A stretch of DNA of 64,000 nucleotides, from NCBI RefSeq assembly GCF_012275375.1, contig NZ_JAAZQJ010000005.1, forward strand, positions 368,599 to 432,598, in the 5' to 3' direction. The position numbers were made by a program, and so were the translations under genes. The notes beneath the pieces were generated by a model. The model made no database searches. It saw nothing but the letters and a program-made list of their open reading frames with translations, and was not told the DNA's origin. Positions 1-64,000 of the stretch are shown here, in pieces. Positions within the stretch are counted from its first letter, which is position 1; each line of letters opens with the position of its first letter. The stretch comes from Dyella sp. SG609. Its GTDB lineage: Bacteria; Pseudomonadota; Gammaproteobacteria; Xanthomonadales; Rhodanobacteraceae.

Positions 1-494
1 GCCCCGTGCTGCTGGAGCGCCGCACGCCGATCGAACGCGCCGACACCGGCGGCAGCCTGCACGACCGCCTCTCGGCGCTGGGCGCCGAGGTGCTGGCCGA
101 AGGCCTGCGCCGCGCCATGGCCGGCGAAACGCCGAGCCCGCGCGCGCAACCGGAAGACGGCGTCACCTACGCGCACAAATTGGATAAGGCCGAGGCGAAG
201 CTGGATTTCCAGCGCGACGCGCTCAGCCTGGAACGCCAGGTCCGCGCCTTCGATCCCTGGCCCGTCGCCGAAGGCGAGATCGCCGGCGAGCCGCTGCGCA
301 TCTGGGCCGCCGAAGCCATCGCGCGCGACCACGCCGCCGCCCCCGGCAGCGTGCTGTCCGCCGGCCGCGACGGCATCGAGATCGCCTGCGGCGAAGGCGC
401 CCTGCGCGTGACCGCGCTGCAGCGTGCCGGCGGCAAGCGCATCGGCGCGGCCGACTATCTCAATGCGCGGCCCGAACTGCGCAGCGCCCGATGA
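1..494 (+). CDS. fmt: Methionyl-tRNA formyltransferase, 3' part (cut by window edge)
   Basis: C-terminal part of the enzyme that formylates Met-tRNA(fMet) for translation initiation. Visible are the end of the catalytic domain (GVTYAHKLDKAEAKLDF, typical of Fmt) and the C-terminal OB-like tRNA-binding domain ending in YLNARPEL. The 5' end lies outside the window. Its stop overlaps the start of rsmB (ATGA), the fmt-rsmB arrangement common in proteobacteria. Identification from motif recall is strong. Confidence 0.93.
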   Translation, partial: PVLLERRTPIERADTGGSLHDRLSALGAEVLAEGLRRAMAGETPSPRAQPEDGVTYAHKLDKAEAKLDFQRDALSLERQVRAFDPWPVAEGEIAGEPLRIWAAEAIARDHAAAPGSVLSAGRDGIEIACGEGALRVTALQRAGGKRIGAADYLNARPELRSAR

Positions 495-1786
495 CCGATA
501 CCCGCGCCCTGGCCGCCCAGGCCCTCGCCGAAGTCGCCCTGCGCGGCGCCTCGCAGCGGGACGCCACCGAGCGCTACGCCCCGCGCCTGCCCGACCCGCG
601 CGACCGCGCCCTGTTCACCGCCCTGGTCAGCGACGGCGCGCGCTGGTGGCTGCGCTTCGACGCCGCCATCGACCGCCTGCTGGAGAAACCGCTGCGCCAG
701 AAGGAGCCGGCCGTGCACGCCCTGCTGGTGCTGGGCCTGGTGCAGCTGGAGATCCTGGAGCTGCCCGACTACGCCGCCGTCGCCGCCACCGTGCAGGCGG
801 CGCGCGCGCTGCAGCGGCCGCGCATGGCCGGGCTGGTCAACGCCGTGCTGCGCCGCTGGCAGCGCGAGCGCACCGAGCTGCTGGCCGCGCTTGACGCCAA
901 GCCGCAGACCCGCCACGCCCACCCCGCCTGGCTGGCCAAGGCTATCGCCCGCGACTGGCCGGAACAGGCCGACGCGGTGATGGCCGCGAACAATATCGAG
1001 CCGCCGCTGATGCTGCGCGCCAACCGCCGCCGCAGCGGCCGCGACGACCTGCTCGAACGCCTGCGCGCCGCCGGCTATACCGCCGAGGCCCACGCCTGGC
1101 TGGCCGACGGCATCGTGCTGCCGCACAGCGCCGACGTCACCCGCATGCCCGGCTTCGCCGAAGGCCATTTCGCCGTGCAGGACGGCGCCGCCCAGGCCGC
1201 GGCGGATCTGGCCGAGGTGCGCGACGGGCTGCGCGTACTCGACGCCTGCGCCGCCCCCGGCGGCAAGGCCTGCCATCTGCTCGAACGCGCCCGGCTCGAC
1301 CTGATCGCGCTCGAATCCGACGCCGGCCGCGCCAGGCGCATCGGCCAGAACCTCGACCGCCTCGGCCTCGACGCCGACGTGGTGATCGGCGACGCCGGCG
1401 CCCCGGATACCTGGTGGGATGGCCGTCCGTTCGACCGCATCCTGATCGATGCCCCCTGCTCGGCCACCGGCGTCCTGCGCCGCCGGCCGGACGTGCGCCT
1501 GCACCGCCGCGACAGCGACATCGCCGCGCTGGCCGCGCAGCAGCGCCGCATCCTGCAGGCGCTGTGGCCGCTGCTGGCGCCGGGCGGACGGCTGGTCTAC
1601 GTGACCTGCTCGCTGCTGAAGGCGGAAAACGAAGCGGTGGTCGGCGCATTCCTGGCCAGCCAGCCCGAAGCAAGGGCGGCCGCGTTCACCCTGCCCGCGG
1701 GGCAGGCGGCGGCGCTGGGCTGGCAGGTTCTCCCCGGGGATGGGGACCTCGACGGCATGTACTATGCCGTGCTCGAACGGGCCTGA
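491..1786 (+). CDS. rsmB: 16S rRNA (cytosine-967-C5)-methyltransferase RsmB
   Basis: 431 aa, normal family length. The N-terminal ~130 residues resemble the NusB-like RNA-binding domain. The SAM-binding motif DACAAPGGK lies near residue 250. The motif DAPCSATG near 320 and a second cysteine in YVTCSLL near 370 are the two catalytic cysteines of m5C RNA methyltransferases. Start overlaps the fmt stop, implying translational coupling. Acts on 16S rRNA in the cytoplasm. Confidence 0.95.
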   Translation: MTDTRALAAQALAEVALRGASQRDATERYAPRLPDPRDRALFTALVSDGARWWLRFDAAIDRLLEKPLRQKEPAVHALLVLGLVQLEILELPDYAAVAATVQAARALQRPRMAGLVNAVLRRWQRERTELLAALDAKPQTRHAHPAWLAKAIARDWPEQADAVMAANNIEPPLMLRANRRRSGRDDLLERLRAAGYTAEAHAWLADGIVLPHSADVTRMPGFAEGHFAVQDGAAQAAADLAEVRDGLRVLDACAAPGGKACHLLERARLDLIALESDAGRARRIGQNLDRLGLDADVVIGDAGAPDTWWDGRPFDRILIDAPCSATGVLRRRPDVRLHRRDSDIAALAAQQRRILQALWPLLAPGGRLVYVTCSLLKAENEAVVGAFLASQPEARAAAFTLPAGQAAALGWQVLPGDGDLDGMYYAVLERA

Positions 1787-1876
1787 CCGGCGCGCCTAAG
1801 CGCCCGATAAGGCGCCCGGCCTAAAAAAACGCTACACCCATCGCTACGTCGCGGCGCCGCCGCCGGAAGTCCACGC

Positions 1877-3610
1877 ATGCCCGTTGCCTCGCAAGCCACT
1901 CCCCAGGAACGCCGCTATTTCTGGCTGCTGCTGATCTTCGCCGTGGTGGTGATCGGCGCCGGCATCGGCCTGCGCGACCCGTGGCCGTCGGACGAGCCGC
2001 GCTTCACCCTGGCCGCCAAGCAGATGGTGGAAAGCGGCGACTGGCTGTTCCCGCATCGCGGCAGCGAGCTGTATTCGGACAAGCCGCCGATGCTGATGTG
2101 GACCGAAGCGGCCAGCTACACGGTGCTGCGCAGCTGGCGCGCGGCCTTCCTGCTGCCGTCGCTGCTGGCCGCGCTGGGCACCCTGCTGCTGGTCTACGAC
2201 CTGGGCCGGCGGCTGTGGAACCGGCAGGCCGGCCTGTATGCGGCCGCGGCGCTGCTGGTGAGTTTCCAGTTCGTCTACCAGGTGAAACGCGCGCAGATCG
2301 ATCCGCTGGTGATGTTCTACATCACCGCGGCGAACTGGGGCCTGCTGGTGCATCTGCTCAAGGGCCCGAACTGGCGCGCGTTCTGGTTCGGCTGTTTCTG
2401 CGCGGGCCTGGGCGTGATCACCAAGGGCGTGGGCGTGCTCGCGCTGTTCATGCTGCTGCCCTACCTGGTGGCATGGCGCGGCGGCTGGGACGGCGTGTCG
2501 CGCATGGGGCCGGGCGCATGGTGGCGCTGGCCGCTGGGCCTGGTGGCGCTGCTGGCGGCGATCGCGCTGTGGCTGGTGCCGATGCTGCTGGGCGCGAAGG
2601 CGCACGGCAACGATCCGGCCTATACGGCTTATGTCAACGACATCCTGTTCCACCAGACCGCCGGCCGCTACAGCAAGTCGTGGGACCACCACCATTCGCC
2701 GTTCTATTACGTGCCGATCGTGCTGTTCAGCTGGCTGCCGCTGTCGCTCACCTATCCGGGCACGCTGCCGCGCTGGTGGCAGCGGCTGAAGGCGAAGGAC
2801 GCGCGCATCCTGCTGCCGCTGGGCTGGATCGTGCTGATCCTGGTGTTCTTCGCCATCCCCAAGGGCAAGCGCGACGTCTACATCATGCCGGCGCTGCCGA
2901 TGCTGGCGCTGATCACCGGCCCCTTCCTGCACGAGCTGCTGCAGAAGCGCTGGCTGCGCATCGCGGGCCTGGTGTTCATCGGCGTGATGGGCGCGGCCAT
3001 GCTCGGCGTCGGCGCGGCCGCCTTGATCGCGCATCCGAAGTTCGCCACCGAGTTCGCCACCGCACGCGGCTTCGACGACGGCGGCCACGCGCTGTGGTGG
3101 ATGTTCGTCGCCATCGGCGCCGTGCAGCTGGTGCTGATCGCCGCGCTGCGCCTGCGCCACGCCGTGTGGGCGGTGTGCGGCGGCATGGCGGCGATGTGGC
3201 TGGCCTGGGGCCTGTGGGCGTATCCGCTGCTCAACGATTCCAGCTCCGCTGCCGCGCTGATGCAGGACGTGCGTGCGCGCGTGCCGGCCGACGAGGAACT
3301 GGGCCTGGTCGCGTGGAAGGAACAGAACCTGCTGATGCTCGACCGTCCCGCCACCGACTTCGGCTTCACCGTGCCCTGGCACGAGCAGTACGTGGCGGCG
3401 GTGAAGTGGCAGGCGCAGGCGCCGGCGCACCGCTGGCTGTTCGCGCTGGACGGCGTGATGGACAAGTGCGTCGACCGCAGCAAGGCGATCAGCCTCGGCC
3501 ACGCCAACCGCCGCGAGTGGTGGCTGTTCAAGGCCGACGCGGTGATCCCGGGCTGCACGCCGAACGAAGAGGTCGACCGCGTGCCGGCCAGTACCGCCGA
3601 TTCCGAGTGA
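1877..3610 (+). CDS. ArnT/PMT-like integral membrane glycosyltransferase
   Basis: 577 aa, about ten to twelve hydrophobic segments, with the acidic DEPRF motif in the first periplasmic loop (around residue 38) seen in the ArnT/GT83 class that transfers a sugar from undecaprenyl phosphate to lipid A or another acceptor. The sugar and acceptor cannot be read from sequence. It opens a run of surface-glycan genes on the same strand; the next gene starts 8 nt after its stop. Confidence 0.8.
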   Translation: MPVASQATPQERRYFWLLLIFAVVVIGAGIGLRDPWPSDEPRFTLAAKQMVESGDWLFPHRGSELYSDKPPMLMWTEAASYTVLRSWRAAFLLPSLLAALGTLLLVYDLGRRLWNRQAGLYAAAALLVSFQFVYQVKRAQIDPLVMFYITAANWGLLVHLLKGPNWRAFWFGCFCAGLGVITKGVGVLALFMLLPYLVAWRGGWDGVSRMGPGAWWRWPLGLVALLAAIALWLVPMLLGAKAHGNDPAYTAYVNDILFHQTAGRYSKSWDHHHSPFYYVPIVLFSWLPLSLTYPGTLPRWWQRLKAKDARILLPLGWIVLILVFFAIPKGKRDVYIMPALPMLALITGPFLHELLQKRWLRIAGLVFIGVMGAAMLGVGAAALIAHPKFATEFATARGFDDGGHALWWMFVAIGAVQLVLIAALRLRHAVWAVCGGMAAMWLAWGLWAYPLLNDSSSAAALMQDVRARVPADEELGLVAWKEQNLLMLDRPATDFGFTVPWHEQYVAAVKWQAQAPAHRWLFALDGVMDKCVDRSKAISLGHANRREWWLFKADAVIPGCTPNEEVDRVPASTADSE

Positions 3611-3617
3611 CCGCCCC

Positions 3618-4577
3618 ATGGCGCGCCTGGACCTGATCGGACGCGACAACGGCGCCGGCCTCAGCCGCGACATGGCCTTGCTGGCCGAGGCGCTGCGCGA
3701 GGCCGGCAACGGCGTCACGCTCAGCGGCCTGCCGCATCGCGGCCGCCTCGCCGAATGGGCGACGCGGCTGCGCCTGGCCTGGCGCGCGCCGGCGCAGGAC
3801 ATCAACCTGATGCTGGAACGCATCCGCCCCGAATTCCTGCGCGGTGCGCGGCGCAACGTGGTGATTCCGAACCCCGAATATTTCCGCCCGTTCGACCGCG
3901 CCCATCTCGCCGCGATGGATGCGGTGTGGGTGAAGACGCGCCATGCGGAACGCCTGTTCGGCGCGCTCGGTGCGCGCACGCAGTACATCGGCTTCACCAG
4001 TCCCGACCGGCTGGATGCGTCGGTGCCGCGCAAGCATGCGTTCTTCCATGGCCCGGGCCGCAGCGGCAACAAAGGCACCGAAGCGCTGCTGCGTTTGTGG
4101 GCCGCGCATCCGTCGTGGCCACAGCTGACCGTGGCGTGGCGGCGCAAGCGCGTGGATATCGGCGCGCTGCCGGCAAACGTCACGCTGCTGCGCGAGCATC
4201 TGGACGACGCAGCGTATCGCCGGCTGCAGAACGAACACCGCTTCCACCTGTGCCCGTCGCAGACTGAAGGCTACGGCCACTACCTGGTCGAGGCGATGAG
4301 CTGCGGCGCGGTGGTGGTGACGCTGGATGCGGAACCGATGAACGAGCTGGTGACCGCGCAACGCGGCGTGCTGGTGCCGGCGCGCAGCGAGGGCGCGCAG
4401 GATCTCGCCACGCTCTACGGCTACGCCGATGAAGCCATGTCCGCCGCGATCGAACGCTGCATCGCCATGGACGCAAGCACCGCCGAACAGCTCGGCCGCG
4501 CCGCCCGCGGCTGGTACGACACCAACCGCGCCGACTGGCCCGCGCGCCTGCGCGCCGCCATCGCCGCCCTGCCCTGA
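3618..4577 (+). CDS. Glycosyltransferase, first of three tandem paralogues
   Basis: 319 aa. Begins MARLDLIGRDNGAGLSRDM and carries CPSQTEGYGHYLVEAMSCGAVVV near 210-235, the acceptor/donor-binding signature of GT4-like (GT-B fold) enzymes. Strongly similar in layout to the two following genes (shared DNGAGL/SRD start, FFHGPGRSGNKGTE, EPMNELVT), so the three arose by tandem duplication. Stop and next start overlap as TGATG. Exact sugar unknown; probably LPS or O-chain assembly. Confidence 0.78.
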   Translation: MARLDLIGRDNGAGLSRDMALLAEALREAGNGVTLSGLPHRGRLAEWATRLRLAWRAPAQDINLMLERIRPEFLRGARRNVVIPNPEYFRPFDRAHLAAMDAVWVKTRHAERLFGALGARTQYIGFTSPDRLDASVPRKHAFFHGPGRSGNKGTEALLRLWAAHPSWPQLTVAWRRKRVDIGALPANVTLLREHLDDAAYRRLQNEHRFHLCPSQTEGYGHYLVEAMSCGAVVVTLDAEPMNELVTAQRGVLVPARSEGAQDLATLYGYADEAMSAAIERCIAMDASTAEQLGRAARGWYDTNRADWPARLRAAIAALP

Positions 4578-5596
4578 TGCCCACCGGACCCCGCATGCGC
4601 AAGCGCGCCATCCAACTGATCGGCAACGACAACGGCGCCGGCCTCACCCGCGACATGCGCCTGGTCGCGCGCATCCTGCGCGAGGGCGGCCATCAGGTCA
4701 CGGTGACCCGGCTCAATAACCGCGCGCGGCTCAGCCACCGCTGGCAGCGTTTTTCCGGGCGCGCGCGCCAGCTGCTGCGCAACCTCGCGCGGGGCCGCTT
4801 GCATGCGCGCTACGACCTCAACCTGATGTGCGAAAGCGTCAGCGCACGCTATTTCCGCCAGGCCGGCGCCAGCGCGCTGCTGCCGCATCCGGAGTGGTTC
4901 GACCAGGCATGGCTGGCGGATCTGGGCGGCATCGACCTGGTGCTGGCCAAGACCCATCATGCGCAGCGCATCTTCAGTGAGCTGGGCCGGCCGGTGATAC
5001 ACACCGGTTTCGTCAGCGAAGACCAGCGCGCGCCGGACATCGCACGCCAGCCCACCTTTTTCCACGGCCCGGGCCGCAGCAACAACAAGGGCACCGCGCA
5101 GATCCTGAAACTGTGGGCGGACCATCCGGACTGGCCGCAGCTCACCGTGGTCTGGCGCAGCGACGAAGCCCGCGCCTGGCCGCAGACGCCGGCCAACGTG
5201 CGGCTGATCCGCGAATACGTCGGCGACGAGGCACTGCGCGAACTGCAGAACAGCAGCGTGTTCCATCTGTGCCCCTCGCAGACCGAGGGCTATGGCCATT
5301 CGATCGTCGAGAGCTTAGGCATCGGCGCCGTGGTGATCTCCACCGACGCCGAACCGATGAACGAGCTGGTCACGCCCGAGCACGGCATCCTGGTCGCCGC
5401 GCACGCCGCCGGCACGCAGGCGCTGGCCACGCTCTACGATTTCGACATGGACGCGATGCGTGCCGCGATCGAGCGCTGCATCCATATGCCGGAAGCCGAG
5501 CAGCAGCGCCTGGGCCAGGCCGCGCGCCGCTGGTTCGAAGACAATCGGCGGGATTTCCCCGGCCGCCTGCTGCGCGCGCTCGATACGCTGCCCTGA
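4577..5596 (+). CDS. Glycosyltransferase, second tandem paralogue
   Basis: 339 aa; an internal ATG at 4595 (MRKRAIQLIGNDNGAGLTRD) is an equally plausible start. Same architecture as its upstream neighbour, with CPSQTEGYGHSIVESLGIGAVV and EPMNELVTPEHG near the C-terminal nucleotide-sugar domain. No signal peptide, so cytosolic or membrane-peripheral. Confidence 0.77.
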   Translation: MPTGPRMRKRAIQLIGNDNGAGLTRDMRLVARILREGGHQVTVTRLNNRARLSHRWQRFSGRARQLLRNLARGRLHARYDLNLMCESVSARYFRQAGASALLPHPEWFDQAWLADLGGIDLVLAKTHHAQRIFSELGRPVIHTGFVSEDQRAPDIARQPTFFHGPGRSNNKGTAQILKLWADHPDWPQLTVVWRSDEARAWPQTPANVRLIREYVGDEALRELQNSSVFHLCPSQTEGYGHSIVESLGIGAVVISTDAEPMNELVTPEHGILVAAHAAGTQALATLYDFDMDAMRAAIERCIHMPEAEQQRLGQAARRWFEDNRRDFPGRLLRALDTLP

Positions 5597-5622
5597 CCTT
5601 CCACTTGCAGACCGCATCCTCC

Positions 5623-6651
5623 ATGAGCACCAGCGTCAATCTCATCGCACCCGACAACGGCCTGGGCCTGAGCCGCGACCTGCAGTTCACCGCCGAGGCG
5701 CTGAAGGCCTGCGGCTGCACGGTGCACTTCACGCGGCTGACCGATGCGGACGAGAAAGTACGCTGGTCGCTGGGCCGCAAGGGACTGCGCGGCGACCTGC
5801 GCCGCTGGCGTTTCGCCATGCGCCACCGCGAGCCGCCGCGCTTCGATCTCAACATCATGTTCGAACATCTGTGGCCGGCGCATTTCGGCCTGGCGCGGCA
5901 GACCATCGCGCTGCCCAATACGGCCTGGTTCGATGCCAAGGACGTGCTGCACCTGCCGCGCGTGGCGCGCGTGTGGTGCAAGACCAACGACGCGGTGGAG
6001 GTATTCCGCGGCCTGGGCAAACCGACCTCCATGGTGGGTTTCGACAGCGAGGACCGCTACGACGCCGCGGTGCCGCGCGAACGCGCCTTCTTCCACCTGG
6101 CCGGCGGCAGCGTCACGCGCGGCACCGACCGCCTGCTCGCGGTATGGCGGCGCCATCCGGAATGGCCGACGCTCACCGTGCTGCAGCATCCGGCCTGTGC
6201 GCCGCAGGATCTGAGCGCCCCGAATATCCGCCACCTGCGCCAGTTCCTCGACGGCAACGTGCCGGCGCAGTACGCGGAATTGAGCCGCCTGCAGAACAGC
6301 CATCTGTTCCAGATCTGCACCTCGGAGATCGAGGGCTGGGGCCACTACATCGTCGAGGCGCTGGGCGTGGGCGCGATCACCTTCGTGGTCGACGCGCCGC
6401 CGATGAACGAGATCGTCACCGCCGAACGCGGCCTGCTGGTGCCTTATGCGCAGACCGGCCGGATGGGACAGGCGACCACTTACCAGTTCGACGAAGCCGC
6501 GCTGGAAACCGCCGTGGCGCGCGCGCTGGCGATGCCGGAAGCGGACGTCGCACAGATGGGCGCCAGGGCGCGGCAATGGTTCCTCGACAACAGCGCGGGT
6601 TTCGTCCCGCGCATCCGCCAGGCGCTGGCCGACTCAGCCGGTCGCGGCTGA
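5623..6651 (+). CDS. Glycosyltransferase, third tandem paralogue
   Basis: 342 aa from ATG at 5623. More divergent copy: EIEGWGHYIVEALGVGA replaces TEGYGHYLVEAMSCGA and the PPMNEIVT motif is kept. Its 3' end overlaps the 3' end of the convergent ligase/GT2 fusion gene by 18 bp. Substrate unknown. Confidence 0.77.
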   Translation: MSTSVNLIAPDNGLGLSRDLQFTAEALKACGCTVHFTRLTDADEKVRWSLGRKGLRGDLRRWRFAMRHREPPRFDLNIMFEHLWPAHFGLARQTIALPNTAWFDAKDVLHLPRVARVWCKTNDAVEVFRGLGKPTSMVGFDSEDRYDAAVPRERAFFHLAGGSVTRGTDRLLAVWRRHPEWPTLTVLQHPACAPQDLSAPNIRHLRQFLDGNVPAQYAELSRLQNSHLFQICTSEIEGWGHYIVEALGVGAITFVVDAPPMNEIVTAERGLLVPYAQTGRMGQATTYQFDEAALETAVARALAMPEADVAQMGARARQWFLDNSAGFVPRIRQALADSAGRG

Positions 6652-8760
6652 GATTTCGTAGTTCTCTCCGGCGGCCATCGCCGCCAGGTGGCCGTCGATG
6701 CCCCGCTCGCAGCGCACGATGTGCTCGCGCACGGTGCGCAGATAGATCTGGTTGTTCGGCAGGCTGGGATCGTCCACTTCTTCCTGCGCGCGGCTGCGGT
6801 GTTCCAGGTGCGCGGCCAGCGCGGCCCACTTGAGCGCGCGGCGGCGCACGCCGGCGTTGCCTAAGCGCGCGGCCAGTTCGCGGTCTTCCGCGCCGTAGCC
6901 TTCCATCTGTTCGTCGAAGCCGTTCACGCGCAGCAGGTCGTCGCGCCAGCAGCTCATATTGCAGCTCATCACGCGGCCGCCGCTGCGCGCGCGGGATTTC
7001 CAGCGTGCGAGCGGCAGCGAACGGAACGCATATAGGCGCTTGATGCCGTCGAACACCTGGAAATCCGCATCGGCCCAGGGCGCGAACACCGGCCGGCCGC
7101 CGGCCAGCAGGCGCCTGGATTCCCGCTCGCTGTTCTTGAAGCGGCCGCCCTGCAGGAAATAGCCGCGCCCGGCCAGGGCGAGGTGGTCGGCGATGAAGTC
7201 CGGGTGCAGCACCATGTCGCCGTCGATCATCACCACGTATTCGCCGCGGCTGGCGGCGATGCCGAGATTGCGGCTGCGCGAGGCGCGGAAGCCCAGGTCT
7301 TCCTGCCATACGTGGCGCAGCGGCACCGGGAAGCTTTTAGCCATGCGCTCGATCACCGCGCGCGTGGCGGGGCCGGAGCCGTCGTCGGCCACGATCACTT
7401 CGTCCGGCAGGCGGCTCTGCGCCGCCGCGCTGGCCAGCACGCGCTCCAGCGCCTCGGGCCAGTTGTAGGTCAGCACCAGCAGGCTGACCGAACGCGGCGC
7501 GGTGCGCGCGCCGCGCGTGCGGATGCTCCACGACAGGCCCAGGCTCAGCGCCAGCGGCAGCCAGCCGAGCAGCCATTCCACGTCGGGGCGGCGCAGCAGC
7601 TGCGGGGCGTCGAACTGCCAGGCCACGCTGGCGTAGATCCACAGCGCCAGCATCACCCGCCCCAGCATCACGTGGCGGTAGCGCCAGGCGCGCCAGCCCA
7701 TCACCAGCCACAGCAGCGCCCACAGCAGCATGCCCGGCACGCCGAGCAGGATCGCCAGGTGGCTGAGGATGTTGTGGCTGTGTTCCCAGGTCTGGCCCTG
7801 GCCGACGATGTCGTAGTGGCTGCCCATGCCCAGGCCCAGCCACGGGTGCTGGCCGATCAGCACCAGCGACTGCTGCAGGATCTCCGGCCGGTAGGACAGG
7901 CCGCGGTCCTTCATGTACTGCCAGCCTCCCAAGGCAATGATCACCGCGGCCACGCCCAGCATCGCCGCGGCGCGGCGGCGGATGTGCCGGTGCGGCGCGG
8001 CCAGCAGCATCACCGCCTGGGTAGCGATCAGGGCCAGCCAGATCGAGCGGGTGAAGGTCAGCAGCACGAAGGTCATCAGCGCCACGATCGAGCCGATCTG
8101 CAGCACCCGCTGCCAGCGCCCGCGCACCGACAGCTGCAGCAGCCACACGCTGGCGGCGCCGAAGGCGAAGGCGGCGAGGTTGGGGTTGTCCAGGGTGCCG
8201 AAGCCGACCAGGCGGTCCTGCTCCTGCCAGGTCGAACCCACGCGCAGCGGGAACACCGCCATCGACACCAGGGCCGCCAGCCCCAGGCCGGCGCCCGCCC
8301 AATAGAGCAGCGCCTGCGCGCGCCGCGGCTGGCCCGCGACCAGGCTGCCCAGCAGCAGCACGAAGGCCAGCACGTAGAGGACCACCACCGCGTCGTCGCC
8401 GAGCGTGCCGTTGCGCGCCCAGATCACCGACAGCAGGGTCCAGCCGAGGAAGGCCAGCAGCAGCTTGCCTTCGCGCGCCTCCAGCAGGCCGCGCGCCAGC
8501 GCGCGGCGCCAGGACCAGGTCAGCCAGGCGGCCGGCAGCAGGAACAGCGCGATCAGGCTGTCGTGGTAGTACTTGCCCGGATTCCAGACCTTCGGTCCCG
8601 GCGGACTGGCCGCCATGCCGACCAGCAGCCAGCCCAGGCCCAGCAGCATCCACAGGCGCAGCCACGCCGGCAAAGCCAGCCAGCGCCGCTTGAACTGGGC
8701 GGCCAGGCCTTCTTCCCTTGCCCCGGCATGCACGGTGTCTTTCAAGCTGTCCTTCCACAT
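6634..8760 (-). CDS. O-antigen ligase-like membrane domain fused to GT2 glycosyltransferase
   Basis: 708 aa from ATG at 8760 (an upstream ATG at 8811 is possible). Residues ~20-430 are polytopic with Wzy/WaaL-type features (FTRSIWLALIATQ, GSHYDIVGQGQTWEHSHNILSH). After ~445 comes a GT2 domain: SLLVLTYNW, VIVADDGSG, MIDGDMVLHPDF as the DxD-type motif, then GFDEQMEGYGAEDRELA. Ligase/polymerase and GT2 are normally separate proteins, so this looks like a fusion coupling assembly with sugar addition. Confidence 0.75.
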   Translation of the reverse strand: MWKDSLKDTVHAGAREEGLAAQFKRRWLALPAWLRLWMLLGLGWLLVGMAASPPGPKVWNPGKYYHDSLIALFLLPAAWLTWSWRRALARGLLEAREGKLLLAFLGWTLLSVIWARNGTLGDDAVVVLYVLAFVLLLGSLVAGQPRRAQALLYWAGAGLGLAALVSMAVFPLRVGSTWQEQDRLVGFGTLDNPNLAAFAFGAASVWLLQLSVRGRWQRVLQIGSIVALMTFVLLTFTRSIWLALIATQAVMLLAAPHRHIRRRAAAMLGVAAVIIALGGWQYMKDRGLSYRPEILQQSLVLIGQHPWLGLGMGSHYDIVGQGQTWEHSHNILSHLAILLGVPGMLLWALLWLVMGWRAWRYRHVMLGRVMLALWIYASVAWQFDAPQLLRRPDVEWLLGWLPLALSLGLSWSIRTRGARTAPRSVSLLVLTYNWPEALERVLASAAAQSRLPDEVIVADDGSGPATRAVIERMAKSFPVPLRHVWQEDLGFRASRSRNLGIAASRGEYVVMIDGDMVLHPDFIADHLALAGRGYFLQGGRFKNSERESRRLLAGGRPVFAPWADADFQVFDGIKRLYAFRSLPLARWKSRARSGGRVMSCNMSCWRDDLLRVNGFDEQMEGYGAEDRELAARLGNAGVRRRALKWAALAAHLEHRSRAQEEVDDPSLPNNQIYLRTVREHIVRCERGIDGHLAAMAAGENYEISAATG

Positions 8761-8929
8761 TCTCGAGGCGATTCCTGTCAACCGGGGGGTGCCGCTGGAG
8801 CCAGACCCCACCAGTCAACGCACAACCGTGCGCAAGGATACCCATACCGGGGGAAACGGAGCGCGAACGGGGACATAACCCAAAGCAGAACGTTCGGCCG
8901 GCGCATTTGCGCAACGCCGGAGCAAGCCA

Positions 8930-8970
8930 GCGCAGGTTGGGGTTCGCCGTTGGCTCACCCCAACCTGCGC
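8930..8970. repeat. REP-like palindrome in divergent intergenic region
   Basis: Perfect 13-bp inverted repeat, GCGCAGGTTGGGG and CCCCAACCTGCGC, with a 15-nt loop. It lies between the divergent genes starting at 8760 and 9018. The GGTTGGGGT(T/G) core resembles dispersed extragenic palindromes of Xanthomonas relatives (from memory). The rest of 8,761-9,017 holds presumed promoters I cannot assign. Confidence 0.6.
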
Positions 8971-9017
8971 CGGAGGGTTTGGGGCGGGCGGCAGAAGCCA
9001 TCGGCTAGAATCGCCGG

Positions 9018-9833
9018 ATGCAGACGCTCCCCCTCACCCTCGTCGTGATGACCTACAACGAGGCGAAGAACATCGCCCGTTGCCTGGACAGCGTGCCGTT
9101 CGCCGCCGAAAAAGTGGTGATCGACAGCGGCAGCACCGACGACACGGTGGCGCTCGCCCAGGCCCACGGCGCACGCGTGGTGCACCAGGACTGGCTGGGC
9201 TTCGGCCCGCAGCGCAACTTCGCCAGCACCCAGGCCGGCCACGACTGGATCCTGGCGCTGGACGCCGACGAATACCTCACCCCGGCCCTGGCCGAGGAGA
9301 TCGCCGCGAAGCTGCCGGCCCTGATGGCCGGCGACACCTGCGCCGTGTGGCTGCGCCGCGCCACCATCTACATGGGTGCGCCGATGCGCTTCTACCTGCC
9401 CTCGATGGGCGAGAAGATGGCCCGCCTCTACCACCGAGGCCGCGCCCGCTGGGCCGACGTGCGCGTGCACGAGTCGCTGCGCTTCGACGGCCCTTCGGCC
9501 ATCTTCCAGGCCCGCTTCAACCACGAGAACAACCCCAGCCTGCCGGAGAAGCAGATCAAGGTGCTGCGCTACGCGGAGCTGAAGTGCCGCGACTGGCTGG
9601 AGAAGGACAAGCCCGTGCGCATGTGGCAGACGCCGTTCGTGTTCGCGCTGGCCTTCCTCAAGGACTACCTGTTCCGCCTGGCCTTCCTCGACGGCTGGCG
9701 CGGCTACGCCATCGCCCAGACCGCCGCCTCGTATGCGGTGTACAAGCGCATGCGTTACTACGAGATGCGCCATAACCCGGCCTCCATCGAGAGCGCGGCC
9801 GCCGCGCTCCACCGCCACGGAATCGACCGCTGA
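9018..9833 (+). CDS. GT2 family glycosyltransferase, WaaE/KdtX-like
   Basis: 271 aa. N-terminal TLVVMTYNEAKNIARCLDSV and VVIDSGSTDDTV with LALDADEYLTP are the nucleotide-sugar/metal-binding motifs of the WaaE-like branch that adds a hexose or heptose to the LPS inner core. The C-terminal part has the amphipathic FLKDYLFRLAFLDGWRGY segment typical of this branch. Next gene begins 3 bp after the stop. Confidence 0.85.
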   Translation: MQTLPLTLVVMTYNEAKNIARCLDSVPFAAEKVVIDSGSTDDTVALAQAHGARVVHQDWLGFGPQRNFASTQAGHDWILALDADEYLTPALAEEIAAKLPALMAGDTCAVWLRRATIYMGAPMRFYLPSMGEKMARLYHRGRARWADVRVHESLRFDGPSAIFQARFNHENNPSLPEKQIKVLRYAELKCRDWLEKDKPVRMWQTPFVFALAFLKDYLFRLAFLDGWRGYAIAQTAASYAVYKRMRYYEMRHNPASIESAAAALHRHGIDR

Positions 9834-9835
9834 CC

Positions 9836-10867
9836 ATGCCCAAGCACTACCTTCTGTACGGCTCCGAGCGCTATGCGCTGGCCATCCTGCGGCCGGTACA
9901 GGAGGCCATCCGCGCGCGCGGCGACGAGGCGGCATGGTTCTTCGACGGCCCCGGCGCGGAAGACCTGGCCGAAGGCGAGCGGCTGCTCACGGTGAGCGAA
10001 GTGCGCGCGTGGAAGCCGATCGCCTGCATCACCTCGTCCAACCATCTGCCGCATTTCTTCCCCGGCGTGAAGGTGGAGACCTTCCACGGCTTCGACGCCG
10101 GCAAGCCTCGCCACATCTATATCCGCGGCTTCTTCGACCTGTACTGCACCACCGGTCCGCGCGACACCGCGCAATTCCAGGCGCTGGCCGACGAGCTGGG
10201 CCACTTCGCGGTGGCCGAGACCGGCTGGCCCAAGCTCGACCCCTTCATGAAGGAGATCGCCGGCCCGCTGCCGCCGGTGCGCGAGAAGCCGGTGATCCTC
10301 TACCACTCCACTTTTTCGCCCTCGTGGAGCGCGGCCGAGACCCTGTACGACGAGGTGAAGCGCCTCTCCAGCAGCGGCGAGTGGCAGTGGATCGTCACCT
10401 TCCATCCGAAGATGAATCCGGAGACGGTGGCCAAGTTCAAGGCGCTGCAGGGCGAGCACCTCACGTTCGCGGAGAACGACAACATCCTGGAGCTGTTCCC
10501 GCGGGCCGACATGATGTGTTCGGACACGTCCTCGGCGCTGAGCGAGTTCCTGCTCACCGGCAAGCCGGTGGTCACCTTCAAGAACCGCCGCCCGGGGCCG
10601 CAGCTGATCGATATCGATGATGCCGCGCAGTTCGAGCCGGCCATCCGCCGCGCGCTGAGCCGGCCGCCGGAGCTGATGCAGGCCATCTGCGACTTCGCCG
10701 ACGCCATCCACCCGTACCGCGACGGCCATTCCAGCGAGCGCGTGCTGGATGCCATCGACGCCTTCATCGCCAAGGGCGGGCGCAACCGCAAGCCGAAGCC
10801 GGGCAACTGGTGGCGCAAGCTCAAGCTGCGGCGCCGCATCGGCTATTGGGGTCCGGCGCGCTCCTAA
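9836..10867 (+). CDS. CDP-glycerol glycerophosphotransferase-like protein
   Basis: 343 aa GT-B fold protein. ETFHGFDAGKP, GWPKLD, ILYHSTFSPSW, TFHPKMNP and SDTSSALSEFLLTGKPVVTF match the TagB/TagF-like superfamily that transfers polyol-phosphate units in surface polymers. In a Gram-negative setting the acceptor is likely LPS or capsule. Forms an operon with the WaaE-like gene. Confidence 0.78.
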   Translation: MPKHYLLYGSERYALAILRPVQEAIRARGDEAAWFFDGPGAEDLAEGERLLTVSEVRAWKPIACITSSNHLPHFFPGVKVETFHGFDAGKPRHIYIRGFFDLYCTTGPRDTAQFQALADELGHFAVAETGWPKLDPFMKEIAGPLPPVREKPVILYHSTFSPSWSAAETLYDEVKRLSSSGEWQWIVTFHPKMNPETVAKFKALQGEHLTFAENDNILELFPRADMMCSDTSSALSEFLLTGKPVVTFKNRRPGPQLIDIDDAAQFEPAIRRALSRPPELMQAICDFADAIHPYRDGHSSERVLDAIDAFIAKGGRNRKPKPGNWWRKLKLRRRIGYWGPARS

Positions 10868-10926
10868 AGCCTCCGGACAGAAAAGCCGCACTAGAATCGC
10901 AACCCTCCTGAGAAAGAGCTGCCCCC

Positions 10927-12633
10927 TTGCCTTCCAGCGCCTACAGCCGTTCCGAACACCTGCGCTCCCTGTGGCCCTGGCTGCCGCTGTGGACCGTGGT
11001 CGCCCTGCTGGCGATCTTCTCGCATGGCCCGATGCCGCTGTATTCGACCCGCACCCTGGCGGTGGCGTGGGAGATGTGGAGCCACGGCCACTGGCTGGTG
11101 CCGCACATCAATGGCCAGCCCTATAGCGACAAGGTGCCGCTGCTGTTCTGGATGATCCACGCCGGCTGGTTCGTGTTCGGCGTGAACGACGTGTGGCCGC
11201 GCGTGCTGGAAGTGATCTTCGGCGGCACCCAGCTTGTGCTGCTGGCCACGCTGGCGCGGCGCCTGTTCCCCAACCGCCCGTGGGTGGCCAAGGGCGCGCC
11301 GTGGATGCTGCTGGCGCTGGGCTACGCCTTCCTGTTCGGCCTGCAGGTGATGTACGAGGTGCTGCTGGCGGTATGGGTGCTGGCGGCGCTGCTCACCCTC
11401 ACCCCGAAGGCCGGCCGCGAGGAGCCGCGCTGGCTGCTGTTCGGCCTGTGCATCGGCGCCGGCCTGATGACCAAGGGCCCGGTGATGCTGCTGCACGTGG
11501 CCTTCCCCTGGCTGCTGGGCCCGCTGTGGAACGACTGGGCCAACCGCCACCGCGGGCGCTGGTACGGCCGCGGCCTGCTGGCGGTGCTGCTGGGCGGCAT
11601 CATCCTGCTGGCCTGGGCGCTGCCGGCCGGCTTCAGCGGCGGCGACGACTATCGCCACCGCCTGTTCTTCACCCAGACCGCCGGCCGCGTGGTGGATGCG
11701 TTCGACCACGCCCGCCCGTTCTGGTGGTACCTCACCATGATCCCGGCCCTGCTGTTCCCGTTCAGCGGCTGGCCGCGCGCCTGGGTGGCGCTGGGCGCGC
11801 TGCGCCGTCCGCTGGAGCCGGGCATCCGCTTCGGCCTGTGCTGGCTGCTGCCGGTGCTGCTGGCGTTCTCGCTGATCAGCGGCAAGCAGCTGTACTACCC
11901 GCTGCCCGAATTCGCCGGCGCCTGCCTGCTGCTGGCCGGCGCCATCGCGGTGCTGCGCGAGCAGCGGCCCAAGCTGGCCAATACGGCGTGGCTGGGCACC
12001 TGGCCGCTGGGCGTGGGCGGCATCCTGTTCGCGGTGTTCCTGTTCGTGCTGCCGAACCTGGTGGCGCACAACCTGATGCACGGCGAGTTCATCGATTCGA
12101 CCTCGCAGTACAGCCGCTTCTTCAGCGTGGTGTTCGTGGTGCTCGGCGCGCTGCTGCTGCTGCGCGGCCGCGGTGAGCTGCGCCGGCTGGCGGTGGCCGG
12201 GCTGATCGGCGTGCTGGCGCTCAACACGCTGTTCACCCTGACCATGTGGCCGAACTTCGACCTGCGCCCGGCCGCCCGCCTGCTGGGCGCGGCGGATGGC
12301 GAAGGCCGCGCCATCGGCTACGTGGGCAACTACGAAGGCCAGTTCCATTTCGAAGGCCGCCTGAGCCGGCCGATCGAGCGGCTGAGCGAGGGCGAGTCGA
12401 TCCAGGCCTTCGCCCGCCTGCATCCGGACGGCCTGATCATCACCCGCCCCGAGAAACTGGCCGACGCCGACCTGCGCTACCCGCTGCTGGTGCAGCCGTT
12501 CCGCTCCAGCTGGGTGGTGATCTGGCCGGCCTCGTCGCTGGCCGCCCAGCGCGCCGGCCACACCCCGGCCGAGCCGCCGCACCCGACCCGGCTGTACCAG
12601 GTCGACGCGTGGCGGTACCGCGCGATGCAATGA
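10927..12633 (+). CDS. ArnT/PMT-like membrane glycosyltransferase
   Basis: 568 aa, polytopic, beginning at a TTG codon. First loop reads YSTRTLAVAWEMWSHGHWLVPHI and PYSDKVPLLFW, the ArnT/GT39-83 pattern. Paralogous to the gene at 1877 but not a close copy. The stop overlaps the following TPR gene start (ATGA), implying coupling. Confidence 0.78.
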   Translation: MPSSAYSRSEHLRSLWPWLPLWTVVALLAIFSHGPMPLYSTRTLAVAWEMWSHGHWLVPHINGQPYSDKVPLLFWMIHAGWFVFGVNDVWPRVLEVIFGGTQLVLLATLARRLFPNRPWVAKGAPWMLLALGYAFLFGLQVMYEVLLAVWVLAALLTLTPKAGREEPRWLLFGLCIGAGLMTKGPVMLLHVAFPWLLGPLWNDWANRHRGRWYGRGLLAVLLGGIILLAWALPAGFSGGDDYRHRLFFTQTAGRVVDAFDHARPFWWYLTMIPALLFPFSGWPRAWVALGALRRPLEPGIRFGLCWLLPVLLAFSLISGKQLYYPLPEFAGACLLLAGAIAVLREQRPKLANTAWLGTWPLGVGGILFAVFLFVLPNLVAHNLMHGEFIDSTSQYSRFFSVVFVVLGALLLLRGRGELRRLAVAGLIGVLALNTLFTLTMWPNFDLRPAARLLGAADGEGRAIGYVGNYEGQFHFEGRLSRPIERLSEGESIQAFARLHPDGLIITRPEKLADADLRYPLLVQPFRSSWVVIWPASSLAAQRAGHTPAEPPHPTRLYQVDAWRYRAMQ

Positions 12634-12959
12634 GCTCGCCGCTGATCGCCAACCTGCGCGCGCAGTGCGGCGGCCCCCGCGACGGTGCGCTGCTGCGTTT
12701 CTCGCTGGGCCATGCCTTGCTGGCCGAGGGCGATGCACCGGCGGCGGCCGAGGAATTGCGCCACGCCGTGCGGTTCGATCCGCGCTATTCCGCTGCGTGG
12801 AAACTGCTGGGCAAGGCGCTGCTGGCGGTGGAAGACCGCGCCGGCGCCGCGGAAGCGTGGCGGCAAGGCATCGACGCCGCGCGCGAGCGTGGCGACAAGC
12901 AGGCGGAAAAGGAAATGGCCGTGTTCCTGCGCCGGCTGGAGCCGAAGGACGCGGGCTGA
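12630..12959 (+). CDS. Small tetratricopeptide-repeat protein
   Basis: 109 aa. Two to three TPR-like helical hairpins are visible (LLRFSLGHALLAEGDAPAAA, DPRYSAAWKLLGKALL). Coupled to the upstream membrane glycosyltransferase by an ATGA overlap and convergent with the acyltransferase downstream. Scaffold role is inferred only. Confidence 0.72.
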   Translation: MSSPLIANLRAQCGGPRDGALLRFSLGHALLAEGDAPAAAEELRHAVRFDPRYSAAWKLLGKALLAVEDRAGAAEAWRQGIDAARERGDKQAEKEMAVFLRRLEPKDAG

Positions 12960-12960
12960 C

Positions 12961-13869
12961 TCAGCGCGCGTCGTCCAGCACTTCCGGGTGGTCGTACGGA
13001 CTGGGCCGATCGTTCGCCGAATACCGCTTGTAGTGCCACTGATACTGCGCATAGGCCAATTCCACGCAGTTCTGCACACCGCGGTTGAGCGCCGTGCACG
13101 CCACGCGCTGATCCGCATCCGCCAGCCCTTCCGGCGCCGGCAGCAGATGGATGCGGAAGCCCTCGCCACGCGGCAGCCGCTCGGCGAACGCGAACAGCAC
13201 CGTCGCCCCCGTGCGCGCCGCCAGCCGCGGCAGCAGCACCATGGTCAGCGCTTCGCGGCCGAAGAACGGAGCGAACTCGCCCTCGCCTTCGCGCGGTTTC
13301 TGGTCCGGCAGGATGCCCACCGTGCCGCCCGCGCCCAGCCGCTTGAACAGCGTGCGCACCCCGGCGCCCTCGGCGCGCACCTGTTCCGGCGCCAGCGCGC
13401 CGCGCGCCTTGCGCAGCAGGCCCTCGACTGCGGCGATGCGCGGCGGCCGGTACAGGATCGCCATCGGCGTCTTGCGGCACAGCCAGTAATTGAGCAGTTC
13501 CCAGCAACCCAGGTGCGGCGCGGCGATGATCACGCCGCGGCCGGATGCCAGCGCCGCGTCGAACAGCGCCTCGCCGCGCACCTCGCGCACCAGGTCCAGC
13601 GCGCGCTCGGCATCGCTGCCCCAGATCTTGGCGATCTCGGTGATCGACTTGCCGCTCTCGATCATCACCTCGCGCAGCAGCGCCGCGCGGGCCGGCGCGT
13701 CCAGCCGCGGCCGGGAGATGCGGATGTTCACCGCGGTGTTCTGCACGGTCTTGCCGTCCAGCCGCAGCGACAGCCGGCCCAGCAGCGCGCCCACGCCGTG
13801 CAGGGCCCGCAGGGGCAGCAGGCCGACCAGGCGCAGCAGGAGGTAGAGCAGGAAGATATCGAAGCGCAT
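12961..13869 (-). CDS. Lipid A acyltransferase, LpxL/HtrB family
   Basis: About 302 aa from ATG at 13869. N-terminal hydrophobic anchor, then HLGCWELLNYW containing the catalytic HX4(D/E) motif, followed by GGTVGILPDQKPREGEGEFAPFFG, typical of late acyltransferases that add a secondary acyl chain to lipid A at the inner membrane. Which of LpxL/LpxM it is cannot be decided here. Confidence 0.85.
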   Translation of the reverse strand: MRFDIFLLYLLLRLVGLLPLRALHGVGALLGRLSLRLDGKTVQNTAVNIRISRPRLDAPARAALLREVMIESGKSITEIAKIWGSDAERALDLVREVRGEALFDAALASGRGVIIAAPHLGCWELLNYWLCRKTPMAILYRPPRIAAVEGLLRKARGALAPEQVRAEGAGVRTLFKRLGAGGTVGILPDQKPREGEGEFAPFFGREALTMVLLPRLAARTGATVLFAFAERLPRGEGFRIHLLPAPEGLADADQRVACTALNRGVQNCVELAYAQYQWHYKRYSANDRPSPYDHPEVLDDAR

Positions 13870-13968
13870 GAGCCGCACAGTGTAGCGGCTCAAGCCGTGT
13901 ACCCTCCGGCCGCTGCCTCGTTTTGTGGTTAATCTTTGCGCCCCGCCGTCCGCCGCAGCCGCTTATCG

Positions 13969-14409
13969 ATGATCGCCCTGATCCAGCGCGTCCTTTCCGC
14001 CCAAGTCGACGTGGCCGAAGAAACCGTCGGCGCCATCGGCCCCGGCCTGCTCGCCCTGGTGGCGGTGCAGCCGGCCGACGACGAAGCCAGCACCCGCCGC
14101 ATGCTCGAGCGCCTGCTCGGCTACCGCGTGTTCGCCGATGAACAGGGCCGCATGAACCGCTCGCTCAAGGACACCGGCGGCCAGCTGCTGCTGGTCAGCC
14201 AGTTCACCCTGGCCGCCGACACCCGCTCCGGCATGCGCCCCAGCTTCACCAGCGCCGCCTCGCCCGAGCAGGGCCGGCGCTGGTTCGACCGCCTGGTGGA
14301 ACTGGCCCGGGCCGCGCACCCGGGGGTGGAAATCGGGCGCTTCGGTGCCCATATGAAAGTCCAGCTGGTCAACGACGGACCGGTCACCTTCTGGCTCGAA
14401 ACGCCATGA
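13969..14409 (+). CDS. dtd: D-aminoacyl-tRNA deacylase
   Basis: 146 aa, family length. Start chosen at [13 protein letters not shown], the canonical DTD N-terminus. Contains the SQFTLAAD and [10 protein letters not shown] motifs that form the D-amino-acid proofreading pocket. Hydrolyses D-aminoacyl-tRNA in the cytoplasm. Sits directly upstream of rpoD with 167 bp between. Confidence 0.95.
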
Positions 14410-14518
14410 CCGCGGACCCACCGGGCTACCGCGACGATTCCGAAAAAAACTTCTCAGACAACGGGTGTTTGGCGCGCTTTTTGCGTACGCCGGATGCCCA
14501 TATCTTTCACTTGAAAAC

Positions 14519-14547
14519 TGGTCAAAAAAGCATCACATCGCTATACT
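14519..14547 (+). promoter_or_regulatory. Putative sigma70 promoter of rpoD
   Basis: TGGTCA at 14519-14524, a 17-nt spacer and TATACT at 14542-14547, about 30 bp before the rpoD start. The -10 is good and the -35 matches 4 of 6 consensus bases. Prediction by eye. Confidence 0.5.
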
Positions 14548-14576
14548 GATCGGTTCCTGCATCCGCGGCGGTAGGT

Positions 14577-16436
<1,860 letters not shown>

Positions 16437-16465
16437 TCGCTACCTTAAGCGAACGGCAGAAAGCG

Positions 16466-16496
16466 AAAAGCCCCGCGCATGCGGGGCTTTTCTTTT
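16466..16496 (+). terminator. Rho-independent terminator of rpoD
   Basis: 11-bp perfect stem AAAAGCCCCGC / GCGGGGCTTTT with a GCAT loop, then CTTTT, 29 bp after the rpoD stop. The A/T flanks make it potentially bidirectional for the convergent SnoaL-like gene. Confidence 0.92.
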
Positions 16497-16513
16497 GCGC
16501 CGGGCGTAGCGGC

Positions 16514-16888
16514 TCAACCCATGTCGTAGAAGAACTGCTCGCGGTCGATCTTGCCGTCCTTGTTGACGTGATAGACGCAGATCTCCGTCATGTTCACGCG
16601 GCCGTATTCCTTCATGGTCACGTCCAGCGTCATTTCCAGGCTGAACCAGTTGCCGGCCACCACCGCGTCGCTGACGTTGCCGCCATGCACTTCCACGATC
16701 GATTCCTGGAACTTGCGTCCCTTCTCGAAGATGGCATCCAGCCCCTTCACATTGCCCAGCGCACCACCCGGCGCGCCCTCCGGCTCGATGCTTTCGGCAT
16801 CCTTGGAATACAACTCCTTCTGCGCCTCCTCGTACTTGCCCTCGCGACACAAAGCCACCAACCGCTTCGCTACCGATTCCGTGCTCAT
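16514..16888 (-). CDS. SnoaL/NTF2-like small protein
   Basis: 124 aa from ATG at 16888 (MSTESVAKRLVALCREGKY). Cone-shaped NTF2-like pattern: N-terminal helices, then KGLDAIFEKGRKFQES and the strand-rich NWFSLEMTLDVT/EICVYHVNKDGKIDREQFFYDM. Enzymatic role not deducible. Last host gene before the tRNA and mobile region. Confidence 0.72.
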   Translation of the reverse strand: MSTESVAKRLVALCREGKYEEAQKELYSKDAESIEPEGAPGGALGNVKGLDAIFEKGRKFQESIVEVHGGNVSDAVVAGNWFSLEMTLDVTMKEYGRVNMTEICVYHVNKDGKIDREQFFYDMG

Positions 16889-17046
16889 CGTGCACCTCCG
16901 GGTCAAAGGGCTTATGAGCCTACGCCGGATGGGATAAGTCTGGATGTGCCGGTGGGTGGGGGCGGCGCTCTCGACGGTCCCTGGGTGTGTAGCTAACATG
17001 ACGGGCTGTTGCGTGATCTGGCCGTGCAATGCGGCTGGCAGCGTCA

Positions 17047-17122
<76 letters not shown>

Positions 17123-17208
17123 TAAATTCAGGGTTTTTTCCGACTTTCAGTTGAAAGTCCCTCGGTACAAGGTACAGTTTCAGTACACCACCGAATCGCG
17201 GTCCTCCC

Positions 17209-18252
17209 ATGGCGACCCTAGTAAAGACTCCCTCTGGTACGTGGAAAGCAGTCATCCGCAAACAAGGTTGGCCGACGTCGGCAAAGACTTTCCGCACAAA
17301 ACGTGACGCAGAGGATTGGGCACGCCGAACTGAAGACGAGATGGTTCGTGGCGTCTTCATTCAACGAGCGCCGTCAGAACGAATGACCTTCGGCTTGGCG
17401 TTGGATCGCTACCTCGCCGAGGTCACGCCTACCAAGAAGGAATCAACGCAGAAGGCGGAACGCCTCAAGGCAGCCTCCCTGCGTCTCTTCTTCGGAAAAT
17501 ATTCATTGGCTGCAGTAAACGCCGACTTGGTCGCTCGATATCGTGACCAGCGGCTCGGAGAGGGTAGGAAGCCCAACACGGTTCGTCTGGAGTTGGCGCT
17601 TGCCAGTCACTTGTTCTCGGTGGCCATAAAGGAGTGGCGTATAGGTTTGGCCCAAAACCCCGTCGCTAACATTCGGAAGCCCAGCGCTGGCGAGGGTCGT
17701 GATCGGCGACTGTCTCGGGATGAGGAGCGACGGCTTCGCAAGGCTGTAGGAGTCCATTCAAATTCCATGCTTCGCTGGATTTTCGATCTGGCACTTGAAA
17801 CCGGAATGCGATCCTCGGAGATCACTGGCCTAACTAAGGGTCAGGTTGATCTTGGTCGTCGCATCGTGCGCCTAAGCAAGACGAAGAATGACAGCGCCCG
17901 CACCGTGCCCCTGACTCAGCACGCGAAGGAGGTGCTCGCTGCGGCATTGTCAAATCCGGTACGACCGAAAGATTGTGACCTCATCTTTTTCGGGGAACCG
18001 GGAAGAGATGGTCAACGTAGACCATATAATTTCAACAAGGCTTGGCTTGGCATAAAAGCCGAATTGGGCGTCGGTGACTTGCGATTTCATGACTTGCGCC
18101 ATGAGGCGGTTAGCCGGCTTGTAGAAGGTGGACTTAGTGATCAAGAAGTGGCTGCGATAAGTGGTCATAAGTCGATGCAGATGCTCAAGCGCTACACGCA
18201 TCTAAGGGCAGAAGACCTTGTGAGCAGACTTGATACTCTTCGTAAAAGATAG
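17209..18252 (+). CDS. Tyrosine recombinase/integrase of the outer integrative element
   Basis: 347 aa. N-terminal Arm-binding/SAM-like regions, then catalytic residues in ETGMRSSE, HDLRHEAVSRL, GHKS and RYTHLR (Arg...HxxR...H...Tyr). Located immediately downstream of tRNA-Ile(CAU) in the same direction, the classic layout of tRNA-integrating elements. Lower GC than the host genes. The matching attR lies outside the window, so the right boundary of this element is unknown. Confidence 0.92.
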   Translation: MATLVKTPSGTWKAVIRKQGWPTSAKTFRTKRDAEDWARRTEDEMVRGVFIQRAPSERMTFGLALDRYLAEVTPTKKESTQKAERLKAASLRLFFGKYSLAAVNADLVARYRDQRLGEGRKPNTVRLELALASHLFSVAIKEWRIGLAQNPVANIRKPSAGEGRDRRLSRDEERRLRKAVGVHSNSMLRWIFDLALETGMRSSEITGLTKGQVDLGRRIVRLSKTKNDSARTVPLTQHAKEVLAAALSNPVRPKDCDLIFFGEPGRDGQRRPYNFNKAWLGIKAELGVGDLRFHDLRHEAVSRLVEGGLSDQEVAAISGHKSMQMLKRYTHLRAEDLVSRLDTLRKR

Positions 18253-18321
18253 CTTCGGGATCGTTGGGTCGGATACCTCTGGTGGGCCAAACATTTGGTC
18301 GGGTATTGCTGGGGTTACGCT

Positions 18322-18618
18322 ATGACCAGAAAGCACATCATCGTCGAAGCAAGTGAGCGCGAGGACAGTCGCGCTCGTTTTATCGCCGCCATGCGCGGCG
18401 AAGCGGTGGGTCAGTACGTGACAGTTCATGGAAACGCTGGAATCTCAGTGGCGGAGCGTCAGCGTCGGCAAGAGGCAGTGGATTACGCGTTGGCCACGGT
18501 GGGGCTTGAGGGCTTCAGCCCTAGCGACGCCGTGCAGGAGCTTGCTCGACGCTACGTCAACGGTGAAATAAGCATGGTTGAATTGATGGGCGATTCGGCA
18601 GCCAACAGCGGCTCGTAA
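18322..18618 (+). CDS. Antitoxin VbhA-like protein, orphan
   Basis: 98 aa. The C-terminal half (RRQEAVDYALATVGLEGFS...ARRYVNGEISMVEL) matches the antitoxin VbhA family; TVGLEG fits the (S/T)xxxE(G/N) motif that blocks Fic AMPylation. No Fic toxin gene is adjacent. A related ORF lies at 62,387-62,584 in the other half of the element. Function as an antitoxin is inferred from family only. Confidence 0.65.
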   Translation: MTRKHIIVEASEREDSRARFIAAMRGEAVGQYVTVHGNAGISVAERQRRQEAVDYALATVGLEGFSPSDAVQELARRYVNGEISMVELMGDSAANSGS

Positions 18619-18646
18619 GTTCGCCGCACGGTTTCGCTATAGCGGC

Positions 18647-18670
18647 TTTTTTGCAGACTCTGCAAATTTT
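18647..18670. repeat. Dispersed palindrome, copy 1
   Basis: TTTTTTGCAGA and TCTGCAAATTT flank a central C. First of four related palindromes in the outer element. It starts 29 bp after the VbhA-like stop. The surrounding 18,619-19,446 stretch holds no convincing gene. Confidence 0.65.
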
Positions 18671-18752
18671 GGTAGCTTGCTCGCGGTTTGTCTTCGCCGA
18701 TAGAAAGACCGACCGCCTAGCATGGACACCAATGTCTTGAATCGAAACAGCC

Positions 18753-18775
18753 TTTTTTGCGAACTCTGCAAATTT
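18753..18775. repeat. Dispersed palindrome, copy 2
   Basis: TTTTTTGCGAA and TCTGCAAATTT; same consensus as copy 1, imperfectly symmetrical. Lies in the gene-poor stretch after the VbhA-like gene. Confidence 0.6.
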
Positions 18776-19163
18776 GGCGGACGTTCCATGCGTGGAGTCG
18801 CCGCGTGGTGCTAAAGCTGCCGCACCAGCTCATGGCTGGATAAATTTTGGGGCCGCCATACGACCGATGCTGCAGTACCCCGGAGATGTTACCTAGTGGA
18901 ACATAAAGGGGTGTGCTACACCGCACCGGTGATATGACCAGCAAGTGGCACCATGAAGCCATTTAAGCTGTGCCACAAAGTGAGTTTCGCGTAGCACAGT
19001 TTGTGCTACGTCAAAAACGCGTGCGCGTACTCGTAATCTCGGCGATGCTGGACGCTTAGTCGCTTGCTATCGGTGCCAGGCCAAGGCCGCCTCAATGGCT
19101 GAGACGCTGAGCTAGGGGTCGAAGCGCTCGTGATCTTTCCCGGCTTGGGGATCGGTAGAAGAG

Positions 19164-19186
19164 TTTTTTGCGGAGTCTGCAAAAAA
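19164..19186. repeat. Dispersed palindrome, copy 3
   Basis: TTTTTTGCGGA, central G, TCTGCAAAAAA: near-perfect dyad, closest to copy 4 at 62,342. Confidence 0.65.
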
Positions 19187-19446
19187 GCGGGGCAGCTTTT
19201 GGCACTCTCGCTCGGGATTTGGCGTTCGGCCAACCAGTTCGGCCCAGCTCATTTCGACACCCACACACGGGTGGTCAATATTCTCTGTCGCAGCGTTGGA
19301 TATGTCTTCAACGCTGCGGATGTTGGCCCGCGGAACATCAAGTCCGGTAAGCGCCGCCCCTTGGAGCTTACCAAGGGGGTGTCGACGAGCGCTCACGGCT
19401 ATATTGTGGAAAGGTCTACTTCCGACCAACTCTGAGCATTAAGGCA

Positions 19447-19551
19447 GTGAGCGAAGGGGCGTTATTCGTGCTGAAGGGTCGAAAAAATCTCGAGATTGCA
19501 GTTGGCAAGCTTATCGTCGAGGTAGAGGACGGGAAGTTCCCACATGGCTAA
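19447..19551 (+). CDS. Possible small protein upstream of the 185-aa ORF
   Basis: 34 codons from GTG. It overlaps the next gene start by 8 bp, suggesting coupling. The peptide is charged with no recognisable domain. Weak Shine-Dalgarno; could be chance. Confidence 0.3.
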   Translation: MSEGALFVLKGRKNLEIAVGKLIVEVEDGKFPHG

Positions 19552-20101
19552 TGACTCCGGCGAACAGATCGACTTCAGCAAAACCCTGCTCGGTAACGAT
19601 CCAATTGGCCCGCTTTCGAAGCTACTCTGGGAATGCCAGCAGATATTTGAAGCCGATGTATCTAGCCCGTTGATCCGAATGTTCATGTCGCAGAACGCCG
19701 CAACTACGGCGTGGCATTTGGCTGACTGGACATGGATGACCTGTCCGCAGGAAAGACGGACAGAGTTGGCGGCCGTAGTGGGTGCGGCCGATGACAGCTG
19801 GCCGGCATTCGCCAATAGAGTTCGTGAGATCAGCATTGATCTAGCGATCTGTCGCGAACTGGCTACCGCCGGAAAGCACGTCGCTATCAGTCGTGGCGAG
19901 CTGAAGAATCATACCGTTGAAGTCGAACACGACGACGAAACTAAAGAGACCCGCGTTTGGATTTGTATAGACGGCGAGCGAACACCCGATCTCGACATCT
20001 ATGGCCGAGCTCTACGTTGGTGGATCGAGCTCTATATCCATATGGGATTCTCTGAGGCGGCAACGCTTCAGGAAGCCCTCAACCAGCATGCGATGGACTG
20101 A
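19544..20101 (+). CDS. Hypothetical protein, element cargo
   Basis: 185 aa soluble protein, no membrane segment, no family I recognise. Mixed helix-forming sequence (ADWTWMTCPQERR) and an acidic middle (VEVEHDDETKETR). Followed 53 bp later by a large membrane protein on the same strand, so the two probably form a cargo operon. Confidence 0.6.
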   Translation: MANDSGEQIDFSKTLLGNDPIGPLSKLLWECQQIFEADVSSPLIRMFMSQNAATTAWHLADWTWMTCPQERRTELAAVVGAADDSWPAFANRVREISIDLAICRELATAGKHVAISRGELKNHTVEVEHDDETKETRVWICIDGERTPDLDIYGRALRWWIELYIHMGFSEAATLQEALNQHAMD

Positions 20102-20154
20102 AATCACGTCGCCGTAAATATCCGCTTTCGACCCAAACTACCAAGGAGGTGCGT

Positions 20155-21858
20155 GTGACGCATGTGAGATGTCTTTGGGCAATTTGCTTCGTGCCACTGG
20201 ATGGGAAAGGGCCCAAACTCTTCGGATACCCTGAGTTCCTGGCGGGTCTCGCGCTTATGGTTTTGGCCTGGACCATTGCGGATGCTCGCTATCGCTTCCG
20301 GGTCATGACAGCACCTCTTCCGCTGCGACGAACCACATACTTTGTCGTCGCGATCGTTGGCGTCCTTACGCTGTTGACCGACCTGTGGAGAGCCGAGCAA
20401 TGGTTGGTCCCAAACGGAAACTTGATTAGCCCGACCGTTTGGCAGGCCATTCTGGCAGCCGCATTCCTCCTCACGTTTCTGACTTGGGCGTGGTTTGCAT
20501 TCATAAGGCCCCCGATTTATGGAAAGCGAAATGCTAGGTGGTACGCCTGGGCGCTCTATCAGAACATCTTGAAAGGTGTGCCAAACGAACTTGTAGTGGT
20601 GGCCGAGGAACTGATCCATTCGGCTAAGGCGCTAGTTCGGTATGCATCAGACGGCCGCCCTTCGCCTGACATGGGTGCTAAAAATGTGCGTGGTCGGACA
20701 CCGTTGGTCGAAGGCCTGGCAGACGACCTGCTACTACTGATTGGGGATAGAAGGTTCTGTCGCACTGTCGTGGAATCGTCCCCGGCAACGGCGCTCGCGA
20801 TCTTCCAGGAAATGAGCGAACAGAATAAGTACGCGATCAACATCGGCACGTTCGGAAAAAACATTGTGGGCGAGGCCATCGCAAACAAGGATTCGTTTCT
20901 GTATAACGAGGCGGAAGGCTACGACAGTGGACTCATTGGCTACCACAAGCCTCTTAGCCAAGCCATGTTTAGCAATTACAGAATGGTAGAAACCATAGGC
21001 ACCCTGCTAGATCCTCACTACCAGGTGATGGCCAGGTGGGATGCGGAACAGTGGGAAGCCTATTGCCGCGTTGTCCTGTTGACCTTTCAAGACTACGTAG
21101 AAAAAGGAGCGGCCGAGCATTCGTATGTTCTGTTCCGCGCGAAGGGCTATATCGAGAACTCGGTTTCCGATCTCTATAAGCTCAACGGCGTCGCCGGGTT
21201 GGCGTGGGATAACGATATCTACGCACGCCTCCGCGTCGTTGTCGATTTCATTGCTGACGCGATTGAAATCCTTGGCAAGAAGCCGTTGCCGCCCCATCTG
21301 CAGCTCCGCGTGAAGGGGGAGCATCGTCACCTGCATGAAACGTTCTATGACCACCTCGCACGCATGATCTGCGAAGTGATTTTTCATGCATCGTCCGTCG
21401 CATCGCCCTGGTGGGAGTGTTGGAACATCCAGCACAACCTAGTATGGGATGGCTTGTTCGAGTCCCACAAGCTAGCCAATGTTGCGGGAAAGGTCGTGAT
21501 GTTTAAGGTTAGAAGGCAGCTATACGACGAGGTTGCGCGCATGAGTGACTTCCCAAATTTCAAGGGGGCAAAGATCCTCGCCTTCTGCCTCAACGTGATG
21601 GGGTTAAGAGAGGGCAAGGATGAAGACAGAGGTCGCGCTTTGCACAAGGCGGTTCTTGCGTGGACGCGCAAGAACTATGTTTGGCTTCACAAGTACAATT
21701 TCCGGGTCGCGGAGACATGCCTTGTAGCCAATACTGCGTACGATGAAGAAAACTGCCGGCTGGTCAAGACATCTCCCGCTGAGGGGCTAAGGCGGGAGGC
21801 ACACTATGTGTATTTGGAACTCGACCCTGCCAAGCCTGAGACCCCGGGAGATGGCTGA
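20155..21858 (+). CDS. Large membrane-anchored protein of unknown function, element cargo
   Basis: About 567 aa. GTG at 20155 chosen because AAGGAGG ends 5 nt upstream; GTG at 20149 is the alternative. Three hydrophobic segments in the first ~120 residues (FLAGLALMVLAWTIA, TYFVVAIVGVLTLL, AILAAAFLLTFLTWAWFAF), then a ~440-residue cytosolic helical region with no known catalytic motif. Position in an accessory element and architecture are compatible with a defence or sensory protein, but nothing proves it. Confidence 0.65.
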   Translation: MTHVRCLWAICFVPLDGKGPKLFGYPEFLAGLALMVLAWTIADARYRFRVMTAPLPLRRTTYFVVAIVGVLTLLTDLWRAEQWLVPNGNLISPTVWQAILAAAFLLTFLTWAWFAFIRPPIYGKRNARWYAWALYQNILKGVPNELVVVAEELIHSAKALVRYASDGRPSPDMGAKNVRGRTPLVEGLADDLLLLIGDRRFCRTVVESSPATALAIFQEMSEQNKYAINIGTFGKNIVGEAIANKDSFLYNEAEGYDSGLIGYHKPLSQAMFSNYRMVETIGTLLDPHYQVMARWDAEQWEAYCRVVLLTFQDYVEKGAAEHSYVLFRAKGYIENSVSDLYKLNGVAGLAWDNDIYARLRVVVDFIADAIEILGKKPLPPHLQLRVKGEHRHLHETFYDHLARMICEVIFHASSVASPWWECWNIQHNLVWDGLFESHKLANVAGKVVMFKVRRQLYDEVARMSDFPNFKGAKILAFCLNVMGLREGKDEDRGRALHKAVLAWTRKNYVWLHKYNFRVAETCLVANTAYDEENCRLVKTSPAEGLRREAHYVYLELDPAKPETPGDG

Positions 21859-22374
21859 TTCAGTTGAATCACTTATGAGCATTCCCAACCCTCTGTTTTA
21901 GGCAAGGTCGGACGACAAAATGAACGTTACCGGGGTCTGGTGGCGTGACGAATGCTCACCCAGTCGACGGTCTGTTTCCGACCCAAGAGGGGACTCATAA
22001 GCAGGCAGGTAGTTGCTCGCAGGAACTGAGACATCCCCAGCGTAGCCTAACGAAATGTCCATCGTTATCGAATGCGAGCGGCCCCGTTTCACAGCTGACC
22101 ACGCTCTCTACCTGTTCCGGGTTATCGAGTCTCACGTCACGGGCAACTTTGCCTCATTAGTGCACATGCGCGCATCGACAACCGGTGGCATCTGGTCTGG
22201 TGTCCCAACGTTAGCTCCGACAGAGTCAAGTCCTTCTCGGTTGGTACAAAGGAGAAGGGCTTCGCGCGCGTGGCGCGCTGGGCGGTTCATCATGGAGCGA
22301 CCTTACCAGTCCAGCACGATCCGGGGCGTTCGGCATTCTCGGCCTATGAGACGCGGCGACTTTAGGTTGAGGCC

Positions 22375-22584
22375 ATGACGACTCGTGCCACTCTACAAAA
22401 AGCCTTGAACCGAATTGAGGCTTATCTTCCGCACCTGCTGGAGCATTTCCCCGAGCCAGGCGAGTTTTGGTCTGCCTTTGCGGGCGAAGCGGAGGCGATC
22501 ATCGAAGACGCTGGCCCAGAGCACGATTGGGCCGCCGACAAGCTGGAGAGTATGCTTACCTTCCACGGGGCACCATCCCCTTAG
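22375..22584 (+). CDS. Small hypothetical protein whose stop codon lies in the attL core
   Basis: 69 aa (MTTRATLQKALNRIEAYLPH...), acidic and helical. Its TAG stop at 22582-22584 is inside the 16-bp prophage repeat. If the prophage is removed, the SRAP gene would follow directly with AGGAGG and GTG, so the two likely formed an operon before insertion. The preceding 21,859-22,374 has no gene I can support. Confidence 0.6.
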   Translation: MTTRATLQKALNRIEAYLPHLLEHFPEPGEFWSAFAGEAEAIIEDAGPEHDWAADKLESMLTFHGAPSP

Positions 22585-22591
22585 GAGGGGG
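22576..22591. other. attL core of the prophage
   Basis: TCCCCTTAGGAGGGGG, identical to 61,195-61,210. Flanks differ on both sides (A...T here, T...A at attR), which fixes the repeat at 16 bp. The integrase gene ends 55 bp away and points towards it. Confidence 0.88.
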
Positions 22592-22645
22592 TTGCTTGCA
22601 TCAATTTAATCAAACACTTGCAACGCAACTGTGCCCAAGGTGTGA

Positions 22646-23641
22646 CTAAAGCAGCTTCTCCAGAAGCATCACGGCCTTGTCCGATCCGTTCGGCGTGAGG
22701 TGAGCGTAGTACTTCTCGGTGGTCGCGTAATCGGCATGGCCCATGAGTAGCTGGATGCGCCTCAGAGGCACGCCAGCCATCGTCAGGGTGGCACCAAACG
22801 TGTGCCGCAGGCGATGTAGGCTCCCACCAATGCCAGCCTTCTTGGCGTCCTCCGCAAACCAGTCGGAGATGGTGTCCGGGTGGACAGATACGAGCGGATC
22901 AGGAAGCTCAGCGAATGCCTTCCTGGCTTCCTTGTTGAGAGGAACATCGCGCCACCTTCCTGATTTGGTGCGTCCTTCTTCGTTCTCGCCGGGTTCTGAT
23001 TCCACATGGAGGACGTTGCGGCGCACCTTCTCTTTGGAGCATCCGGCCACTTCACCGCGGCGAATACCGGTGTGCGTCATGAATCGCCACAGGCTGGATC
23101 TGGACGGATTGGCCTCATAGAGCTTGACCAGCTCCTTCTTGCCGTAGAACTTCACCGCCACGCTTCGTACGCCGCGCGGTATCTCCACGCCCTCCATGGG
23201 ATCAACCTGAAACAGCTTCCACCGCATGCCGCGTCGGATAGCCGTTCTGAACCGCCGAAGCTCCTTGCTGACTGTCTCCTTGGCTGCTCGATCCTTCGTC
23301 AGGCGCCTAGCCTTATGGGCTTCGATTTCCATCGTCGTGATAGTGTCGATAGGGCGATGACCGAACTCGGCTTTCAGGAGACGTAGCTCGCTTTTAGCCT
23401 TCCCGTGCGTTCGCGGGTGCTCAGCCTTGTACCACTCCAGATAGTGCTCGATGAAGTCAGCAAGCTTAGGCGCCGTACTAATGATCCTTACGCCATAGGT
23501 CAGCTCCGCTTCTTTCGCGGCGCGGATCGTCTCAGCCTCGATAGCGCCTCGTCTACCGATGGATTTCCGCTGACGGCCATTGCCATCCCTCCAATTGAGG
23601 TAGGCAGTTCCATCGCGCCAATAGAGGGTGACCTTTGCCAT
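22646..23641 (-). CDS. int: Prophage tyrosine integrase
   Basis: 331 aa. N-terminal DNA-binding part (YWRDGTAYLNWRDGNGRQRKSIG), core-binding domain and catalytic domain with HTGIRRGE, LHRLRHTFGA, GHAD and KYYAHL. Adjacent to attL. Ends with TAG at 22646-22648, so under amber suppression its C-terminus would be extended. Overlaps the excisionase-like gene by about 140 bp. Confidence 0.93.
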   Translation of the reverse strand: MAKVTLYWRDGTAYLNWRDGNGRQRKSIGRRGAIEAETIRAAKEAELTYGVRIISTAPKLADFIEHYLEWYKAEHPRTHGKAKSELRLLKAEFGHRPIDTITTMEIEAHKARRLTKDRAAKETVSKELRRFRTAIRRGMRWKLFQVDPMEGVEIPRGVRSVAVKFYGKKELVKLYEANPSRSSLWRFMTHTGIRRGEVAGCSKEKVRRNVLHVESEPGENEEGRTKSGRWRDVPLNKEARKAFAELPDPLVSVHPDTISDWFAEDAKKAGIGGSLHRLRHTFGATLTMAGVPLRRIQLLMGHADYATTEKYYAHLTPNGSDKAVMLLEKLL

Positions 23642-23850
23642 TGCGGTGATTGGTATATGACCTTGTAAAGCTCTGCCTTCTCGTAGAGCTTCTTGCCCAT
23701 GAAGTTGCGGGGATGAAGTCCGTATTCGCTGGCTCTCTTGGCGAACGTGTCCTCATGGACGCCGCAGTAGTGCGCCGCCTCGATGACGGTTAGCCAGTCC
23801 TTGCCGGATAGGTTTAGATCCTCAGCGGCGCCCATCTCGATCTCCATCAC
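23500..23850 (-). CDS. Excisionase-like DNA-binding protein
   Basis: 116 aa. DWLTVIEAAHYCGVHEDTFAK...GLHPRNFMGKKLYEKAEL resembles a MerR/Xis-type winged helix. Basic C-terminal tail. Position just upstream of and overlapping int suits a recombination directionality factor; assignment by context plus HTH pattern. Confidence 0.65.
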   Translation of the reverse strand: MMEIEMGAAEDLNLSGKDWLTVIEAAHYCGVHEDTFAKRASEYGLHPRNFMGKKLYEKAELYKVIYQSPQWQRSPSIGAMELPTSIGGMAMAVSGNPSVDEALSRLRRSAPRKKRS

Positions 23851-24007
23851 TTAAATAACTCAGCCAGTCCACATGATCCCGATAGTGCGATGACTGTTCT
23901 CTGGCTTCTTCGAGTCGCTTGCTAAGGTATTGGATAACCTCCAGAAGCTCATCACGCTCAAGAGATTCGATGGGCTTTCCAAGCCATGTGCCGATGAAGT
24001 TGCTCAT
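23822..24007 (-). CDS. Small early hypothetical protein
   Basis: 61 aa, coiled-coil-like (LEEAREQSSHYRDHVDWL), acidic to mixed charge. Start overlaps the preceding stop. Part of a tightly packed leftward early operon of short ORFs. Function unknown. Confidence 0.65.
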   Translation of the reverse strand: MSNFIGTWLGKPIESLERDELLEVIQYLSKRLEEAREQSSHYRDHVDWLSYLSDGDRDGRR

Positions 24008-24210
24008 TACTCCACCTCCGGCGACTCAGGCAGCGGCATCCAGTGGGTTGGTTCGCATTCGTCACCATCCTCATCCATCCAGCCGTTATGAACAGTCGGC
24101 CAGCCGATGCTTGGACGGTCAAACCCAATGCCCCACAGCAAAACGTAGATTCGGTTGTACACCATGTCGTCTTTCGGGACTGGCGCCTCACCAATCGGCT
24201 GCCACTTCAT
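24007..24210 (-). CDS. Small early protein, DUF551-like
   Basis: 67 aa. MKWQPIGEAPVPKD...WMPLPESPEVE: the W-x-P-I start and the THWMPLPE end are the recurring signature of small phage DUF551 proteins. Role unknown. Overlapped at both ends by neighbours. Confidence 0.7.
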   Translation of the reverse strand: MKWQPIGEAPVPKDDMVYNRIYVLLWGIGFDRPSIGWPTVHNGWMDEDGDECEPTHWMPLPESPEVE

Positions 24211-24419
24211 TTCTCACCCCTCTTGGCCGCATCGAGCGTCAGATTGACAGTGCCCTTGAAGCACTCATCGCACACCAGATATTCGCTCTGGACGTTAGGC
24301 AATCCGCCACCCAGGCGAGGAAGCGAGACCGTCACTGTGAACCAGTGGTTTGCCTGATGCAGGCCATTGGCATCAGGCGAGATGCGATCACAGGTATCGC
24401 ACTTGAGGAGCTTAGCCAT
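24207..24419 (-). CDS. Small zinc-ribbon-like early protein
   Basis: 70 aa from ATG at 24419. Two CxxC pairs (CDTCD and CDEC) about 40 residues apart suggest one bound zinc. DNA or protein binding is possible; no specific family recognised. Confidence 0.62.
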   Translation of the reverse strand: MAKLLKCDTCDRISPDANGLHQANHWFTVTVSLPRLGGGLPNVQSEYLVCDECFKGTVNLTLDAAKRGEK

Positions 24420-24906
24420 TCCCATCACCTCTCTTGGCCGCGATGGCTTGGTCTCTCGCACACTGACTGCATAGCGCTGGTCCGCCGCAGCGTGCCTTCA
24501 CGCCGTCAGGTCTCGCCCACGCATGGCCGTGGCCGGAGTTGGTTCCGACACGTAGTGTGTCGAACCATCCGAGCGGTTTAGGCGCTACTGCCTGGTTGCC
24601 CGTCTTCGCCGCCACGGCCTCGATTCGACGAGTTGCCGCGACCACTTCGTCCGTCAGGTGGTGCGACATAGACACATCGCCGAAGTGCGAGAAGATGAAG
24701 CGCATCAGCGTGAATGCGTCGTTCGCATCTACCGAGCATTCCTCGGCAGTTGCGCTGGCATGGGAGAGGGCGGCTTGCCATGCACTCCATGCGATGCGAG
24801 TCTCGCGGTAGTTGTAGTCGTGGCCGTCGATTCTCTTGCCGATGTAGATGCCATTGTCACGACACCATGCCTCGAAGTCCGCGCGCACCTTCTGCTCGTC
24901 GGTCAT
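24412..24906 (-). CDS. Hypothetical early phage protein
   Basis: 164 aa from ATG at 24906 (MTDEQKVRADFEAWCRDNG). The N-terminal FEAWC...RIAWSAWQAAL pattern is common in phage early proteins of unknown function. C-terminal CGGPALCSQCARD could bind metal. Overlaps both neighbours by 4-8 bp. Confidence 0.65.
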   Translation of the reverse strand: MTDEQKVRADFEAWCRDNGIYIGKRIDGHDYNYRETRIAWSAWQAALSHASATAEECSVDANDAFTLMRFIFSHFGDVSMSHHLTDEVVAATRRIEAVAAKTGNQAVAPKPLGWFDTLRVGTNSGHGHAWARPDGVKARCGGPALCSQCARDQAIAAKRGDGNG

Positions 24907-25064
24907 GGCTGCACCTCCGGCTTGACTACGCCAATGCGACGCTTGCCGCACTTTTCGCATTCATAGCGTCCGCGTTTCATGATATGGACCATGAACCCGC
25001 GCTCGGTTCTAACGATGACGTTCTTTAACCACTTCCACTTGTGGCGTTTGCAGGCAGCGATCAT
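24903..25064 (-). CDS. Small early protein with CxxC motif
   Basis: 53 aa from ATG at 25064, basic (ACKRHKWKWLKN), with CEKCGKRR near the C-terminus. Start couples to the upstream stop (TGATG). Unknown function. Confidence 0.58.
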   Translation of the reverse strand: MIAACKRHKWKWLKNVIVRTERGFMVHIMKRGRYECEKCGKRRIGVVKPEVQP

Positions 25065-25825
25065 CACCCCTTCTCCTTCCCGGCGAGCGTCGGGGCGGCG
25101 GATAGCATCGACACATAGGCATTGCGTGCTGCGCGCTGACGAGTCGGCATCTGTGGTCGGCGCGTGTAGTCCACATCGCATTTAAGCGATGCCGATCCAG
25201 CCATAATCATCTTCTGTGTCGGCTCACGGGGCACCAGCACCATCCCCTCCGGCACGGCCGCGCGCTCGGCGCTGTGCATCGCGATGATGGGCGGCGCACA
25301 TCCTCCGCACTCCACCACCTTCCCCTGCGCCTCACCGCCTTGCGCGGCTTGCGAGTGGGGTTGGGATTCGTTCATGTGAGACAGCATCACTTCGCGGCAG
25401 TCATTCCAGCCGGCGTTGTATTCATGCTCACGAACAGTCACCCCGTTGCGTGGCAGTTCCTCCGGCACCTTCGCCGCCATAGGCTGCGCCATACGCGCGG
25501 AGAGGGATTCGCCGAATGACTCTTCGATCCAGAGATGGATGTTGGACAGTTCCCAGCCCTGATGCACGAATACGAAGTCTGCTACCTGTCGAAGTGCGGC
25601 CATGACATCGGAGGCGTAGACCATGCCATCCGTCATCTGCACCGGATCGCGGGTGAGGTGGGCGTCGATGAACGTCTTAATGGTCGTAGCCATTTCGTCC
25701 TCTATTTCACGCAACACTTCGTGACCGACGTCAAAGGCTGCATCGAAACCACTACGCCCACAAAGGTTGCGGATTAATACGTCGACAAGACCACTGATGC
25801 CATGTTTAGGCGTCATCTCACTCAT
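25064..25825 (-). CDS. Hypothetical early phage protein
   Basis: 253 aa from ATG at 25825 (MSEMTPKHGISGLVDVLI). A helical N-terminal region is followed by HEYNAGWNDCREVM and a C-terminal segment (EGMVLVPREPTQKMIMAG) that recurs in modular phage early proteins. No enzymatic motif. Confidence 0.65.
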   Translation of the reverse strand: MSEMTPKHGISGLVDVLIRNLCGRSGFDAAFDVGHEVLREIEDEMATTIKTFIDAHLTRDPVQMTDGMVYASDVMAALRQVADFVFVHQGWELSNIHLWIEESFGESLSARMAQPMAAKVPEELPRNGVTVREHEYNAGWNDCREVMLSHMNESQPHSQAAQGGEAQGKVVECGGCAPPIIAMHSAERAAVPEGMVLVPREPTQKMIMAGSASLKCDVDYTRRPQMPTRQRAARNAYVSMLSAAPTLAGKEKG

Positions 25826-26186
25826 GGCTGTCTCCGATGGCTGCTCGGGTGGCGTCGATGGTGGCATCCAGTTCATCAACAAGCTCGGGCGCCTCATAGC
25901 TCTCACAATCGCTGCGGTAGTTTTCCAACTCAGCGAGTGCTCGCTTCATGACGCCACGCAGGCGAGCGAGTCCGTCTTCTGCTGCTGAGAAAAGATCAGC
26001 TCGGACATATTGAACTTCTACGTCGAGCACTGGCTCTTTCCACCAGCTAACGCCGTCGCAGTCGACTGGAAATGGCTTATCGCTATCCCATTCCTGGTCG
26101 GATACTTGAAGAAAAATCCGCTCCGGAGCTGTGAGCACCACCTTAGCCACATCGCGCAGATGTTCGTGGTTGGTGGTCATGCTCAT
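25818..26186 (-). CDS. Hypothetical early phage protein
   Basis: 122 aa. Contains VLTAPERIFLQVSDQEWD and a C-terminal helical region (LARLRGVMKRALAELENYRS). Start overlaps previous stop (ATGA). No known function. Confidence 0.62.
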   Translation of the reverse strand: MSMTTNHEHLRDVAKVVLTAPERIFLQVSDQEWDSDKPFPVDCDGVSWWKEPVLDVEVQYVRADLFSAAEDGLARLRGVMKRALAELENYRSDCESYEAPELVDELDATIDATRAAIGDSHE

Positions 26187-26446
26187 ACCTTCCTCCCCGT
26201 AATCTCGCGTTCAACCTCGTACGTCATTTCCGAATTAATGGCGGAAGAAATGCGGTATAGAAGGTGCATGCCGGCTGATTGCTGCTCTGGCTGAATGCAA
26301 GCCTCGCGCATGATGCCTTCTCGATCACGGATAACGACCCATATAGGCATGTTCGACCATCCAGGCCCAGCGCAGGGCTTTGCATAGGCGGTTACGATTG
26401 ATTCGCCATCCTTCAATTCAAGAGAAGTACGCAGTCTTTTGCTCAT
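26183..26446 (-). CDS. Small hypothetical early protein
   Basis: 87 aa from ATG at 26446 (MSKRLRTSLELKDGESIV). Predicted beta-rich fold. ATGA-coupled to both neighbours; no family recognised. Confidence 0.6.
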   Translation of the reverse strand: MSKRLRTSLELKDGESIVTAYAKPCAGPGWSNMPIWVVIRDREGIMREACIQPEQQSAGMHLLYRISSAINSEMTYEVEREITGRKV

Positions 26447-26646
26447 ACATCCTCCATGTCTAACTCGGAATTGCCTGCATCTGTTAGATAGATGCGACCA
26501 TTCGTATCCTCGGAGACATAGAGGTGGTATTTCAGCTGCTTCCACAGCGTTTCACCAATGGGGTCGTAATCATCGATAAAATGATCTTTCGTCGCTCCGC
26601 CATTGGTATTCCTCACGTACTGCAAATATTGCTTTAGGTTGCTCAT
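26443..26646 (-). CDS. Small hypothetical early protein
   Basis: 67 aa from ATG at 26646 (MSNLKQYLQYVRNTNGG), acidic C-terminus. ATGA-coupled. Unknown. Confidence 0.58.
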   Translation of the reverse strand: MSNLKQYLQYVRNTNGGATKDHFIDDYDPIGETLWKQLKYHLYVSEDTNGRIYLTDAGNSELDMEDV

Positions 26647-26930
26647 ACATCCCCCTTCTTGGCTCGGGTGGAGTCGATGGCTTGGCGCATGTTTTCCCAC
26701 GGCTCATCCTCTCCGCACCACTGATTTTCAGTGCAGTGATGGGATGCCTCTAACAATCGATCCGCAGAATTAATCAACATCTCCACCTCCGCTTGCAGGC
26801 GGGTGCGGTCGGCGAGGAGGGATTCAACCAATTCGGGAGCGCAACGCGCGCCGGTTATGGCGTGATACTCAAGCGCGTTGCGCACCTGCTCATCCGTGTA
26901 ACTCGTCATAGGGAGTGGCCTTTGGCTCAT
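26643..26930 (-). CDS. Hypothetical early phage protein
   Basis: 95 aa; ATG at 26930, or the internal MTSYTDEQVRNALEYHAITG. Acidic helical sequence with CTENQWCGEDEPWENMRQAI. Follows the GY-repeat gene with an ATGA overlap. Confidence 0.62.
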   Translation of the reverse strand: MSQRPLPMTSYTDEQVRNALEYHAITGARCAPELVESLLADRTRLQAEVEMLINSADRLLEASHHCTENQWCGEDEPWENMRQAIDSTRAKKGDV

Positions 26931-27052
26931 GGCTGAGCGCTCTTAGTCGTAAGTGAATAGGGATAGTTGCCGTCGCCGTAGCCGTAGCCGTAGCCGTAGC
27001 CGTAGCCGTAGCCGTAGCCGTAGCCGTAGCCGTAGCCCTTCGGGTACTTCAT
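26927..27052 (-). CDS. Glycine-tyrosine dipeptide-repeat peptide, second copy
   Basis: 41 aa. Starts MKYPKGYGYG, continues as about ten GY units and ends DGNYPYSLTTKSAQP. Same first seven residues as the upstream copy. Its ATG overlaps the stop of copy 1 (ATGA), and its own stop overlaps the next gene, so it sits properly in the operon and is probably translated. Length is expected to vary by slippage. Function unknown. Confidence 0.55.
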   Translation of the reverse strand: MKYPKGYGYGYGYGYGYGYGYGYGYGDGNYPYSLTTKSAQP

Positions 27053-27250
27053 CGCGTCACCAAGGGGTAGGGGTAAGCGCCGTAGCCGTAGCCGTTGCCG
27101 TTGCCGTAGCCGTTGCCGTAGCCGTTGCCGTAGCCGTAGCCGTAGCCGTTGCCGTCGCCGTAGCCGTCGCCGTAGCCGTAGCCGTTGCCGTTGCCGTAGC
27201 CGTTGCCGTAGCCGTAGCCGTAGCCGTCGCCGTAGCCGTAGCCGTAGCCC
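26969..27250. repeat. Two blocks of imperfect hexanucleotide (GCCGTA) tandem repeats
   Basis: Blocks at about 26,969-27,038 and 27,081-27,250, units GCCGTA with GCCGTT and GCCGTC variants, each followed on its right by the same CCCTTCGGGTACTTCAT. They are the coding DNA of the two GY-repeat genes on the minus strand. The duplicated flank shows that the whole small gene was duplicated. Confidence 0.9.
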
Positions 27251-27264
27251 TTCGGGTACTTCAT
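27049..27264 (-). CDS. Glycine-tyrosine dipeptide-repeat peptide, first copy
   Basis: 71 aa. MKYPKGYGYGYGDG followed by GYGN/GYGD variants and ending AYPYPLVTR. Start is coupled to the VWA gene stop (TAATG). Tyrosine at every second residue suggests an aggregating or phase-separating peptide; that is inference. Confidence 0.55.
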   Translation of the reverse strand: MKYPKGYGYGYGDGYGYGYGNGYGNGNGYGYGDGYGDGNGYGYGYGNGYGNGYGNGNGYGYGAYPYPLVTR

Positions 27265-28319
27265 TAGGCTTGCGCCACATCGGTGCCGCGGAGGACGCGC
27301 GCCAGGTTGGTGCAATCACAACCAATGGGGACGCAAATAACACTGGTTGAGCGATCAACCTGACCAATCCTGTCCGACACCGGATCATCATCGGTGATGA
27401 TGATTGCCAGCTTCGGCTTAGTGCTCTGCAGATGTGCGGGAATCAACTGGTAGGGCGTATCGCCGCCGCCGCCGTAGTCTTTGTCTGAAAGCTTTCCATT
27501 ACCGAAAAACCACACGTCCGAGCGGATGGAAGATCCGTACCTTGCGAGAAGCTCCTTAAGCCTCTGCTCAGCCATGCGCGTCTTCTGTGGCGTGAACGAA
27601 CCGCTACGATCTACGAAAATCTCTACCAGCGGCGGACGGGGAGTGGAAATTGATCCGGCCGGGAGAAGTGAAACATTGTCATATCTACGGGATGGACGAC
27701 GATAAGAACGCTCACGCTCGATACGAACACGCAGCGCAGCATCTACCGCGCAAGTGAGTGATGGTGTCCGGTTCTTCAGCAAGGCGTAGCTTGCCTCAGC
27801 GGCAACCTGCGATTCCTTCTGTCTCTCGTCGCTGTCAAGCTTCTCCCTAGCGGCAATGGACACCGCTCCGCCGTCTATTTCTTCCGAGTCACTACTATCG
27901 CCATCACCCATGCCGCAACCGCAGCACTGCATGGACGGTTTCTGCTCTGGATGGGTGACGAGCCACTCATAAATGTCTTCGGCCAACACAACATCGTCAG
28001 GCAAGCCCTTAATCGAGCCAGGTAGGTATCCACCTGCTAGGCGCGAACGCGGTGCATTGATATTGTCGATGTCGGTCTGGTCGTAGATCGTCCTGGCGAT
28101 CTCCATTTCGCAGGCGATTACCCAAAGCTCTTGTATGGCTTCCTTCGGGCGTCGCCGGTTATGGGCTGACCAGACATGTCCCTGCTCATGCCTGAGCGTC
28201 GTCCTGTATTCGGACTTATTCAGCTCAGATGCGAGGTAGATTCGGACAAAGTCCGTCTTTCCAGGAGCACCCACCACATGCATGGGCTGACGGACTATGG
28301 GGGCGGCGGTCAGTTGCAT
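27264..28319 (-). CDS. VWA-domain protein with HExxH motif, partner of MoxR-type ATPase
   Basis: 351 aa. N-terminal RHEQGHVWSAHN contains HExxH (zinc metallopeptidase-like). A Cys-rich linker (CCGCGMG) follows. The C-terminal VWA-like domain starts PLVEIFVDRSGSFTPQK, where DxSxS is the MIDAS motif, and includes LAIIITDDDP. Resembles DUF2201-type putative metallopeptidases that pair with MoxR ATPases; the ATPase gene ends 3 bp upstream. Confidence 0.72.
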   Translation of the reverse strand: MQLTAAPIVRQPMHVVGAPGKTDFVRIYLASELNKSEYRTTLRHEQGHVWSAHNRRRPKEAIQELWVIACEMEIARTIYDQTDIDNINAPRSRLAGGYLPGSIKGLPDDVVLAEDIYEWLVTHPEQKPSMQCCGCGMGDGDSSDSEEIDGGAVSIAAREKLDSDERQKESQVAAEASYALLKNRTPSLTCAVDAALRVRIERERSYRRPSRRYDNVSLLPAGSISTPRPPLVEIFVDRSGSFTPQKTRMAEQRLKELLARYGSSIRSDVWFFGNGKLSDKDYGGGGDTPYQLIPAHLQSTKPKLAIIITDDDPVSDRIGQVDRSTSVICVPIGCDCTNLARVLRGTDVAQA

Positions 28320-28321
28320 GG

Positions 28322-29107
28322 TTACACCCTGAGGACAGGACGGTTCTTGTTCTTCGAGACGCCGCTCCGCGCATTCATGATCGAGTGATTCATGACTTCG
28401 TTTCGCGTATGCGTGACGATGTGGAGGATCTGGCTGGCCGAAGCCGGCGTGAGAAGGCCGCGCATGATCGAGTCGAAACCTTCATCGGTTCCGGTGCGCT
28501 CAAGAACCTTAAGAGCCATCGTCAGCGTGCGCGGTGTGGTGATTCGCTTGGACAGGCCTTCGCCAACCATGTCGAAAATGGCAAGCTCACCATTTCGTAC
28601 CGAGGAAATCACCATCTTGGCCTCGTTGGAGGCGAACTGCTTGTCGGCCCATTCCGACCATGCGCACACATCGGGCATATAGTCGATGGCGGAGAAGCGC
28701 GACATCATCGCGTCACTGATTCCATCGCCCCCACCGAATTCAGGGGGATTGGCCGCTGCGACGATGCACGTCTTGTTGGGAAGCGATGCATTGCCGACTC
28801 GTCGCGAGGCGACCAGGGTGAGAAGCGTGTCAGCCACAGCCCTGCGCGATTTGTCCAGCTCGTCCAGAAACAGGACGGTGCTTTGTCCTTTGTCGGAAGC
28901 CTCCTGCAGGCGACGGAAGATCGAGGGAATCGTCCGATAGTCGTACTCACCCTCGCGATACGGCAGGCCGGCGATGTCTTCCTCCACCAGCGTGGACGTA
29001 AGCACGACTTCGGCGTGATCGAAATGAGCCTGGACACTGGCGGTCTTGCCCACGCCGGGCGGACCGATCAGCAGAATGGGAACATCGGGCGAAAACAGAT
29101 GGTTCAT
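28322..29107 (-). CDS. MoxR-like AAA+ ATPase
   Basis: 261 aa. Walker A GPPGVGKTASV near residue 15-25, Walker B TVLFLDELDK, sensor region IVAAANPPEF. Small single-domain AAA+ of the MoxR type. Paired with the VWA/HExxH protein downstream, matching the general MoxR-VWA chaperone arrangement. The target in the infected cell is unknown. Confidence 0.82.
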   Translation of the reverse strand: MNHLFSPDVPILLIGPPGVGKTASVQAHFDHAEVVLTSTLVEEDIAGLPYREGEYDYRTIPSIFRRLQEASDKGQSTVLFLDELDKSRRAVADTLLTLVASRRVGNASLPNKTCIVAAANPPEFGGGDGISDAMMSRFSAIDYMPDVCAWSEWADKQFASNEAKMVISSVRNGELAIFDMVGEGLSKRITTPRTLTMALKVLERTGTDEGFDSIMRGLLTPASASQILHIVTHTRNEVMNHSIMNARSGVSKNKNRPVLRV

Positions 29108-29132
29108 AGCAGCTCTCCCTTATGCCCGAGGA

Positions 29133-29408
29133 TCAGCGCAGCGTGGTGCCCTTGAAGGCGTACAGGTCGATGGCCGGGAGGATGGCGAAGACGGCCGTAA
29201 CGGGGAAAAGAAGCTCTTCGTCCGCATCGAAACGATCCAGCGTGACCGTGGCCGACTTGTCGCCGCGAGCCACGCCCGGAAGGCCTTTACCACCACTGAA
29301 GCCGCCAAACATCGCGGCTTTCTTGAGGGCGATGTAACCCTCCTGGGCCTGCACCTCAGTGCCGAAGAAATAGAAGCCGCCGCTGACGGCCAGGATCTTG
29401 GTGCTCAT
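29133..29408 (-). CDS. Hypothetical early phage protein
   Basis: 91 aa (MSTKILAVSGGFYFFGTEVQ), glycine-rich, no membrane helix or known motif. Lies between ssb and the MoxR gene in the same operon. Confidence 0.6.
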   Translation of the reverse strand: MSTKILAVSGGFYFFGTEVQAQEGYIALKKAAMFGGFSGGKGLPGVARGDKSATVTLDRFDADEELLFPVTAVFAILPAIDLYAFKGTTLR

Positions 29409-29444
29409 ACGTACTCCTGCGTGTGATGTGGTTTGAACGACTCG

Positions 29445-29870
29445 TCAGAACGGCAAGTCGTCGTCTTCGAAGTTGTTGTTGTCGGCCGGCGGCGGAGCGC
29501 TGCGCTGCGTGGGGTTGCGCTGCTGTTGTTCGCCACCACCGCCAAGCATCTGCATTTCATTGGCGACGATGTCGGTGCTGTAGCGCTCGACGCCGTCCTT
29601 GTCGGTGTACTTGTCGGTGCGCAGCGAGCCTTCGATATAGACCTGGCGGCCCTTCTTCAGGTATTCGCCGGAGATCTCGGCCAGCTTGCCGAACAGCTTC
29701 ACGCGGTGCCACTCGGTGCGCTCCTGGCGCTCGCCGCTCTGCTTGTCGGTCCACTGCTCGGAGGTGGCGATGCGCAGGTTGGTGATCGCGGTGCCGTTGC
29801 CGGTGTAGCGGGTTTCGGGATCGGCGCCCAAGTTGCCGACGATGATGACTTTATTGATGCCCCTGCTCAT
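29445..29870 (-). CDS. ssb: Single-stranded DNA-binding protein
   Basis: 141 aa. OB fold from [23 protein letters not shown] through [18 protein letters not shown], then a Q/P-rich linker and the acidic tip DDDLPF that recruits partner proteins. Next to bet, a usual recombination pair. Start overlaps the bet stop. Confidence 0.95.
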
Positions 29871-30712
29871 GCTGCGTCCTCGATGCTTTGCTTGGGAAGT
29901 TTGGTTTTGATGACGTCACGCTCGTGCGTGGTGAAAACGCCACCCTTGGACGGGGCTAGATAAAGATCCATCTGAGCGGCCTGCGGAAGCCCGTACCACG
30001 CTTCAGCTACGGTATAGAGGTGGTCCGAGTTGTCGTCCTGATCCCACTCGGAGATCTTTGCCTTAATCAGGTCCACCGAAGGGCGGTACTGTTCGGCGGC
30101 CTCATCGCAACGCTTCTTGCGGTCATCCGTGATCGCGATGGCTGGAACGATTTCCGCTTGGTTAGATGTGGCGTCGCCCATTCGCTCAGCCTCGTCCTGC
30201 TCAAGGATGCCGGCGAAGCCGAAGGCATAGCGAGCCGCTTGAATGGTGGCCTTGTGACGAAGCATGCGGGCCGGCCACTGTTTCCATACATCCGTATTTC
30301 GGCGGCACTCGCTCATGTATTCCGTCACTTCGACCGGATGTGAGCGGTCCTTGCGGAAGATGCGACAGGTAACCGCAAGCAGTCCGCCCTGTTCGTTCAG
30401 GACGTCCTTGAATTCCATCCCGTCAAACTGCGGGTGTGAATTGATGAGCTTCATCCAGCCGTCAACGCTGACCACGGGGACAATGCCACCACGGCTCGGG
30501 AAGGCGAAAATCTCCTTGGTGAACGGGTTGAGCTTATGCTCCTTGGCAACCAGGCAGAAGGCCGCCAACTGCTCATTGGATACGTTCGCTCCAGACATCA
30601 CGGTAGCCTTTACCGTCTGGATGAAGGCCCCCTTGTCCATGCCGTAGTGACTGGCCAAGGAGCCAAGAACACCCACCGAGGCCTGCTCATTTGATACAAC
30701 CATGTTCATCAA
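29867..30712 (-). CDS. bet: Phage recombination protein Bet (Red-beta-like annealase)
   Basis: 281 aa; start could also be M2 or M4. Contains [40 protein letters not shown] and [21 protein letters not shown], hallmarks of the RecT/Bet annealase superfamily. No exonuclease partner is recognised beside it. Promotes ssDNA annealing during replication. Confidence 0.92.
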
Positions 30713-30798
30713 ATTGCTCCGAGTTAATTAGTCCCGGTGCTGCTGCAACGCCGCCGGGAGCGGCGCGGGAGGTCCACCAGCAGCTAGAGGGAGTCGCA

Positions 30799-30879
30799 TC
30801 ACGCCGCTAGACGCAGTGCAATGAGAATCGGGATATCAATCGCTATGAACGCTGAGAGGAGCTGCTTGATCGTTTTCAT
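30799..30879 (-). CDS. Possible small hydrophobic peptide
   Basis: 26 aa: a short basic start (MKTIKQLL) then a single hydrophobic segment (FIAIDIPILIALRLAA). Begins 3 nt after the upstream stop. Could be a Kil- or exclusion-type membrane peptide; only its shape and position support it. The next 86 bp before bet hold only a GC-rich hairpin. Confidence 0.4.
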   Translation of the reverse strand: MKTIKQLLSAFIAIDIPILIALRLAA

Positions 30880-30882
30880 GGG

Positions 30883-31203
30883 TCAGTAAGGCTCAATGGA
30901 AGCGTTGCGTTCGGTGATGTTGTCCTCGGCCTTCTGATCAAGCCGCTTGTCCACGGCTTGCGCACAAAGATTGCCGAAGTAAAGATGGTCGCCATCGCGA
31001 AGTGCGCTGATGGCTTCGAGAACCTTGGGGTCGTTGCGATGGCCGCGCAGGTAAGAGAGGAAGTCACACAGCGCTTCGCTCACCTCCTGGTCATCGGCGT
31101 ATAGCTCAGCCGACTCGCGCTCAATCGCTGCGTCCCGATATTCTTGGCGATCACGTTCGCGGTCGTGGAAGTCGCCCATTCCAAGCGCAAGGACGGCGTT
31201 CAC
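30883..31203 (-). CDS. Hypothetical early phage protein
   Basis: 106 aa from GTG at 31203, chosen because GTGA overlaps the preceding stop; a longer form from 31263 is possible. Acidic and helical (DFHDRERDRQEYRDAAIERESAE). No family recognised. Confidence 0.6.
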   Translation of the reverse strand: MNAVLALGMGDFHDRERDRQEYRDAAIERESAELYADDQEVSEALCDFLSYLRGHRNDPKVLEAISALRDGDHLYFGNLCAQAVDKRLDQKAEDNITERNASIEPY

Positions 31204-31391
31204 TGCTTCGTCTTCCACGTTGCGACGGAGGCTTCCGGATCGATCTGCTTCCAGCCGTACCACGGCCCGATGTAGTCGATTAGGCGTACGAAGCCGTCGT
31301 TGGGCAGAGCGACCTTGGCGCGATAGCAGCGCTCAAGCTTCCAGATGTTCGTCTGGTGATCGCCTTGAATGAGGCGGAGTTGGATGCTCAT
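31200..31391 (-). CDS. Small hypothetical early protein
   Basis: 63 aa (MSIQLRLIQGDHQTNIWKLE), mixed beta/turn sequence. Coupled at both ends by 4-bp overlaps. Confidence 0.58.
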   Translation of the reverse strand: MSIQLRLIQGDHQTNIWKLERCYRAKVALPNDGFVRLIDYIGPWYGWKQIDPEASVATWKTKQ

Positions 31392-31615
31392 GACTGCACA
31401 CCTCCGACGCGGGCGAGGGCGGCGTTGAGGCGCTTGATGGTCATCCCCAACATCGCTGCATCAGATTCAACTTCACGCGAGGCTTCGATCAGCTCGGCAA
31501 CGACGTCGTGCACGTCGCGCATCGACTCACCACAGTTGAGGATGCGTGCCAGCACATCGACCTTCTCGCCAGCCGCCTGCTTCGCCAGCATCTCGTAGTG
31601 GGTGCGGGGGTTCAT
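31388..31615 (-). CDS. Small helical early protein
   Basis: 75 aa, predicted mostly helical (ARILNCGESMRDVHDVVAEL, SDAAMLGMTIKRLNAAL). ATGA overlaps on both sides. Unknown function. Confidence 0.58.
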   Translation of the reverse strand: MNPRTHYEMLAKQAAGEKVDVLARILNCGESMRDVHDVVAELIEASREVESDAAMLGMTIKRLNAALARVGGVQS

Positions 31616-31824
31616 GCCACCGCCCCACGATGCGCATCGGCGTACTCACGCGCCATCGCCGCATTGATCCGAGCCGCATACATCCGTTGCGCGGCCATCT
31701 GTGCCATCTGCGGATCGGGGTATGTGCCGGGAGTGCGGAATACGGTCTCGTAGGTCTCAGCGTTGACCGCTTCACCGCGGAAGCTGTCGCCGATCAGTTC
31801 GGCGTAGAAGTTGACGGTGGGCAT
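31612..31824 (-). CDS. Small hypothetical early protein
   Basis: 70 aa (MPTVNFYAELIGDSFRGEAV...AMAREYADAHRGAVA). No motif recognised. Confidence 0.58.
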   Translation of the reverse strand: MPTVNFYAELIGDSFRGEAVNAETYETVFRTPGTYPDPQMAQMAAQRMYAARINAAMAREYADAHRGAVA

Positions 31825-31827
31825 GGC

Positions 31828-31971
31828 TCAGTACCCCCGCAGATCGCGTTCGCGGCGGACCACTTCCCAGCCACCCGTGCGAGCGACGATTTCCACATCC
31901 AGGCCGGCGGCTTCCAGAGCGTCAGCGCGGATTTCGGCCTGTTCCAGATCGGTGTAGATCGTGGTCTTCAT
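31828..31971 (-). CDS. First gene of the leftward early operon, small protein
   Basis: 47 aa from ATG at 31971 (MKTTIYTDLEQAEIRADALE). It is the first ORF downstream of the operator at 32,031, so likely the first product of the PL-type transcript. Unknown function. Confidence 0.55.
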   Translation of the reverse strand: MKTTIYTDLEQAEIRADALEAAGLDVEIVARTGGWEVVRRERDLRGY

Positions 31972-32030
31972 GGTCTTGCCTCCCCAGCCTCCTGGGCTGT
32001 TGAGGTAATTCAACCATGATTTGCATACGA

Positions 32031-32049
32031 ATACAAGTTATACTTGTAT
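32031..32049. promoter_or_regulatory. Putative left operator for the prophage repressor
   Basis: Perfect dyad ATACAAGT-TAT-ACTTGTAT (8+3+8), about 60 bp upstream of the first leftward early gene. It uses the same half-site as the operator at 33,496, but arms are arranged in the opposite order. Likely PL operator bound by the cI-like protein; the promoter itself is not confidently placed. Confidence 0.7.
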
Positions 32050-32070
32050 ATGCCAAAAGTTATAGGCAAC

Positions 32071-32093
32071 AAAAAGGGCGCATTGCGCGCCCT
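32071..32093 (-). terminator. Intrinsic terminator of the cI transcript
   Basis: On the minus strand the stem AGGGCGC / GCGCCCT with a 5-nt loop is followed by TTTTT. Ten bp after the Rap1a-like stop and before the left operator, so it separates the lysogeny transcript from the leftward early operon. Confidence 0.82.
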
Positions 32094-32102
32094 AGCGAAT
32101 CT

Positions 32103-32498
32103 CTACTTGCCTAGAGGTGCCAGGCATGGATATGCATTGACTATTGAGTGCATCGCAACGCCCTGATACTCAGAGCCTCGCTTGGAAGGATGGGCGTCCA
32201 CATAGGCAATGAAGTTGCGAGCCAACATGATTGTGCTGATTCGATCTTTCAGGCAGTCCGTGTTGTTGTGCGGGCGTACTACGGCCCCAACTGTAAGTCC
32301 ATCTAGCAACCCAAGCATATAGCCAACGCTCATCGACATGCTTACATCTTGAACGGCGTCAGGAGTCGGCGGGTGTCCTTCCGTAAAATCCACGAAACGC
32401 TTGAGATTTGTATAGACAATGTCGGCAGATTGGGCTTTCTCTTGGCCCACGCATGTCATCGATGCAGCCATCAGGACGAAGAAAATTAGTGTCTTCAT
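32103..32498 (-). CDS. Rap1a/Tai-like secreted protein, lysogenic-conversion candidate
   Basis: 131 aa from ATG at 32498. Signal peptide MKTLIFFVLMAASMTCVG, then a small helical domain (SMSVGYMLGLLDG...CLKDRISTIMLARNFIAYVDAHP) of the Rap1a/Tai immunity type, which in other bacteria neutralises a T6SS effector. Ends with TAG. Third gene of the cI transcript, so expressed in the lysogen. Family call from recall; immunity role inferred. Confidence 0.65.
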   Translation of the reverse strand: MKTLIFFVLMAASMTCVGQEKAQSADIVYTNLKRFVDFTEGHPPTPDAVQDVSMSMSVGYMLGLLDGLTVGAVVRPHNNTDCLKDRISTIMLARNFIAYVDAHPSKRGSEYQGVAMHSIVNAYPCLAPLGK

Positions 32499-32809
32499 CT
32501 GACAGGCGCCACAATTAACACGCCAGCATGGTTCTGCGCCTGTCTTACTTCGCCAGGGCCATATTGCACGACCTTGTTGTCCCTTAAGACAACTTGATAG
32601 TCGGCACGATCCCATGACCAGCCAGACATAAGGCGATTCTTGTATGTAAGAACGTCATAACCGTCGACCTGGGCATATCCATCCGGCCGGCCGAGCTGAT
32701 GCTCGACAGACGCCCGGTCCTGACCCACCGTCAGATCTCGAATCTTGCCACCCGTGGCGCATCCGGCAAGAGCGACGGCCACGGCCGCCATACACAGCAT
32801 CCTATTCAT
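32495..32809 (-). CDS. Small lipoprotein, BamE/SmpA-like fold, lysogenic-conversion candidate
   Basis: 104 aa. Lipobox in MAAVAVALAGCATGG, then DLTVGQDRASVEHQLGRPDGY and a strand-rich C-terminus, the pattern of the BamE/OmlA-like domain. Probably outer-membrane anchored. Lies between cI and the Rap1a-like gene with 4-bp overlaps. Confidence 0.7.
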   Translation of the reverse strand: MNRMLCMAAVAVALAGCATGGKIRDLTVGQDRASVEHQLGRPDGYAQVDGYDVLTYKNRLMSGWSWDRADYQVVLRDNKVVQYGPGEVRQAQNHAGVLIVAPVR

Positions 32810-32991
32810 ACGTCCCCCTCCGTATTTGAAGGCCGTTCTGGCCTGGTGCGGCGAAGCTCCAGCAGCTTCGCATCCTGCAGATAGCTAATTCTTCCCTCGT
32901 GGCTCACCACCCCTAGTTTCCTCTTTGCGGGTCTCAACTGCTTTAAGGCTTCTCTGGCTTGCTCTAGGAGCGGGTCTCGCTTCTTGGACAT
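32806..32991 (-). CDS. Small protein overlapping the 3' end of cI
   Basis: 61 aa (MSKKRDPLLEQAREALKQLRPAKRK), basic helix then EGRISYLQDAKLLELRRTRP. Overlaps the cI C-terminus by 107 bp in another frame and couples to the lipoprotein gene. Codon-level reality is uncertain. Confidence 0.45.
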   Translation of the reverse strand: MSKKRDPLLEQAREALKQLRPAKRKLGVVSHEGRISYLQDAKLLELRRTRPERPSNTEGDV

Positions 32992-33451
32992 CTCGCATCT
33001 CCCCCTTGAGTCTTGCGACCGTCACGACATCAAAGGCTTTGTACTCTTCTTTCGTAAGATTTGGCGGGAGATTGAGCCTCTCCCGATAGGCATATGCAAT
33101 TAGTGGTGCCGTCTTGTAGATGTCATCGATAACCACATCCATCGCGCTCGCCGCCTCCTTCACTGCTGCGAGGGCGGACTTCAGAGTCTCAAGGTCCAAT
33201 CCAGAATCCTGAGATTCGCTCTGGACCTGAGGTGCGGGTTCCCTAAGTCCTACTAGCTCGTCTGCAGAACAGTCTAAAAACAAGCAGATAGGCTTGATGT
33301 GTTCACGGGCATATCCGCCTGATTTGAGCCAGTTCTGAATGGCCTGAGGCGACACGTCCAAATGCCTCGCTAGGGCAGCTTTGCTCTTGCCGGATCTGGC
33401 AATGAGCTGATCAAGAACCGCCCCAGCGTTGAACTCTTCTTTCTTTTTCAT
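32885..33451 (-). CDS. cI-like phage repressor (XRE family)
   Basis: 188 aa from ATG at 33451. HTH near residues 15-45 (LIARSGKSKAALARHLDVSPQAIQNWLKSG), then a helical C-terminus without the LexA-type Ser/Lys protease motif, so induction is not by classical self-cleavage. Divergent to the Cro/CII-like gene across the operator. Stop codon is TAG. Likely binds the ACTTGTAT dyads. Confidence 0.82.
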   Translation of the reverse strand: MKKKEEFNAGAVLDQLIARSGKSKAALARHLDVSPQAIQNWLKSGGYAREHIKPICLFLDCSADELVGLREPAPQVQSESQDSGLDLETLKSALAAVKEAASAMDVVIDDIYKTAPLIAYAYRERLNLPPNLTKEEYKAFDVVTVARLKGEMRDVQEARPAPRASQRSLKAVETRKEETRGGEPRGKN

Positions 33452-33495
33452 GGGCTTAAGTCTGAAGCTCGCGGCCTCCTGCGCACAGCAACTCG

Positions 33496-33527
33496 AACTT
33501 GTATCAACATACAAGTTGTGCTTTAAT
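33496..33527 (+). promoter_or_regulatory. Right operator overlapping the rightward early promoter
   Basis: Operator dyad AACTTGTAT-CAAC-ATACAAGTT at 33496-33517. A plausible promoter overlaps it: TTGTAT at 33499-33504, a 17-nt spacer, TTTAAT at 33522-33527. Repressor binding would cover the -35. The rest of 33,452-33,606 is the leader of the rightward transcript. Confidence 0.72.
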
Positions 33528-33606
33528 GTGAGCCACAAGGCCGGCTCACGGCCTTTATTTGGCTCCAGCCATTCCTGTTAACGAAAGCGAAGGGGAGTAA
33601 AGGGCA

Positions 33607-33960
33607 GTGAATCAGGGTGAATTGCGAGTCCTGGCCTCGGTTTCCGCACGCAATGCGGACGACCAGACGCTGCGGCTCTGTGCCTCAGAGGAAGAGGCGA
33701 TTGCCGTGTCCCTTCGCCTGTCCGGCTGCCATCAGACCGAAATCGCCAAGCGCATGGGCATCAGCGGGGCATACCTGACGATGCTGAAAAAGGGCGAGCG
33801 GACGCTGACGGTGAAGATGGCTCGGCGGCTGATCGAGGCAACCGGCTGGAATCTGGTCCGTCAGTACCGCGACCTGCAATCGGCGCTCCGTGCTGCCCAA
33901 GGTCGTCCGCGCGAGATGGACCGCATCTCCTACATCGCGAGCTTTTCGGAGGCCGCGTGA
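33607..33960 (+). CDS. Cro/CII-like HTH regulator
   Basis: 117 aa from GTG. HTH around residues 40-65 (SGCHQTEIAKRMGISGAYLTMLKKGERTLT). First gene of the rightward early operon, opposite cI, so the position of cro or cII. Which of the two roles it plays is not deducible. Confidence 0.7.
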   Translation: MNQGELRVLASVSARNADDQTLRLCASEEEAIAVSLRLSGCHQTEIAKRMGISGAYLTMLKKGERTLTVKMARRLIEATGWNLVRQYRDLQSALRAAQGRPREMDRISYIASFSEAA

Positions 33961-34094
33961 TTACCGACCAAGGCAAAGACGACCCGATTCCCTTCGAGCT
34001 GGGCAGCTGGGACCCCGTCGCCAAGAAGGCTGCTGAGTACATCAAGCAGCTGCATGGGCGAGAGGAACTGACTGAGGTTAAGGAGGCGGCTTGA
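33957..34094 (+). CDS. Small early protein
   Basis: 45 aa from GTG overlapping the previous stop (GTGA). Sequence MITDQGKDDPIPFELGSWD then a helix. Its 3' end carries the AGGAGG used by the HNH gene. Unknown function. Confidence 0.55.
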   Translation: MITDQGKDDPIPFELGSWDPVAKKAAEYIKQLHGREELTEVKEAA

Positions 34095-34348
34095 CCCGTC
34101 GACTGCAAGGTGGTGAGCGAAAGAACCGATTCCGTCGAATCCTCATGGGTGGTCGACCGTGGATCGAGTGTCACTACTGCGGCCGCCACCTGACGCTGAT
34201 GGAAATCACCCTAGATCACGTTGTTCCGTTGTCGAAGGGTGGGGCCATGGGTTTGCGCAACATCGTGCCGGCATGTCTTCCATGCAATCGCAGGAAGGCT
34301 GACATGAACTACAACACCTTCGTTAAGAGGTTTGCGGCAATGAGCTAA
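34091..34348 (+). CDS. HNH endonuclease
   Basis: 85 aa from TTG at 34091, preceded by AAGGAGG. HNH core: CHYCGRHLT, ITLDHVVPLSKGG, NIVPACLPCNRRKAD (paired cysteines, D-H and N). Free-standing phage HNH; no in-frame TAG, unlike the HNH at 43,755. Confidence 0.82.
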   Translation: MTRRLQGGERKNRFRRILMGGRPWIECHYCGRHLTLMEITLDHVVPLSKGGAMGLRNIVPACLPCNRRKADMNYNTFVKRFAAMS

Positions 34349-34417
34349 TACCAAGCCTTCGCGCTTTCCATTCCCTGGGAGGGGGATCGAGGCCACGCGC
34401 ATCCATTGGAACACTTC

Positions 34418-35113
34418 ATGCGCGATTACGGGAAAATCCATACGTCGTTCTGGTCTAGCGAAACGCTCGCTGGGCTTGATACCGATGGCCGCCTACTGGC
34501 GGTGTATCTGCTCACGTCTCCGCACACGAATGCATCCGGGGCTTTCCGCCTTCCGGAAGCCTATGCGTGCGAAGACCTAGGGTGGAGTACGGAACGGTTA
34601 CTAAACAGTTTCGAAACCCTTTCGTCGGCTAACTTCGCCAAGCGTTGCGCGAAGACTAAATGGGTGTGGGTGTGCAAGTTCCATGAATGGAACAAGCCTG
34701 ACAATCCCAACATCCGGAAGGCTATCGTCAAGTCGATTGAGGCTATCCCTGACTCGGTTTCTTTCAAGCAGGAAATAGTCTCCGCTTGGCGTGTTTCCGA
34801 AACGGTTTCGAAACCGTTAGGAAACACTCCATCTCCATCTCCATCTCCATCTCCATCTCAAGAGCTTCCCGCGCTTCCGCTCGATGACGGGTCGGAGTTC
34901 GCTACCGATGGCCTGATCGCCGAGTTGCGTTCCGCCTACCCGAAGATCGACGTGAAGGCCGAGCTGGCGAAGATGCGCGTCTGGCTCCTGGCGAACCCGG
35001 CCAACCGGAAGACCCGTCGCGGAGTGGGGCGGTTCATCACGAGCTGGCTATCGCGGGCCACGCCAACCGCCGCTGACGCTCCACGGCCTCCGAAACGCAA
35101 GGAGCTGTCATGA
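34418..35113 (+). CDS. Phage replication initiation protein (O-like)
   Basis: 231 aa. Start chosen at MRDYGKIHTSFWSS, the usual N-terminus of this phage family, rather than 34406. N-terminal winged-helix-like region (FRLPEAYACEDLGWSTERLL), a central SPSPSPSP linker and a basic C-terminus next to the helicase gene. Loads the DnaB-like helicase, by analogy with lambda O. Confidence 0.72.
   Translation: MRDYGKIHTSFWSSETLAGLDTDGRLLAVYLLTSPHTNASGAFRLPEAYACEDLGWSTERLLNSFETLSSANFAKRCAKTKWVWVCKFHEWNKPDNPNIRKAIVKSIEAIPDSVSFKQEIVSAWRVSETVSKPLGNTPSPSPSPSPSQELPALPLDDGSEFATDGLIAELRSAYPKIDVKAELAKMRVWLLANPANRKTRRGVGRFITSWLSRATPTAADAPRPPKRKELS
34801..34859. other. Candidate replication origin inside the O-like gene
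   Basis: A perfect 18-bp palindrome AACGGTTTCGAAACCGTT at 34801-34818 is followed by about five tandem CCATCT hexamers (34827-34859). A partial copy of the palindrome (GTTTCGAAAC) lies near 34,601. Lambdoid origins sit inside the O gene, so this is a reasonable origin candidate. Confidence 0.4.
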
Positions 35114-36450
35114 GCCTTGCAGCCGAAGCACGGGCCATGGGCATCCGCGTGCCGCCGCATTCCGTCGACGCCGAGCAAGCTGTTCTCGGCGGACTGATGC
35201 TGGTGCCTGACAAGATCGAATCGCTTGCCGATCAGTTGGCGGTGCAGGACTTCTACCGCAAGGACCACCAGCTCATCTACCGGGCGATGCTGGAGCTTTC
35301 GGCCCGTGGTCAGCCGTGCGATGCCGTGACCATGGCGGATTGGTTCGACGCCAATGATCTTGGAACGATGCTGGATGGAAGCGGCGGCTATCTGATCCAC
35401 CTGGCTAACTCCACCCCCAGCGCAGCCAACATCCTGGCCTACGCCGAAATCATCCGAGGCAAGTCCGTCCGCCGTCAGGTGATCGACCGAGCTACCAAGC
35501 TCGCGGAAGACGCCTACGGTTCGGACGAGGACAGCGTGCAGCTCGTAGACCGCGGTGTGGTCGAGCTAATGGAGCTGCAGAAGACCGAGACGCGCTCTGA
35601 GTTCACGCTGAAGCAGGCCATGGCTGCGGCCTACCAAGAGGCCCAGCGAGCGCGTGAGCTGGGCGATGACATTCCCGGCATCCCTACGGGCCTGAAGCGT
35701 CTGGATCGCGTTCTGGGCGGCTGGCACGACTCAGACCTGATCGTGGTGGGCGCACGTCCTGCGATGGGCAAGACAGCTCTACTGCTCAACTTCGCCATCG
35801 CTTGCAAGGTGCCGTGCGGGATTGTCTCTGCCGAGCAGCCCATGGTGCAGGTGGGTGGCCGAATCATCGCCGCCAAGTCGAAGGTAGCTGCCGAGAAGAT
35901 GCGCAATGGCCGCTTCCGTGATGAGGATTACGGAAAGCTCGCTTACGCCATCGAAGAACTGAATGATCGCGTCTGCCAAATCTACGACCGCAGCTCGCCG
36001 TCCATTGCCGACGTATCGCGCATGGCCCGCAAGTGGAAGCAGCAGAACGGTATGCGCGTGCTGTTCGTGGACTACTTGCAACGCATCCGCTCTAGCCGTG
36101 CCGGAAAGAACGCTCGCCGTGATGAGCATGTGGGTGAGGTGGCTCAGGGTCTTAAAGATCTTGCCCGCGAGCTGTGCATCCCGGTGGTGTCGCTTGCCCA
36201 GGTGAGTCGCGATGTCGACAAGCGTGACGACAAGCAGCCTGGCATGGGCGACTTGTCAGACAGCTCGTCCATCGAGAAAGAGGCCGACCAGATCATCACG
36301 CTCTACCGGCCAGCCGTGCACGACGATAGCGCCGAAGAGGCGCTAGCTATCCTGAGCATCGAGAAGAACCGACACGGGCCCACCGGCATCGTGAAAGCCG
36401 CGTGGCTCGCCGACTGCATGAGGTTCGAAAACTATGCCGAACACGAGTGA
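35110..36450 (+). CDS. DnaB-like replicative helicase
   Basis: 446 aa. N-terminal DnaB domain (PPHSVDAEQAVLGGLMLVPD), then GIPTGLKRLDRVLGGW, Walker A GARPAMGKT, Walker B LFVDYLQRI and the IEKEADQIITLYRPA region. A full-length hexameric helicase for phage replication. Start overlaps the O-like gene stop. Confidence 0.93.
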   Translation: MSLAAEARAMGIRVPPHSVDAEQAVLGGLMLVPDKIESLADQLAVQDFYRKDHQLIYRAMLELSARGQPCDAVTMADWFDANDLGTMLDGSGGYLIHLANSTPSAANILAYAEIIRGKSVRRQVIDRATKLAEDAYGSDEDSVQLVDRGVVELMELQKTETRSEFTLKQAMAAAYQEAQRARELGDDIPGIPTGLKRLDRVLGGWHDSDLIVVGARPAMGKTALLLNFAIACKVPCGIVSAEQPMVQVGGRIIAAKSKVAAEKMRNGRFRDEDYGKLAYAIEELNDRVCQIYDRSSPSIADVSRMARKWKQQNGMRVLFVDYLQRIRSSRAGKNARRDEHVGEVAQGLKDLARELCIPVVSLAQVSRDVDKRDDKQPGMGDLSDSSSIEKEADQIITLYRPAVHDDSAEEALAILSIEKNRHGPTGIVKAAWLADCMRFENYAEHE

Positions 36451-36697
36451 CGCCCTTTCTCTAGTCAGGGCAGACCAGGTTGCGGCCGAGCAACGCGCTC
36501 AGAAGATGCGGGAATGGATGCCTGGAGTTGCGCAGATTGTGGACGAAGTGAGGCGCGCATTCCCGGGAGCAAAAGTGAAGTACGCAAAAGAGGGCGATAG
36601 GGAAGTTGGCAAGCCCGTTCCATTCGAAGGGACTGACGTAGACAAGCTTCTCCTGCATGACCAACTAACCAAGCAGAGGAAACGCAGACATGGCTAA
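36434..36697 (+). CDS. Small hypothetical early protein
   Basis: 87 aa, overlapping the helicase 3' end by 17 bp. Helical N-terminus and basic C-terminal tail (LTKQRKRRHG). Unknown. Confidence 0.55.
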   Translation: MPNTSDALSLVRADQVAAEQRAQKMREWMPGVAQIVDEVRRAFPGAKVKYAKEGDREVGKPVPFEGTDVDKLLLHDQLTKQRKRRHG

Positions 36698-36911
36698 GAC
36701 GCTCAAGACCGGTGATGTGAAGCGCATTGTCAATGATCCAGGCCTGATCTATGTCGATGACAAGTGGGTGACGATCGGAGGCCAACTCACTCCAATGGGT
36801 TATCTGCGCCGTGAAGATGCGCGATGGGTGCATTCAACGGCCCTTGGCACCCGTATCGCCAAGATCATCAAGCGTGGTCCGAAGTTCCTGTTTGTACAGA
36901 TCAGCAAATAA
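36690..36911 (+). CDS. Small hypothetical early protein
   Basis: 73 aa (MAKTLKTGDVKRIVNDPGLIY), basic, beta-rich. Overlaps previous gene by 8 bp. No family recognised. Confidence 0.58.
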   Translation: MAKTLKTGDVKRIVNDPGLIYVDDKWVTIGGQLTPMGYLRREDARWVHSTALGTRIAKIIKRGPKFLFVQISK

Positions 36912-36914
36912 GCC

Positions 36915-37334
36915 ATGGCCTCTAAGTCTTTCACCCTCACCAAGTCAGACGCGCGCCAGAACATGGTCGGCGCATGGGATCTTGTGACCAAGATGGTTGC
37001 GGCAGGGAAACGGGTGAGGGTGACGGTGGGCGAGATGGCGTCCAGGCGCAGCACGGAGCAGAACGACATGTTCCACAGTATTTGCCACGAACTATCTCAG
37101 CAGCGCCAGTGGGCTGGTCAAACCATCGATACCGAAGGATGGAAAAGGTTGCTCGTGGATTGCTGGGCGCGAGCCACTGATCGCGGCCAAGGGAAAGTCG
37201 TTCCCAGCCTAGATGGTCATAGCGTGGTGAACCTTGGAATCCAGACCCGGCGTTTGCCCGTTAGCGAGATGTCGGAACTTATCGAATTCGCCCAATCGTA
37301 CTGTGCCGAGCATGATGTGGAGTTGCATCAGTGA
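36915..37334 (+). CDS. ninB: NinB-like recombination protein
   Basis: 139 aa. Contains RRSTEQNDMFHSICHELSQQ, DTEGWKRLLVDCW and the C-terminal MSELIEFAQSYCAEHDVEL characteristic of NinB (Orf of lambda), which assists RecFOR-type loading and binds ssDNA. Lies in the nin-like region after the replication genes. Confidence 0.88.
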   Translation: MASKSFTLTKSDARQNMVGAWDLVTKMVAAGKRVRVTVGEMASRRSTEQNDMFHSICHELSQQRQWAGQTIDTEGWKRLLVDCWARATDRGQGKVVPSLDGHSVVNLGIQTRRLPVSEMSELIEFAQSYCAEHDVELHQ

Positions 37335-37615
37335 GCACCGCTGAAGAACGTAGATGGTTCGCTGCCGTTGCCATGATGGAAACGTGCGCTCTGTGTGGCG
37401 CCTATGGCGTTCAGGTGGCCCATCGCAATGAAGGCAAGGGCATGGGCAAGAAGACCGATCCATGGATGACGGCACCGCTTTGCCCGGAATGCCACGCTTC
37501 CATCGATTCGGGGCGTCACCTATCGCGCGATGAACGCCGCGCACTTATCGACAAGGCCATTTTGCGTGCCCATGACTGGCTTATCCGCAATGGCCTACTC
37601 ATCCTCAAGAGGTAA
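37331..37615 (+). CDS. Zinc-finger/HNH-like nin-region protein (DUF968-like)
   Basis: 94 aa from GTG overlapping the ninB stop. CALCG...VAHRNEGKGMGKKTDPWMTAPLCPECHASID has CxxC, central H and CxxC-H typical of small phage DUF968/HNH-like nucleases. Probably DNA-structure-specific; inferred. Confidence 0.68.
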   Translation: MSTAEERRWFAAVAMMETCALCGAYGVQVAHRNEGKGMGKKTDPWMTAPLCPECHASIDSGRHLSRDERRALIDKAILRAHDWLIRNGLLILKR

Positions 37616-37619
37616 CACC

Positions 37620-37901
37620 ATGTTCAAGATCAAGCCCATCCCGGTCGGCAACATCCACGATGACACGGCCGACCAGATCGCCCGGAAGATTGATCGCCGC
37701 ATGATGAATCGTGGTGGGGCACATACCTGGGCGGTTGGCTATGACCGCCGCGGTAGCGTTTTTCACATCGAAACGGAATCAGACAGTGCGGTTTTCCTGC
37801 ACCGACTGAAGATCATTGGACACTACAAGCGCAAGGTGAACCGTGACTGGCTGGTGGAGGACCTTGAGGCCGTGATGGGCAAAGGGCGGATGGTCGCGTG
37901 A
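37620..37901 (+). CDS. Hypothetical nin-region protein
   Basis: 93 aa (MFKIKPIPVGNIHDDTADQIA), alpha/beta. No motif recognised. Couples to the next gene by a TGATG junction. Confidence 0.58.
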   Translation: MFKIKPIPVGNIHDDTADQIARKIDRRMMNRGGAHTWAVGYDRRGSVFHIETESDSAVFLHRLKIIGHYKRKVNRDWLVEDLEAVMGKGRMVA

Positions 37902-38296
37902 TGGGCAAGATGCAGCGCGATAAAGGGGCCAGGGCCGAGAATCAGCTGGCTTCCATGCTATCCGACGATCTTGGCATGACGATCAAGCGCACTCTGGGAC
38001 AGGCCCGTGATGGTGGGGCAGACATCCTGCTGGGACCGTTCGCAGTGCAGTGCAAGCACGCAGCCAAGACCAGCATTAAGACCTGGTGGCAGCAAACCTG
38101 CACCGATGCAGCAAAGTGCAAAAAAGCCCCGGTCCTCGCCTACAAGATCAACCGGCAAGGTTGGCGTATTCGGATGAGGATGCGCGAGGTTCTTGGGATC
38201 AACGAGGCATGGACCTTCGATCACCAGTACACGGAGGAACTGGACTATCAAGGATTCGTGCTGCGGCTTCGTGAGATTGACTTGTTTGAGGGGTAA
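37901..38296 (+). CDS. PD-(D/E)XK-type phage nuclease
   Basis: 131 aa. RDKGARAENQLASMLSDDLG, GADILLGPFAVQCKHA: the E...D...(E/Q)xK pattern of small Holliday-junction-resolvase-like phage nucleases. Located in the nin region, where resolvases usually occur. Confidence 0.72.
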   Translation: MGKMQRDKGARAENQLASMLSDDLGMTIKRTLGQARDGGADILLGPFAVQCKHAAKTSIKTWWQQTCTDAAKCKKAPVLAYKINRQGWRIRMRMREVLGINEAWTFDHQYTEELDYQGFVLRLREIDLFEG

Positions 38297-38299
38297 GCC

Positions 38300-38584
38300 A
38301 TGAACTACGCACGCCTGAAAGATGCCATCCGGGAGTTCGCCGATCGACTGGCTAACGAATTCGACGTGCCCAACGAAGCGGTGGATGAGATAGTTCTATT
38401 CGCTGAGCAGACTGCCATCGTCGCAGAGACGAAGGCGAAGAATGAGCGGCAGTACGAAATGCTGTTTCGTGAGCATGGGTCAAAAGCGGTGGCTTACCGA
38501 CTTGGTATCACCCAACAGGCAGCGCGCAAGCGCTTCAACAAGATTATAGGGAAACCAAGAAAGGTACTTTTGGTTTCCCCCTGA
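38300..38584 (+). CDS. HTH protein, nin region
   Basis: 94 aa. C-terminal HTH MLFREHGSKAVAYRLGITQQAARKRFNKI, similar in layout to Mor/NinH-type regulators. Its last codons contain a strong inverted repeat. Possibly a late-gene or recombination regulator. Confidence 0.6.
   Translation: MNYARLKDAIREFADRLANEFDVPNEAVDEIVLFAEQTAIVAETKAKNERQYEMLFREHGSKAVAYRLGITQQAARKRFNKIIGKPRKVLLVSP
38549..38579. other. 10-bp inverted repeat at the end of the HTH gene
   Basis: GGGAAACCAA and TTGGTTTCCC with an 11-nt loop, inside the last codons of the HTH gene. No T-run follows, so a terminator is unlikely; a regulator binding site or RNA processing hairpin is possible. Confidence 0.5.
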
Positions 38585-38632
38585 GTTTCCCGTGCGCGAA
38601 GAGAATGGCACCAACTACATCGAGGTTGGTGC

Positions 38633-39130
38633 ATGAGCGCTCCGATACGTCAATTCGCCTCTGGTGCAACTCGCGACACCGATACGGACAAGATCGACTT
38701 TGAGGGATTTCTTAGTCCCTTGGTGATCGAGCGCTTTGGTGAATACATGCATTTGAAGCGCCGTCTTCCAGATGGAAGCTACCGCGAGTCTGACAACTGG
38801 CAGCTAGGAATTCCGCTCAAGGACTACATGAAGTCCGGCTTTCGCCACTTCCGCGACTGGTGGAGAGCGCACCGAGGCTATGGAACCAAGAGCGGTGACG
38901 ATGTCGAGACTGAGCTGTGCGCGCTCATCTTCAATGCTTCCGGCTACCTGCATGAGCTGTTGAAGGCTAAGCAGTGCCAGGAGGCTGCTCCATGGTGTAG
39001 CTGGATGGTTCGTGGGTTCGTTGCCGCCCAAGAAGTTGATGTGTCCATGCGGCATGGACAGAGCCATCCCATGGCCGCAGAAGCGCTTCGCGACGAATAC
39101 AGCCGTGACGATAACTCAACCGGAGTCTGA
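38633..39130 (+). CDS. DUF5664 / dATP-dGTP diphosphohydrolase-like protein
   Basis: 165 aa. RQFASGATRDTDTDKIDFEGFLSPLVIERFGEYM and SDNWQLGIPLKDYM plus FRHFRDWW match the conserved block of DUF5664, a family linked to phage dNTP pyrophosphohydrolases. No PurZ-like gene is present in the window, so a 2-aminoadenine genome is not implied. Catalytic activity inferred. Confidence 0.75.
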   Translation: MSAPIRQFASGATRDTDTDKIDFEGFLSPLVIERFGEYMHLKRRLPDGSYRESDNWQLGIPLKDYMKSGFRHFRDWWRAHRGYGTKSGDDVETELCALIFNASGYLHELLKAKQCQEAAPWCSWMVRGFVAAQEVDVSMRHGQSHPMAAEALRDEYSRDDNSTGV

Positions 39131-39133
39131 GAG

Positions 39134-39328
39134 ATGTCCGAGGCAGCACATGCAAATACTGGCCGCATTGGATTTGTGGGTCTACTGACCCTCTTATTCA
39201 TCGGCGCAAAACTTTTTGGCGCAATCGCGTGGTCTTGGTGGTGGGTTCTATCGCCACTTTGGATCTCCGCAATGATTGTCATATTGATCGTAGCCATCGC
39301 CATTATGGCAACCATCACTCCGGGCTAA
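39134..39328 (+). CDS. Small phage membrane protein
   Basis: 64 aa with two hydrophobic segments (IGFVGLLTLLFIGAKLFGAIAWSWWWVLSPLW and MIVILIVAIAIMATI, separated by a short turn). The AWSWWWVLSPLWI stretch recurs in small membrane proteins of temperate phages. Function unknown. Confidence 0.68.
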   Translation: MSEAAHANTGRIGFVGLLTLLFIGAKLFGAIAWSWWWVLSPLWISAMIVILIVAIAIMATITPG

Positions 39329-39341
39329 GAGGATTACTTCA

Positions 39342-39548
39342 ATGCTCTTCCAGAACACCATTAGCAAGATCGTTGGCGACCTCGAAAGCAAGATCGACAA
39401 GCTTACCAAGCACGCGCAGACGTTGACGGATAAGGCGACGGAGAAAGAGGCGGAGTCTTATCGTCTGGTCTCAGAAAGCGCAGCCCACAAAGCAGAGGCT
39501 AGCCGTGCTCTCCGCATCGCGGAGAAGGTCAAGGCGATTCTGGACTGA
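39342..39548 (+). CDS. Small coiled-coil protein
   Basis: 68 aa, heptad-like throughout (DLESKIDKLTKHAQTLTDKA). No other feature. Lies 1 bp before the phosphoesterase gene. Confidence 0.6.
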   Translation: MLFQNTISKIVGDLESKIDKLTKHAQTLTDKATEKEAESYRLVSESAAHKAEASRALRIAEKVKAILD

Positions 39549-39549
39549 T

Positions 39550-40398
39550 ATGGCCGCGCGTCGTCATTTCGTTATCCCCGACTGCCAGGTTCGCCCGGGC
39601 GTTCCAACCGATCATATCGATTGGATCGCTCAGGCCATCGTGGACTATAAGCCGGATGTGATCGTGAACATCGGTGATTGGTGGGACATGCCTAGCCTGT
39701 CGTCGCATGACGGCCCCGGATCCCTCGCCAAGGAGGGCGCTAGGTACGAGGACGACGTAGCCACCGGCAACGACGCCTATGCCCGTCTGGTGGCTCCAAT
39801 GCGGGCTGAGCAGGCGCGATTGATCCGTGGCCGTCGTGGTGCTTGGAATCCTCGTTGCATCTTCACGTTCGGCAACCACGAGAATCGGATCAACCGAGCG
39901 ATCAACAACGATCCTCGGTTCGCCGGCACGATTGGCGAACACCATCTGGACACGCAGGGATTCGAGCGGCATCCGTTCCTGCGAGTGGTAGAAGTGGACG
40001 GAGTGAATTACTCCCATTACTTCCAGATGGAGAAGTCAGACCGCCCCATCGGCGGATCGATGGACAACCGATTGAACAAGATCGGTGCGACGTTCGTGTG
40101 CGGCCATGAGCAGGGCTATTTGGTGCATCGACGGCCACTGCCTATAGGCCGGACCATCCACGGCATCGTCGCCGGGTCAGCCTATTTGCACGATGAGGGA
40201 TACCGCGGCCACCAGCGAAACAACGACTGGCGCGGGATTGTCGTGCTGAACGACGTGCGTAACAACGGGGATCTAGAGCCTATGCCGGTCACTTTGCAGG
40301 CGCTATGCCGGAAGTACGAAGGCATTGAGCTTCATGAGTTCCTGCAGAAGAAGTACCCGAATGCTGAGCAGCGATTCACTTTGGCGAGGGCAGCGTGA
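39550..40398 (+). CDS. Calcineurin-like metallophosphoesterase
   Basis: 282 aa. Metal-binding motifs in order: PDCQVRPG (D-x-Q variant of DxH), NIGDWWD (GDxxD), FGNHENR (GNHE) and VCGHEQGYLV (GHxxx). A soluble phage phosphoesterase, possibly acting on nucleotides or DNA ends; substrate unknown. Confidence 0.8.
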   Translation: MAARRHFVIPDCQVRPGVPTDHIDWIAQAIVDYKPDVIVNIGDWWDMPSLSSHDGPGSLAKEGARYEDDVATGNDAYARLVAPMRAEQARLIRGRRGAWNPRCIFTFGNHENRINRAINNDPRFAGTIGEHHLDTQGFERHPFLRVVEVDGVNYSHYFQMEKSDRPIGGSMDNRLNKIGATFVCGHEQGYLVHRRPLPIGRTIHGIVAGSAYLHDEGYRGHQRNNDWRGIVVLNDVRNNGDLEPMPVTLQALCRKYEGIELHEFLQKKYPNAEQRFTLARAA

Positions 40399-40883
40399 GC
40401 GAGTTCTGGGACAAGCGGCCTCCCCACCCGTGTGAGCGCCTAGCGAAGATCGAGGGGCAGACCAATTTCTGGCGTCTTCTAGCCGGGCTAGAGGACTGCG
40501 TGGACACGACGGACGATATGGCAGCCCTGGCCTTTGCCCGTAAGAGCGGCCTGCCTCCTGAGCTGCTAGAGGCGTTCTGGGGTGGCTCGAAACTGCACCG
40601 CATTGGCCTGTGTCAGATGGCGTTCGATTTTATCCATCGCACAGGACGAGGGATTGCCAATAAGGACCGCATCTGGACGAAAGGAGCGATCTTGGATGGA
40701 TTTGACCGCTTCTGCGGAATCAGGCGAAGTGCTGCAACCAGGGCTGAGAAGTTCCGAGTTCGCCGTGAGGACTACTTGGCAACGCGAAAGCTTGCTGAGG
40801 GTCTGTTCTATCGCTGGGCCGGATTCGTACAGCCCGACTGGATTCATGCTCGCTTTCGACCCGGAACGATCATCCACCCTTGA
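40395..40883 (+). CDS. Hypothetical protein preceding the late region
   Basis: 162 aa, helical and basic (CERLAKIEGQTNFWRLLAGLED, RTGRGIANKDRIWTKGAILDGF). Last gene before a 247-bp non-coding stretch that leads into the late operon, which is the position of a Q-type late regulator. No motif proves that role. Confidence 0.55.
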   Translation: MSEFWDKRPPHPCERLAKIEGQTNFWRLLAGLEDCVDTTDDMAALAFARKSGLPPELLEAFWGGSKLHRIGLCQMAFDFIHRTGRGIANKDRIWTKGAILDGFDRFCGIRRSAATRAEKFRVRREDYLATRKLAEGLFYRWAGFVQPDWIHARFRPGTIIHP

Positions 40884-40973
40884 TTATGCATACTGACAAA
40901 TGAGGGAGGCGAATAGCGGTGCGCCGCCGTCTCCCGCCGCTGGGACCTAACGGCCAGCGGCACTTACAAGTTT

Positions 40974-41111
40974 TGGGTGGCAGCAGGCTAGATATCGTCC
41001 ATGCGGGTCCGGCTGCATGGAGAGGTCGGGAGAGGTCCGAAAGGTTAAAACCCTCTACAACCTTGGGAACCCGTGGCCTGTAAAGCCGACGCGTAGGCGT
41101 TCTGCCACCCA
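40974..41111 (+). ncRNA. Candidate structured RNA upstream of the recoded late operon
   Basis: Outer 10-bp helix TGGGTGGCAG (40974-40983) with CTGCCACCCA (41102-41111). Inside: CAGGC/GCCTG, hairpin CCATGC/GCATGG, hairpin AAGGTT/AACCTT, and a small GCC/GGC hairpin; the loop ACCCTCTAC could pair with upstream GGGAGAGG as a pseudoknot. Non-coding, 19 bp before the next gene. Not a tRNA that I can fold. A separate 8-bp hairpin (GCCGCTGG/CCAGCGGC) lies just upstream. Confidence 0.5.
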
Positions 41112-41130
41112 GATTCATTCGGAGCCAGCC

Positions 41131-41406
41131 ATGACCGACGAAACCGAAGTTGATATTGTCGGCGAGATTGACCTGGAAGAAGACCACGGCGATGCCGATT
41201 GGGTCGTCTATAGCGGCGGCGGTACGGCCAATAGCGGTCAGTACATCTTCCCGCAGGGTGTTGGCGAGTTCTGCAAAGCTCGCGGTTTCGAAGCGCTCCA
41301 TATTCCAGATAAGCCTGGCGACATCTACGGCCTAAGCGCCGAGGATGACCGCTGGGTGGTGATTGGCAAAGGCAAAAGCAAGACCAACCTAACAGCGGTG
41401 AAATGA
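41131..41406 (+). CDS. First late-operon protein, unknown, TAG-free
   Basis: 91 aa (MTDETEVDIVGEIDLEEDHGD), very acidic N-terminus. Directly follows the structured non-coding region. Contains no TAG, so can be made before the suppressor tRNA accumulates. No family recognised. Confidence 0.62.
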   Translation: MTDETEVDIVGEIDLEEDHGDADWVVYSGGGTANSGQYIFPQGVGEFCKARGFEALHIPDKPGDIYGLSAEDDRWVVIGKGKSKTNLTAVK

Positions 41407-41407
41407 C

Positions 41408-41617
41408 ATGGCAAAGCTTACTGGCAAGTAGAGGAAGGGTCTCCTTTCCAGTGATTTCGGCCTTCCGGGGCAGCGCAAGTATCCGATGCCGGATGCTAGC
41501 CACGCCGCCAACGCCAAGGCTCGTGCTAGCCAGCAGGAAGCTAGGGGCAATCTGTCGCCGGCCGCTAAGGCCAAGATCGATAGCAAGGCCAATAAGATCT
41601 TGGGCAAGAAGAAATAA
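41408..41617 (+). CDS. DUF6582-like small phage protein, one in-frame TAG
   Basis: 69 aa with TAG at 41429 read as Gln. The N-terminus becomes MAKLTGKQRKGL followed by FGLPGQRKYPMPD, matching a common phage/bacterial family that begins MAKLTxKQR, where Q is conserved. Under the standard code only seven residues would be made. First of 21 recoded genes. Confidence 0.82.
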
Positions 41618-41619
41618 CC

Positions 41620-41826
41620 ATGGCTCAGGGGAATGAGGTGCTTCGTGATGCTGCTATGGCGTCTCCGCTGGCAGCGTTCTTCGGGGCCAGTTGGATCGCT
41701 GACATTCCCTGGGGGCCAATCTCCTATCTGCTGGCGAGCATCTACACCTCCATGCTCATCGTCTAGCTTGGATACAAGGGCATCAAGTGGGTGAGGGCTA
41801 AGCGCCATGGCAAGCACCCGACTTAA
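41620..41826 (+). CDS. Holin-like membrane protein, one in-frame TAG
   Basis: 68 aa with TAG at 41764 as Gln (SMLIVQLGYKGIKW). One or two hydrophobic segments (SPLAAFFGASWIADI, ISYLLASIYTSMLIV) and a basic C-terminus (RAKRHGKHPT). Position immediately before the endolysin and size support a holin or pinholin. Full length depends on amber decoding. Confidence 0.72.
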
Positions 41827-42283
41827 GGTCGGAGCTGGAGCCGCCAGTCTGGTTCTGAGCCTGGCCGCTGGCCTAGTAGTGCATTTCGAGGGCTACATTC
41901 CGCATACGTACGCCGATCCGGTTGGCATACCGACCATCTGCTACGGCCACACGGGTTCGGATGTTAACCCGGGCACGGTAGCTACGCAGGAAGAGTGCCA
42001 AAGGCTCCTAGAGGGCGATCTCGCAGTGGCCTATGCCGCGGTCTAGCGCTGTGTGCGAGTGCCACTAAGGCCGTATGAGGCAGCCGCCTTCACCTCTTTC
42101 ACATACAACGTTGGGCCTGCAGCTTTCTGCCAGTCAACGTTGGTCCGCAAGGCTAATGCTGGCGATATGCCGGGGGCCTGTGCAGAAATCAACCGCTGGG
42201 TTTATTCCAACGGTGAAAAGCTTCCTGGTCTAGTGCGTCGTAGGGCCGCAGAGCGCGCCCTTTGTGAGGGTAAGCAGTCATGA
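41807..42283 (+). CDS. SAR-type endolysin (GH24 lysozyme), one in-frame TAG
   Basis: 158 aa with TAG at 42044. N-terminal weakly hydrophobic signal-anchor, then catalytic Glu in HFEGY, Asp in YADPVG and CYGHTG, the E-D-T triad of R21/P22-type lysozymes. After TAG the domain continues RCVRVPLRPYEAAAFTSFTYNVG, an uninterrupted GH24 core. Truncation at the TAG would remove half the domain. Degrades peptidoglycan after holin triggering. Confidence 0.9.
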
Positions 42284-42915
42284 AAACCTTGGCACATCTC
42301 GCGGTCATCTGGTCCTTACTGGCCTTCGCGGGGTGCGCCTCTAGCCCGGTGGATAAGATCCACAAGGTTGCCGTCCATCTCACCATGGACAACGGTAGTT
42401 GCTCTGGCACAGTGGTTGGCAAGAACACCATCTTGACCGCTACTCATTGCTTGGCTGATGCGCATTCGCTCGCCATCGATGGAATTCCGGTGGTGGTCTA
42501 CAAGGCCTATGACGACAAGCACGATCATTTGTTGTTGGTGACCAGCCTGAGCTTTAGGGAAGCCGCGCTGCGCGGCCACGAGGCCAATCAGGGTGATTCT
42601 GTCTATGTGATCGGCAACCCTGGCGAGCTGGTTGATATCTACCGTCAGGGCAATGTCGCCGGGCACAAGAAGTTTCCTGAAGCATCGGCGACGCTGTACG
42701 ACCTGAACGGCTACTTCGGCGACAGTGGAGCGGGCATCTTCAACCGTGACGGACAGTTGATCGGCGTTATCTCGATCCTGTACCAGCAGGTTGGCGAGGG
42801 CTACATGAAGACCATGGGGTCATTCGACCTGGCATTTACTCCGGGCCAGTGGCGAGAGGCGGTCAACTTTGACACCTCCATGCCAGGCCTTATCTATTCA
42901 ATGAAATCGCCATGA
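42280..42915 (+). CDS. Trypsin-like serine protease lipoprotein in the lysis cassette
   Basis: 211 aa. Signal peptide with lipobox (LLAFAGCAS), then catalytic His in LTATHC, Asp in YDDKHDHLLL and Ser in FGDSGAGIF: a complete chymotrypsin-fold triad. No in-frame TAG. ATGA overlap with the endolysin gene. Unusual in a lysis cassette; may process envelope proteins or act in the lysogen. Confidence 0.85.
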   Translation: MKTLAHLAVIWSLLAFAGCASSPVDKIHKVAVHLTMDNGSCSGTVVGKNTILTATHCLADAHSLAIDGIPVVVYKAYDDKHDHLLLVTSLSFREAALRGHEANQGDSVYVIGNPGELVDIYRQGNVAGHKKFPEASATLYDLNGYFGDSGAGIFNRDGQLIGVISILYQQVGEGYMKTMGSFDLAFTPGQWREAVNFDTSMPGLIYSMKSP

Positions 42916-42986
42916 TGTTGATTATTGTGGCAATCGTGGCGATTTATCTATTCATCCTCAGCAAATACGGGGAGCCGTGCGAATGA
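42912..42986 (+). CDS. Tiny membrane peptide
   Basis: 24 aa (MMLIIVAIVAIYLFILSKYG...), a single transmembrane helix; ATGA-coupled to the protease. May be a lysis accessory. A further 8-codon ORF starts at 42983. Confidence 0.55.
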   Translation: MMLIIVAIVAIYLFILSKYGEPCE

Positions 42987-43010
42987 ACGACGTAGTAGAC
43001 GGCTTCTGAG

Positions 43011-43271
43011 ATGGGTCGCATCAAGCTCATCGTTATCGCCGTCTTGGCGATCGTACTGCTGCTGGGTGGCTGGCATTTCGCCCGCATCCACGACGAAGCC
43101 AAGCAGTCCAAGGTTGAGATTGAGGCTCAGAAGCAAATCACTAAACGCGCGCAGGTTCGAAGCCATGTTGAGCAGGAAACCCAAAAGCTTTCCGATGCGC
43201 CTATCCAGCGGATTGGTGATGCTGCTCCTGATAGCGCTGCTGGCAAGCTGCAAAGCTGGACCCGCGACTGA
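43011..43271 (+). CDS. Inner-membrane spanin (Rz-like)
   Basis: 86 aa. N-terminal signal anchor (IKLIVIAVLAIVLLLGGWHFA) then a periplasmic coiled coil (EAKQSKVEIEAQKQITKRAQ). Encodes a nested lipoprotein in another frame, as lambda Rz does with Rz1. Contains no TAG. Confidence 0.85.
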   Translation: MGRIKLIVIAVLAIVLLLGGWHFARIHDEAKQSKVEIEAQKQITKRAQVRSHVEQETQKLSDAPIQRIGDAAPDSAAGKLQSWTRD

Positions 43272-43419
43272 GCCGAACAACGGATGTGAATGGGTCAAAC
43301 CTATCTATCCGAGTAAGGACGACAGCCTGACAGACGGCACGGCAAGACAAATCCTCGATCACGACGAGACCGGCAAGCAGATTTGCGGCTGGTCTAAACC
43401 CACCAAGGAGACGAAATGA
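43165..43419 (+). CDS. Outer-membrane spanin lipoprotein (Rz1-like), overlapping Rz
   Basis: 84 aa from ATG at 43165, embedded in and extending beyond Rz. Lipobox LLLIALLASCKAG, proline/charged periplasmic part. The overlapping-frame pairing is a strong signature of a two-component spanin. No TAG. Confidence 0.82.
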   Translation: MLSRKPKSFPMRLSSGLVMLLLIALLASCKAGPATEPNNGCEWVKPIYPSKDDSLTDGTARQILDHDETGKQICGWSKPTKETK

Positions 43420-43586
43420 GCGTTCCCACCTGGCTCGCTGGCAGCACTGTTGTCATTTAGCGCTCGGCCAATGGTTACATCTGCATGCCCCGTGTTGGCG
43501 CAGATCCGACTGAATGCGTGGTGTTTGAGACCTTCGCCGCGCTGACGTATTACTTGGGCGTCAACTATCAACCTCCTGGTCCGTAA
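43416..43586 (+). CDS. Small late protein, one in-frame TAG
   Basis: 56 aa with TAG at 43458 (STVVIQRSANGYI). ATGA/TAATG overlaps on both sides show the reading frame is used end to end. Function unknown. Confidence 0.65.
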
Positions 43587-43783
43587 TGAGCAAGGGTAGC
43601 GATCGCAGGCCACCTGCTGTCGATGACAAGACGCTGGCTGACAATTGGTCGCGCATCTTTGGCAAGCATGATGGGGTGCGCGTAGGTGCTACTCCTGTCT
43701 CTAAAACAGGTAATGTCGGCGCAATTCCGACCACCCCCGCCATTAAGGGCAACGATGAATCACGGGAAGCGGGCGTATATTGA
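43586..43783 (+). CDS. Small conserved phage protein whose 3' half contains the suppressor tRNA
   Basis: 65 aa. The N-terminal part (MSKGSDRRPPAVDDKTLADNWSRIFGK) resembles a recurrent ~45-50 aa phage protein with a (D/N)NWxRIFG signature. The remainder reads through the tRNA at 43672-43742 and looks low-complexity. This suggests that a tRNA/HNH insertion removed the original stop. Confidence 0.6.
   Translation: MSKGSDRRPPAVDDKTLADNWSRIFGKHDGVRVGATPVSKTGNVGAIPTTPAIKGNDESREAGVY
43672..43742 (+). tRNA. Amber suppressor tRNA, anticodon CUA, Gln-type identity
   Basis: 71 nt. Acceptor TGGGGTG/CACCCCC with an open U1-C72, discriminator G and encoded CCA. D-arm GTAG-GTG-CTAC with only a 3-nt loop. 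Anticodon stem CCTGT/ACAGG, loop CTCTAAA (CUA at 43701-43703). T-arm GTCGG/CCGAC with loop CGCAATT. G2-C71, G3-C70, G73 and a weak first pair are GlnRS determinants. Lies in the lysis/packaging region of the recoded operon. Confidence 0.93.
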
Positions 43784-44144
43784 TCCATCCTTGATAAGGA
43801 AGGACTCCTTCCTTTCAAAGGTGAAGCAGGACACGGAGTCTGGTTGCTGGAATTGGTAGGCATCTAAAAACCAGAAAGGATATGGTCAGTTCTCTGTTCG
43901 CGGCAAAGTTATGCAGTCTCATCGCGTCTCCTACGTGATGTTCTATGGTGATCAGCCTGATCTTGTTCTTCACTCTTGCGACAATCCGTCGTGCGTCAAT
44001 CCTAGCCATCTACGAAATGGAGACAACTCCGCAAACATGTTAGAAGCCAGGATTAGGGGTAGGGTGCCATGGAGGAAAGGTGCCAATACAATCTTTCAGC
44101 TTGTCGCCATGGTCGCCGAAGAATCCAGGCGTATTTCCGTATGA
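43755..44144 (+). CDS. HNH endonuclease with one in-frame TAG, beside the suppressor tRNA
   Basis: 129 aa from ATG at 43755. TAG at 43857 as Gln gives SGCWNWQASKNQKGYGQF, where CWxW(Q) followed by GYG is the standard HNH_3 start; then HRVSYVMFYG and LHSCDNPSCVNPSHLRNGDNSANM hold the HNH core. The gene begins 12 bp after the tRNA 3' end. Likely a homing-type nuclease. Confidence 0.85.
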
Positions 44145-44180
44145 ATAACTGGCGTCGCTTTAGAGAGTAGGTGCCGTAGC

Positions 44181-44384
44181 GTGAACGTCCTTGAGTCGAT
44201 TGACGAGCAAGTGGCCGGCATTGTCCGCACTTACGCCCAGGAGAACGAGCTGGCTATCCTGGTCAGAACCAATGGCAATGATGTACGTGTCATCGCTCCG
44301 AATGCTCAGCGCGACGTGTTAGCGAAGATGCTTCGTATCGCCGCAAGCATGCTCGAAGAACCAGTAAGCAGGCAGTTCAACTAA
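44181..44384 (+). CDS. Small hypothetical late protein, TAG-free
   Basis: 67 aa (MNVLESIDEQVAGIVRTYAQE), alpha/beta, acidic. No motif. Between HNH and terminase genes. Confidence 0.58.
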   Translation: MNVLESIDEQVAGIVRTYAQENELAILVRTNGNDVRVIAPNAQRDVLAKMLRIAASMLEEPVSRQFN

Positions 44385-44416
44385 ACGCCAACTGAATTTC
44401 AATCAGAGGAATCCTT

Positions 44417-44662
44417 ATGTCTCGCGGAGGTAAGCGCGAAGGCGCAGGCCGTCCGAAGGGCAGCCTCGATAAGAACAACAAATAGCTTCGGGAGATGATC
44501 CTAGAGGCGCTTGATCGCAAGGGCGGAGTTGACTACCTCGCCAAGCAGGCCGAAGAGCATCCAGGGCCGTTCATGAGTCTTCTGGCTAAAGTTCTGCCAA
44601 TGCAAGTGACGGGTGAGAATGGTGACCCCCTCAAGGCCAGCATTACGGTCACCTTTGAATGA
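44417..44662 (+). CDS. Terminase small subunit-like protein, one in-frame TAG
   Basis: 81 aa with TAG at 44483. MSRGGKREGAGRPKGSLDKNNK-Q-LREMILEALD: the GGKREGAGRPKGS start is typical of phage small terminases or accessory DNA-binding proteins. Short for a full TerS, but position directly before TerL (ATGA overlap) supports it. Confidence 0.75.
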
Positions 44663-45915
44663 CGGACGCCAAATTTCCCGCCAAGCTCAAGCCGTTGTTC
44701 AAGCCCATGCGCTACAAGGTGGCTCATGGTGGCCGTGGCAGCGCGAAGTCATGGAGCTTCGCCCGAGCACTCCTCATACTTGCCGCCTAGAAGCAGCTAC
44801 GCGTCCTTTGCACGCGAGAGGTGCAGAAGTCCATCAAGGACTCGGTGCACAAGCTCCTTGGCGACCAGGTACAGGCTCTTGGCCTGGGGTCATTCTACGA
44901 GGTGCAGCAAGCCGTCCTGAAGGGCGCCAATGGATCGGAATTCATCTTCTCCGGCCTTAGCGACTAGACGGCTGAGTCGATCAAGTCGTTTGAGGGTGTC
45001 GACATTGTATGGGTTGAGGAAGCCCAGGCAGTGAGCGACCGAAGCTGGTCTATCCTGATCCCGACCATCCGAAAGGACGGTTCGGAGATATGGGTTAGCT
45101 TCAATCCTGAGCTAGACACGGATTCGACATGGGTTCGGTTCGTTTAGAACAGGCCTCCCGATGCCTGGGTTGTTGAGGTCAACTATCACGACAATCCATG
45201 GTTTCCGGAAGTCCTAGAGAAGGAGCGGAAGCACGCGTAGGCAACGCTGCCGGATCCCGAGTACAGGAACATTTGGGAAGGCAAGTGCAAACCAGCCATC
45301 ACGGGAGCGATCTATGCTGATGAGGTCGCTGCAACGCAGACATCTGACCGTATCTGCGAGCTACCGTACGATCCGTCTATGAGGGTGCACGCAGTCTTTG
45401 ATCTTGGCTGGAACGACAAGATGTCGATCATCTTGGCTTAGCGGCATGTGAGCCAGATCCGCGTGGTTGAATACATCGAGGACAGCCACAAGACTCTCGA
45501 TCATTACTCGGCCGAGTTGAAGAACAAGAAATGGAATTGGGGCACGATTTGGCTACCCCATGACGGCCAGCATAAGGACTACAAGTCCGGCAAGTCAGCA
45601 GAGCAAATCATGCGTGATCTTGGTTGGGACGTGCGGATTATCCCTAACCAGTCCATTGAGGCAGGCATACGCAATGCCCGCCGCGGCTTTGCCTAGACTT
45701 ACTTCGACCGCAGCAAGACGGATCGACTTATTCAATGCCTCAAGCGGTATCGCCGAGGCGTCCCGACGACCACTGGCGAGCCTGGCGCACCCGTACACGA
45801 CGAATGGAGCCACGGGGCAGACGCATTTCGCTACCTCCACATCGTCGCCCCCAGCCTGAGTAACGAAGACTGGTCGACCAAGACGCTTAACTATCCGAGT
45901 CTCGCCATTACATGA
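44659..45915 (+). CDS. terL: Terminase large subunit (PBSX type), six in-frame TAG
   Basis: 418 aa with TAG at 44788, 44965, 45145, 45238, 45439 and 45694, all in frame. Walker A-like [30 protein letters not shown], Walker [10 protein letters not shown], nuclease DLGWND and C-terminal [13 protein letters not shown]. Length and domain order are complete when TAG is sense. Packages DNA with the portal. Confidence 0.93.
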
Positions 45916-48128
45916 GCTACGAACAGTACGACGAAGCTGAGGCCATTAAGCGTCAGAATGGTCCGATGACGGATGGCTAGCTGTGCGCCTTGATTGACCA
46001 TGAGCGGTCGAACGGCATCGGCCTGAACGACCAGCTTGCCTCGGATCGAGCCAAGGCCATGGCGTTCTATGTGGGCGACGCCCGCGGTGTCCTCGCCCCG
46101 CCCGATGTTGATGGCCGCAGCAAGATCGTCAGCAAGGAGCTGATGGAGGTCGTGGAATGGGCGATGCCCGTCTTCATGCGCATGTACTGCGGCACGGACG
46201 ACATCGTTAAGTTTGAACCAGAGGCGATGGGCGACGAGAAGGCCTGCAACGACGCCACGGAATACTGCTCCTATCTGCTGCACCGCAAGAACCCGGGTTT
46301 CGTCGTACTACATGACGCGATCAAGTCGGCCCTCATTACCCGTATCGGCGTGGTCAAGGCGTACTGCGATGAGCGCTGGGATGAACGGCAGGAATATTAC
46401 GAGAACCTTTCGCAGGTTGACGTGTAGGCGTTGAGCGCTGACGAATTTGTCGACGTGGTGAAGGTCGAAGAGGTTGAATAGGCCGACATCACCATTATGA
46501 ACGGTCAGGTTGGCGGTGCTCAGTAGCAGCCAGTGACCTACAACGTCACGGTAAAGCGCAAGGAGCGAAAGAGGCAGTTCAAGGTAGAGGGCGTTCCGCC
46601 TGAGGAAATGTGGTTCTCGAAGGACTCGCGTTATGTCGATGGGCTTCGCTGCATTGGCCATGATGTTCGTCGCACCATTTCTGATCTCCTAAGCCTGGGC
46701 TATGACGCAGAGCAGGTCTATAAGCTTCCCAAGGGCACGCTTGGCGACACATACGGCGAGAAGTACGAGCGTGAGCGCTACGACGGCTCATGGAGCATTG
46801 ACGAAGACGATTCGCTCGACATCAGCCAGCGCATTGTCATGCTCAATGAGTGCTACATCCGGGTGGATTTCGACGGTGATGGCATCTCGGAGTATCGTCG
46901 TGTCGTGAAGTGCGGCACGGTAGTTTTCGAGAATGATGTGGTTGAGGACCATCCCTTCGCCATCTTCTCGCCCGTTCTGATGCCGTACAAGCTCATTGGC
47001 CTCTCGATGTGGGATCTTGTTGAAGACCTGCAGCGCATCAAGACCGCGATTACCCGCCAGTACCTTGATAACCTTTACCTAGCCAATACCCCTCGGACAA
47101 CCGTTGTGGAGGGGCAGGTCAATCTTGACGACCTGCTCAATCCTCGTCCAGGCGGCCTGGTTCGCACTAAATCGCTGGACGCCATGAGTGTCATCCAGAC
47201 GCCTGACATTGGTGCCCAAGCGCTTGGTGGCATCCAGTTCTTCGATGGCGTGCGAGACGCAAGGACGGGCATCAAGGAGTTCTCGCAAGGACTTGTTGGC
47301 AACGAGCTGAGCAAGTCAAAAATCGGCTCAGAAGGCCTGCAGCAGCTCATGGATTAGGGCGCTCAGCGTGTTGAGCTGATGGCCCGCGTCTTTGCGGAGA
47401 CTGGCGTCAAGCGTATCTTCCAGCTGCTCCTGAAACTGGTCACGCAATACCAGGATCGACAGGAATAGGTCCGCATCTCCGGCAAGTGGATGACCATTGA
47501 TCCGCGTGCATGGAAGAACAACTATGACATGACGGTCTCGGTTGGTGTTGGCACGGCATCCAAGGATCGCCAGCTAGCCATGGCGATGCAGCTGCTACAG
47601 GTTCAATCGCAGGCCGCTCAATATGGCTTAGTCATGCCCCAGCAGGCGTACAACGCGCTTGAAGACATGGCGAGCGCCATGGGCAAGAAGGATGCTTCCC
47701 GATATTTCATGCCGCCCGATCAGGCTCCGCCGCAACCACCGCAGCCGTCTGAGGCTGATAAAATGATGCAGCTGGAGCAATTCAAGGTGCAAAGTCAGTC
47801 CCAGCTACAGTCGCAGAAGCACCAGAACGACGCTCAATTGGAAATCGTCAAGCAACAGGCCTAGGCTGCTCAGCAGCAACACGAGAAGGAGCTTGAGGCA
47901 CAGCGAAACCAGCTCAAGTTGGAGCAGGACGAGCGCTTGGCAACCGTCAAGGCGCAGCTAGACGCAGACCTGGCGCGTTACAAGGCCGAGTTGCAGTCCT
48001 AGACGCAGATTGAGGTGGCCCGCATCAATGCCGAGGCCAAGATCGCTGCGGCCAAGGCGATGGGCGCCAAGGACGCATCCACAGCTGACGAAGTGGTGGC
48101 CTACGAACAGCGGAACGAGCAGGAATGA
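45912..48128 (+). CDS. Portal protein (P22-like), eight in-frame TAG
   Basis: 738 aa with TAG at 45978, 46425, 46479, 46524, 47355, 47466, 47862 and 48000. Core features: LCALIDHERS...LNDQLASDRAKAM, WSIDEDDSLDISQRIVMLNECY, HPFAIFSPVLMPYKLIGLSM and IKTAITRQYLDNLY, typical of podovirus P22-type portals. The C-terminus is a Q-rich coiled coil where Gln at the TAG positions is natural. ATGA overlaps at both ends. Confidence 0.92.
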
Positions 48129-48418
48129 CAGACGACAAGGCAGAGCTTGAAATCAAGCGTGGTCAGGACGCCGCCCAACTATTGGCCCATCCACTTCTCG
48201 TTGACGCATTTGTGGCTATCGAATCGGAGATTTTAGAGAAATGGCAGAACTCGCCAGCCCGCGACGCGGAAGGCCGCGAAAAGCTGTGGACGATGCTTCA
48301 CCTGCTGCGAAGAGTGAAGGGTCATCTCGAATCTCATGTGGAAACGGGGAAGGTTGCCCAGGCCACTCTGGCGCAGAAAGCGGCCCGCGTAGCTGGGCTG
48401 AACTCGACATCGTTCTAA
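48125..48418 (+). CDS. Small late protein, TAG-free
   Basis: 97 aa, helical (DAFVAIESEILEKWQNSP, EKLWTMLHLLRRVKGHLESH). This kind of protein recurs between portal and scaffold in P22-like phages. Function unknown. Confidence 0.7.
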   Translation: MTDDKAELEIKRGQDAAQLLAHPLLVDAFVAIESEILEKWQNSPARDAEGREKLWTMLHLLRRVKGHLESHVETGKVAQATLAQKAARVAGLNSTSF

Positions 48419-48576
48419 GACGCGTTGAGAAGCAGATAAGGCCATTGACGATTTGCCGGATTTGGGTGTCATTCGACAGCCATTGCCCGGTGTGGATAGG
48501 CGAGCACTCAGGCGCCCATGTGGATCGGGGCGAATGGTGTGTTCGCCTCAACAACGGGCGAGACATATCGCCATAA
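48241..48576 (+). CDS. Possible overlapping late gene
   Basis: 111 aa in a different frame from 48125-48418, starting MAELASPRRGRPRKA (AT-hook-like). It is the only ORF that fills 48,419-48,591, and its C-terminal part (PVWIGEHSGAHVDRGEWCVRL) looks protein-like. The true start may lie further in. Weak evidence. Confidence 0.38.
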   Translation: MAELASPRRGRPRKAVDDASPAAKSEGSSRISCGNGEGCPGHSGAESGPRSWAELDIVLRRVEKQIRPLTICRIWVSFDSHCPVWIGEHSGAHVDRGEWCVRLNNGRDISP

Positions 48577-48591
48577 CCGTGAGGTGACACC

Positions 48592-49587
48592 ATGAGCAAT
48601 CCGGAAACGGAACTCAACGAAAGCCAGGACAATAACTCCGCGGTGGAATTGTCCGAGGAAGACATCCTTAAGCGACTTGAACCCAAAGAGGAAGAGGACT
48701 CCACGTCATCCGCCATTGGCGGAGACGATGAAGAAAATGGAGGCGACCAAGGATAGGCCGCAGGGCAGAAGGAAGAAGCCCAGGACGATAAGGAGGCTAC
48801 GCCAGAGGAACGCAAATGGCTTGCCAACAAGCACAAGATCACCGTCCAGGGTGAGGAACTGGAAATCTCCGCCGACGAAGCCTTTAAGGGCTATATGCGG
48901 CAGCAGGACTACACGCGCAAGACGACCGAAGCGGCAGAGCTAACCAAGCAGGCGCAGCAAGAACGTCAGTTTGTCCAGCAGGAATACGGCCAACGTATTA
49001 ACCAGCTCGATAACCTGTCGGCAGCGCTCTATCAGGAGCTTGTCGGGAATCAGGCCGAACTTGCCAAGCTCATCGAAACCGACCCGCAGGAGTATTTGCG
49101 GCAGCAGCAGCGCATGTCTCAAAAGGCCGCACTGCTGAATCAGGTAGACCAGCAACGCCAAGCCATCGACCAGATCCGGAAGAACGAGGAAGAAAAGGCC
49201 TTCCACGAATCCGTCAAGGTGAACGAGGCCAAGCTTCTGGATGCGCTGCCTGATTGGCGTGACTCAACGAAGCGTGGTGCCGAACAGCGAGAAATCGCCC
49301 AGCATCTCATTTCGCTAGGGTACTCGCCGGATGAGCTGAACAGTTTGACCGACCATCGCGCTGTCCTCATCGCCCGTAAGGCGATGCTATGGGACCGCGC
49401 CCAGGCCGTGAAATCCAAGCAGACTCAGGAGCAGAAGACCCCTCCGAAGGTCGTTAAGCCTGGCACGGCCAATTCCCCAACTAACGCCAAGACGCAGCAA
49501 ATCCAACAGCTCGCTCAGAAGGCCAAGCGGTCCGGGCGAGATGATGATGTGGTTGCGCTGCTCATGGCTCGCTCTGATAGAGGCTAA
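48592..49587 (+). CDS. Scaffolding-like head protein, one in-frame TAG
   Basis: 331 aa with TAG at 48754. Acidic N-terminus, then coiled-coil/Q-rich regions (YMRQQDYTRKTTEAAELTKQA) and ARKAMLWDRAQAVKS near the end. Position before the capsid gene and composition fit a scaffold. Without TAG decoding only a 54-residue fragment is made. Confidence 0.8.
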
Positions 49588-49589
49588 TC

Positions 49590-50531
49590 ATGACCATCGT
49601 TGCAAATACCTACACCACGTATACCGCCATCGGTTAGCGTGAAGACCTGTCGGATGTCATCGACATCATTTCTCCCACCGAGACGCCGCTTTATTCGTCT
49701 CTGAAGAAGTCCAAGTGCGTCGCCCGTTTCTTCGAGTGGCAGACCGACGCCCTGGCGGCCGCGGCCAACAACGCCCAGCTGGAAGGCGATGACATCAGTT
49801 CGTTCACCGCCGTCGCCCCCAGCACCCGCTGGGGCAATTACACGCAGATCAGCTACAAGAACTTCATCATCTCGGACACTGAAGAGGTGGTCGACAAGGC
49901 TGGCCGCAAGTCCGAAATTGCGTTCCAGAAGATGAAGAAGATGAAGGAGCTGAAGCGCGACGCGGAAGTCGCCCTGATCGGCAATCAGACCTTCAATGCC
50001 GGCGCAACGGGCACCGCCCGCCAGACCCGCGGTCTCGCCGGCTGGATCACCCAGGGTTCGGTGGGTGCCGGTACGGGTGCGTTTCCGATCCCGTCCAGCA
50101 ATACCGCCCCTGTGGCCGGTACGGCCCGTGCGCTTACTGAGTCGCTGGTCAAGTCGGCGATGCAGACGGCGTATACGGCAGGTGGCTCGCCTGGCGTTCT
50201 GCTGGTTCGCCCCTCGGACAAGGTGATTGTCTCGACGTTCTCCGGCAACGCAACCCGCTTCGAGCAGTCCGACAGCAACGAGTTGAACGCCGCGTTCGAC
50301 TTCTACGTGACCGATTTCGGTCGTCTGAATGTCGTGCCGGATCGCTTCTTCGGCTCTGAGAACTCGGCATACCTGCTCGATCTGGACCACGTCACGTTCA
50401 AGACCCTGCGTAACGTGGAGGCCAAGCCGCTGGCGAAGACCGGTGACGCCGAAAAGATGCTGCTGACCTGGGAATATGGCCTGCAGATGGACAACAAGGA
50501 CGCTCATGCGGTGATTCGCGACCTGACCTAA
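49590..50531 (+). CDS. Major capsid protein (SU10/DUF5309-like), one in-frame TAG
   Basis: 313 aa with TAG at 49635, codon 16: TYTTYTAIG-Q-REDLSDVIDIISPTETPLYSSL, then FEWQTDALAAAANNAQLEGDD and YTQISYKNFIISDTEE. This matches the HK97-fold DUF5309/SU10 capsid pattern. The TAG near the start means essentially no capsid can be made without suppression. A terminator follows. Confidence 0.9.
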
Positions 50532-50541
50532 TGGTCTTAAC

Positions 50542-50568
50542 GAGGGGGCTTCGGCCCCCTCTCTTTTC
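50542..50568 (+). terminator. Intrinsic terminator after the capsid gene
   Basis: GAGGGGGC-TTCG-GCCCCCTC 8-bp stem with UUCG tetraloop, then a T-rich tract, 11 bp after the capsid stop. Likely a partial terminator that lowers expression of the downstream tail genes relative to capsid. Confidence 0.85.
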
Positions 50569-50577
50569 GGAGCTGTT

Positions 50578-50889
50578 ATGTCGTTCAAAAGTCCGATCAT
50601 CTGCCTTGATGTGAACCTCACTGGCGTGAATATCACAACGGGTGCTGCATCAGCGTCGGCATCCATCCCCAACAACTAGGCAGGCATTGTCGCCAGGTAT
50701 GTGCGTGTTTCGGCGACCGCTAATGCACATGTGCGCGTAGGCAAGACTACGGCGACGGCACTCGCCACCGACATGCTTGTGACACCCAATGAGGCGATCA
50801 TCCTTAACGTGACCGGAAGTGACGTGATCGCCGCCATCCAGGACACTGCTGCCGGCACGGTCAACGTGGTACCCATCGAATGGGCGTGA
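50578..50889 (+). CDS. Small head-associated protein, one in-frame TAG
   Basis: 103 aa with TAG at 50677 (ASIPNNQAGIVARYVRVSA). Beta-rich sequence with TATALATDMLVTPNEAIIL. Position after the capsid suggests a decoration or head protein. No strong family match. Confidence 0.68.
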
Positions 50890-51164
50890 TATCTAAGCTC
50901 CATTTGGATGGAGACGACGCCACTCTGAACCGCATCCAGGATGTAGAGCCAATCCTTAAATAGGTCATGGATGCTCGTGCCGCTGGTGCTATTGGTTCTA
51001 CTGAAATGCGCCATGCAGCCAGGGTGCCGGCCGTGTTGGTGGAGTCCTATTGCAATCGAAATGGCATTACAGTTCATGAGTTCATGGCGAATGATGAGCA
51101 TGTCTCTCGGCTGCTCAATGATCCAGCCATCGAGCCGTTCCGCATCTGGAAAGGTAAGGTCTAA
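50880..51164 (+). CDS. Small late structural/assembly protein, one in-frame TAG
   Basis: 94 aa from ATG at 50880 (GTG at 50886 is an alternative), TAG at 50961 (VEPILKQVMDARAAG). Common in P22-like head regions (RVPAVLVESYCNRNGITVHEF). Role unknown. Confidence 0.68.
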
Positions 51165-51766
51165 TGATTAACGACTACGCCACGCTATAGGACGCCATCG
51201 CCCGCTGGCTTGCGCGTACCGACCTTACGCAGTCCATTCCTGACTTCATTGCGCTTGCCGAGGCAAGGATCAATTCCGATCTTCGCACTCGTTCACAGCA
51301 AACCATTACCTCGGGCACGTCTTCGGGATAGCAGGTTACGCTACCCTCCGATTTCAGGCAGATGGAAGCCTTTATCATCACGATTGGTGGTGTTGAGACA
51401 GCTTTGCATCCACTCCCTCCCGAGCGAAGCACTAATCGATCGATCACGGTTGTTCCATCAGGCTACTGGATTGGCGGCAACACGCTCTATTTGAATTGCA
51501 ACACGGACTATGCCTACCGGATGGTCTATTTCGCCGGAGTTCCGTCGCTAAGCGCATCAGCCACTTAGAACTGGCTCGTTATCGCCAATCCTAATGTGTA
51601 TCTGTACGCCGCACTCTTGGAGGCCGCAGCGTACATGCAGGATGACGACCGCATTCCCATTTGGCGATCTGGATACGAAACGGCCATGGACGCGCTTAGA
51701 CGGCAAGATGACTATGCACGCTATAGCCCCACGCCACGCATGCGTCCCGACTTCGTGGTGCACTAA
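51164..51766 (+). CDS. Head-tail adaptor protein, three in-frame TAG
   Basis: 200 aa with TAG at 51188, 51329 and 51566. Reads MINDYATL-Q-DAIARWLARTDLTQSIPDFIALAEARI, the well-known start of phage adaptor proteins, where Gln is the usual residue. C-terminal LLEAAAYMQDDDRIPIW also fits. Connects portal to tail. Confidence 0.88.
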
Positions 51767-53223
51767 TGCGCATTGATCTTCAGGGGTTCTCGCCCGACCT
51801 CGATCCGGCGGTTCCTGGCGTTATCACTGACTGCGACCAGATCGTGCCGTCTACCCAAGGCTTCACGGCAGCCAATAGCCGGGTTGATGTGGGTCTGTCT
51901 GCCCTGGACAGTGCGTGTAAGGGCGCCTATGTGGGCACCCTCCTGGATGGCTCCAAGCGCATCGTGGCTGGAACTCAGGCCAAGCTTTGGGATGTCACGG
52001 CCAGCACTTGGACGGATCGCAGCCAGGCTGGCGGATATACGGGCCTGAATCGCTGGCGGTTCACGATGTTTGGCAACAATGTGCTCGCCACCAATCGGGC
52101 GCAGCGCATCCAACAGGCTGCTCCAAGCGCCAATTTTGCAGATATCGCCACTGCACCCGCCGCAGCGGTCATGTGTTCAGCCTCAGGCTTTGTCCTCGTA
52201 GGCGATGTATCCGACCTTACCGGATCGTTCGGTGATCAGCCTGATGGGTGGTGGTGTTCTGGCCTGTTCAACCAGGCGGTGTGGACGCCCGCTGTATCCA
52301 CCCAGTGCGCTAATGGCCGCCTAGTTACCGCGCCTGGCCGCATTACGGCGATGCGCGAGCTTGGCGACGATGTCGTGGCCTACAAGGCCAAGTCGATGTT
52401 CCTGGGGCGATATGTCGGCCCTCCCGTTGTGTGGAGTTGGCAGCGCATTCCAGGCGATATCGGGTGCTCAGGTCAGGAGTCTGTGGTCGTCGTGGGTTCT
52501 TCCCACTTTTTCATCGGTCCGGCGGACATCTATGTCTATGACGGTACGGTCCCGCGGTCCATTGGCGCTCCTATTCGGCAATGGTTCTTCCAATCACTGA
52601 ACGGATCGCAGCGAGCCAACATTATTGGGGCTGTCGATCTGGCCCGCGACCTTGTGTACTGGTATTACCCTTCCGTGGCTTCAACCACGGGAATCTGTGA
52701 TAGCTGCATCGTCTACAACATCCGCACGAATCAGTGGGGAAGGGCATCGCAGAGCATCGAATCTGCTGTTGAGTATGCGTCGGGTGCTGTCACCTATGAT
52801 GGTCTTGGCACGCTGTATTCGACCTACGACAATCTGCCAAACATCGCCTACGACTCGCCGTTCTGGATCAGCGATCAGACTGTGCCCGGAGTGATTGGCA
52901 CCGATCACAAGCTCTATTCGCTGACGGGAAGCCCCGGAGCCTCTTATCTGGTTTCTGGTGACTTTGGAGACCAGACCAATTGGAGCATGTTCCGGCGAGC
53001 CACCCCCCGTTACAGGACGCAGCCGACCACCGGAATCGGCACGAACTACTACCGCGGCAATCTTGGCGTTGCTCCGACCCAAGATCAGACGATTTCGCAG
53101 TCAAGCCAGGCTCGTTTCGACTTCCGGCGCATCGCCCGTTGGCACCGCGTGCGTTTCGACTGGTCTGGGCCTGTGTCTCTCAACGGTCTTGACGTCGATA
53201 TCCAGCAGGCGAGCCGCGAATGA
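51766..53223 (+). CDS. Tail hub / packaged-DNA stabilisation-like protein, TAG-free
   Basis: 485 aa, beta-rich with repeated Trp/Gly-rich strands (LNRWRFTMFGNNVLATN, VVWSWQRIPGDIG), compatible with the P22 gp10-type hub. It contains many Gln residues but not one TAG, in contrast to almost every neighbouring structural gene. Overlaps both neighbours. Confidence 0.75.
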   Translation: MRIDLQGFSPDLDPAVPGVITDCDQIVPSTQGFTAANSRVDVGLSALDSACKGAYVGTLLDGSKRIVAGTQAKLWDVTASTWTDRSQAGGYTGLNRWRFTMFGNNVLATNRAQRIQQAAPSANFADIATAPAAAVMCSASGFVLVGDVSDLTGSFGDQPDGWWCSGLFNQAVWTPAVSTQCANGRLVTAPGRITAMRELGDDVVAYKAKSMFLGRYVGPPVVWSWQRIPGDIGCSGQESVVVVGSSHFFIGPADIYVYDGTVPRSIGAPIRQWFFQSLNGSQRANIIGAVDLARDLVYWYYPSVASTTGICDSCIVYNIRTNQWGRASQSIESAVEYASGAVTYDGLGTLYSTYDNLPNIAYDSPFWISDQTVPGVIGTDHKLYSLTGSPGASYLVSGDFGDQTNWSMFRRATPRYRTQPTTGIGTNYYRGNLGVAPTQDQTISQSSQARFDFRRIARWHRVRFDWSGPVSLNGLDVDIQQASRE

Positions 53224-53537
53224 GAATTCAGACCGACCCCAGGCTGCCCCAGGATCTGCAGCAGCAGATTTTGAGGCTGACGCAGCTCATCCGAGACATT
53301 ACTTTTTAGCTCAATGCCCTGTCTGAGGGTTAGCTGCAAGCCGTCACGAACGCTCAAACCGCAGTCCCGTCTTCTGGCAGGTGGAACTAGGGCGATTTCG
53401 TCGCTAACAGCGCCGTATCGGAGCTTGGCACGGCAGGATCGAAGTACATCATTCGTGGTTGGCGGTGCACGGTGGCGGGCGATTTCTCCGCTACTGCCCC
53501 AACCTTTGTCCAAGAACGCGCACTGACGGGTAATTGA
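53220..53537 (+). CDS. Small tail-associated protein, three in-frame TAG
   Basis: 105 aa with TAG at 53307, 53331 and 53388. The last gives SGRWN-Q-GDFVANSAVSELGTAGSKYIIRGW, close to a common phage motif WxxGDFVxN with AELG and a final GW. Helical N-terminus then beta domain. Function unknown. Confidence 0.75.
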
Positions 53538-53978
53538 ATGCTTCCGATGCTATCTGGCACCACGAACGACGGGAAGATGAAGTTTCAGGCGGTCCCGGTG
53601 TAGCTTGTTCGACAGTTTTGGTCTGAAGTTCTGCCTGGCATCCAGCAGATACGCAGCACGAATGATGAGCCGTGGATGCCTGAGGACGTCTATGCAGCCC
53701 TAGCTGCCAATAAGGCCACCCTGTATGTCTTCCATGCAGAGGACGGCCACCTTGCGGGCTTCATTGTTTGCGAAGTAGTGGTGATGCCATTCGCCGTGTC
53801 GGCTGACCTGAACATCTGGCTTGGCTGGTCGGACGCCAAGGGCCAAGGACACTACGGGTTTGAGGTTGCCAAATATATTTAGAGTGCGGCAGGCCTGAAC
53901 CGAACTTTATTTTGGACGCCGCAAGACGCATCTTGGGTCGGCAAGTTCCGACGCGTTACCAGTCTCTACGAGGTCTAA
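53538..53978 (+). CDS. GNAT-like tail-region protein, two in-frame TAG
   Basis: 146 aa with TAG at 53601 and 53880. VLPGIQQIRSTNDEPWMPEDVYAAL and a strand-rich middle (AGFIVCEVVVMPF, LNIWLGWSD) match a small GNAT-like protein often found in podovirus tail modules. Acetyltransferase activity is doubtful. Confidence 0.75.
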
Positions 53979-53980
53979 CC

Positions 53981-55036
53981 ATGGGTGGCAGCTCCTAGCC
54001 GAAGAACACCACGACCACCACTCAGGTATAGCTGCCTGCGTGGCTGTCGAACGATTATCAGAACTACATCAACTAGGCGCAGGCGGTAAATAACTAGCCC
54101 TATCAGCAGTACAACGGACAGACCGTTGCCGGGCTGACGCCTGAGCAGATGGGCGCGCTCACCATGGCGGGCTAGGGCGCTGCAGGCCAGGGTACCAACC
54201 AGGCCGCTCAGGCCGCCCAGCTGCAGAACGTTCTCAACGGCGGCTATAGCGTCAATCCAAGCGCCAACCCGTTCCTGGGCCAGACCACGAACGTCGGCAC
54301 GAACCGGTACGCCGGCCAGAATCCCTACCTGGGGCAGATGGTCAACCAGGCCCAGCAAAACATTGTCGACAGCTACAACAAGAACACGTCACCGGCTCTC
54401 GCTGCGCAGTTCGCACAGAACGGTGCCTTCGGCGGCAGCGCCTACAACGACGCCATGCAGCAGTCGCAGAACACCTTGGCCCAGAACCTCGGCCAGGTGT
54501 CTACGAGCCTCTACGGCCAGGACTACCAGAACCAGCAGCAGCTCGCCGAGAACGCACTGAATCGCAATGTGCAGGCTCAGCAGACCGACCTTGCTCGTAA
54601 CGCGTCGTTGTATCAGCAAGGCATCGCTAATCAGCTCGGTGCAGCCCAGCAGAATGCCGGCTTGATTCTCAACGCATCGCAAGGCGTGACGGGTGCCAAT
54701 GCCCTGCAGAGCCAGTTCTTGGGGCAGTACGGCAACCTTGCTGCGGGTCAGCAGCAGGTCAATCAAGGGATGCTCGATCAGGCTGCGAACAACTGGTACA
54801 ACCAGGCATATGGCTACGATCAGCAGCGTCTGGCGAATATGGGGCAGGCGCTCAACTCGGTTCAGGGTGCGTTCTAGGGTCAATCGACCACTGGTTTGAA
54901 TCCCGCATACAAGCCGCGGAGCACCGGAGGAGCGCTCGCATCAGCTGCGGGCGGAGCCGCCACTGGCATGGCCGTAGGCGGTCCATGGGGTGCTGCTATC
55001 GGTGGTGGTGTTGGCCTGCTTGGCTACTATCTGTGA
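53981..55036 (+). CDS. Internal virion / DNA ejection protein, six in-frame TAG
   Basis: 351 aa with TAG at 53996, 54029, 54074, 54095, 54173 and 54875. The N-terminus becomes MGGSSQPKNTTTTTQVQLP and NNQPYQQYNGQTVAGLTP, a motif recurring in podovirus ejection proteins with Gln at these positions. Very Q/N/A-rich; C-terminal glycine-rich membrane-active segment (GGPWGAAIGGGVGLLGYYL). Confidence 0.85.
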
Positions 55037-55043
55037 GGAAATC

Positions 55044-55373
55044 ATGACCGGATTCAACTTTCTCTCAGGAATGCAGGCATCTCCTTAGGTCGGATATCAG
55101 ATTGGAGCGTATGGCTAGCCCCAACATTATGTGGGTCAGCTGCCATCGTGGCTCGATCCATCGCAACAGCTATAGCAGCAGATGAACTTCGCTACGGGTG
55201 AATAGGGTGGCATCCCTAGCTATGTGAATGGACCGCTATCTAATCAGGGAGCCTCTGGATTCAGCATGGGTGATCGGCTGAGGCGGCTCATGTCATCGCA
55301 AGGTCTATCCAATCAAAACCTAGGTAATATCGGCCTTCAGATGTTGATGAATGGCTGGGGGAGTCACAGCTAA
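55044..55373 (+). CDS. Small Q-rich virion protein, four in-frame TAG
   Basis: 109 aa with TAG at 55086, 55116, 55173 and 55203. Contains PSWLDPSQQLQQQMNFATGEQGG. TAATG coupling to the next gene. Role unknown, probably ejection-module. Confidence 0.7.
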
Positions 55374-56767
55374 TGGCTTGGTATAGCGGTCTATTCGGTG
55401 ACACCAGCGGGCTGAGCGATTAGGATCAGCAGAAGATCGCAAATCAGGGGCTTCTGCGCGCTGGCCTCGGTATCCTGTCGGCTAACGGCCAAGTGGGAGT
55501 AACGCCGTTTCAGGCAATTTCTAGCGGACTTCTCGGTGGCATGGATAGTGTCCAGCAGGGTGCGTCCAATCTCCAAACTTCACGCTACAGGCAGGCACAG
55601 ATGCAGTCTGCGATGGCCGATATGCAGCGTAAGCAGCAGATGCAGGCGCTTGCGACCAAGTTTGCCAAGCCTGACGGCACGTTCGATATGCAGGGCTATC
55701 AGTAGGCGCTGAGCAGCATTGATCCGCAAGCATCTATTGAGATGCAGCAGAATCTGCTTCATTCCAAGTTGTACGAGGCGCAGGCGCAGAAGGCTCAGGC
55801 GGATGCTCGTGCAAAGGCCGTTCGGCAAATCAATTCGGGCAACAACATCGTTACCCAAGAGCAGCAGGAGGACGGCTCCTGGAGGCCACTAGCGACAGCG
55901 CCACGCTGGCAGCCTCAGCAGTCCGCTGGATCGGCTCTTGCTCAGCAGATTGCCCTCATGCGCCAGTTTGGTGCAACCGACGATGACATTCGGGCGAAAC
56001 TCGGCATTCAACCAAGGGGTGGTCAACCGCAGCAAAGCAATTTGAGCGGTTAGGACTACTTGGATAGTCTTCCCGATCAAGAGAAGAACATGGTTCAGGC
56101 CATCGTGGATGGCCGGTATCCGGTCCCCACCGGACGACAGGCCATGAGTCCATAGTGGCAATCTGCCATCGCCGCTGCTCAGCAGGTAGACCCCGCGCTG
56201 GATGCCGGAAGCTACAAATCTCGCGCAGCCGCACGGCAGAACTTCACATCCGGAAAAGGCTCGATGGAAATTAAGGCGCTCAACACGCTTGCGGGCCATC
56301 TACAGACCCTTTCTGACAGCCTGGATTAGATGGACAACTCCAATATCTCTCTCGTAAACCGCGCAAGCAACTTCGTTGGATCGGAGTTTGGCGGTAAGCG
56401 TGGTCAGGCCCTGGCTCAGTTCAACACCTCTGCCAAGGCGGTGGGCGATGAGGCTGCAAAGGTCTTCGCTGGCGGCCAAAGCGCGCTGGGTGATCGCAAG
56501 GAAATCGGCGAATCGCTGAATCCCAACGCTCCTAACAGCAATCTGCGCGCAACCCTGAAGACCTACGCCGAACTTGTATAGAGCCGGTTGGCTGCGATCC
56601 AGGATTAGGCCAATCAGGCCATGGGTTACGGCTCACGCTCCATTTAGGTCGTTACGCCGAAGGCTGCGAAGACGTTCCAGAAGTTTGCCGGCGGGTCGGC
56701 TGGCGCGCCCTCCGCACAGGTCAACCTTAACCAGCAAGATCCTCTCGGCCTTGGGATTGGACAGTGA
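55373..56767 (+). CDS. Internal virion / ejection protein, eight in-frame TAG
   Basis: 464 aa with TAG at 55421, 55703, 56051, 56153, 56327, 56579, 56606 and 56645. ANQGLLRAGLGILSANG and FQAISSGLLGGM near the start, AQAQKAQADARAKA helices, and the motif ARQNFTSGKGSMEIKALNTL with GHLQTLSDSLD, characteristic of podovirus internal proteins. Complete only with TAG as sense. Confidence 0.85.
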
Positions 56768-58824
56768 GCATTCTTGACGATATCCGGTAGCAGTACCCGC
56801 AGTACGCGGACGTTTCGGACGGAAAGCTGGCAGCAGCTATCCGCAAGAAGTATTACGCCGACATGCTGCCGCAGGACTTCTATCGTCAGGCTGGCTTGGG
56901 TCATCTTGTTGGCCTGGATGATGCTCCGGCGAACGGCCTTGGCACGGATTGGCAGAACTATGCTGCCGGCATGGGTAAGTCTGTGGTGGACAACCTGCGT
57001 GGTCTTCAGCAGGTCGGCGCGGGTCTTGCCTCACACCTTCCCTTGGTGGGTGATCGAGCATAGGCCGCATACGACCGTCTGAAGCAGGAGCAGTCCGACG
57101 CCAACGCCCAGGATGCCCCCCTGATGGGGACGAAGGCTGGCGTCCTTGGAAACATCTCCGGTTAGGCACTGCAAGCCATTGCTGGCGGCACAGCCCTTAA
57201 GGGCGCCGGCTTGGCAGGCTCGATTGTGCCTGGCGGATATACGGGCGCGGCTATCTCTGGTGGTCTCCAGGGCGCCATCCAACCCCTTTCCGCCGACCAG
57301 AGCGAATGGAGTCGCTTGGGAAATGCCGCCATCGGTGCTGGGGCAGGCTTGGGTGGTCACGGCATCGTCAATGGCCTTGGCGCCACCTATCGCGGAGCCA
57401 AAGCGCTGCTCGCCCCATTCTTCGATAAGGGGCAAGACCAGATCGTCGCCAATACGCTCACCCGATTCGGCGGTAATGCAGCCAAGAATGCGACTGCCAG
57501 TCAGATTCCTGGTGTGAATGCGAGCATGGCGGAACAGACTGGCGATGCCGGTCTAGCTTAGCTTCAGCGTGCGGTATTTGAGCGAGATCCTGCTCTCATG
57601 CAGCAGTTCACCGAGCAGTAGGCGAAGAATAATGCCGCTCGCTTGGGGCTTCTTCAGGGCGTGGCCGGTACGCAGGATCAGCTAGATAATGCCATTGCAC
57701 GTCGAAGTGCGACAGCCGATATGCGCTACCAACAGGCGTTCCAAGACAACGATTCGCAGCAGATCGCCAGGCAGTGGAGCGCCGATCAGACGAGGAAGCA
57801 AGCTTTAGACGCTGCACAACAGGCTTAGGCGCAGCAGTATGGCCTGCCCCTGTCGCCGCAATAGGGCGCTACCCTGCAATCGGCAATGGATCAGGCGGAT
57901 AAGATCGTTCAGCCTTCCGCGCGAATGCAGGAACTTGCACAGCGACCGGCGATCTAGCAGGCCGTAAAGACTGCAAAGACCATTGCAGATAATCAGGGGA
58001 TTGATCTTGGCGACCCGCTAACTTCGCTTCGCGGGCAGCACTACGTTAAGATGGCCCTTGATGATGCATTGAACACCGCGCAACAGCAGGGCATCGGAAA
58101 GGTTGAGCAAAGCGCCATTGCAAACACCAAGGCTGCATTTGTAGCGGAACTTGAGCGGCAGAATCCTGCTTATCGTGATGCGCGCTTGGCATTCCGCGAC
58201 ATGAGTCAGCCGGTTAATTAGCTTGAGCTTGGCCGCGGACTTCTCTCGCGGGTTACTAGCCCACAGGCTGGTGAATTCGGCCAGATTGTAGATCAGCTCG
58301 GTAACCCCGTACTTACGCCAGACCGATTCGGTAATGCGGTAAAGCAGCTTGACTCACTCGCATAGAAAGTGACGGGTCAGAAGCAGGCGAGTGCATCTTC
58401 TATCCTGGCTCCGCAGCAGAAGGACGCGGTTACATCACTCCTTGGTGACCTGTCCCGTCTGAAGGTGGCCAACAACACTGGTCGTTCAGTCGGGTCCAAT
58501 ACTGTCCAGAACCTTGCAAGCCAGAATCTTTTGAGCGAGATAGGCAATGGCATAGGCCTGCCATCACTGGCTGACAGCGGTCTACTTGGCCGCCTCACGA
58601 CACCAGTCAGCAAGGTCTATGGGCTGTTCAATGTCCCTGACCAAATCAAAGAAAAGCTTGCCCAGGTTATGCTCAATCCGCAATCGGCCGAATCTCAAGC
58701 CATCATTCGCCGAATGACTCCGGCACAGCGATCAGCGTTTGCGCAGTACGCCGCTAGTGCTGGTGGGCTTATAGGCCAATCTGCCGGTCTCGGTATCAGT
58801 CAGAAGCCGGCGCTTCAGCCATGA
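56764..58824 (+). CDS. Large internal virion protein, ten in-frame TAG
   Basis: 686 aa from GTG. TAG at 56788, 57061, 57163, 57559, 57619, 57826, 57862, 57955, 58219 and 58363, the highest number in the phage. MSILDDIR-Q-QYPQYADVSDGKLAAAI is a typical start. Glycine-rich membrane-active middle, then helical QRPAIQQAVKTAKTIADNQGI and SQPVN-Q-LELGRGLL, where Gln is expected. Probably ejected with DNA. Confidence 0.88.
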
Positions 58825-58950
58825 ATCCGGCATCCATTTGACTAAGGCCATAGCACCAAGCCGAGCGGTCCCGAACAGCACAATGGCTATCACCGGCCCC
58901 ACTACGAACCCAGCCGCAATCCTGAAAAAGGTCATCTGAGGATCAGACAT
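58732..58950 (-). CDS. Antisense small membrane protein
   Basis: 72 aa from ATG at 58950 (MSDPQMTFFRIAAGFVVGPVIAIVLFG), one or two transmembrane segments then a basic tail (WMPDSWLKRRLLTDT). Occupies the only gap between two sense genes and overlaps the 3' end of the ejection gene. Protein-like composition suggests it is real; could be an exclusion or fibre-module membrane protein. Confidence 0.5.
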   Translation of the reverse strand: MSDPQMTFFRIAAGFVVGPVIAIVLFGTARLGAMALVKWMPDSWLKRRLLTDTETGRLAYKPTSTSGVLRKR

Positions 58951-60286
58951 GCCCGTACCTGTAAAAATGGCGGATTTGTTCACCATCGCCGCTTCGAATA
59001 GCCCGGCTGGCTCCGATCCCATCGGCAATAGCCTGGACGACTATCTGAGGGCGGTGTAGGCCATTATACGCTCTACGAATGCCCTGGCTTCGGCGACTCT
59101 GGCGGCCGGCTCTACGACCGATCTAGGCTCGGCAGACGCCGAATCCGTCCAGATCACCGGATCGGCAAGCATCTCGTCCTTTGGCACGACTGCTGCGGGT
59201 ATTGTCCGCGAGTGCCGATTCGCTGGCGCCTGCACCATCGTTAATTCCAGCGCTATCGCCATTCCAGGTGCGGCAAACATCACTACCGCGGCTGGCGATG
59301 TGATTCGTTTCCGCTCCCTCGGCTCTGGCAACTGGATCTATGTCTGCGGCACCCAATAGCCTGGCTATTTGCCGGTGGCCGGTGGAACTATGACCGGTTC
59401 CGTAACCTTTGCGCCGACTGCAGCCTTGGGCAATACAGCCGGCAACTTCTACGTGCCGACTCTGTTCCAGTAGGCCACGTCGAATAACGATCAGCTCGTT
59501 ACCCAGCACACCCGAGTCTCTAATGGCTCAGATTGGACGACGGCTGTCATGAGCATCTATCGAAAGGTAGACTCGTCGCAGCATGGTTTTGTGTAGTTCG
59601 GTGAGGCCACTTCGGGCACCGGCTTGGCGTTCGGGTCCGGCTCGTCTACCTATGCGACCATGTCAGGCGCTGGTGCATGGTCCTTCTCTAGCCGGCCTAC
59701 GTTCAACGGTAACGCTGCCTGGGACGCTGGCAACTTCAATCCTGCCAACTATGCAGCTCTGGCTGGCGCGATCTTCTCGGGTCTCATTACAGCCAACGGC
59801 AATATGTAGGTGAACAGCCTGTTCAACCAGAGCATCGGCACCGTTGGTACGCAAACCAACCTATCTAACTTCGGCTGGGGCAACGGTGTGCCGCGTTGGA
59901 AGCAGTGGCTGGAAACCAACGCCGACTTCTCGTTTTACTCCTACGATTCGGCAGGCTCGACGCCGCGCAAGACGCTTAGCATCGTGAACACGACGGGCGT
60001 ATGTACGGCACCGGACTTCCAGTCGCTATCGGATGTAAGCCTGAAGTCCAATATCAAGCCGCTTGATCGTGGTCTCTAGGCACTCCTTAAGTTAGCCCCG
60101 TGCTCTTATGAGAAGGATGGCAGGAGTGAAATCGGCTTCATCGCCCAGGATGTGGCGGAAGTGGTGCCGGAGGCTGTGGCGCGACGCTCTGACGGCCTCA
60201 TGACCCTATCCCATGGTCAGCTGACAGCCCTCATCACCAACGCGCTGAAGGAGCTTGCTGGGCGCGTTTCGGCGCTTGAGGCATAA
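58949..60286 (+). CDS. Tail fibre with C-terminal S74 chaperone domain, six in-frame TAG
   Basis: 445 aa with TAG at 59057, 59357, 59471, 59594, 59807 and 60077. N-terminus AGSDPIGNSLDDYLRAVQAII binds the virion. C-terminus SDVSLKSNIKPLDRGLQALL with IGFIAQDVAEVVPEAV and SHGQLTALITNALKEL is the intramolecular chaperone/peptidase S74 domain with its Ser and Lys, which trimerises and cleaves itself off. Host-recognition protein. Confidence 0.92.
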
Positions 60287-60288
60287 CC

Positions 60289-60768
60289 ATGGCTGTTCCG
60301 TCCAATCCGAAGCTATCTGACGTTTACACCGAGTTCGGGGCGCCCACAGGAACGTCCCTATCTGCATTCCTCCGCGGTGGAGCGTGGGTGCCGAACACGG
60401 CCGCTAACGCTGGCGTTCCAACAGCCTTACCCATCAGTCTTTCCTAGCTCGCCGGGGCCGTGAAATACACCCCCATGTCAGTCTCTGCCGGCAACGTCTC
60501 AGGCAGCACGAACTCGGCCGTTTCTAACGACACTATTGGATCGTCCTCGGCCACCGTAACGGGCGGGTTGGCACCGTTCACTTACGCATGGACCTACATC
60601 AGCGGCGATTCGTTCGGCATCAGTTCGCCAAGTACGCAGGGAACGAGCTTTACGAGGCCTGGACGCCCCCCCGCAGGCCTCTACACCGGCACCTACCGCT
60701 GCACCGTGACTGACGCCACATCGGCTACAGCGTTCAAAGACATCACGGTCACGGATAACCGCATCTAA
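60289..60768 (+). CDS. Fibre-associated protein, one in-frame TAG
   Basis: 159 aa with TAG at 60445. PKLSDVYTEFGAP...GVPTALPISLS-Q-LAGA follows the common phage tail motif ISLSQ(F/L), where Q is nearly invariant. The C-terminal part (TVTGGLAPFTYAWTYISG, YRCTVTDATSATA) is an Ig-like domain. Likely a receptor-binding accessory protein. Confidence 0.83.
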
Positions 60769-60801
60769 GCCGCTGAGACCGCCCCGGCGTACCCTGCGCC
60801 G

Positions 60802-61071
60802 ATGCCCGACATCCTCATCGAATGGGAGCGCGTCAGCTGCGGACTTGATCTTCTCGACCTATGGACGGGCAGGCTGATCAGCCCTGTCCGCACGGTTCCT
60901 TTTCTCAAGATAAGCAAGCGTATCGATCATGGATGGGTGCTCCACTTTTGCCCGCAAGGTATCAGCATCTACAAGCCCGAGACGTATCACTACTACGGGA
61001 CCAGGGAGAGGGCGGAGCGGCATGCCATGAGGTGGGCCGGAGCGCATTGGGAGACGATCCCGAAGGCCTAA
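60802..61071 (+). CDS. Last prophage gene, hypothetical, TAG-free
   Basis: 89 aa (MPDILIEWERVSCGLDLLDLWTG), mixed alpha/beta, basic. No family recognised. Followed by 123 bp of non-coding attP-arm DNA with the direct repeat CACTGTGAC at 61,077-61,097, perhaps integrase arm sites. Confidence 0.58.
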   Translation: MPDILIEWERVSCGLDLLDLWTGRLISPVRTVPFLKISKRIDHGWVLHFCPQGISIYKPETYHYYGTRERAERHAMRWAGAHWETIPKA

Positions 61072-61161
61072 AAGTCACTGTGACCACTGTGACCAAACAG
61101 GCCGAAAAGGAACCACCAGAAACGGAGGGACGGATTTGTCAATACCGTAAGTCATTGTTTT

Positions 61162-61215
61162 TGGTGCCCCCGATACGATTCGAACGTACGACCTTCCCCT
61201 TAGGAGGGGGACGCC
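61162..61215 (-). pseudogene. 3' part of tRNA-Arg (CCU), carried at attR
   Basis: On the minus strand: anticodon stem TCCCC/GGGGA around CTCCTAA (anticodon CCU), T-arm GTACG-TTCGAAT-CGTAT, acceptor strand CGGGGGC, A, CCA. The D-arm and 5' acceptor strand are missing; beyond 61,215 the sequence becomes the SRAP gene. So it is a truncated tRNA, most simply phage-borne attP sequence. Confidence 0.85.
61195..61210. other. attR core of the prophage
   Basis: TCCCCTTAGGAGGGGG, identical to attL at 22,576-22,591. On the minus strand it is the anticodon arm of tRNA-Arg(CCU). On the plus strand AGGAGG is the Shine-Dalgarno sequence of the SRAP gene starting at 61,216. Confidence 0.88.
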
Positions 61216-62244
61216 GTGTGCTACTCCGCCGAAGTTTGGGAAGACTTCCGTCTATACGAGCGCATGGGTGGCACGCTCGATATCCACGCCTTTGCCAAGA
61301 TGATGGAGGCAAGGCGATTTACGGGCGATTTGTTCAAGGTCGTCCCCAAGGCCATGCGTGAACCCTTTGAGCACCCTCGCAACGAAGGCGAGATGGGTGT
61401 CAAAGAGAAGATGCTGGAGGCTTATCAGGCCGCCACGCTCGCGGTTGAAGAAGAGATCTCCGTGCAGACCGAGCGCTTGGTGAAGGCGGAGGTCGTGCTG
61501 GCCTCACTCAAGCCTACAAAGAAGGCGGAGAACGACAAGCGGGTGGCTACCAACAAGATAACCGCTGCGCGCGAGAAGCTGGACGAAATCAAATCTCAAG
61601 CCAACGCTGATGGATACGGTCGCATGTGGCCGGGCCAGTTCGCTCCAGTGCTGATCCGCGATCCCGCGACCGGCGCGCGCATGATCGTGCCGGCGCGCTA
61701 CCGCTGTCGCTTGCCTGGATGGACCAAGGCTGACGAGATTGAGAGGCCGGGCACGTACAATGCGCGCAAGGACAAGCTGCACACTGTCTGGAAGAAGCTC
61801 TTTGGTTACAACCACGGCGTGATCGTCGCGCGCCGCTTCTACGAAAGCGTTTCGCTCCACAGACTGCAGCACCGAGACCTCGTGCCGGGCGAGCGCGACA
61901 TTCCCGTCGAGATTCGTTTCCAGCCAGAGCCCGCGCAGGAGATGTTCCTCGCATGCCTCTGGCGCTATGTCGAGGCAACGGACACGGAGAAGGGGTTCTA
62001 TTCCTTCGCCGCGATCACGCGCGACCCGCCACCTGAAGTGCAGGACGCTGGTCACGACCGCTGCATAGTCGCTCTGAAGCCCGAAAACATCGATGCATGG
62101 CTGGAGCCCGACCCCGGGCATCTGTCGGCCATGTACGCCATCCTCGATGACCCAATCGACGCTTACTATCAGCACGAGCTGCCAGAGAGGGTGGATGACG
62201 CCCCGGCGGCCATCATCCGTCGGAGCAAGTTCGACGGACGTTGA
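61216..62244 (+). CDS. SRAP (HMCES/YedK-like) protein
   Basis: 342 aa from GTG at 61216 with AGGAGG upstream. Begins M-C-Y-S: Cys2 is the catalytic residue that cross-links abasic sites in ssDNA. Later FAPVL, ARYRCRLPGW, NARKDKL, ITRDPPPE and GHDRCIVAL keep the active-site Asn/His pattern. A charged helical insert lies at ~70-125. Protects abasic sites or aids SOS-type repair; common in mobile elements. Confidence 0.85.
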   Translation: MCYSAEVWEDFRLYERMGGTLDIHAFAKMMEARRFTGDLFKVVPKAMREPFEHPRNEGEMGVKEKMLEAYQAATLAVEEEISVQTERLVKAEVVLASLKPTKKAENDKRVATNKITAAREKLDEIKSQANADGYGRMWPGQFAPVLIRDPATGARMIVPARYRCRLPGWTKADEIERPGTYNARKDKLHTVWKKLFGYNHGVIVARRFYESVSLHRLQHRDLVPGERDIPVEIRFQPEPAQEMFLACLWRYVEATDTEKGFYSFAAITRDPPPEVQDAGHDRCIVALKPENIDAWLEPDPGHLSAMYAILDDPIDAYYQHELPERVDDAPAAIIRRSKFDGR

Positions 62245-62341
62245 GGAATGGTCGGGCTGGGCAACGCCGACATGCTGATTGGCACCACCATGTTGTCAAG
62301 ATCGTACTGAGCGCGGTCCAGTGGACCTCGAATCAAGCAAG

Positions 62342-62365
62342 TTTTTTGCGGAATCCGCAAAAAAA
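62342..62365. repeat. Dispersed palindrome, copy 4
   Basis: TTTTTTGCGGA, central A, TCCGCAAAAAA: perfect dyad. It lies 22 bp downstream of the second VbhA-like gene, just as copy 1 lies downstream of the first. Confidence 0.68.
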
Positions 62366-62386
62366 CGCAGGATTTGACAACCGTGG

Positions 62387-62584
62387 TCAGTGCTGGGCGG
62401 TACGTTCCGACAACGAGAGAAGTTCAGCCATGCTGATCTCGCCATTGACGTACCGTCGAGCGAGTTCCTCTGTCGAAGCATCTGGCTTGAAGCCCTCAAG
62501 GCCAACATTCGCACGGGCACCGTCGACCGCTGCTAGCCTGCGAGTACGTTCCTCGGCGGTGACGGCCTTGCGCTTTGTGGTCAT
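62387..62584 (-). CDS. Antitoxin VbhA-like protein, second orphan
   Basis: 65 aa from ATG at 62584. GARANVGLEGFKPDASTEELARRYVNGEISMAEL closely parallels the gene at 18,322. The inhibition motif is weaker here: N replaces the first S/T of (S/T)xxxE(G/N). Starts with an ATGA overlap on a small upstream ORF. No Fic-domain toxin in the window. Confidence 0.65.
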   Translation of the reverse strand: MTTKRKAVTAEERTRRLAAVDGARANVGLEGFKPDASTEELARRYVNGEISMAELLSLSERTAQH

Positions 62585-62712
62585 GGTAATCGCCTCTGCT
62601 TCCATCTTTTGATCGCGAACATGAGTTCCTGGCTCGTCTTGTAGAGGCCGGTGTCGGGCTCAACAAAGTCGATGTCAGCGAGTACGTTTCCGCTGGACCA
62701 GGTCAAATTCAA
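62581..62712 (-). CDS. Possible small protein upstream of the VbhA-like gene
   Basis: 43 aa from TTG at 62712 with GAGGA 4 nt upstream; ends ATGA-coupled to the antitoxin-like gene. C-terminal YKTSQELMFAIKRWKQRR is basic. Too short for a Fic toxin; may be a remnant. Confidence 0.32.
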   Translation of the reverse strand: MNLTWSSGNVLADIDFVEPDTGLYKTSQELMFAIKRWKQRRLP

Positions 62713-62723
62713 TATTCCTCGGC

Positions 62724-63053
62724 TCAAGATTCTCCTGAGGGAGGAGAAGATTTCACTATGCGTTGCTGTACCACCTTATCTACCCAGCCTTCCATAGATG
62801 GATTCACTTGCACCGTCGTGATGCTCCGACCTGTGATCATCCAAGCTAGAAAGTAAGGGCGTTCTTTCGCCAGTGCCGCAATCATCTCGATACTTGGCTG
62901 CTGCACGCGATTGCAGACGTTTTGCCACTTACGAGCCGAAATCCCAGTGCGCTTTTCGAGGTATTGGTACTTCCTCCAGGCACCAACGAATTCGTTGACG
63001 ACCCAGATCACCCTCTCGCGTAGATCAGCATCGGCCGGAGCTAAGTCGATCAT
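62724..63053 (-). CDS. Element repressor-like DNA-binding protein
   Basis: 109 aa. HTH-like region EKRTGISARKWQNVCNRVQQPSIEMIAALA, then a C-terminal helical part. Divergent from the gene at 63,148 across two matched palindromes, so probably an autorepressor of the element. Family not named with certainty. Confidence 0.65.
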   Translation of the reverse strand: MIDLAPADADLRERVIWVVNEFVGAWRKYQYLEKRTGISARKWQNVCNRVQQPSIEMIAALAKERPYFLAWMITGRSITTVQVNPSMEGWVDKVVQQRIVKSSPPSGES

Positions 63054-63087
63054 ATTTGTGCATCTCTGTGCCTAACTAGTTGCAATC

Positions 63088-63129
63088 TTACCAAAGATTG
63101 GTAATCTTAAAATTACCACACAATGGTAA
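63088..63129. promoter_or_regulatory. Twin operators TTACCA-N5-TGGTAA
   Basis: Two perfect dyads, 63088-63104 (spacer AAGAT) and 63113-63129 (spacer CACAA), 25 bp centre to centre, in the divergent region between the HTH repressor and the next gene. Probable cooperative binding sites of the repressor. Confidence 0.75.
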
Positions 63130-63147
63130 GTTAATGGAGCTGCCGCG

Positions 63148-63366
63148 ATGACGAGCACTGAAGCACTTTTGCTTAATAAATACGGGTCCCCGCTCCTTTC
63201 GCTCGATGCGGTTGCCGAGATTCTTGGCAGAAGTTCCAACGGATTACGTGTATCGCTATCCGGCAACAACGAAATTGCCTGCAAACTCAGGCCCGCAAAA
63301 ATCAAGCTTGGTCGGCGAGTCTATTTTCGTATCTCCGAGATTGCTCGCTTGATTGACGAAGCCTGA
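63148..63366 (+). CDS. Small HTH protein (excisionase/AlpA-like)
   Basis: 72 aa. LLSLDAVAEILGRSSNGLRVSLSGNNE...GRRVYFRISEIARLIDEA has the layout of a MerR/AlpA-type winged helix. First gene of the rightward operon of the outer element. Likely excision or regulation. Confidence 0.65.
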   Translation: MTSTEALLLNKYGSPLLSLDAVAEILGRSSNGLRVSLSGNNEIACKLRPAKIKLGRRVYFRISEIARLIDEA

Positions 63367-63376
63367 GCGGACAGCC

Positions 63377-63949
63377 ATGAGCGTAAAAGCGATGAACTGG
63401 GCATGGGAGCAGCAGCTTCCACCAGCATCTAAGCTCATTCTTATGGCCTTGGCTGATGCTGCGAACGAGGAGGGCCGTTGCTGGCCTAGAGTCAGGACGG
63501 TTGCAGTGAAATGCGGAGTCTCATCTCGCACCGTGCAGCGCGTACTGAGAGAGTTCGAAACGACTGGTCTCGTTACCGTAACCAGACGCTTCGTCCCTGG
63601 GCGAGGCCAAACGTCCAACAGCTATTGGCTGGGCACTGAACACCCCCATGACAAACTGACACCCCAGGCCAAATGCCATGCCCGGGGTGACGTCCCAGAC
63701 ACCACCCCGGTGACACAGCGTTGTCGGCCGGGGTGTGACACAGATACGTCATGCCAAGAACCCAAACAGAACCAAAAACACGAATCACCACTACAACCGA
63801 ACGAGGGTCAGAACCACGCTCCGACGATCCTTCGGTTTCCACGCAACCTTCCCACTGCCGAACTGGTAGAAATCCGAGAGCTTCTCGTCAACGTGCCCAG
63901 CAATGTGGTACGCCCCCGCTTTCGTAGACGGTTAGCTACTGGATTTTGA
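63377..63949 (+). CDS. HTH replication-like protein
   Basis: 190 aa from MSVKAMNWAWEQQLPPASKLILMAL. A winged helix (VKCGVSSRTVQRVLREFETTGLVTVT) as in phage/plasmid replication starter proteins, followed by a disordered linker. Stops at TGA 63,947-63,949; a fuller homologue might be expected, so it may be short. Last gene in the window. Confidence 0.65.
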   Translation: MSVKAMNWAWEQQLPPASKLILMALADAANEEGRCWPRVRTVAVKCGVSSRTVQRVLREFETTGLVTVTRRFVPGRGQTSNSYWLGTEHPHDKLTPQAKCHARGDVPDTTPVTQRCRPGCDTDTSCQEPKQNQKHESPLQPNEGQNHAPTILRFPRNLPTAELVEIRELLVNVPSNVVRPRFRRRLATGF

Positions 63950-64000
63950 GTTAGCCGCCTCGAACATCATTGGCGCAAGGCCTCCCAGATGTCCATGGCG

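What the first reader, a model, noticed from the sequence alone, without database searches (positions are those of the whole stretch)
41408..60768. Prophage late region uses TAG as a sense codon, most likely glutamine
Seen directly: 21 consecutive-module genes contain 67 in-frame TAG codons, with no in-frame TAA/TGA and no frameshift, and gene ends overlap normally. Decay by C-to-T change would also turn CAA into TAA and CGA into TGA, which is not seen. Known families place Gln at several of these sites: MAKLTGKQR, YATLQDAI, NNQPYQQY...VAGLTP, ISLSQ, PVNQLELG, CWNWQ. Inference: code 15-like (TAG=Gln) during lytic growth in a standard-code gammaproteobacterial host. A standard-code annotator would call the late region a string of pseudogenes.
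Basis: partly seen in the sequence, partly recalled or inferred. Interest (0 to 1): 0.97.

Follow-up and report, generated by a model that had tools for sequence, protein, structure and literature searches.

The report
Prophage that recodes TAG as glutamine
A dormant virus in this bacterial genome carries 67 TAG "stop" codons inside its late genes and its own unusually small gene for a TAG-reading tRNA, which is predicted to make the cell insert glutamine at TAG when the virus multiplies.

Summary
Confirmed and extended. Twenty-five late genes (41408-60768) hold 67 in-frame TAG codons in 21 genes; all 25 end in TAA or TGA. Standard-code ORFs fill 83% of the early region. In relatives, Gln fits the window's TAG columns better than the runner-up Glu by 293 log units; against five standard-code relatives Gln is best in 28 of 28 TAG-carrying records examined. 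dN/dS of 0.09-0.14 to four recoded relatives speaks against decay.

New: a CUA-anticodon tRNA missed by default ARAGORN (43672-43742), with a shrunken D arm and encoded CCA. It and five relatives covary as a cloverleaf (8 of 19 pairs changed on both sides). All 20 distinct CUA tRNAs compared have an unpaired 1-72, G2-C71 and G73. The phage group runs from 0 TAG and no CUA tRNA found, through 3-5, to the window's 66. The compact tRNA lies beside three different head modules in same-family genomes.

The host has prfA and glnS, and no CUA tRNA was found in it. TAG=Gln phages are known; this is a small temperate one with graded relatives and an unusual tRNA shape. Translation is untested.

The parts
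22572..22591 (.). left attachment-site repeat (19 of 20 bases match the right one)
   Evidence: direct repeat D2; a 16-base core occurs three times in the genome: both ends and an intact tRNA-Arg(CCU) gene elsewhere
22646..23641 (-). tyrosine integrase, ends in TAG (12 more codons if TAG is read)
   Evidence: PF00589; stop and extension
29867..30712 (-). RecT recombinase, standard code
   Evidence: PF03837
32885..33538 (-). HTH repressor-like gene, ends in TAG (130 more codons if TAG is read)
   Evidence: PF13443; stop
33607..33960 (+). Cro-like HTH gene, divergent from the repressor
   Evidence: PF01381
35110..36450 (+). DnaB-like helicase, no TAG
   Evidence: PF03796/PF00772
41408..41617 (+). 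first TAG-containing gene, 1 TAG
   Evidence: phrog_16160 over its full length
41620..41826 (+). small gene, 1 TAG
41807..42283 (+). endolysin, 1 TAG
   Evidence: phrog_7
42280..42915 (+). protease, 0 TAG
   Evidence: phrog_9683
43416..43586 (+). 56-aa ORF, 1 TAG
43672..43742 (+). compact suppressor tRNA, anticodon CUA, encoded CCA, U1.C72 mismatch, G73
   Evidence: Rfam tRNA 23.3 bits, below the 29-bit cut-off; covariation with five relatives; model R1, built partly from it, 96 bits
43755..44144 (+). HNH endonuclease, 1 TAG
   Evidence: phrog_1872
44181..44384 (+). small gene, 0 TAG
44417..44662 (+). probable small terminase gene, 1 TAG (name by position only)
   Evidence: phrog_11043, unknown function
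44659..45915 (+). large terminase, 6 TAG
   Evidence: phrog_3717
45912..48128 (+). portal, 8 TAG
   Evidence: phrog_1216
48125..48418 (+). small gene, 0 TAG
48592..49587 (+). scaffold, 1 TAG
   Evidence: phrog_3927
49590..50531 (+). major head protein, 1 TAG
   Evidence: phrog_1328; alignment A1
50578..50889 (+). small gene, 1 TAG
50880..51164 (+). small gene, 1 TAG
   Evidence: phrog_3982
51164..51766 (+). virion structural protein, 3 TAG
   Evidence: phrog_2941
51766..53223 (+). virion structural protein, 0 TAG
   Evidence: phrog_3287
53220..53537 (+). small gene, 3 TAG, no PHROG match
53538..53978 (+). gene, 2 TAG, no PHROG match
53984..55036 (+). DNA ejection protein, 6 TAG
   Evidence: phrog_4287
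55044..55373 (+). gene, 4 TAG, no PHROG match
55373..56767 (+). gene, 8 TAG, no PHROG match
56764..58824 (+). large gene, 10 TAG
   Evidence: phrog_5880
58949..60286 (+). tail fibre, 6 TAG
   Evidence: phrog_1699 and others
60289..60768 (+). Hoc-like decoration protein, 1 TAG (weak match)
   Evidence: phrog_2973, E 3e-5
61191..61210 (.). right attachment-site repeat, inside a copy of the 3' half of tRNA-Arg(CCU)

Best explanation
The late genes of this 38.6-kb prophage hold 67 in-frame TAG codons whose columns fit glutamine best in relatives, and they are likely translated as glutamine by the prophage's own compact CUA-anticodon tRNA (43672-43742), predicted to be charged by the host's glutaminyl-tRNA synthetase once late transcription starts. 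Shown by sequence: the TAGs, their Gln columns, the purifying selection, the standard-code frames of the early region, the covarying CUA tRNA, and the host's prfA, glnS and lack of a detected CUA tRNA. Inferred: in lysogeny the host's standard code serves the repressor and integrase (both end in TAG); on induction the late transcript, which contains the tRNA, raises the suppressor level, and the suppressor competes with host RF1 at TAG so that lysis, packaging, head and tail proteins can be completed. Relatives with 0, 3-5, 8-32 and 44-58 TAGs suggest the reassignment is gained, deepened and perhaps lost repeatedly as suppressor tRNAs are exchanged.
For: Counts. Identity: opposite window TAG, 126 of 244 sense residues in relatives are Gln, next Glu 20; Gln best in 28 of 28 TAG-carrying records examined against standard-code kin. 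Genes intact: PHROG matches; dN/dS 0.09-0.14 to L103, L104, L105, L119. Early/late split. tRNA. Gln acceptor elements: 20 of 20 with G73 and G2-C71, 18 of 20 with G3-C70; these are in the bacterial Gln identity set of PMC9976931 (passages). tRNA goes with TAG: of the 31 MCP-clade records (MCP at least 68% identical, window counted), 26 carry TAG; 17 of these have the tRNA locus held and all 17 have a CUA tRNA, 9 are cut before it. Of the 5 with 0 TAG, none of the 2 with the locus fully held (L117, L130), the 2 partly held (L106, L116) or the 1 cut (L108) shows one. Fisher 0.006 with the two, 0.0002 with four. Host.
Against: No expression or peptide data. Plain folding of the window tRNA alone is not exceptional (z -1.08) and its minimum-energy fold is not the cloverleaf; the case rests on covariation. 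Pair 1-72 is mismatched, whereas the known Gln element is U1-A72. In three of six compact tRNAs the last anticodon-stem pair is unpaired. G279's copy ends CCG, and its late module has few TAGs. The late-only claim has blemishes: the early ORFs were chosen as open in the standard code; one in-frame TAG lies in an early-gene match in G236; early genes of relatives sometimes end in TAG. In-frame TGA appears 1-3 times in aligned frames of 12 MCP-clade loci (9 distinct records), TAA in none of that clade. Opposite window TAGs, standard-code kin have a Gln majority in only 12 of 35 columns, though plain CAG/CAA columns give only 95 of 227. dN/dS is higher against standard-code kin (L106 0.18, L117 0.32), and dS is near saturation in five of the six comparisons.
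Confidence: 0.9

Rival explanations
1. A decaying prophage whose late genes gather amber pseudogene mutations.
For: A standard-code annotator sees broken genes.
Against: 0 internal TAA/TGA, dN/dS 0.09-0.14 to four recoded kin, the same pattern in many other records with TAG/CAG turnover, bases before TAG broadly spread (A16 C19 G13 T18).
Confidence: 0.01
2. TAG is read as Gln, but the decoding tRNA comes from elsewhere and 43672-43742 is a non-functional tRNA relic.
For: Default ARAGORN rejects it, Rfam score below cut-off, odd D arm and T loop.
Against: No CUA tRNA among the host's 47 distinct detected tRNAs; the same compact form kept with compensatory changes in five other genomes or records, each with in-frame TAGs; at the same place, upstream of the terminase, as ordinary CUA tRNAs in kin.
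Confidence: 0.06
3. The tRNA is charged with more than one amino acid (for example Gln with some Trp, Tyr or Ser), so TAG is ambiguous.
For: U1.C72 departs from U1-A72; L103, L104 and L144 copies have long variable arms as Ser/Leu/Tyr tRNAs have (the comparison is recalled).
Against: Gln is best in each of the 28 records examined, including those three (L144 by only 6 log units).
Confidence: 0.08
4. The TAGs are leaky regulatory stops giving mostly truncated products, with readthrough as minor forms.
For: Host RF1 is present; TAG is followed by G more and by T less often than CAG, as if termination still competes; TAG sites are shared beyond chance with some kin (L119 22 against 6.7 expected, L103 13 against 4.8).
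Against: 6-10 TAGs in single genes such as terminase, portal and the 686-aa gene; with many distant kin shared sites are at chance level (for example L107 1 against 1.0), so positions are not generally kept.
Confidence: 0.03

Closest known systems
TAG=Gln (code 15) phages, incl. crAss-like and Lak phages (Borges 2022: recalled and via citing papers; Peters 2022, PMC9523058: passages; PMC11210395: passages and part 1 of its main section)
   Same: in-frame TAG read as Gln, enriched in late structural and lysis genes, phage-encoded suppressor tRNA, standard-code host
   Different: 38.6-kb lambda-organised prophage with att sites and a podovirus-like head module in a gammaproteobacterium-like genome. 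PMC9523058 calls the trait particularly prevalent in phages of Firmicutes and Bacteroidetes; PMC11210395 adds sporadic cases in other families such as Demerecviridae, so spread beyond the well-known lineages is already noted
Theta-ribozyme-linked suppressor tRNAs of gut phages (PMC10879173, passages)
   Same: tRNA-based late code switch
   Different: CCA is encoded; no ribozyme match in an Rfam scan up to E 10, though whether Rfam holds theta ribozymes was not checked
Podoviral head module of Vibrio/Pseudomonas/Manatee Spring phages
   Same: portal 29.5-37.7% (40 rows listed) and MCP 40.2-47.3% identical (12 rows listed)
   Different: no phage record at 60% identity or more to portal or MCP in a collection of 50,697 (E 1e-5)
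Canonical tRNA (RF00005) and mitochondrial D-arm-reduced tRNAs (the latter recalled)
   Same: cloverleaf, CUA anticodon, CCA
   Different: 3-4 bp D stem with 4-base loop, altered T loop in five of six; below Rfam cut-off in the window

Membership tests
TAG=Gln recoded phage | in-frame TAG in conserved genes, no in-frame TAA/TGA | tested here: met
TAG=Gln recoded phage | TAG columns are Gln columns | tested here: met
TAG=Gln recoded phage | phage-encoded CUA suppressor tRNA | tested here: met
   gene and covariation; activity not testable
TAG=Gln recoded phage | recoding concentrated in late/lysis genes | tested here: met
   67 TAG in 21 of 25 late genes; standard-code frames fill 83% of the early region; early ORFs were chosen as open in the standard code
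TAG=Gln recoded phage | host uses TAG as stop | tested here: met
   prfA present, no CUA tRNA detected; host gene ends were not tallied
TAG=Gln recoded phage | Gln peptides across TAG | not testable with these tools
   needs mass spectrometry
crAss-like or Lak phage | head and packaging genes of those groups | tested here: not met
   best PHROG and phage-record kin are other podoviruses; no direct comparison with crAss-like proteins was run
Temperate lambda-organised phage | integrase, att repeats, divergent repressor/Cro, replication and late operon | tested here: met
Temperate lambda-organised phage | inducible to infectious virions | not testable with these tools
Rfam tRNA RF00005 | score over gathering cut-off | tested here: not met
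   23.3 against 29 bits
Bacterial tRNA-Gln acceptor identity set | G73, G2-C71, G3-C70 | tested here: met
   window; 18 of 20 tRNAs have all three
Bacterial tRNA-Gln acceptor identity set | U1-A72 pair | tested here: not met
   1-72 mismatched in 20 of 20

The most novel reading that the evidence does not exclude
A compact, D-arm-reduced glutamine suppressor tRNA is an exchangeable code-switch cassette of lambda-like prophages: it sits upstream of whatever late module recombination supplies (three unrelated head modules here), whose TAG count then climbs from zero, so the clade shows codon reassignment in progress. The same switch makes lytic commitment one-way, because the prophage repressor gene ends in TAG in 9 of 11 recoded records examined and would be extended (by 7-130 codons in the five computed) once the suppressor appears.
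Probability: 0.3. Interest if true: 0.92.

Novelty: new variant of a known kind. Interest (0 to 1): 0.82.

Why it matters
How a stop codon becomes a sense codon is usually seen only after the event. Here one phage group spans 0 to 66 TAGs with and without a suppressor tRNA, in small temperate phages, some lying in bacterial genome assemblies, so order of events, cost and use of a code switch could be tested by induction and gene removal. PMC11210395 found a CUA suppressor tRNA in only 375 of 715 phages predicted to read TAG as Gln; a compact tRNA that default ARAGORN misses is one possible reason for the rest. Such prophages will also be mis-annotated as strings of pseudogenes.

Tried and rejected
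Decay, frameshift and host-suppressor readings were tested and rejected. A portal scan of genome contigs found no relative; an MCP-profile scan found five distant ones with 0 TAG. A scan of viral contigs for the compact tRNA motif gave four loci: two known (the L137 and L127 records) and two without homologues of the window's late genes or a tRNA-like continuation, taken as chance (L216, L218). The tRNA-like hit in standard-code L130 is not CUA. DNA similarity to phage records: none. Host naming failed: RpoD gives only gammaproteobacterial kin at 66-69% in the rows listed. A link between repressor amber stops and recoding is not established: one of two standard-code controls (L255) also ends in TAG. 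Gain/loss direction on the MCP tree is unresolved (7 open forks, long branches). The first idea that the integrase too is regularly amber-terminated did not hold: L091's ends in TGA. No structure prediction and no search of the 5.8-billion-protein set was run.
Full report
Observation. Reading TAG as sense opens 25 head-to-tail genes at 41408-60768 that stop only at TAA (13) or TGA (12). TAG makes up 66 of 471 Gln-type codons (TAG+CAG+CAA) in the 24 genes. In the early region 35 standard-code ORFs cover 83% of the bases and hold 193 CAG/CAA and 0 TAG; I chose them as open in the standard code, so that zero is partly built in. Their homologues in relatives mostly end at the same point without an earlier TAG.

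What it is. The prophage lies between 20-base repeats at 22572 and 61191 (19/20), the right one within a copy of the 3' half of the host's tRNA-Arg(CCU), whose intact gene is elsewhere. It has an integrase, RecT, a repressor and Cro pair, DnaB, NinB, then lysis, HNH, terminase, portal, scaffold, major head, ejection and fibre genes. L001, an IMG/VR contig, is identical to the window over 22,214 bases and is not an independent case.

What TAG means. In 15 other records found with the portal the same genes carry in-frame TAGs, and sites shift between CAG, CAA and TAG. With TAG masked and near-duplicates collapsed to eight groups, 126 of 244 sense residues opposite window TAGs are Gln; Gln beats Glu by 293 natural-log units. 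As a second design, only five standard-code relatives (L117, L106, L130, L116, L108) were used as reference: Gln is the best residue for 28 of 28 TAG-carrying records examined, with margins from 3.5 (L114) to 77 (L103). These records are not all independent, and shorter ones such as L014 were not put in. dN/dS between the window and L103, L104, L105, L119 is 0.09-0.14, and 0.18 and 0.32 against standard-code L106 and L117.

The decoding tRNA. ARAGORN finds only a host tRNA-Met in the window, but a CUA tRNA upstream of the terminase in 12 of 16 portal loci. Rfam gives a sub-threshold tRNA at 43672-43739 of the window (23.3 bits, cut-off 29) with anticodon loop CUCUAAA and encoded CCA. The same compact form is in L137 and L127, in a prophage of G263, and, by covariance model R1, in G236 and G279. 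With R1, 232 of 233 same-family genomes have some match, as ordinary tRNAs score up to 44 bits, but only 4 score over 75 (G000, G263, G236, G279). Across the six sequences 97.4% of cells pair, 8 of 19 pairs change on both sides, and the slid controls reach 44-55% paired and at most 2 such pairs. The D arm is a 3-4 bp stem with a 4-base loop. G236 and G279 were found by the model, so they are not independent finds of it, but their sequences were not used to build it. Two chance matches of a looser motif were discarded.

Charging. The host has glnS. All 20 distinct CUA tRNAs compared have G73 and G2-C71, 18 have G3-C70, and the other acceptor pairs are intact while 1-72 is always mismatched. PMC9976931 (passages) lists G73, U1-A72, G2-C71, G3-C70 and U35 for bacterial Gln and says pairs 1-72 and 3-70 matter. 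That a mismatch serves as well as U1-A72 is my inference.

A graded series. Thirty-one records, the window counted, have an MCP at least 68% identical. In the late genes held, 5 have 0 TAG (L106, L108, L116, L117, L130), 5 have 3-5 (L122, L123, L124, L126, L128), 14 have 8-32 and 7 have 44-66; the counts depend on how much of each record is held. Of the 26 with TAG, 17 have the tRNA locus held and all 17 have a CUA tRNA (15 by ARAGORN, the window and L127 by their compact form); 9 are cut before it. L117 and L130 (0 TAG, locus held) have none, nor do L106 and L116, held in part. On an MCP tree zero-TAG records are interspersed among recoded ones, so several gains or losses are likely, but forks are weak and recombination is likely. 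L107 and L109, nearly identical in MCP, share 12 TAG sites (1.3 expected) yet carry different CUA tRNAs: the tRNA can be swapped under a standing recoding. The window shares sites beyond chance with L119 (22, expected 6.7) and L103 (13, expected 4.8) but at or near chance level with most others. In G263 18 late-gene matches hold 43 TAG (in 14 of them) and the plus-strand early matches none; minus-strand ones were not counted. G236 carries a P22-like head module, with 33 TAGs in 10 large ORFs that I picked from a mechanical list, and G279 an SPP1-like module with few (the likenesses are recalled readings of the PHROG hits), each next to the compact tRNA.

How it likely works (inferred). Lysogeny and early genes are read by the host code. 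The late region holds both the TAG genes and the tRNA, so suppression would rise only with late transcription. TAG is followed by G more (45% against 33% for CAG, p 3e-7) and by T less (9% against 14%, p 0.004) over 14 records that are not independent, as expected if RF1 still competes. The repressor gene ends in TAG in 9 of 11 recoded records examined (window, L089, L092, L094, L253, L254, L257, L259, L225; not L252, L241), and in 1 of 2 standard-code ones (L255, not L260). Repressors were chosen by eye next to the early switch and checked with Pfam; none was identified in two more records (L256, L258), and a near-duplicate (L090, TAG) was left out. Readthrough would lengthen them; whether that matters is untested.

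What is known. Code-15 phages with suppressor tRNAs and late-gene recoding are in print (PMC9523058 and PMC10879173: passages; PMC11210395: passages and part 1 of its main section; Borges 2022 not held). PMC9523058 puts them mainly in phages of Firmicutes and Bacteroidetes; PMC11210395 reports sporadic cases elsewhere, such as Demerecviridae, and a CUA suppressor tRNA in 375 of 715. The listings showed me no paper on a recoded lambda-like prophage of a proteobacterium, a compact suppressor tRNA or such a graded series; I opened only five papers, and subscription papers are mostly not held. I file it as a new variant of a known kind.

Noticed in passing
window 32885 and 22646; L089, L092, L094, L253, L254, L257, L259, L225: Prophage repressor genes of several types end in TAG (9 of 11 recoded records; 1 of 2 standard-code controls), the window integrase too.
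   Followed up: partly
window 43586-43783: A small conserved ORF (MSKGSDRRP...NWSRIFG) runs into or through the suppressor tRNA gene; similar reading frames in relatives.
   Followed up: partly
L144:9270-9441: CUA tRNA and a tRNA-Gln(UUG) in tandem in a recoded relative.
   Followed up: no
L103:3408-3494, L104:4398-4487, L144:9270-9363: CUA suppressor tRNAs with long variable arms that nevertheless match Gln columns.
   Followed up: partly
window 17047-18252: A second integrase right after tRNA-Met: probably a separate element at about 17.1-22.5 kb into which the prophage inserted.
   Followed up: no
window 26942-27288: Long 6-base (GTAGCC/GTTGCC) repeat in the early region, probably inside a Gly/Asn/Tyr-rich repeat gene.
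   Followed up: no
G000:C10:113897-114044 (L083): Two low-scoring adjacent tRNA genes of odd type (Pro-CGG-like and Leu-CAG-like) in the host genome.
   Followed up: no
14 recoded records: Base after TAG is G more and T less often than after CAG.
   Followed up: partly
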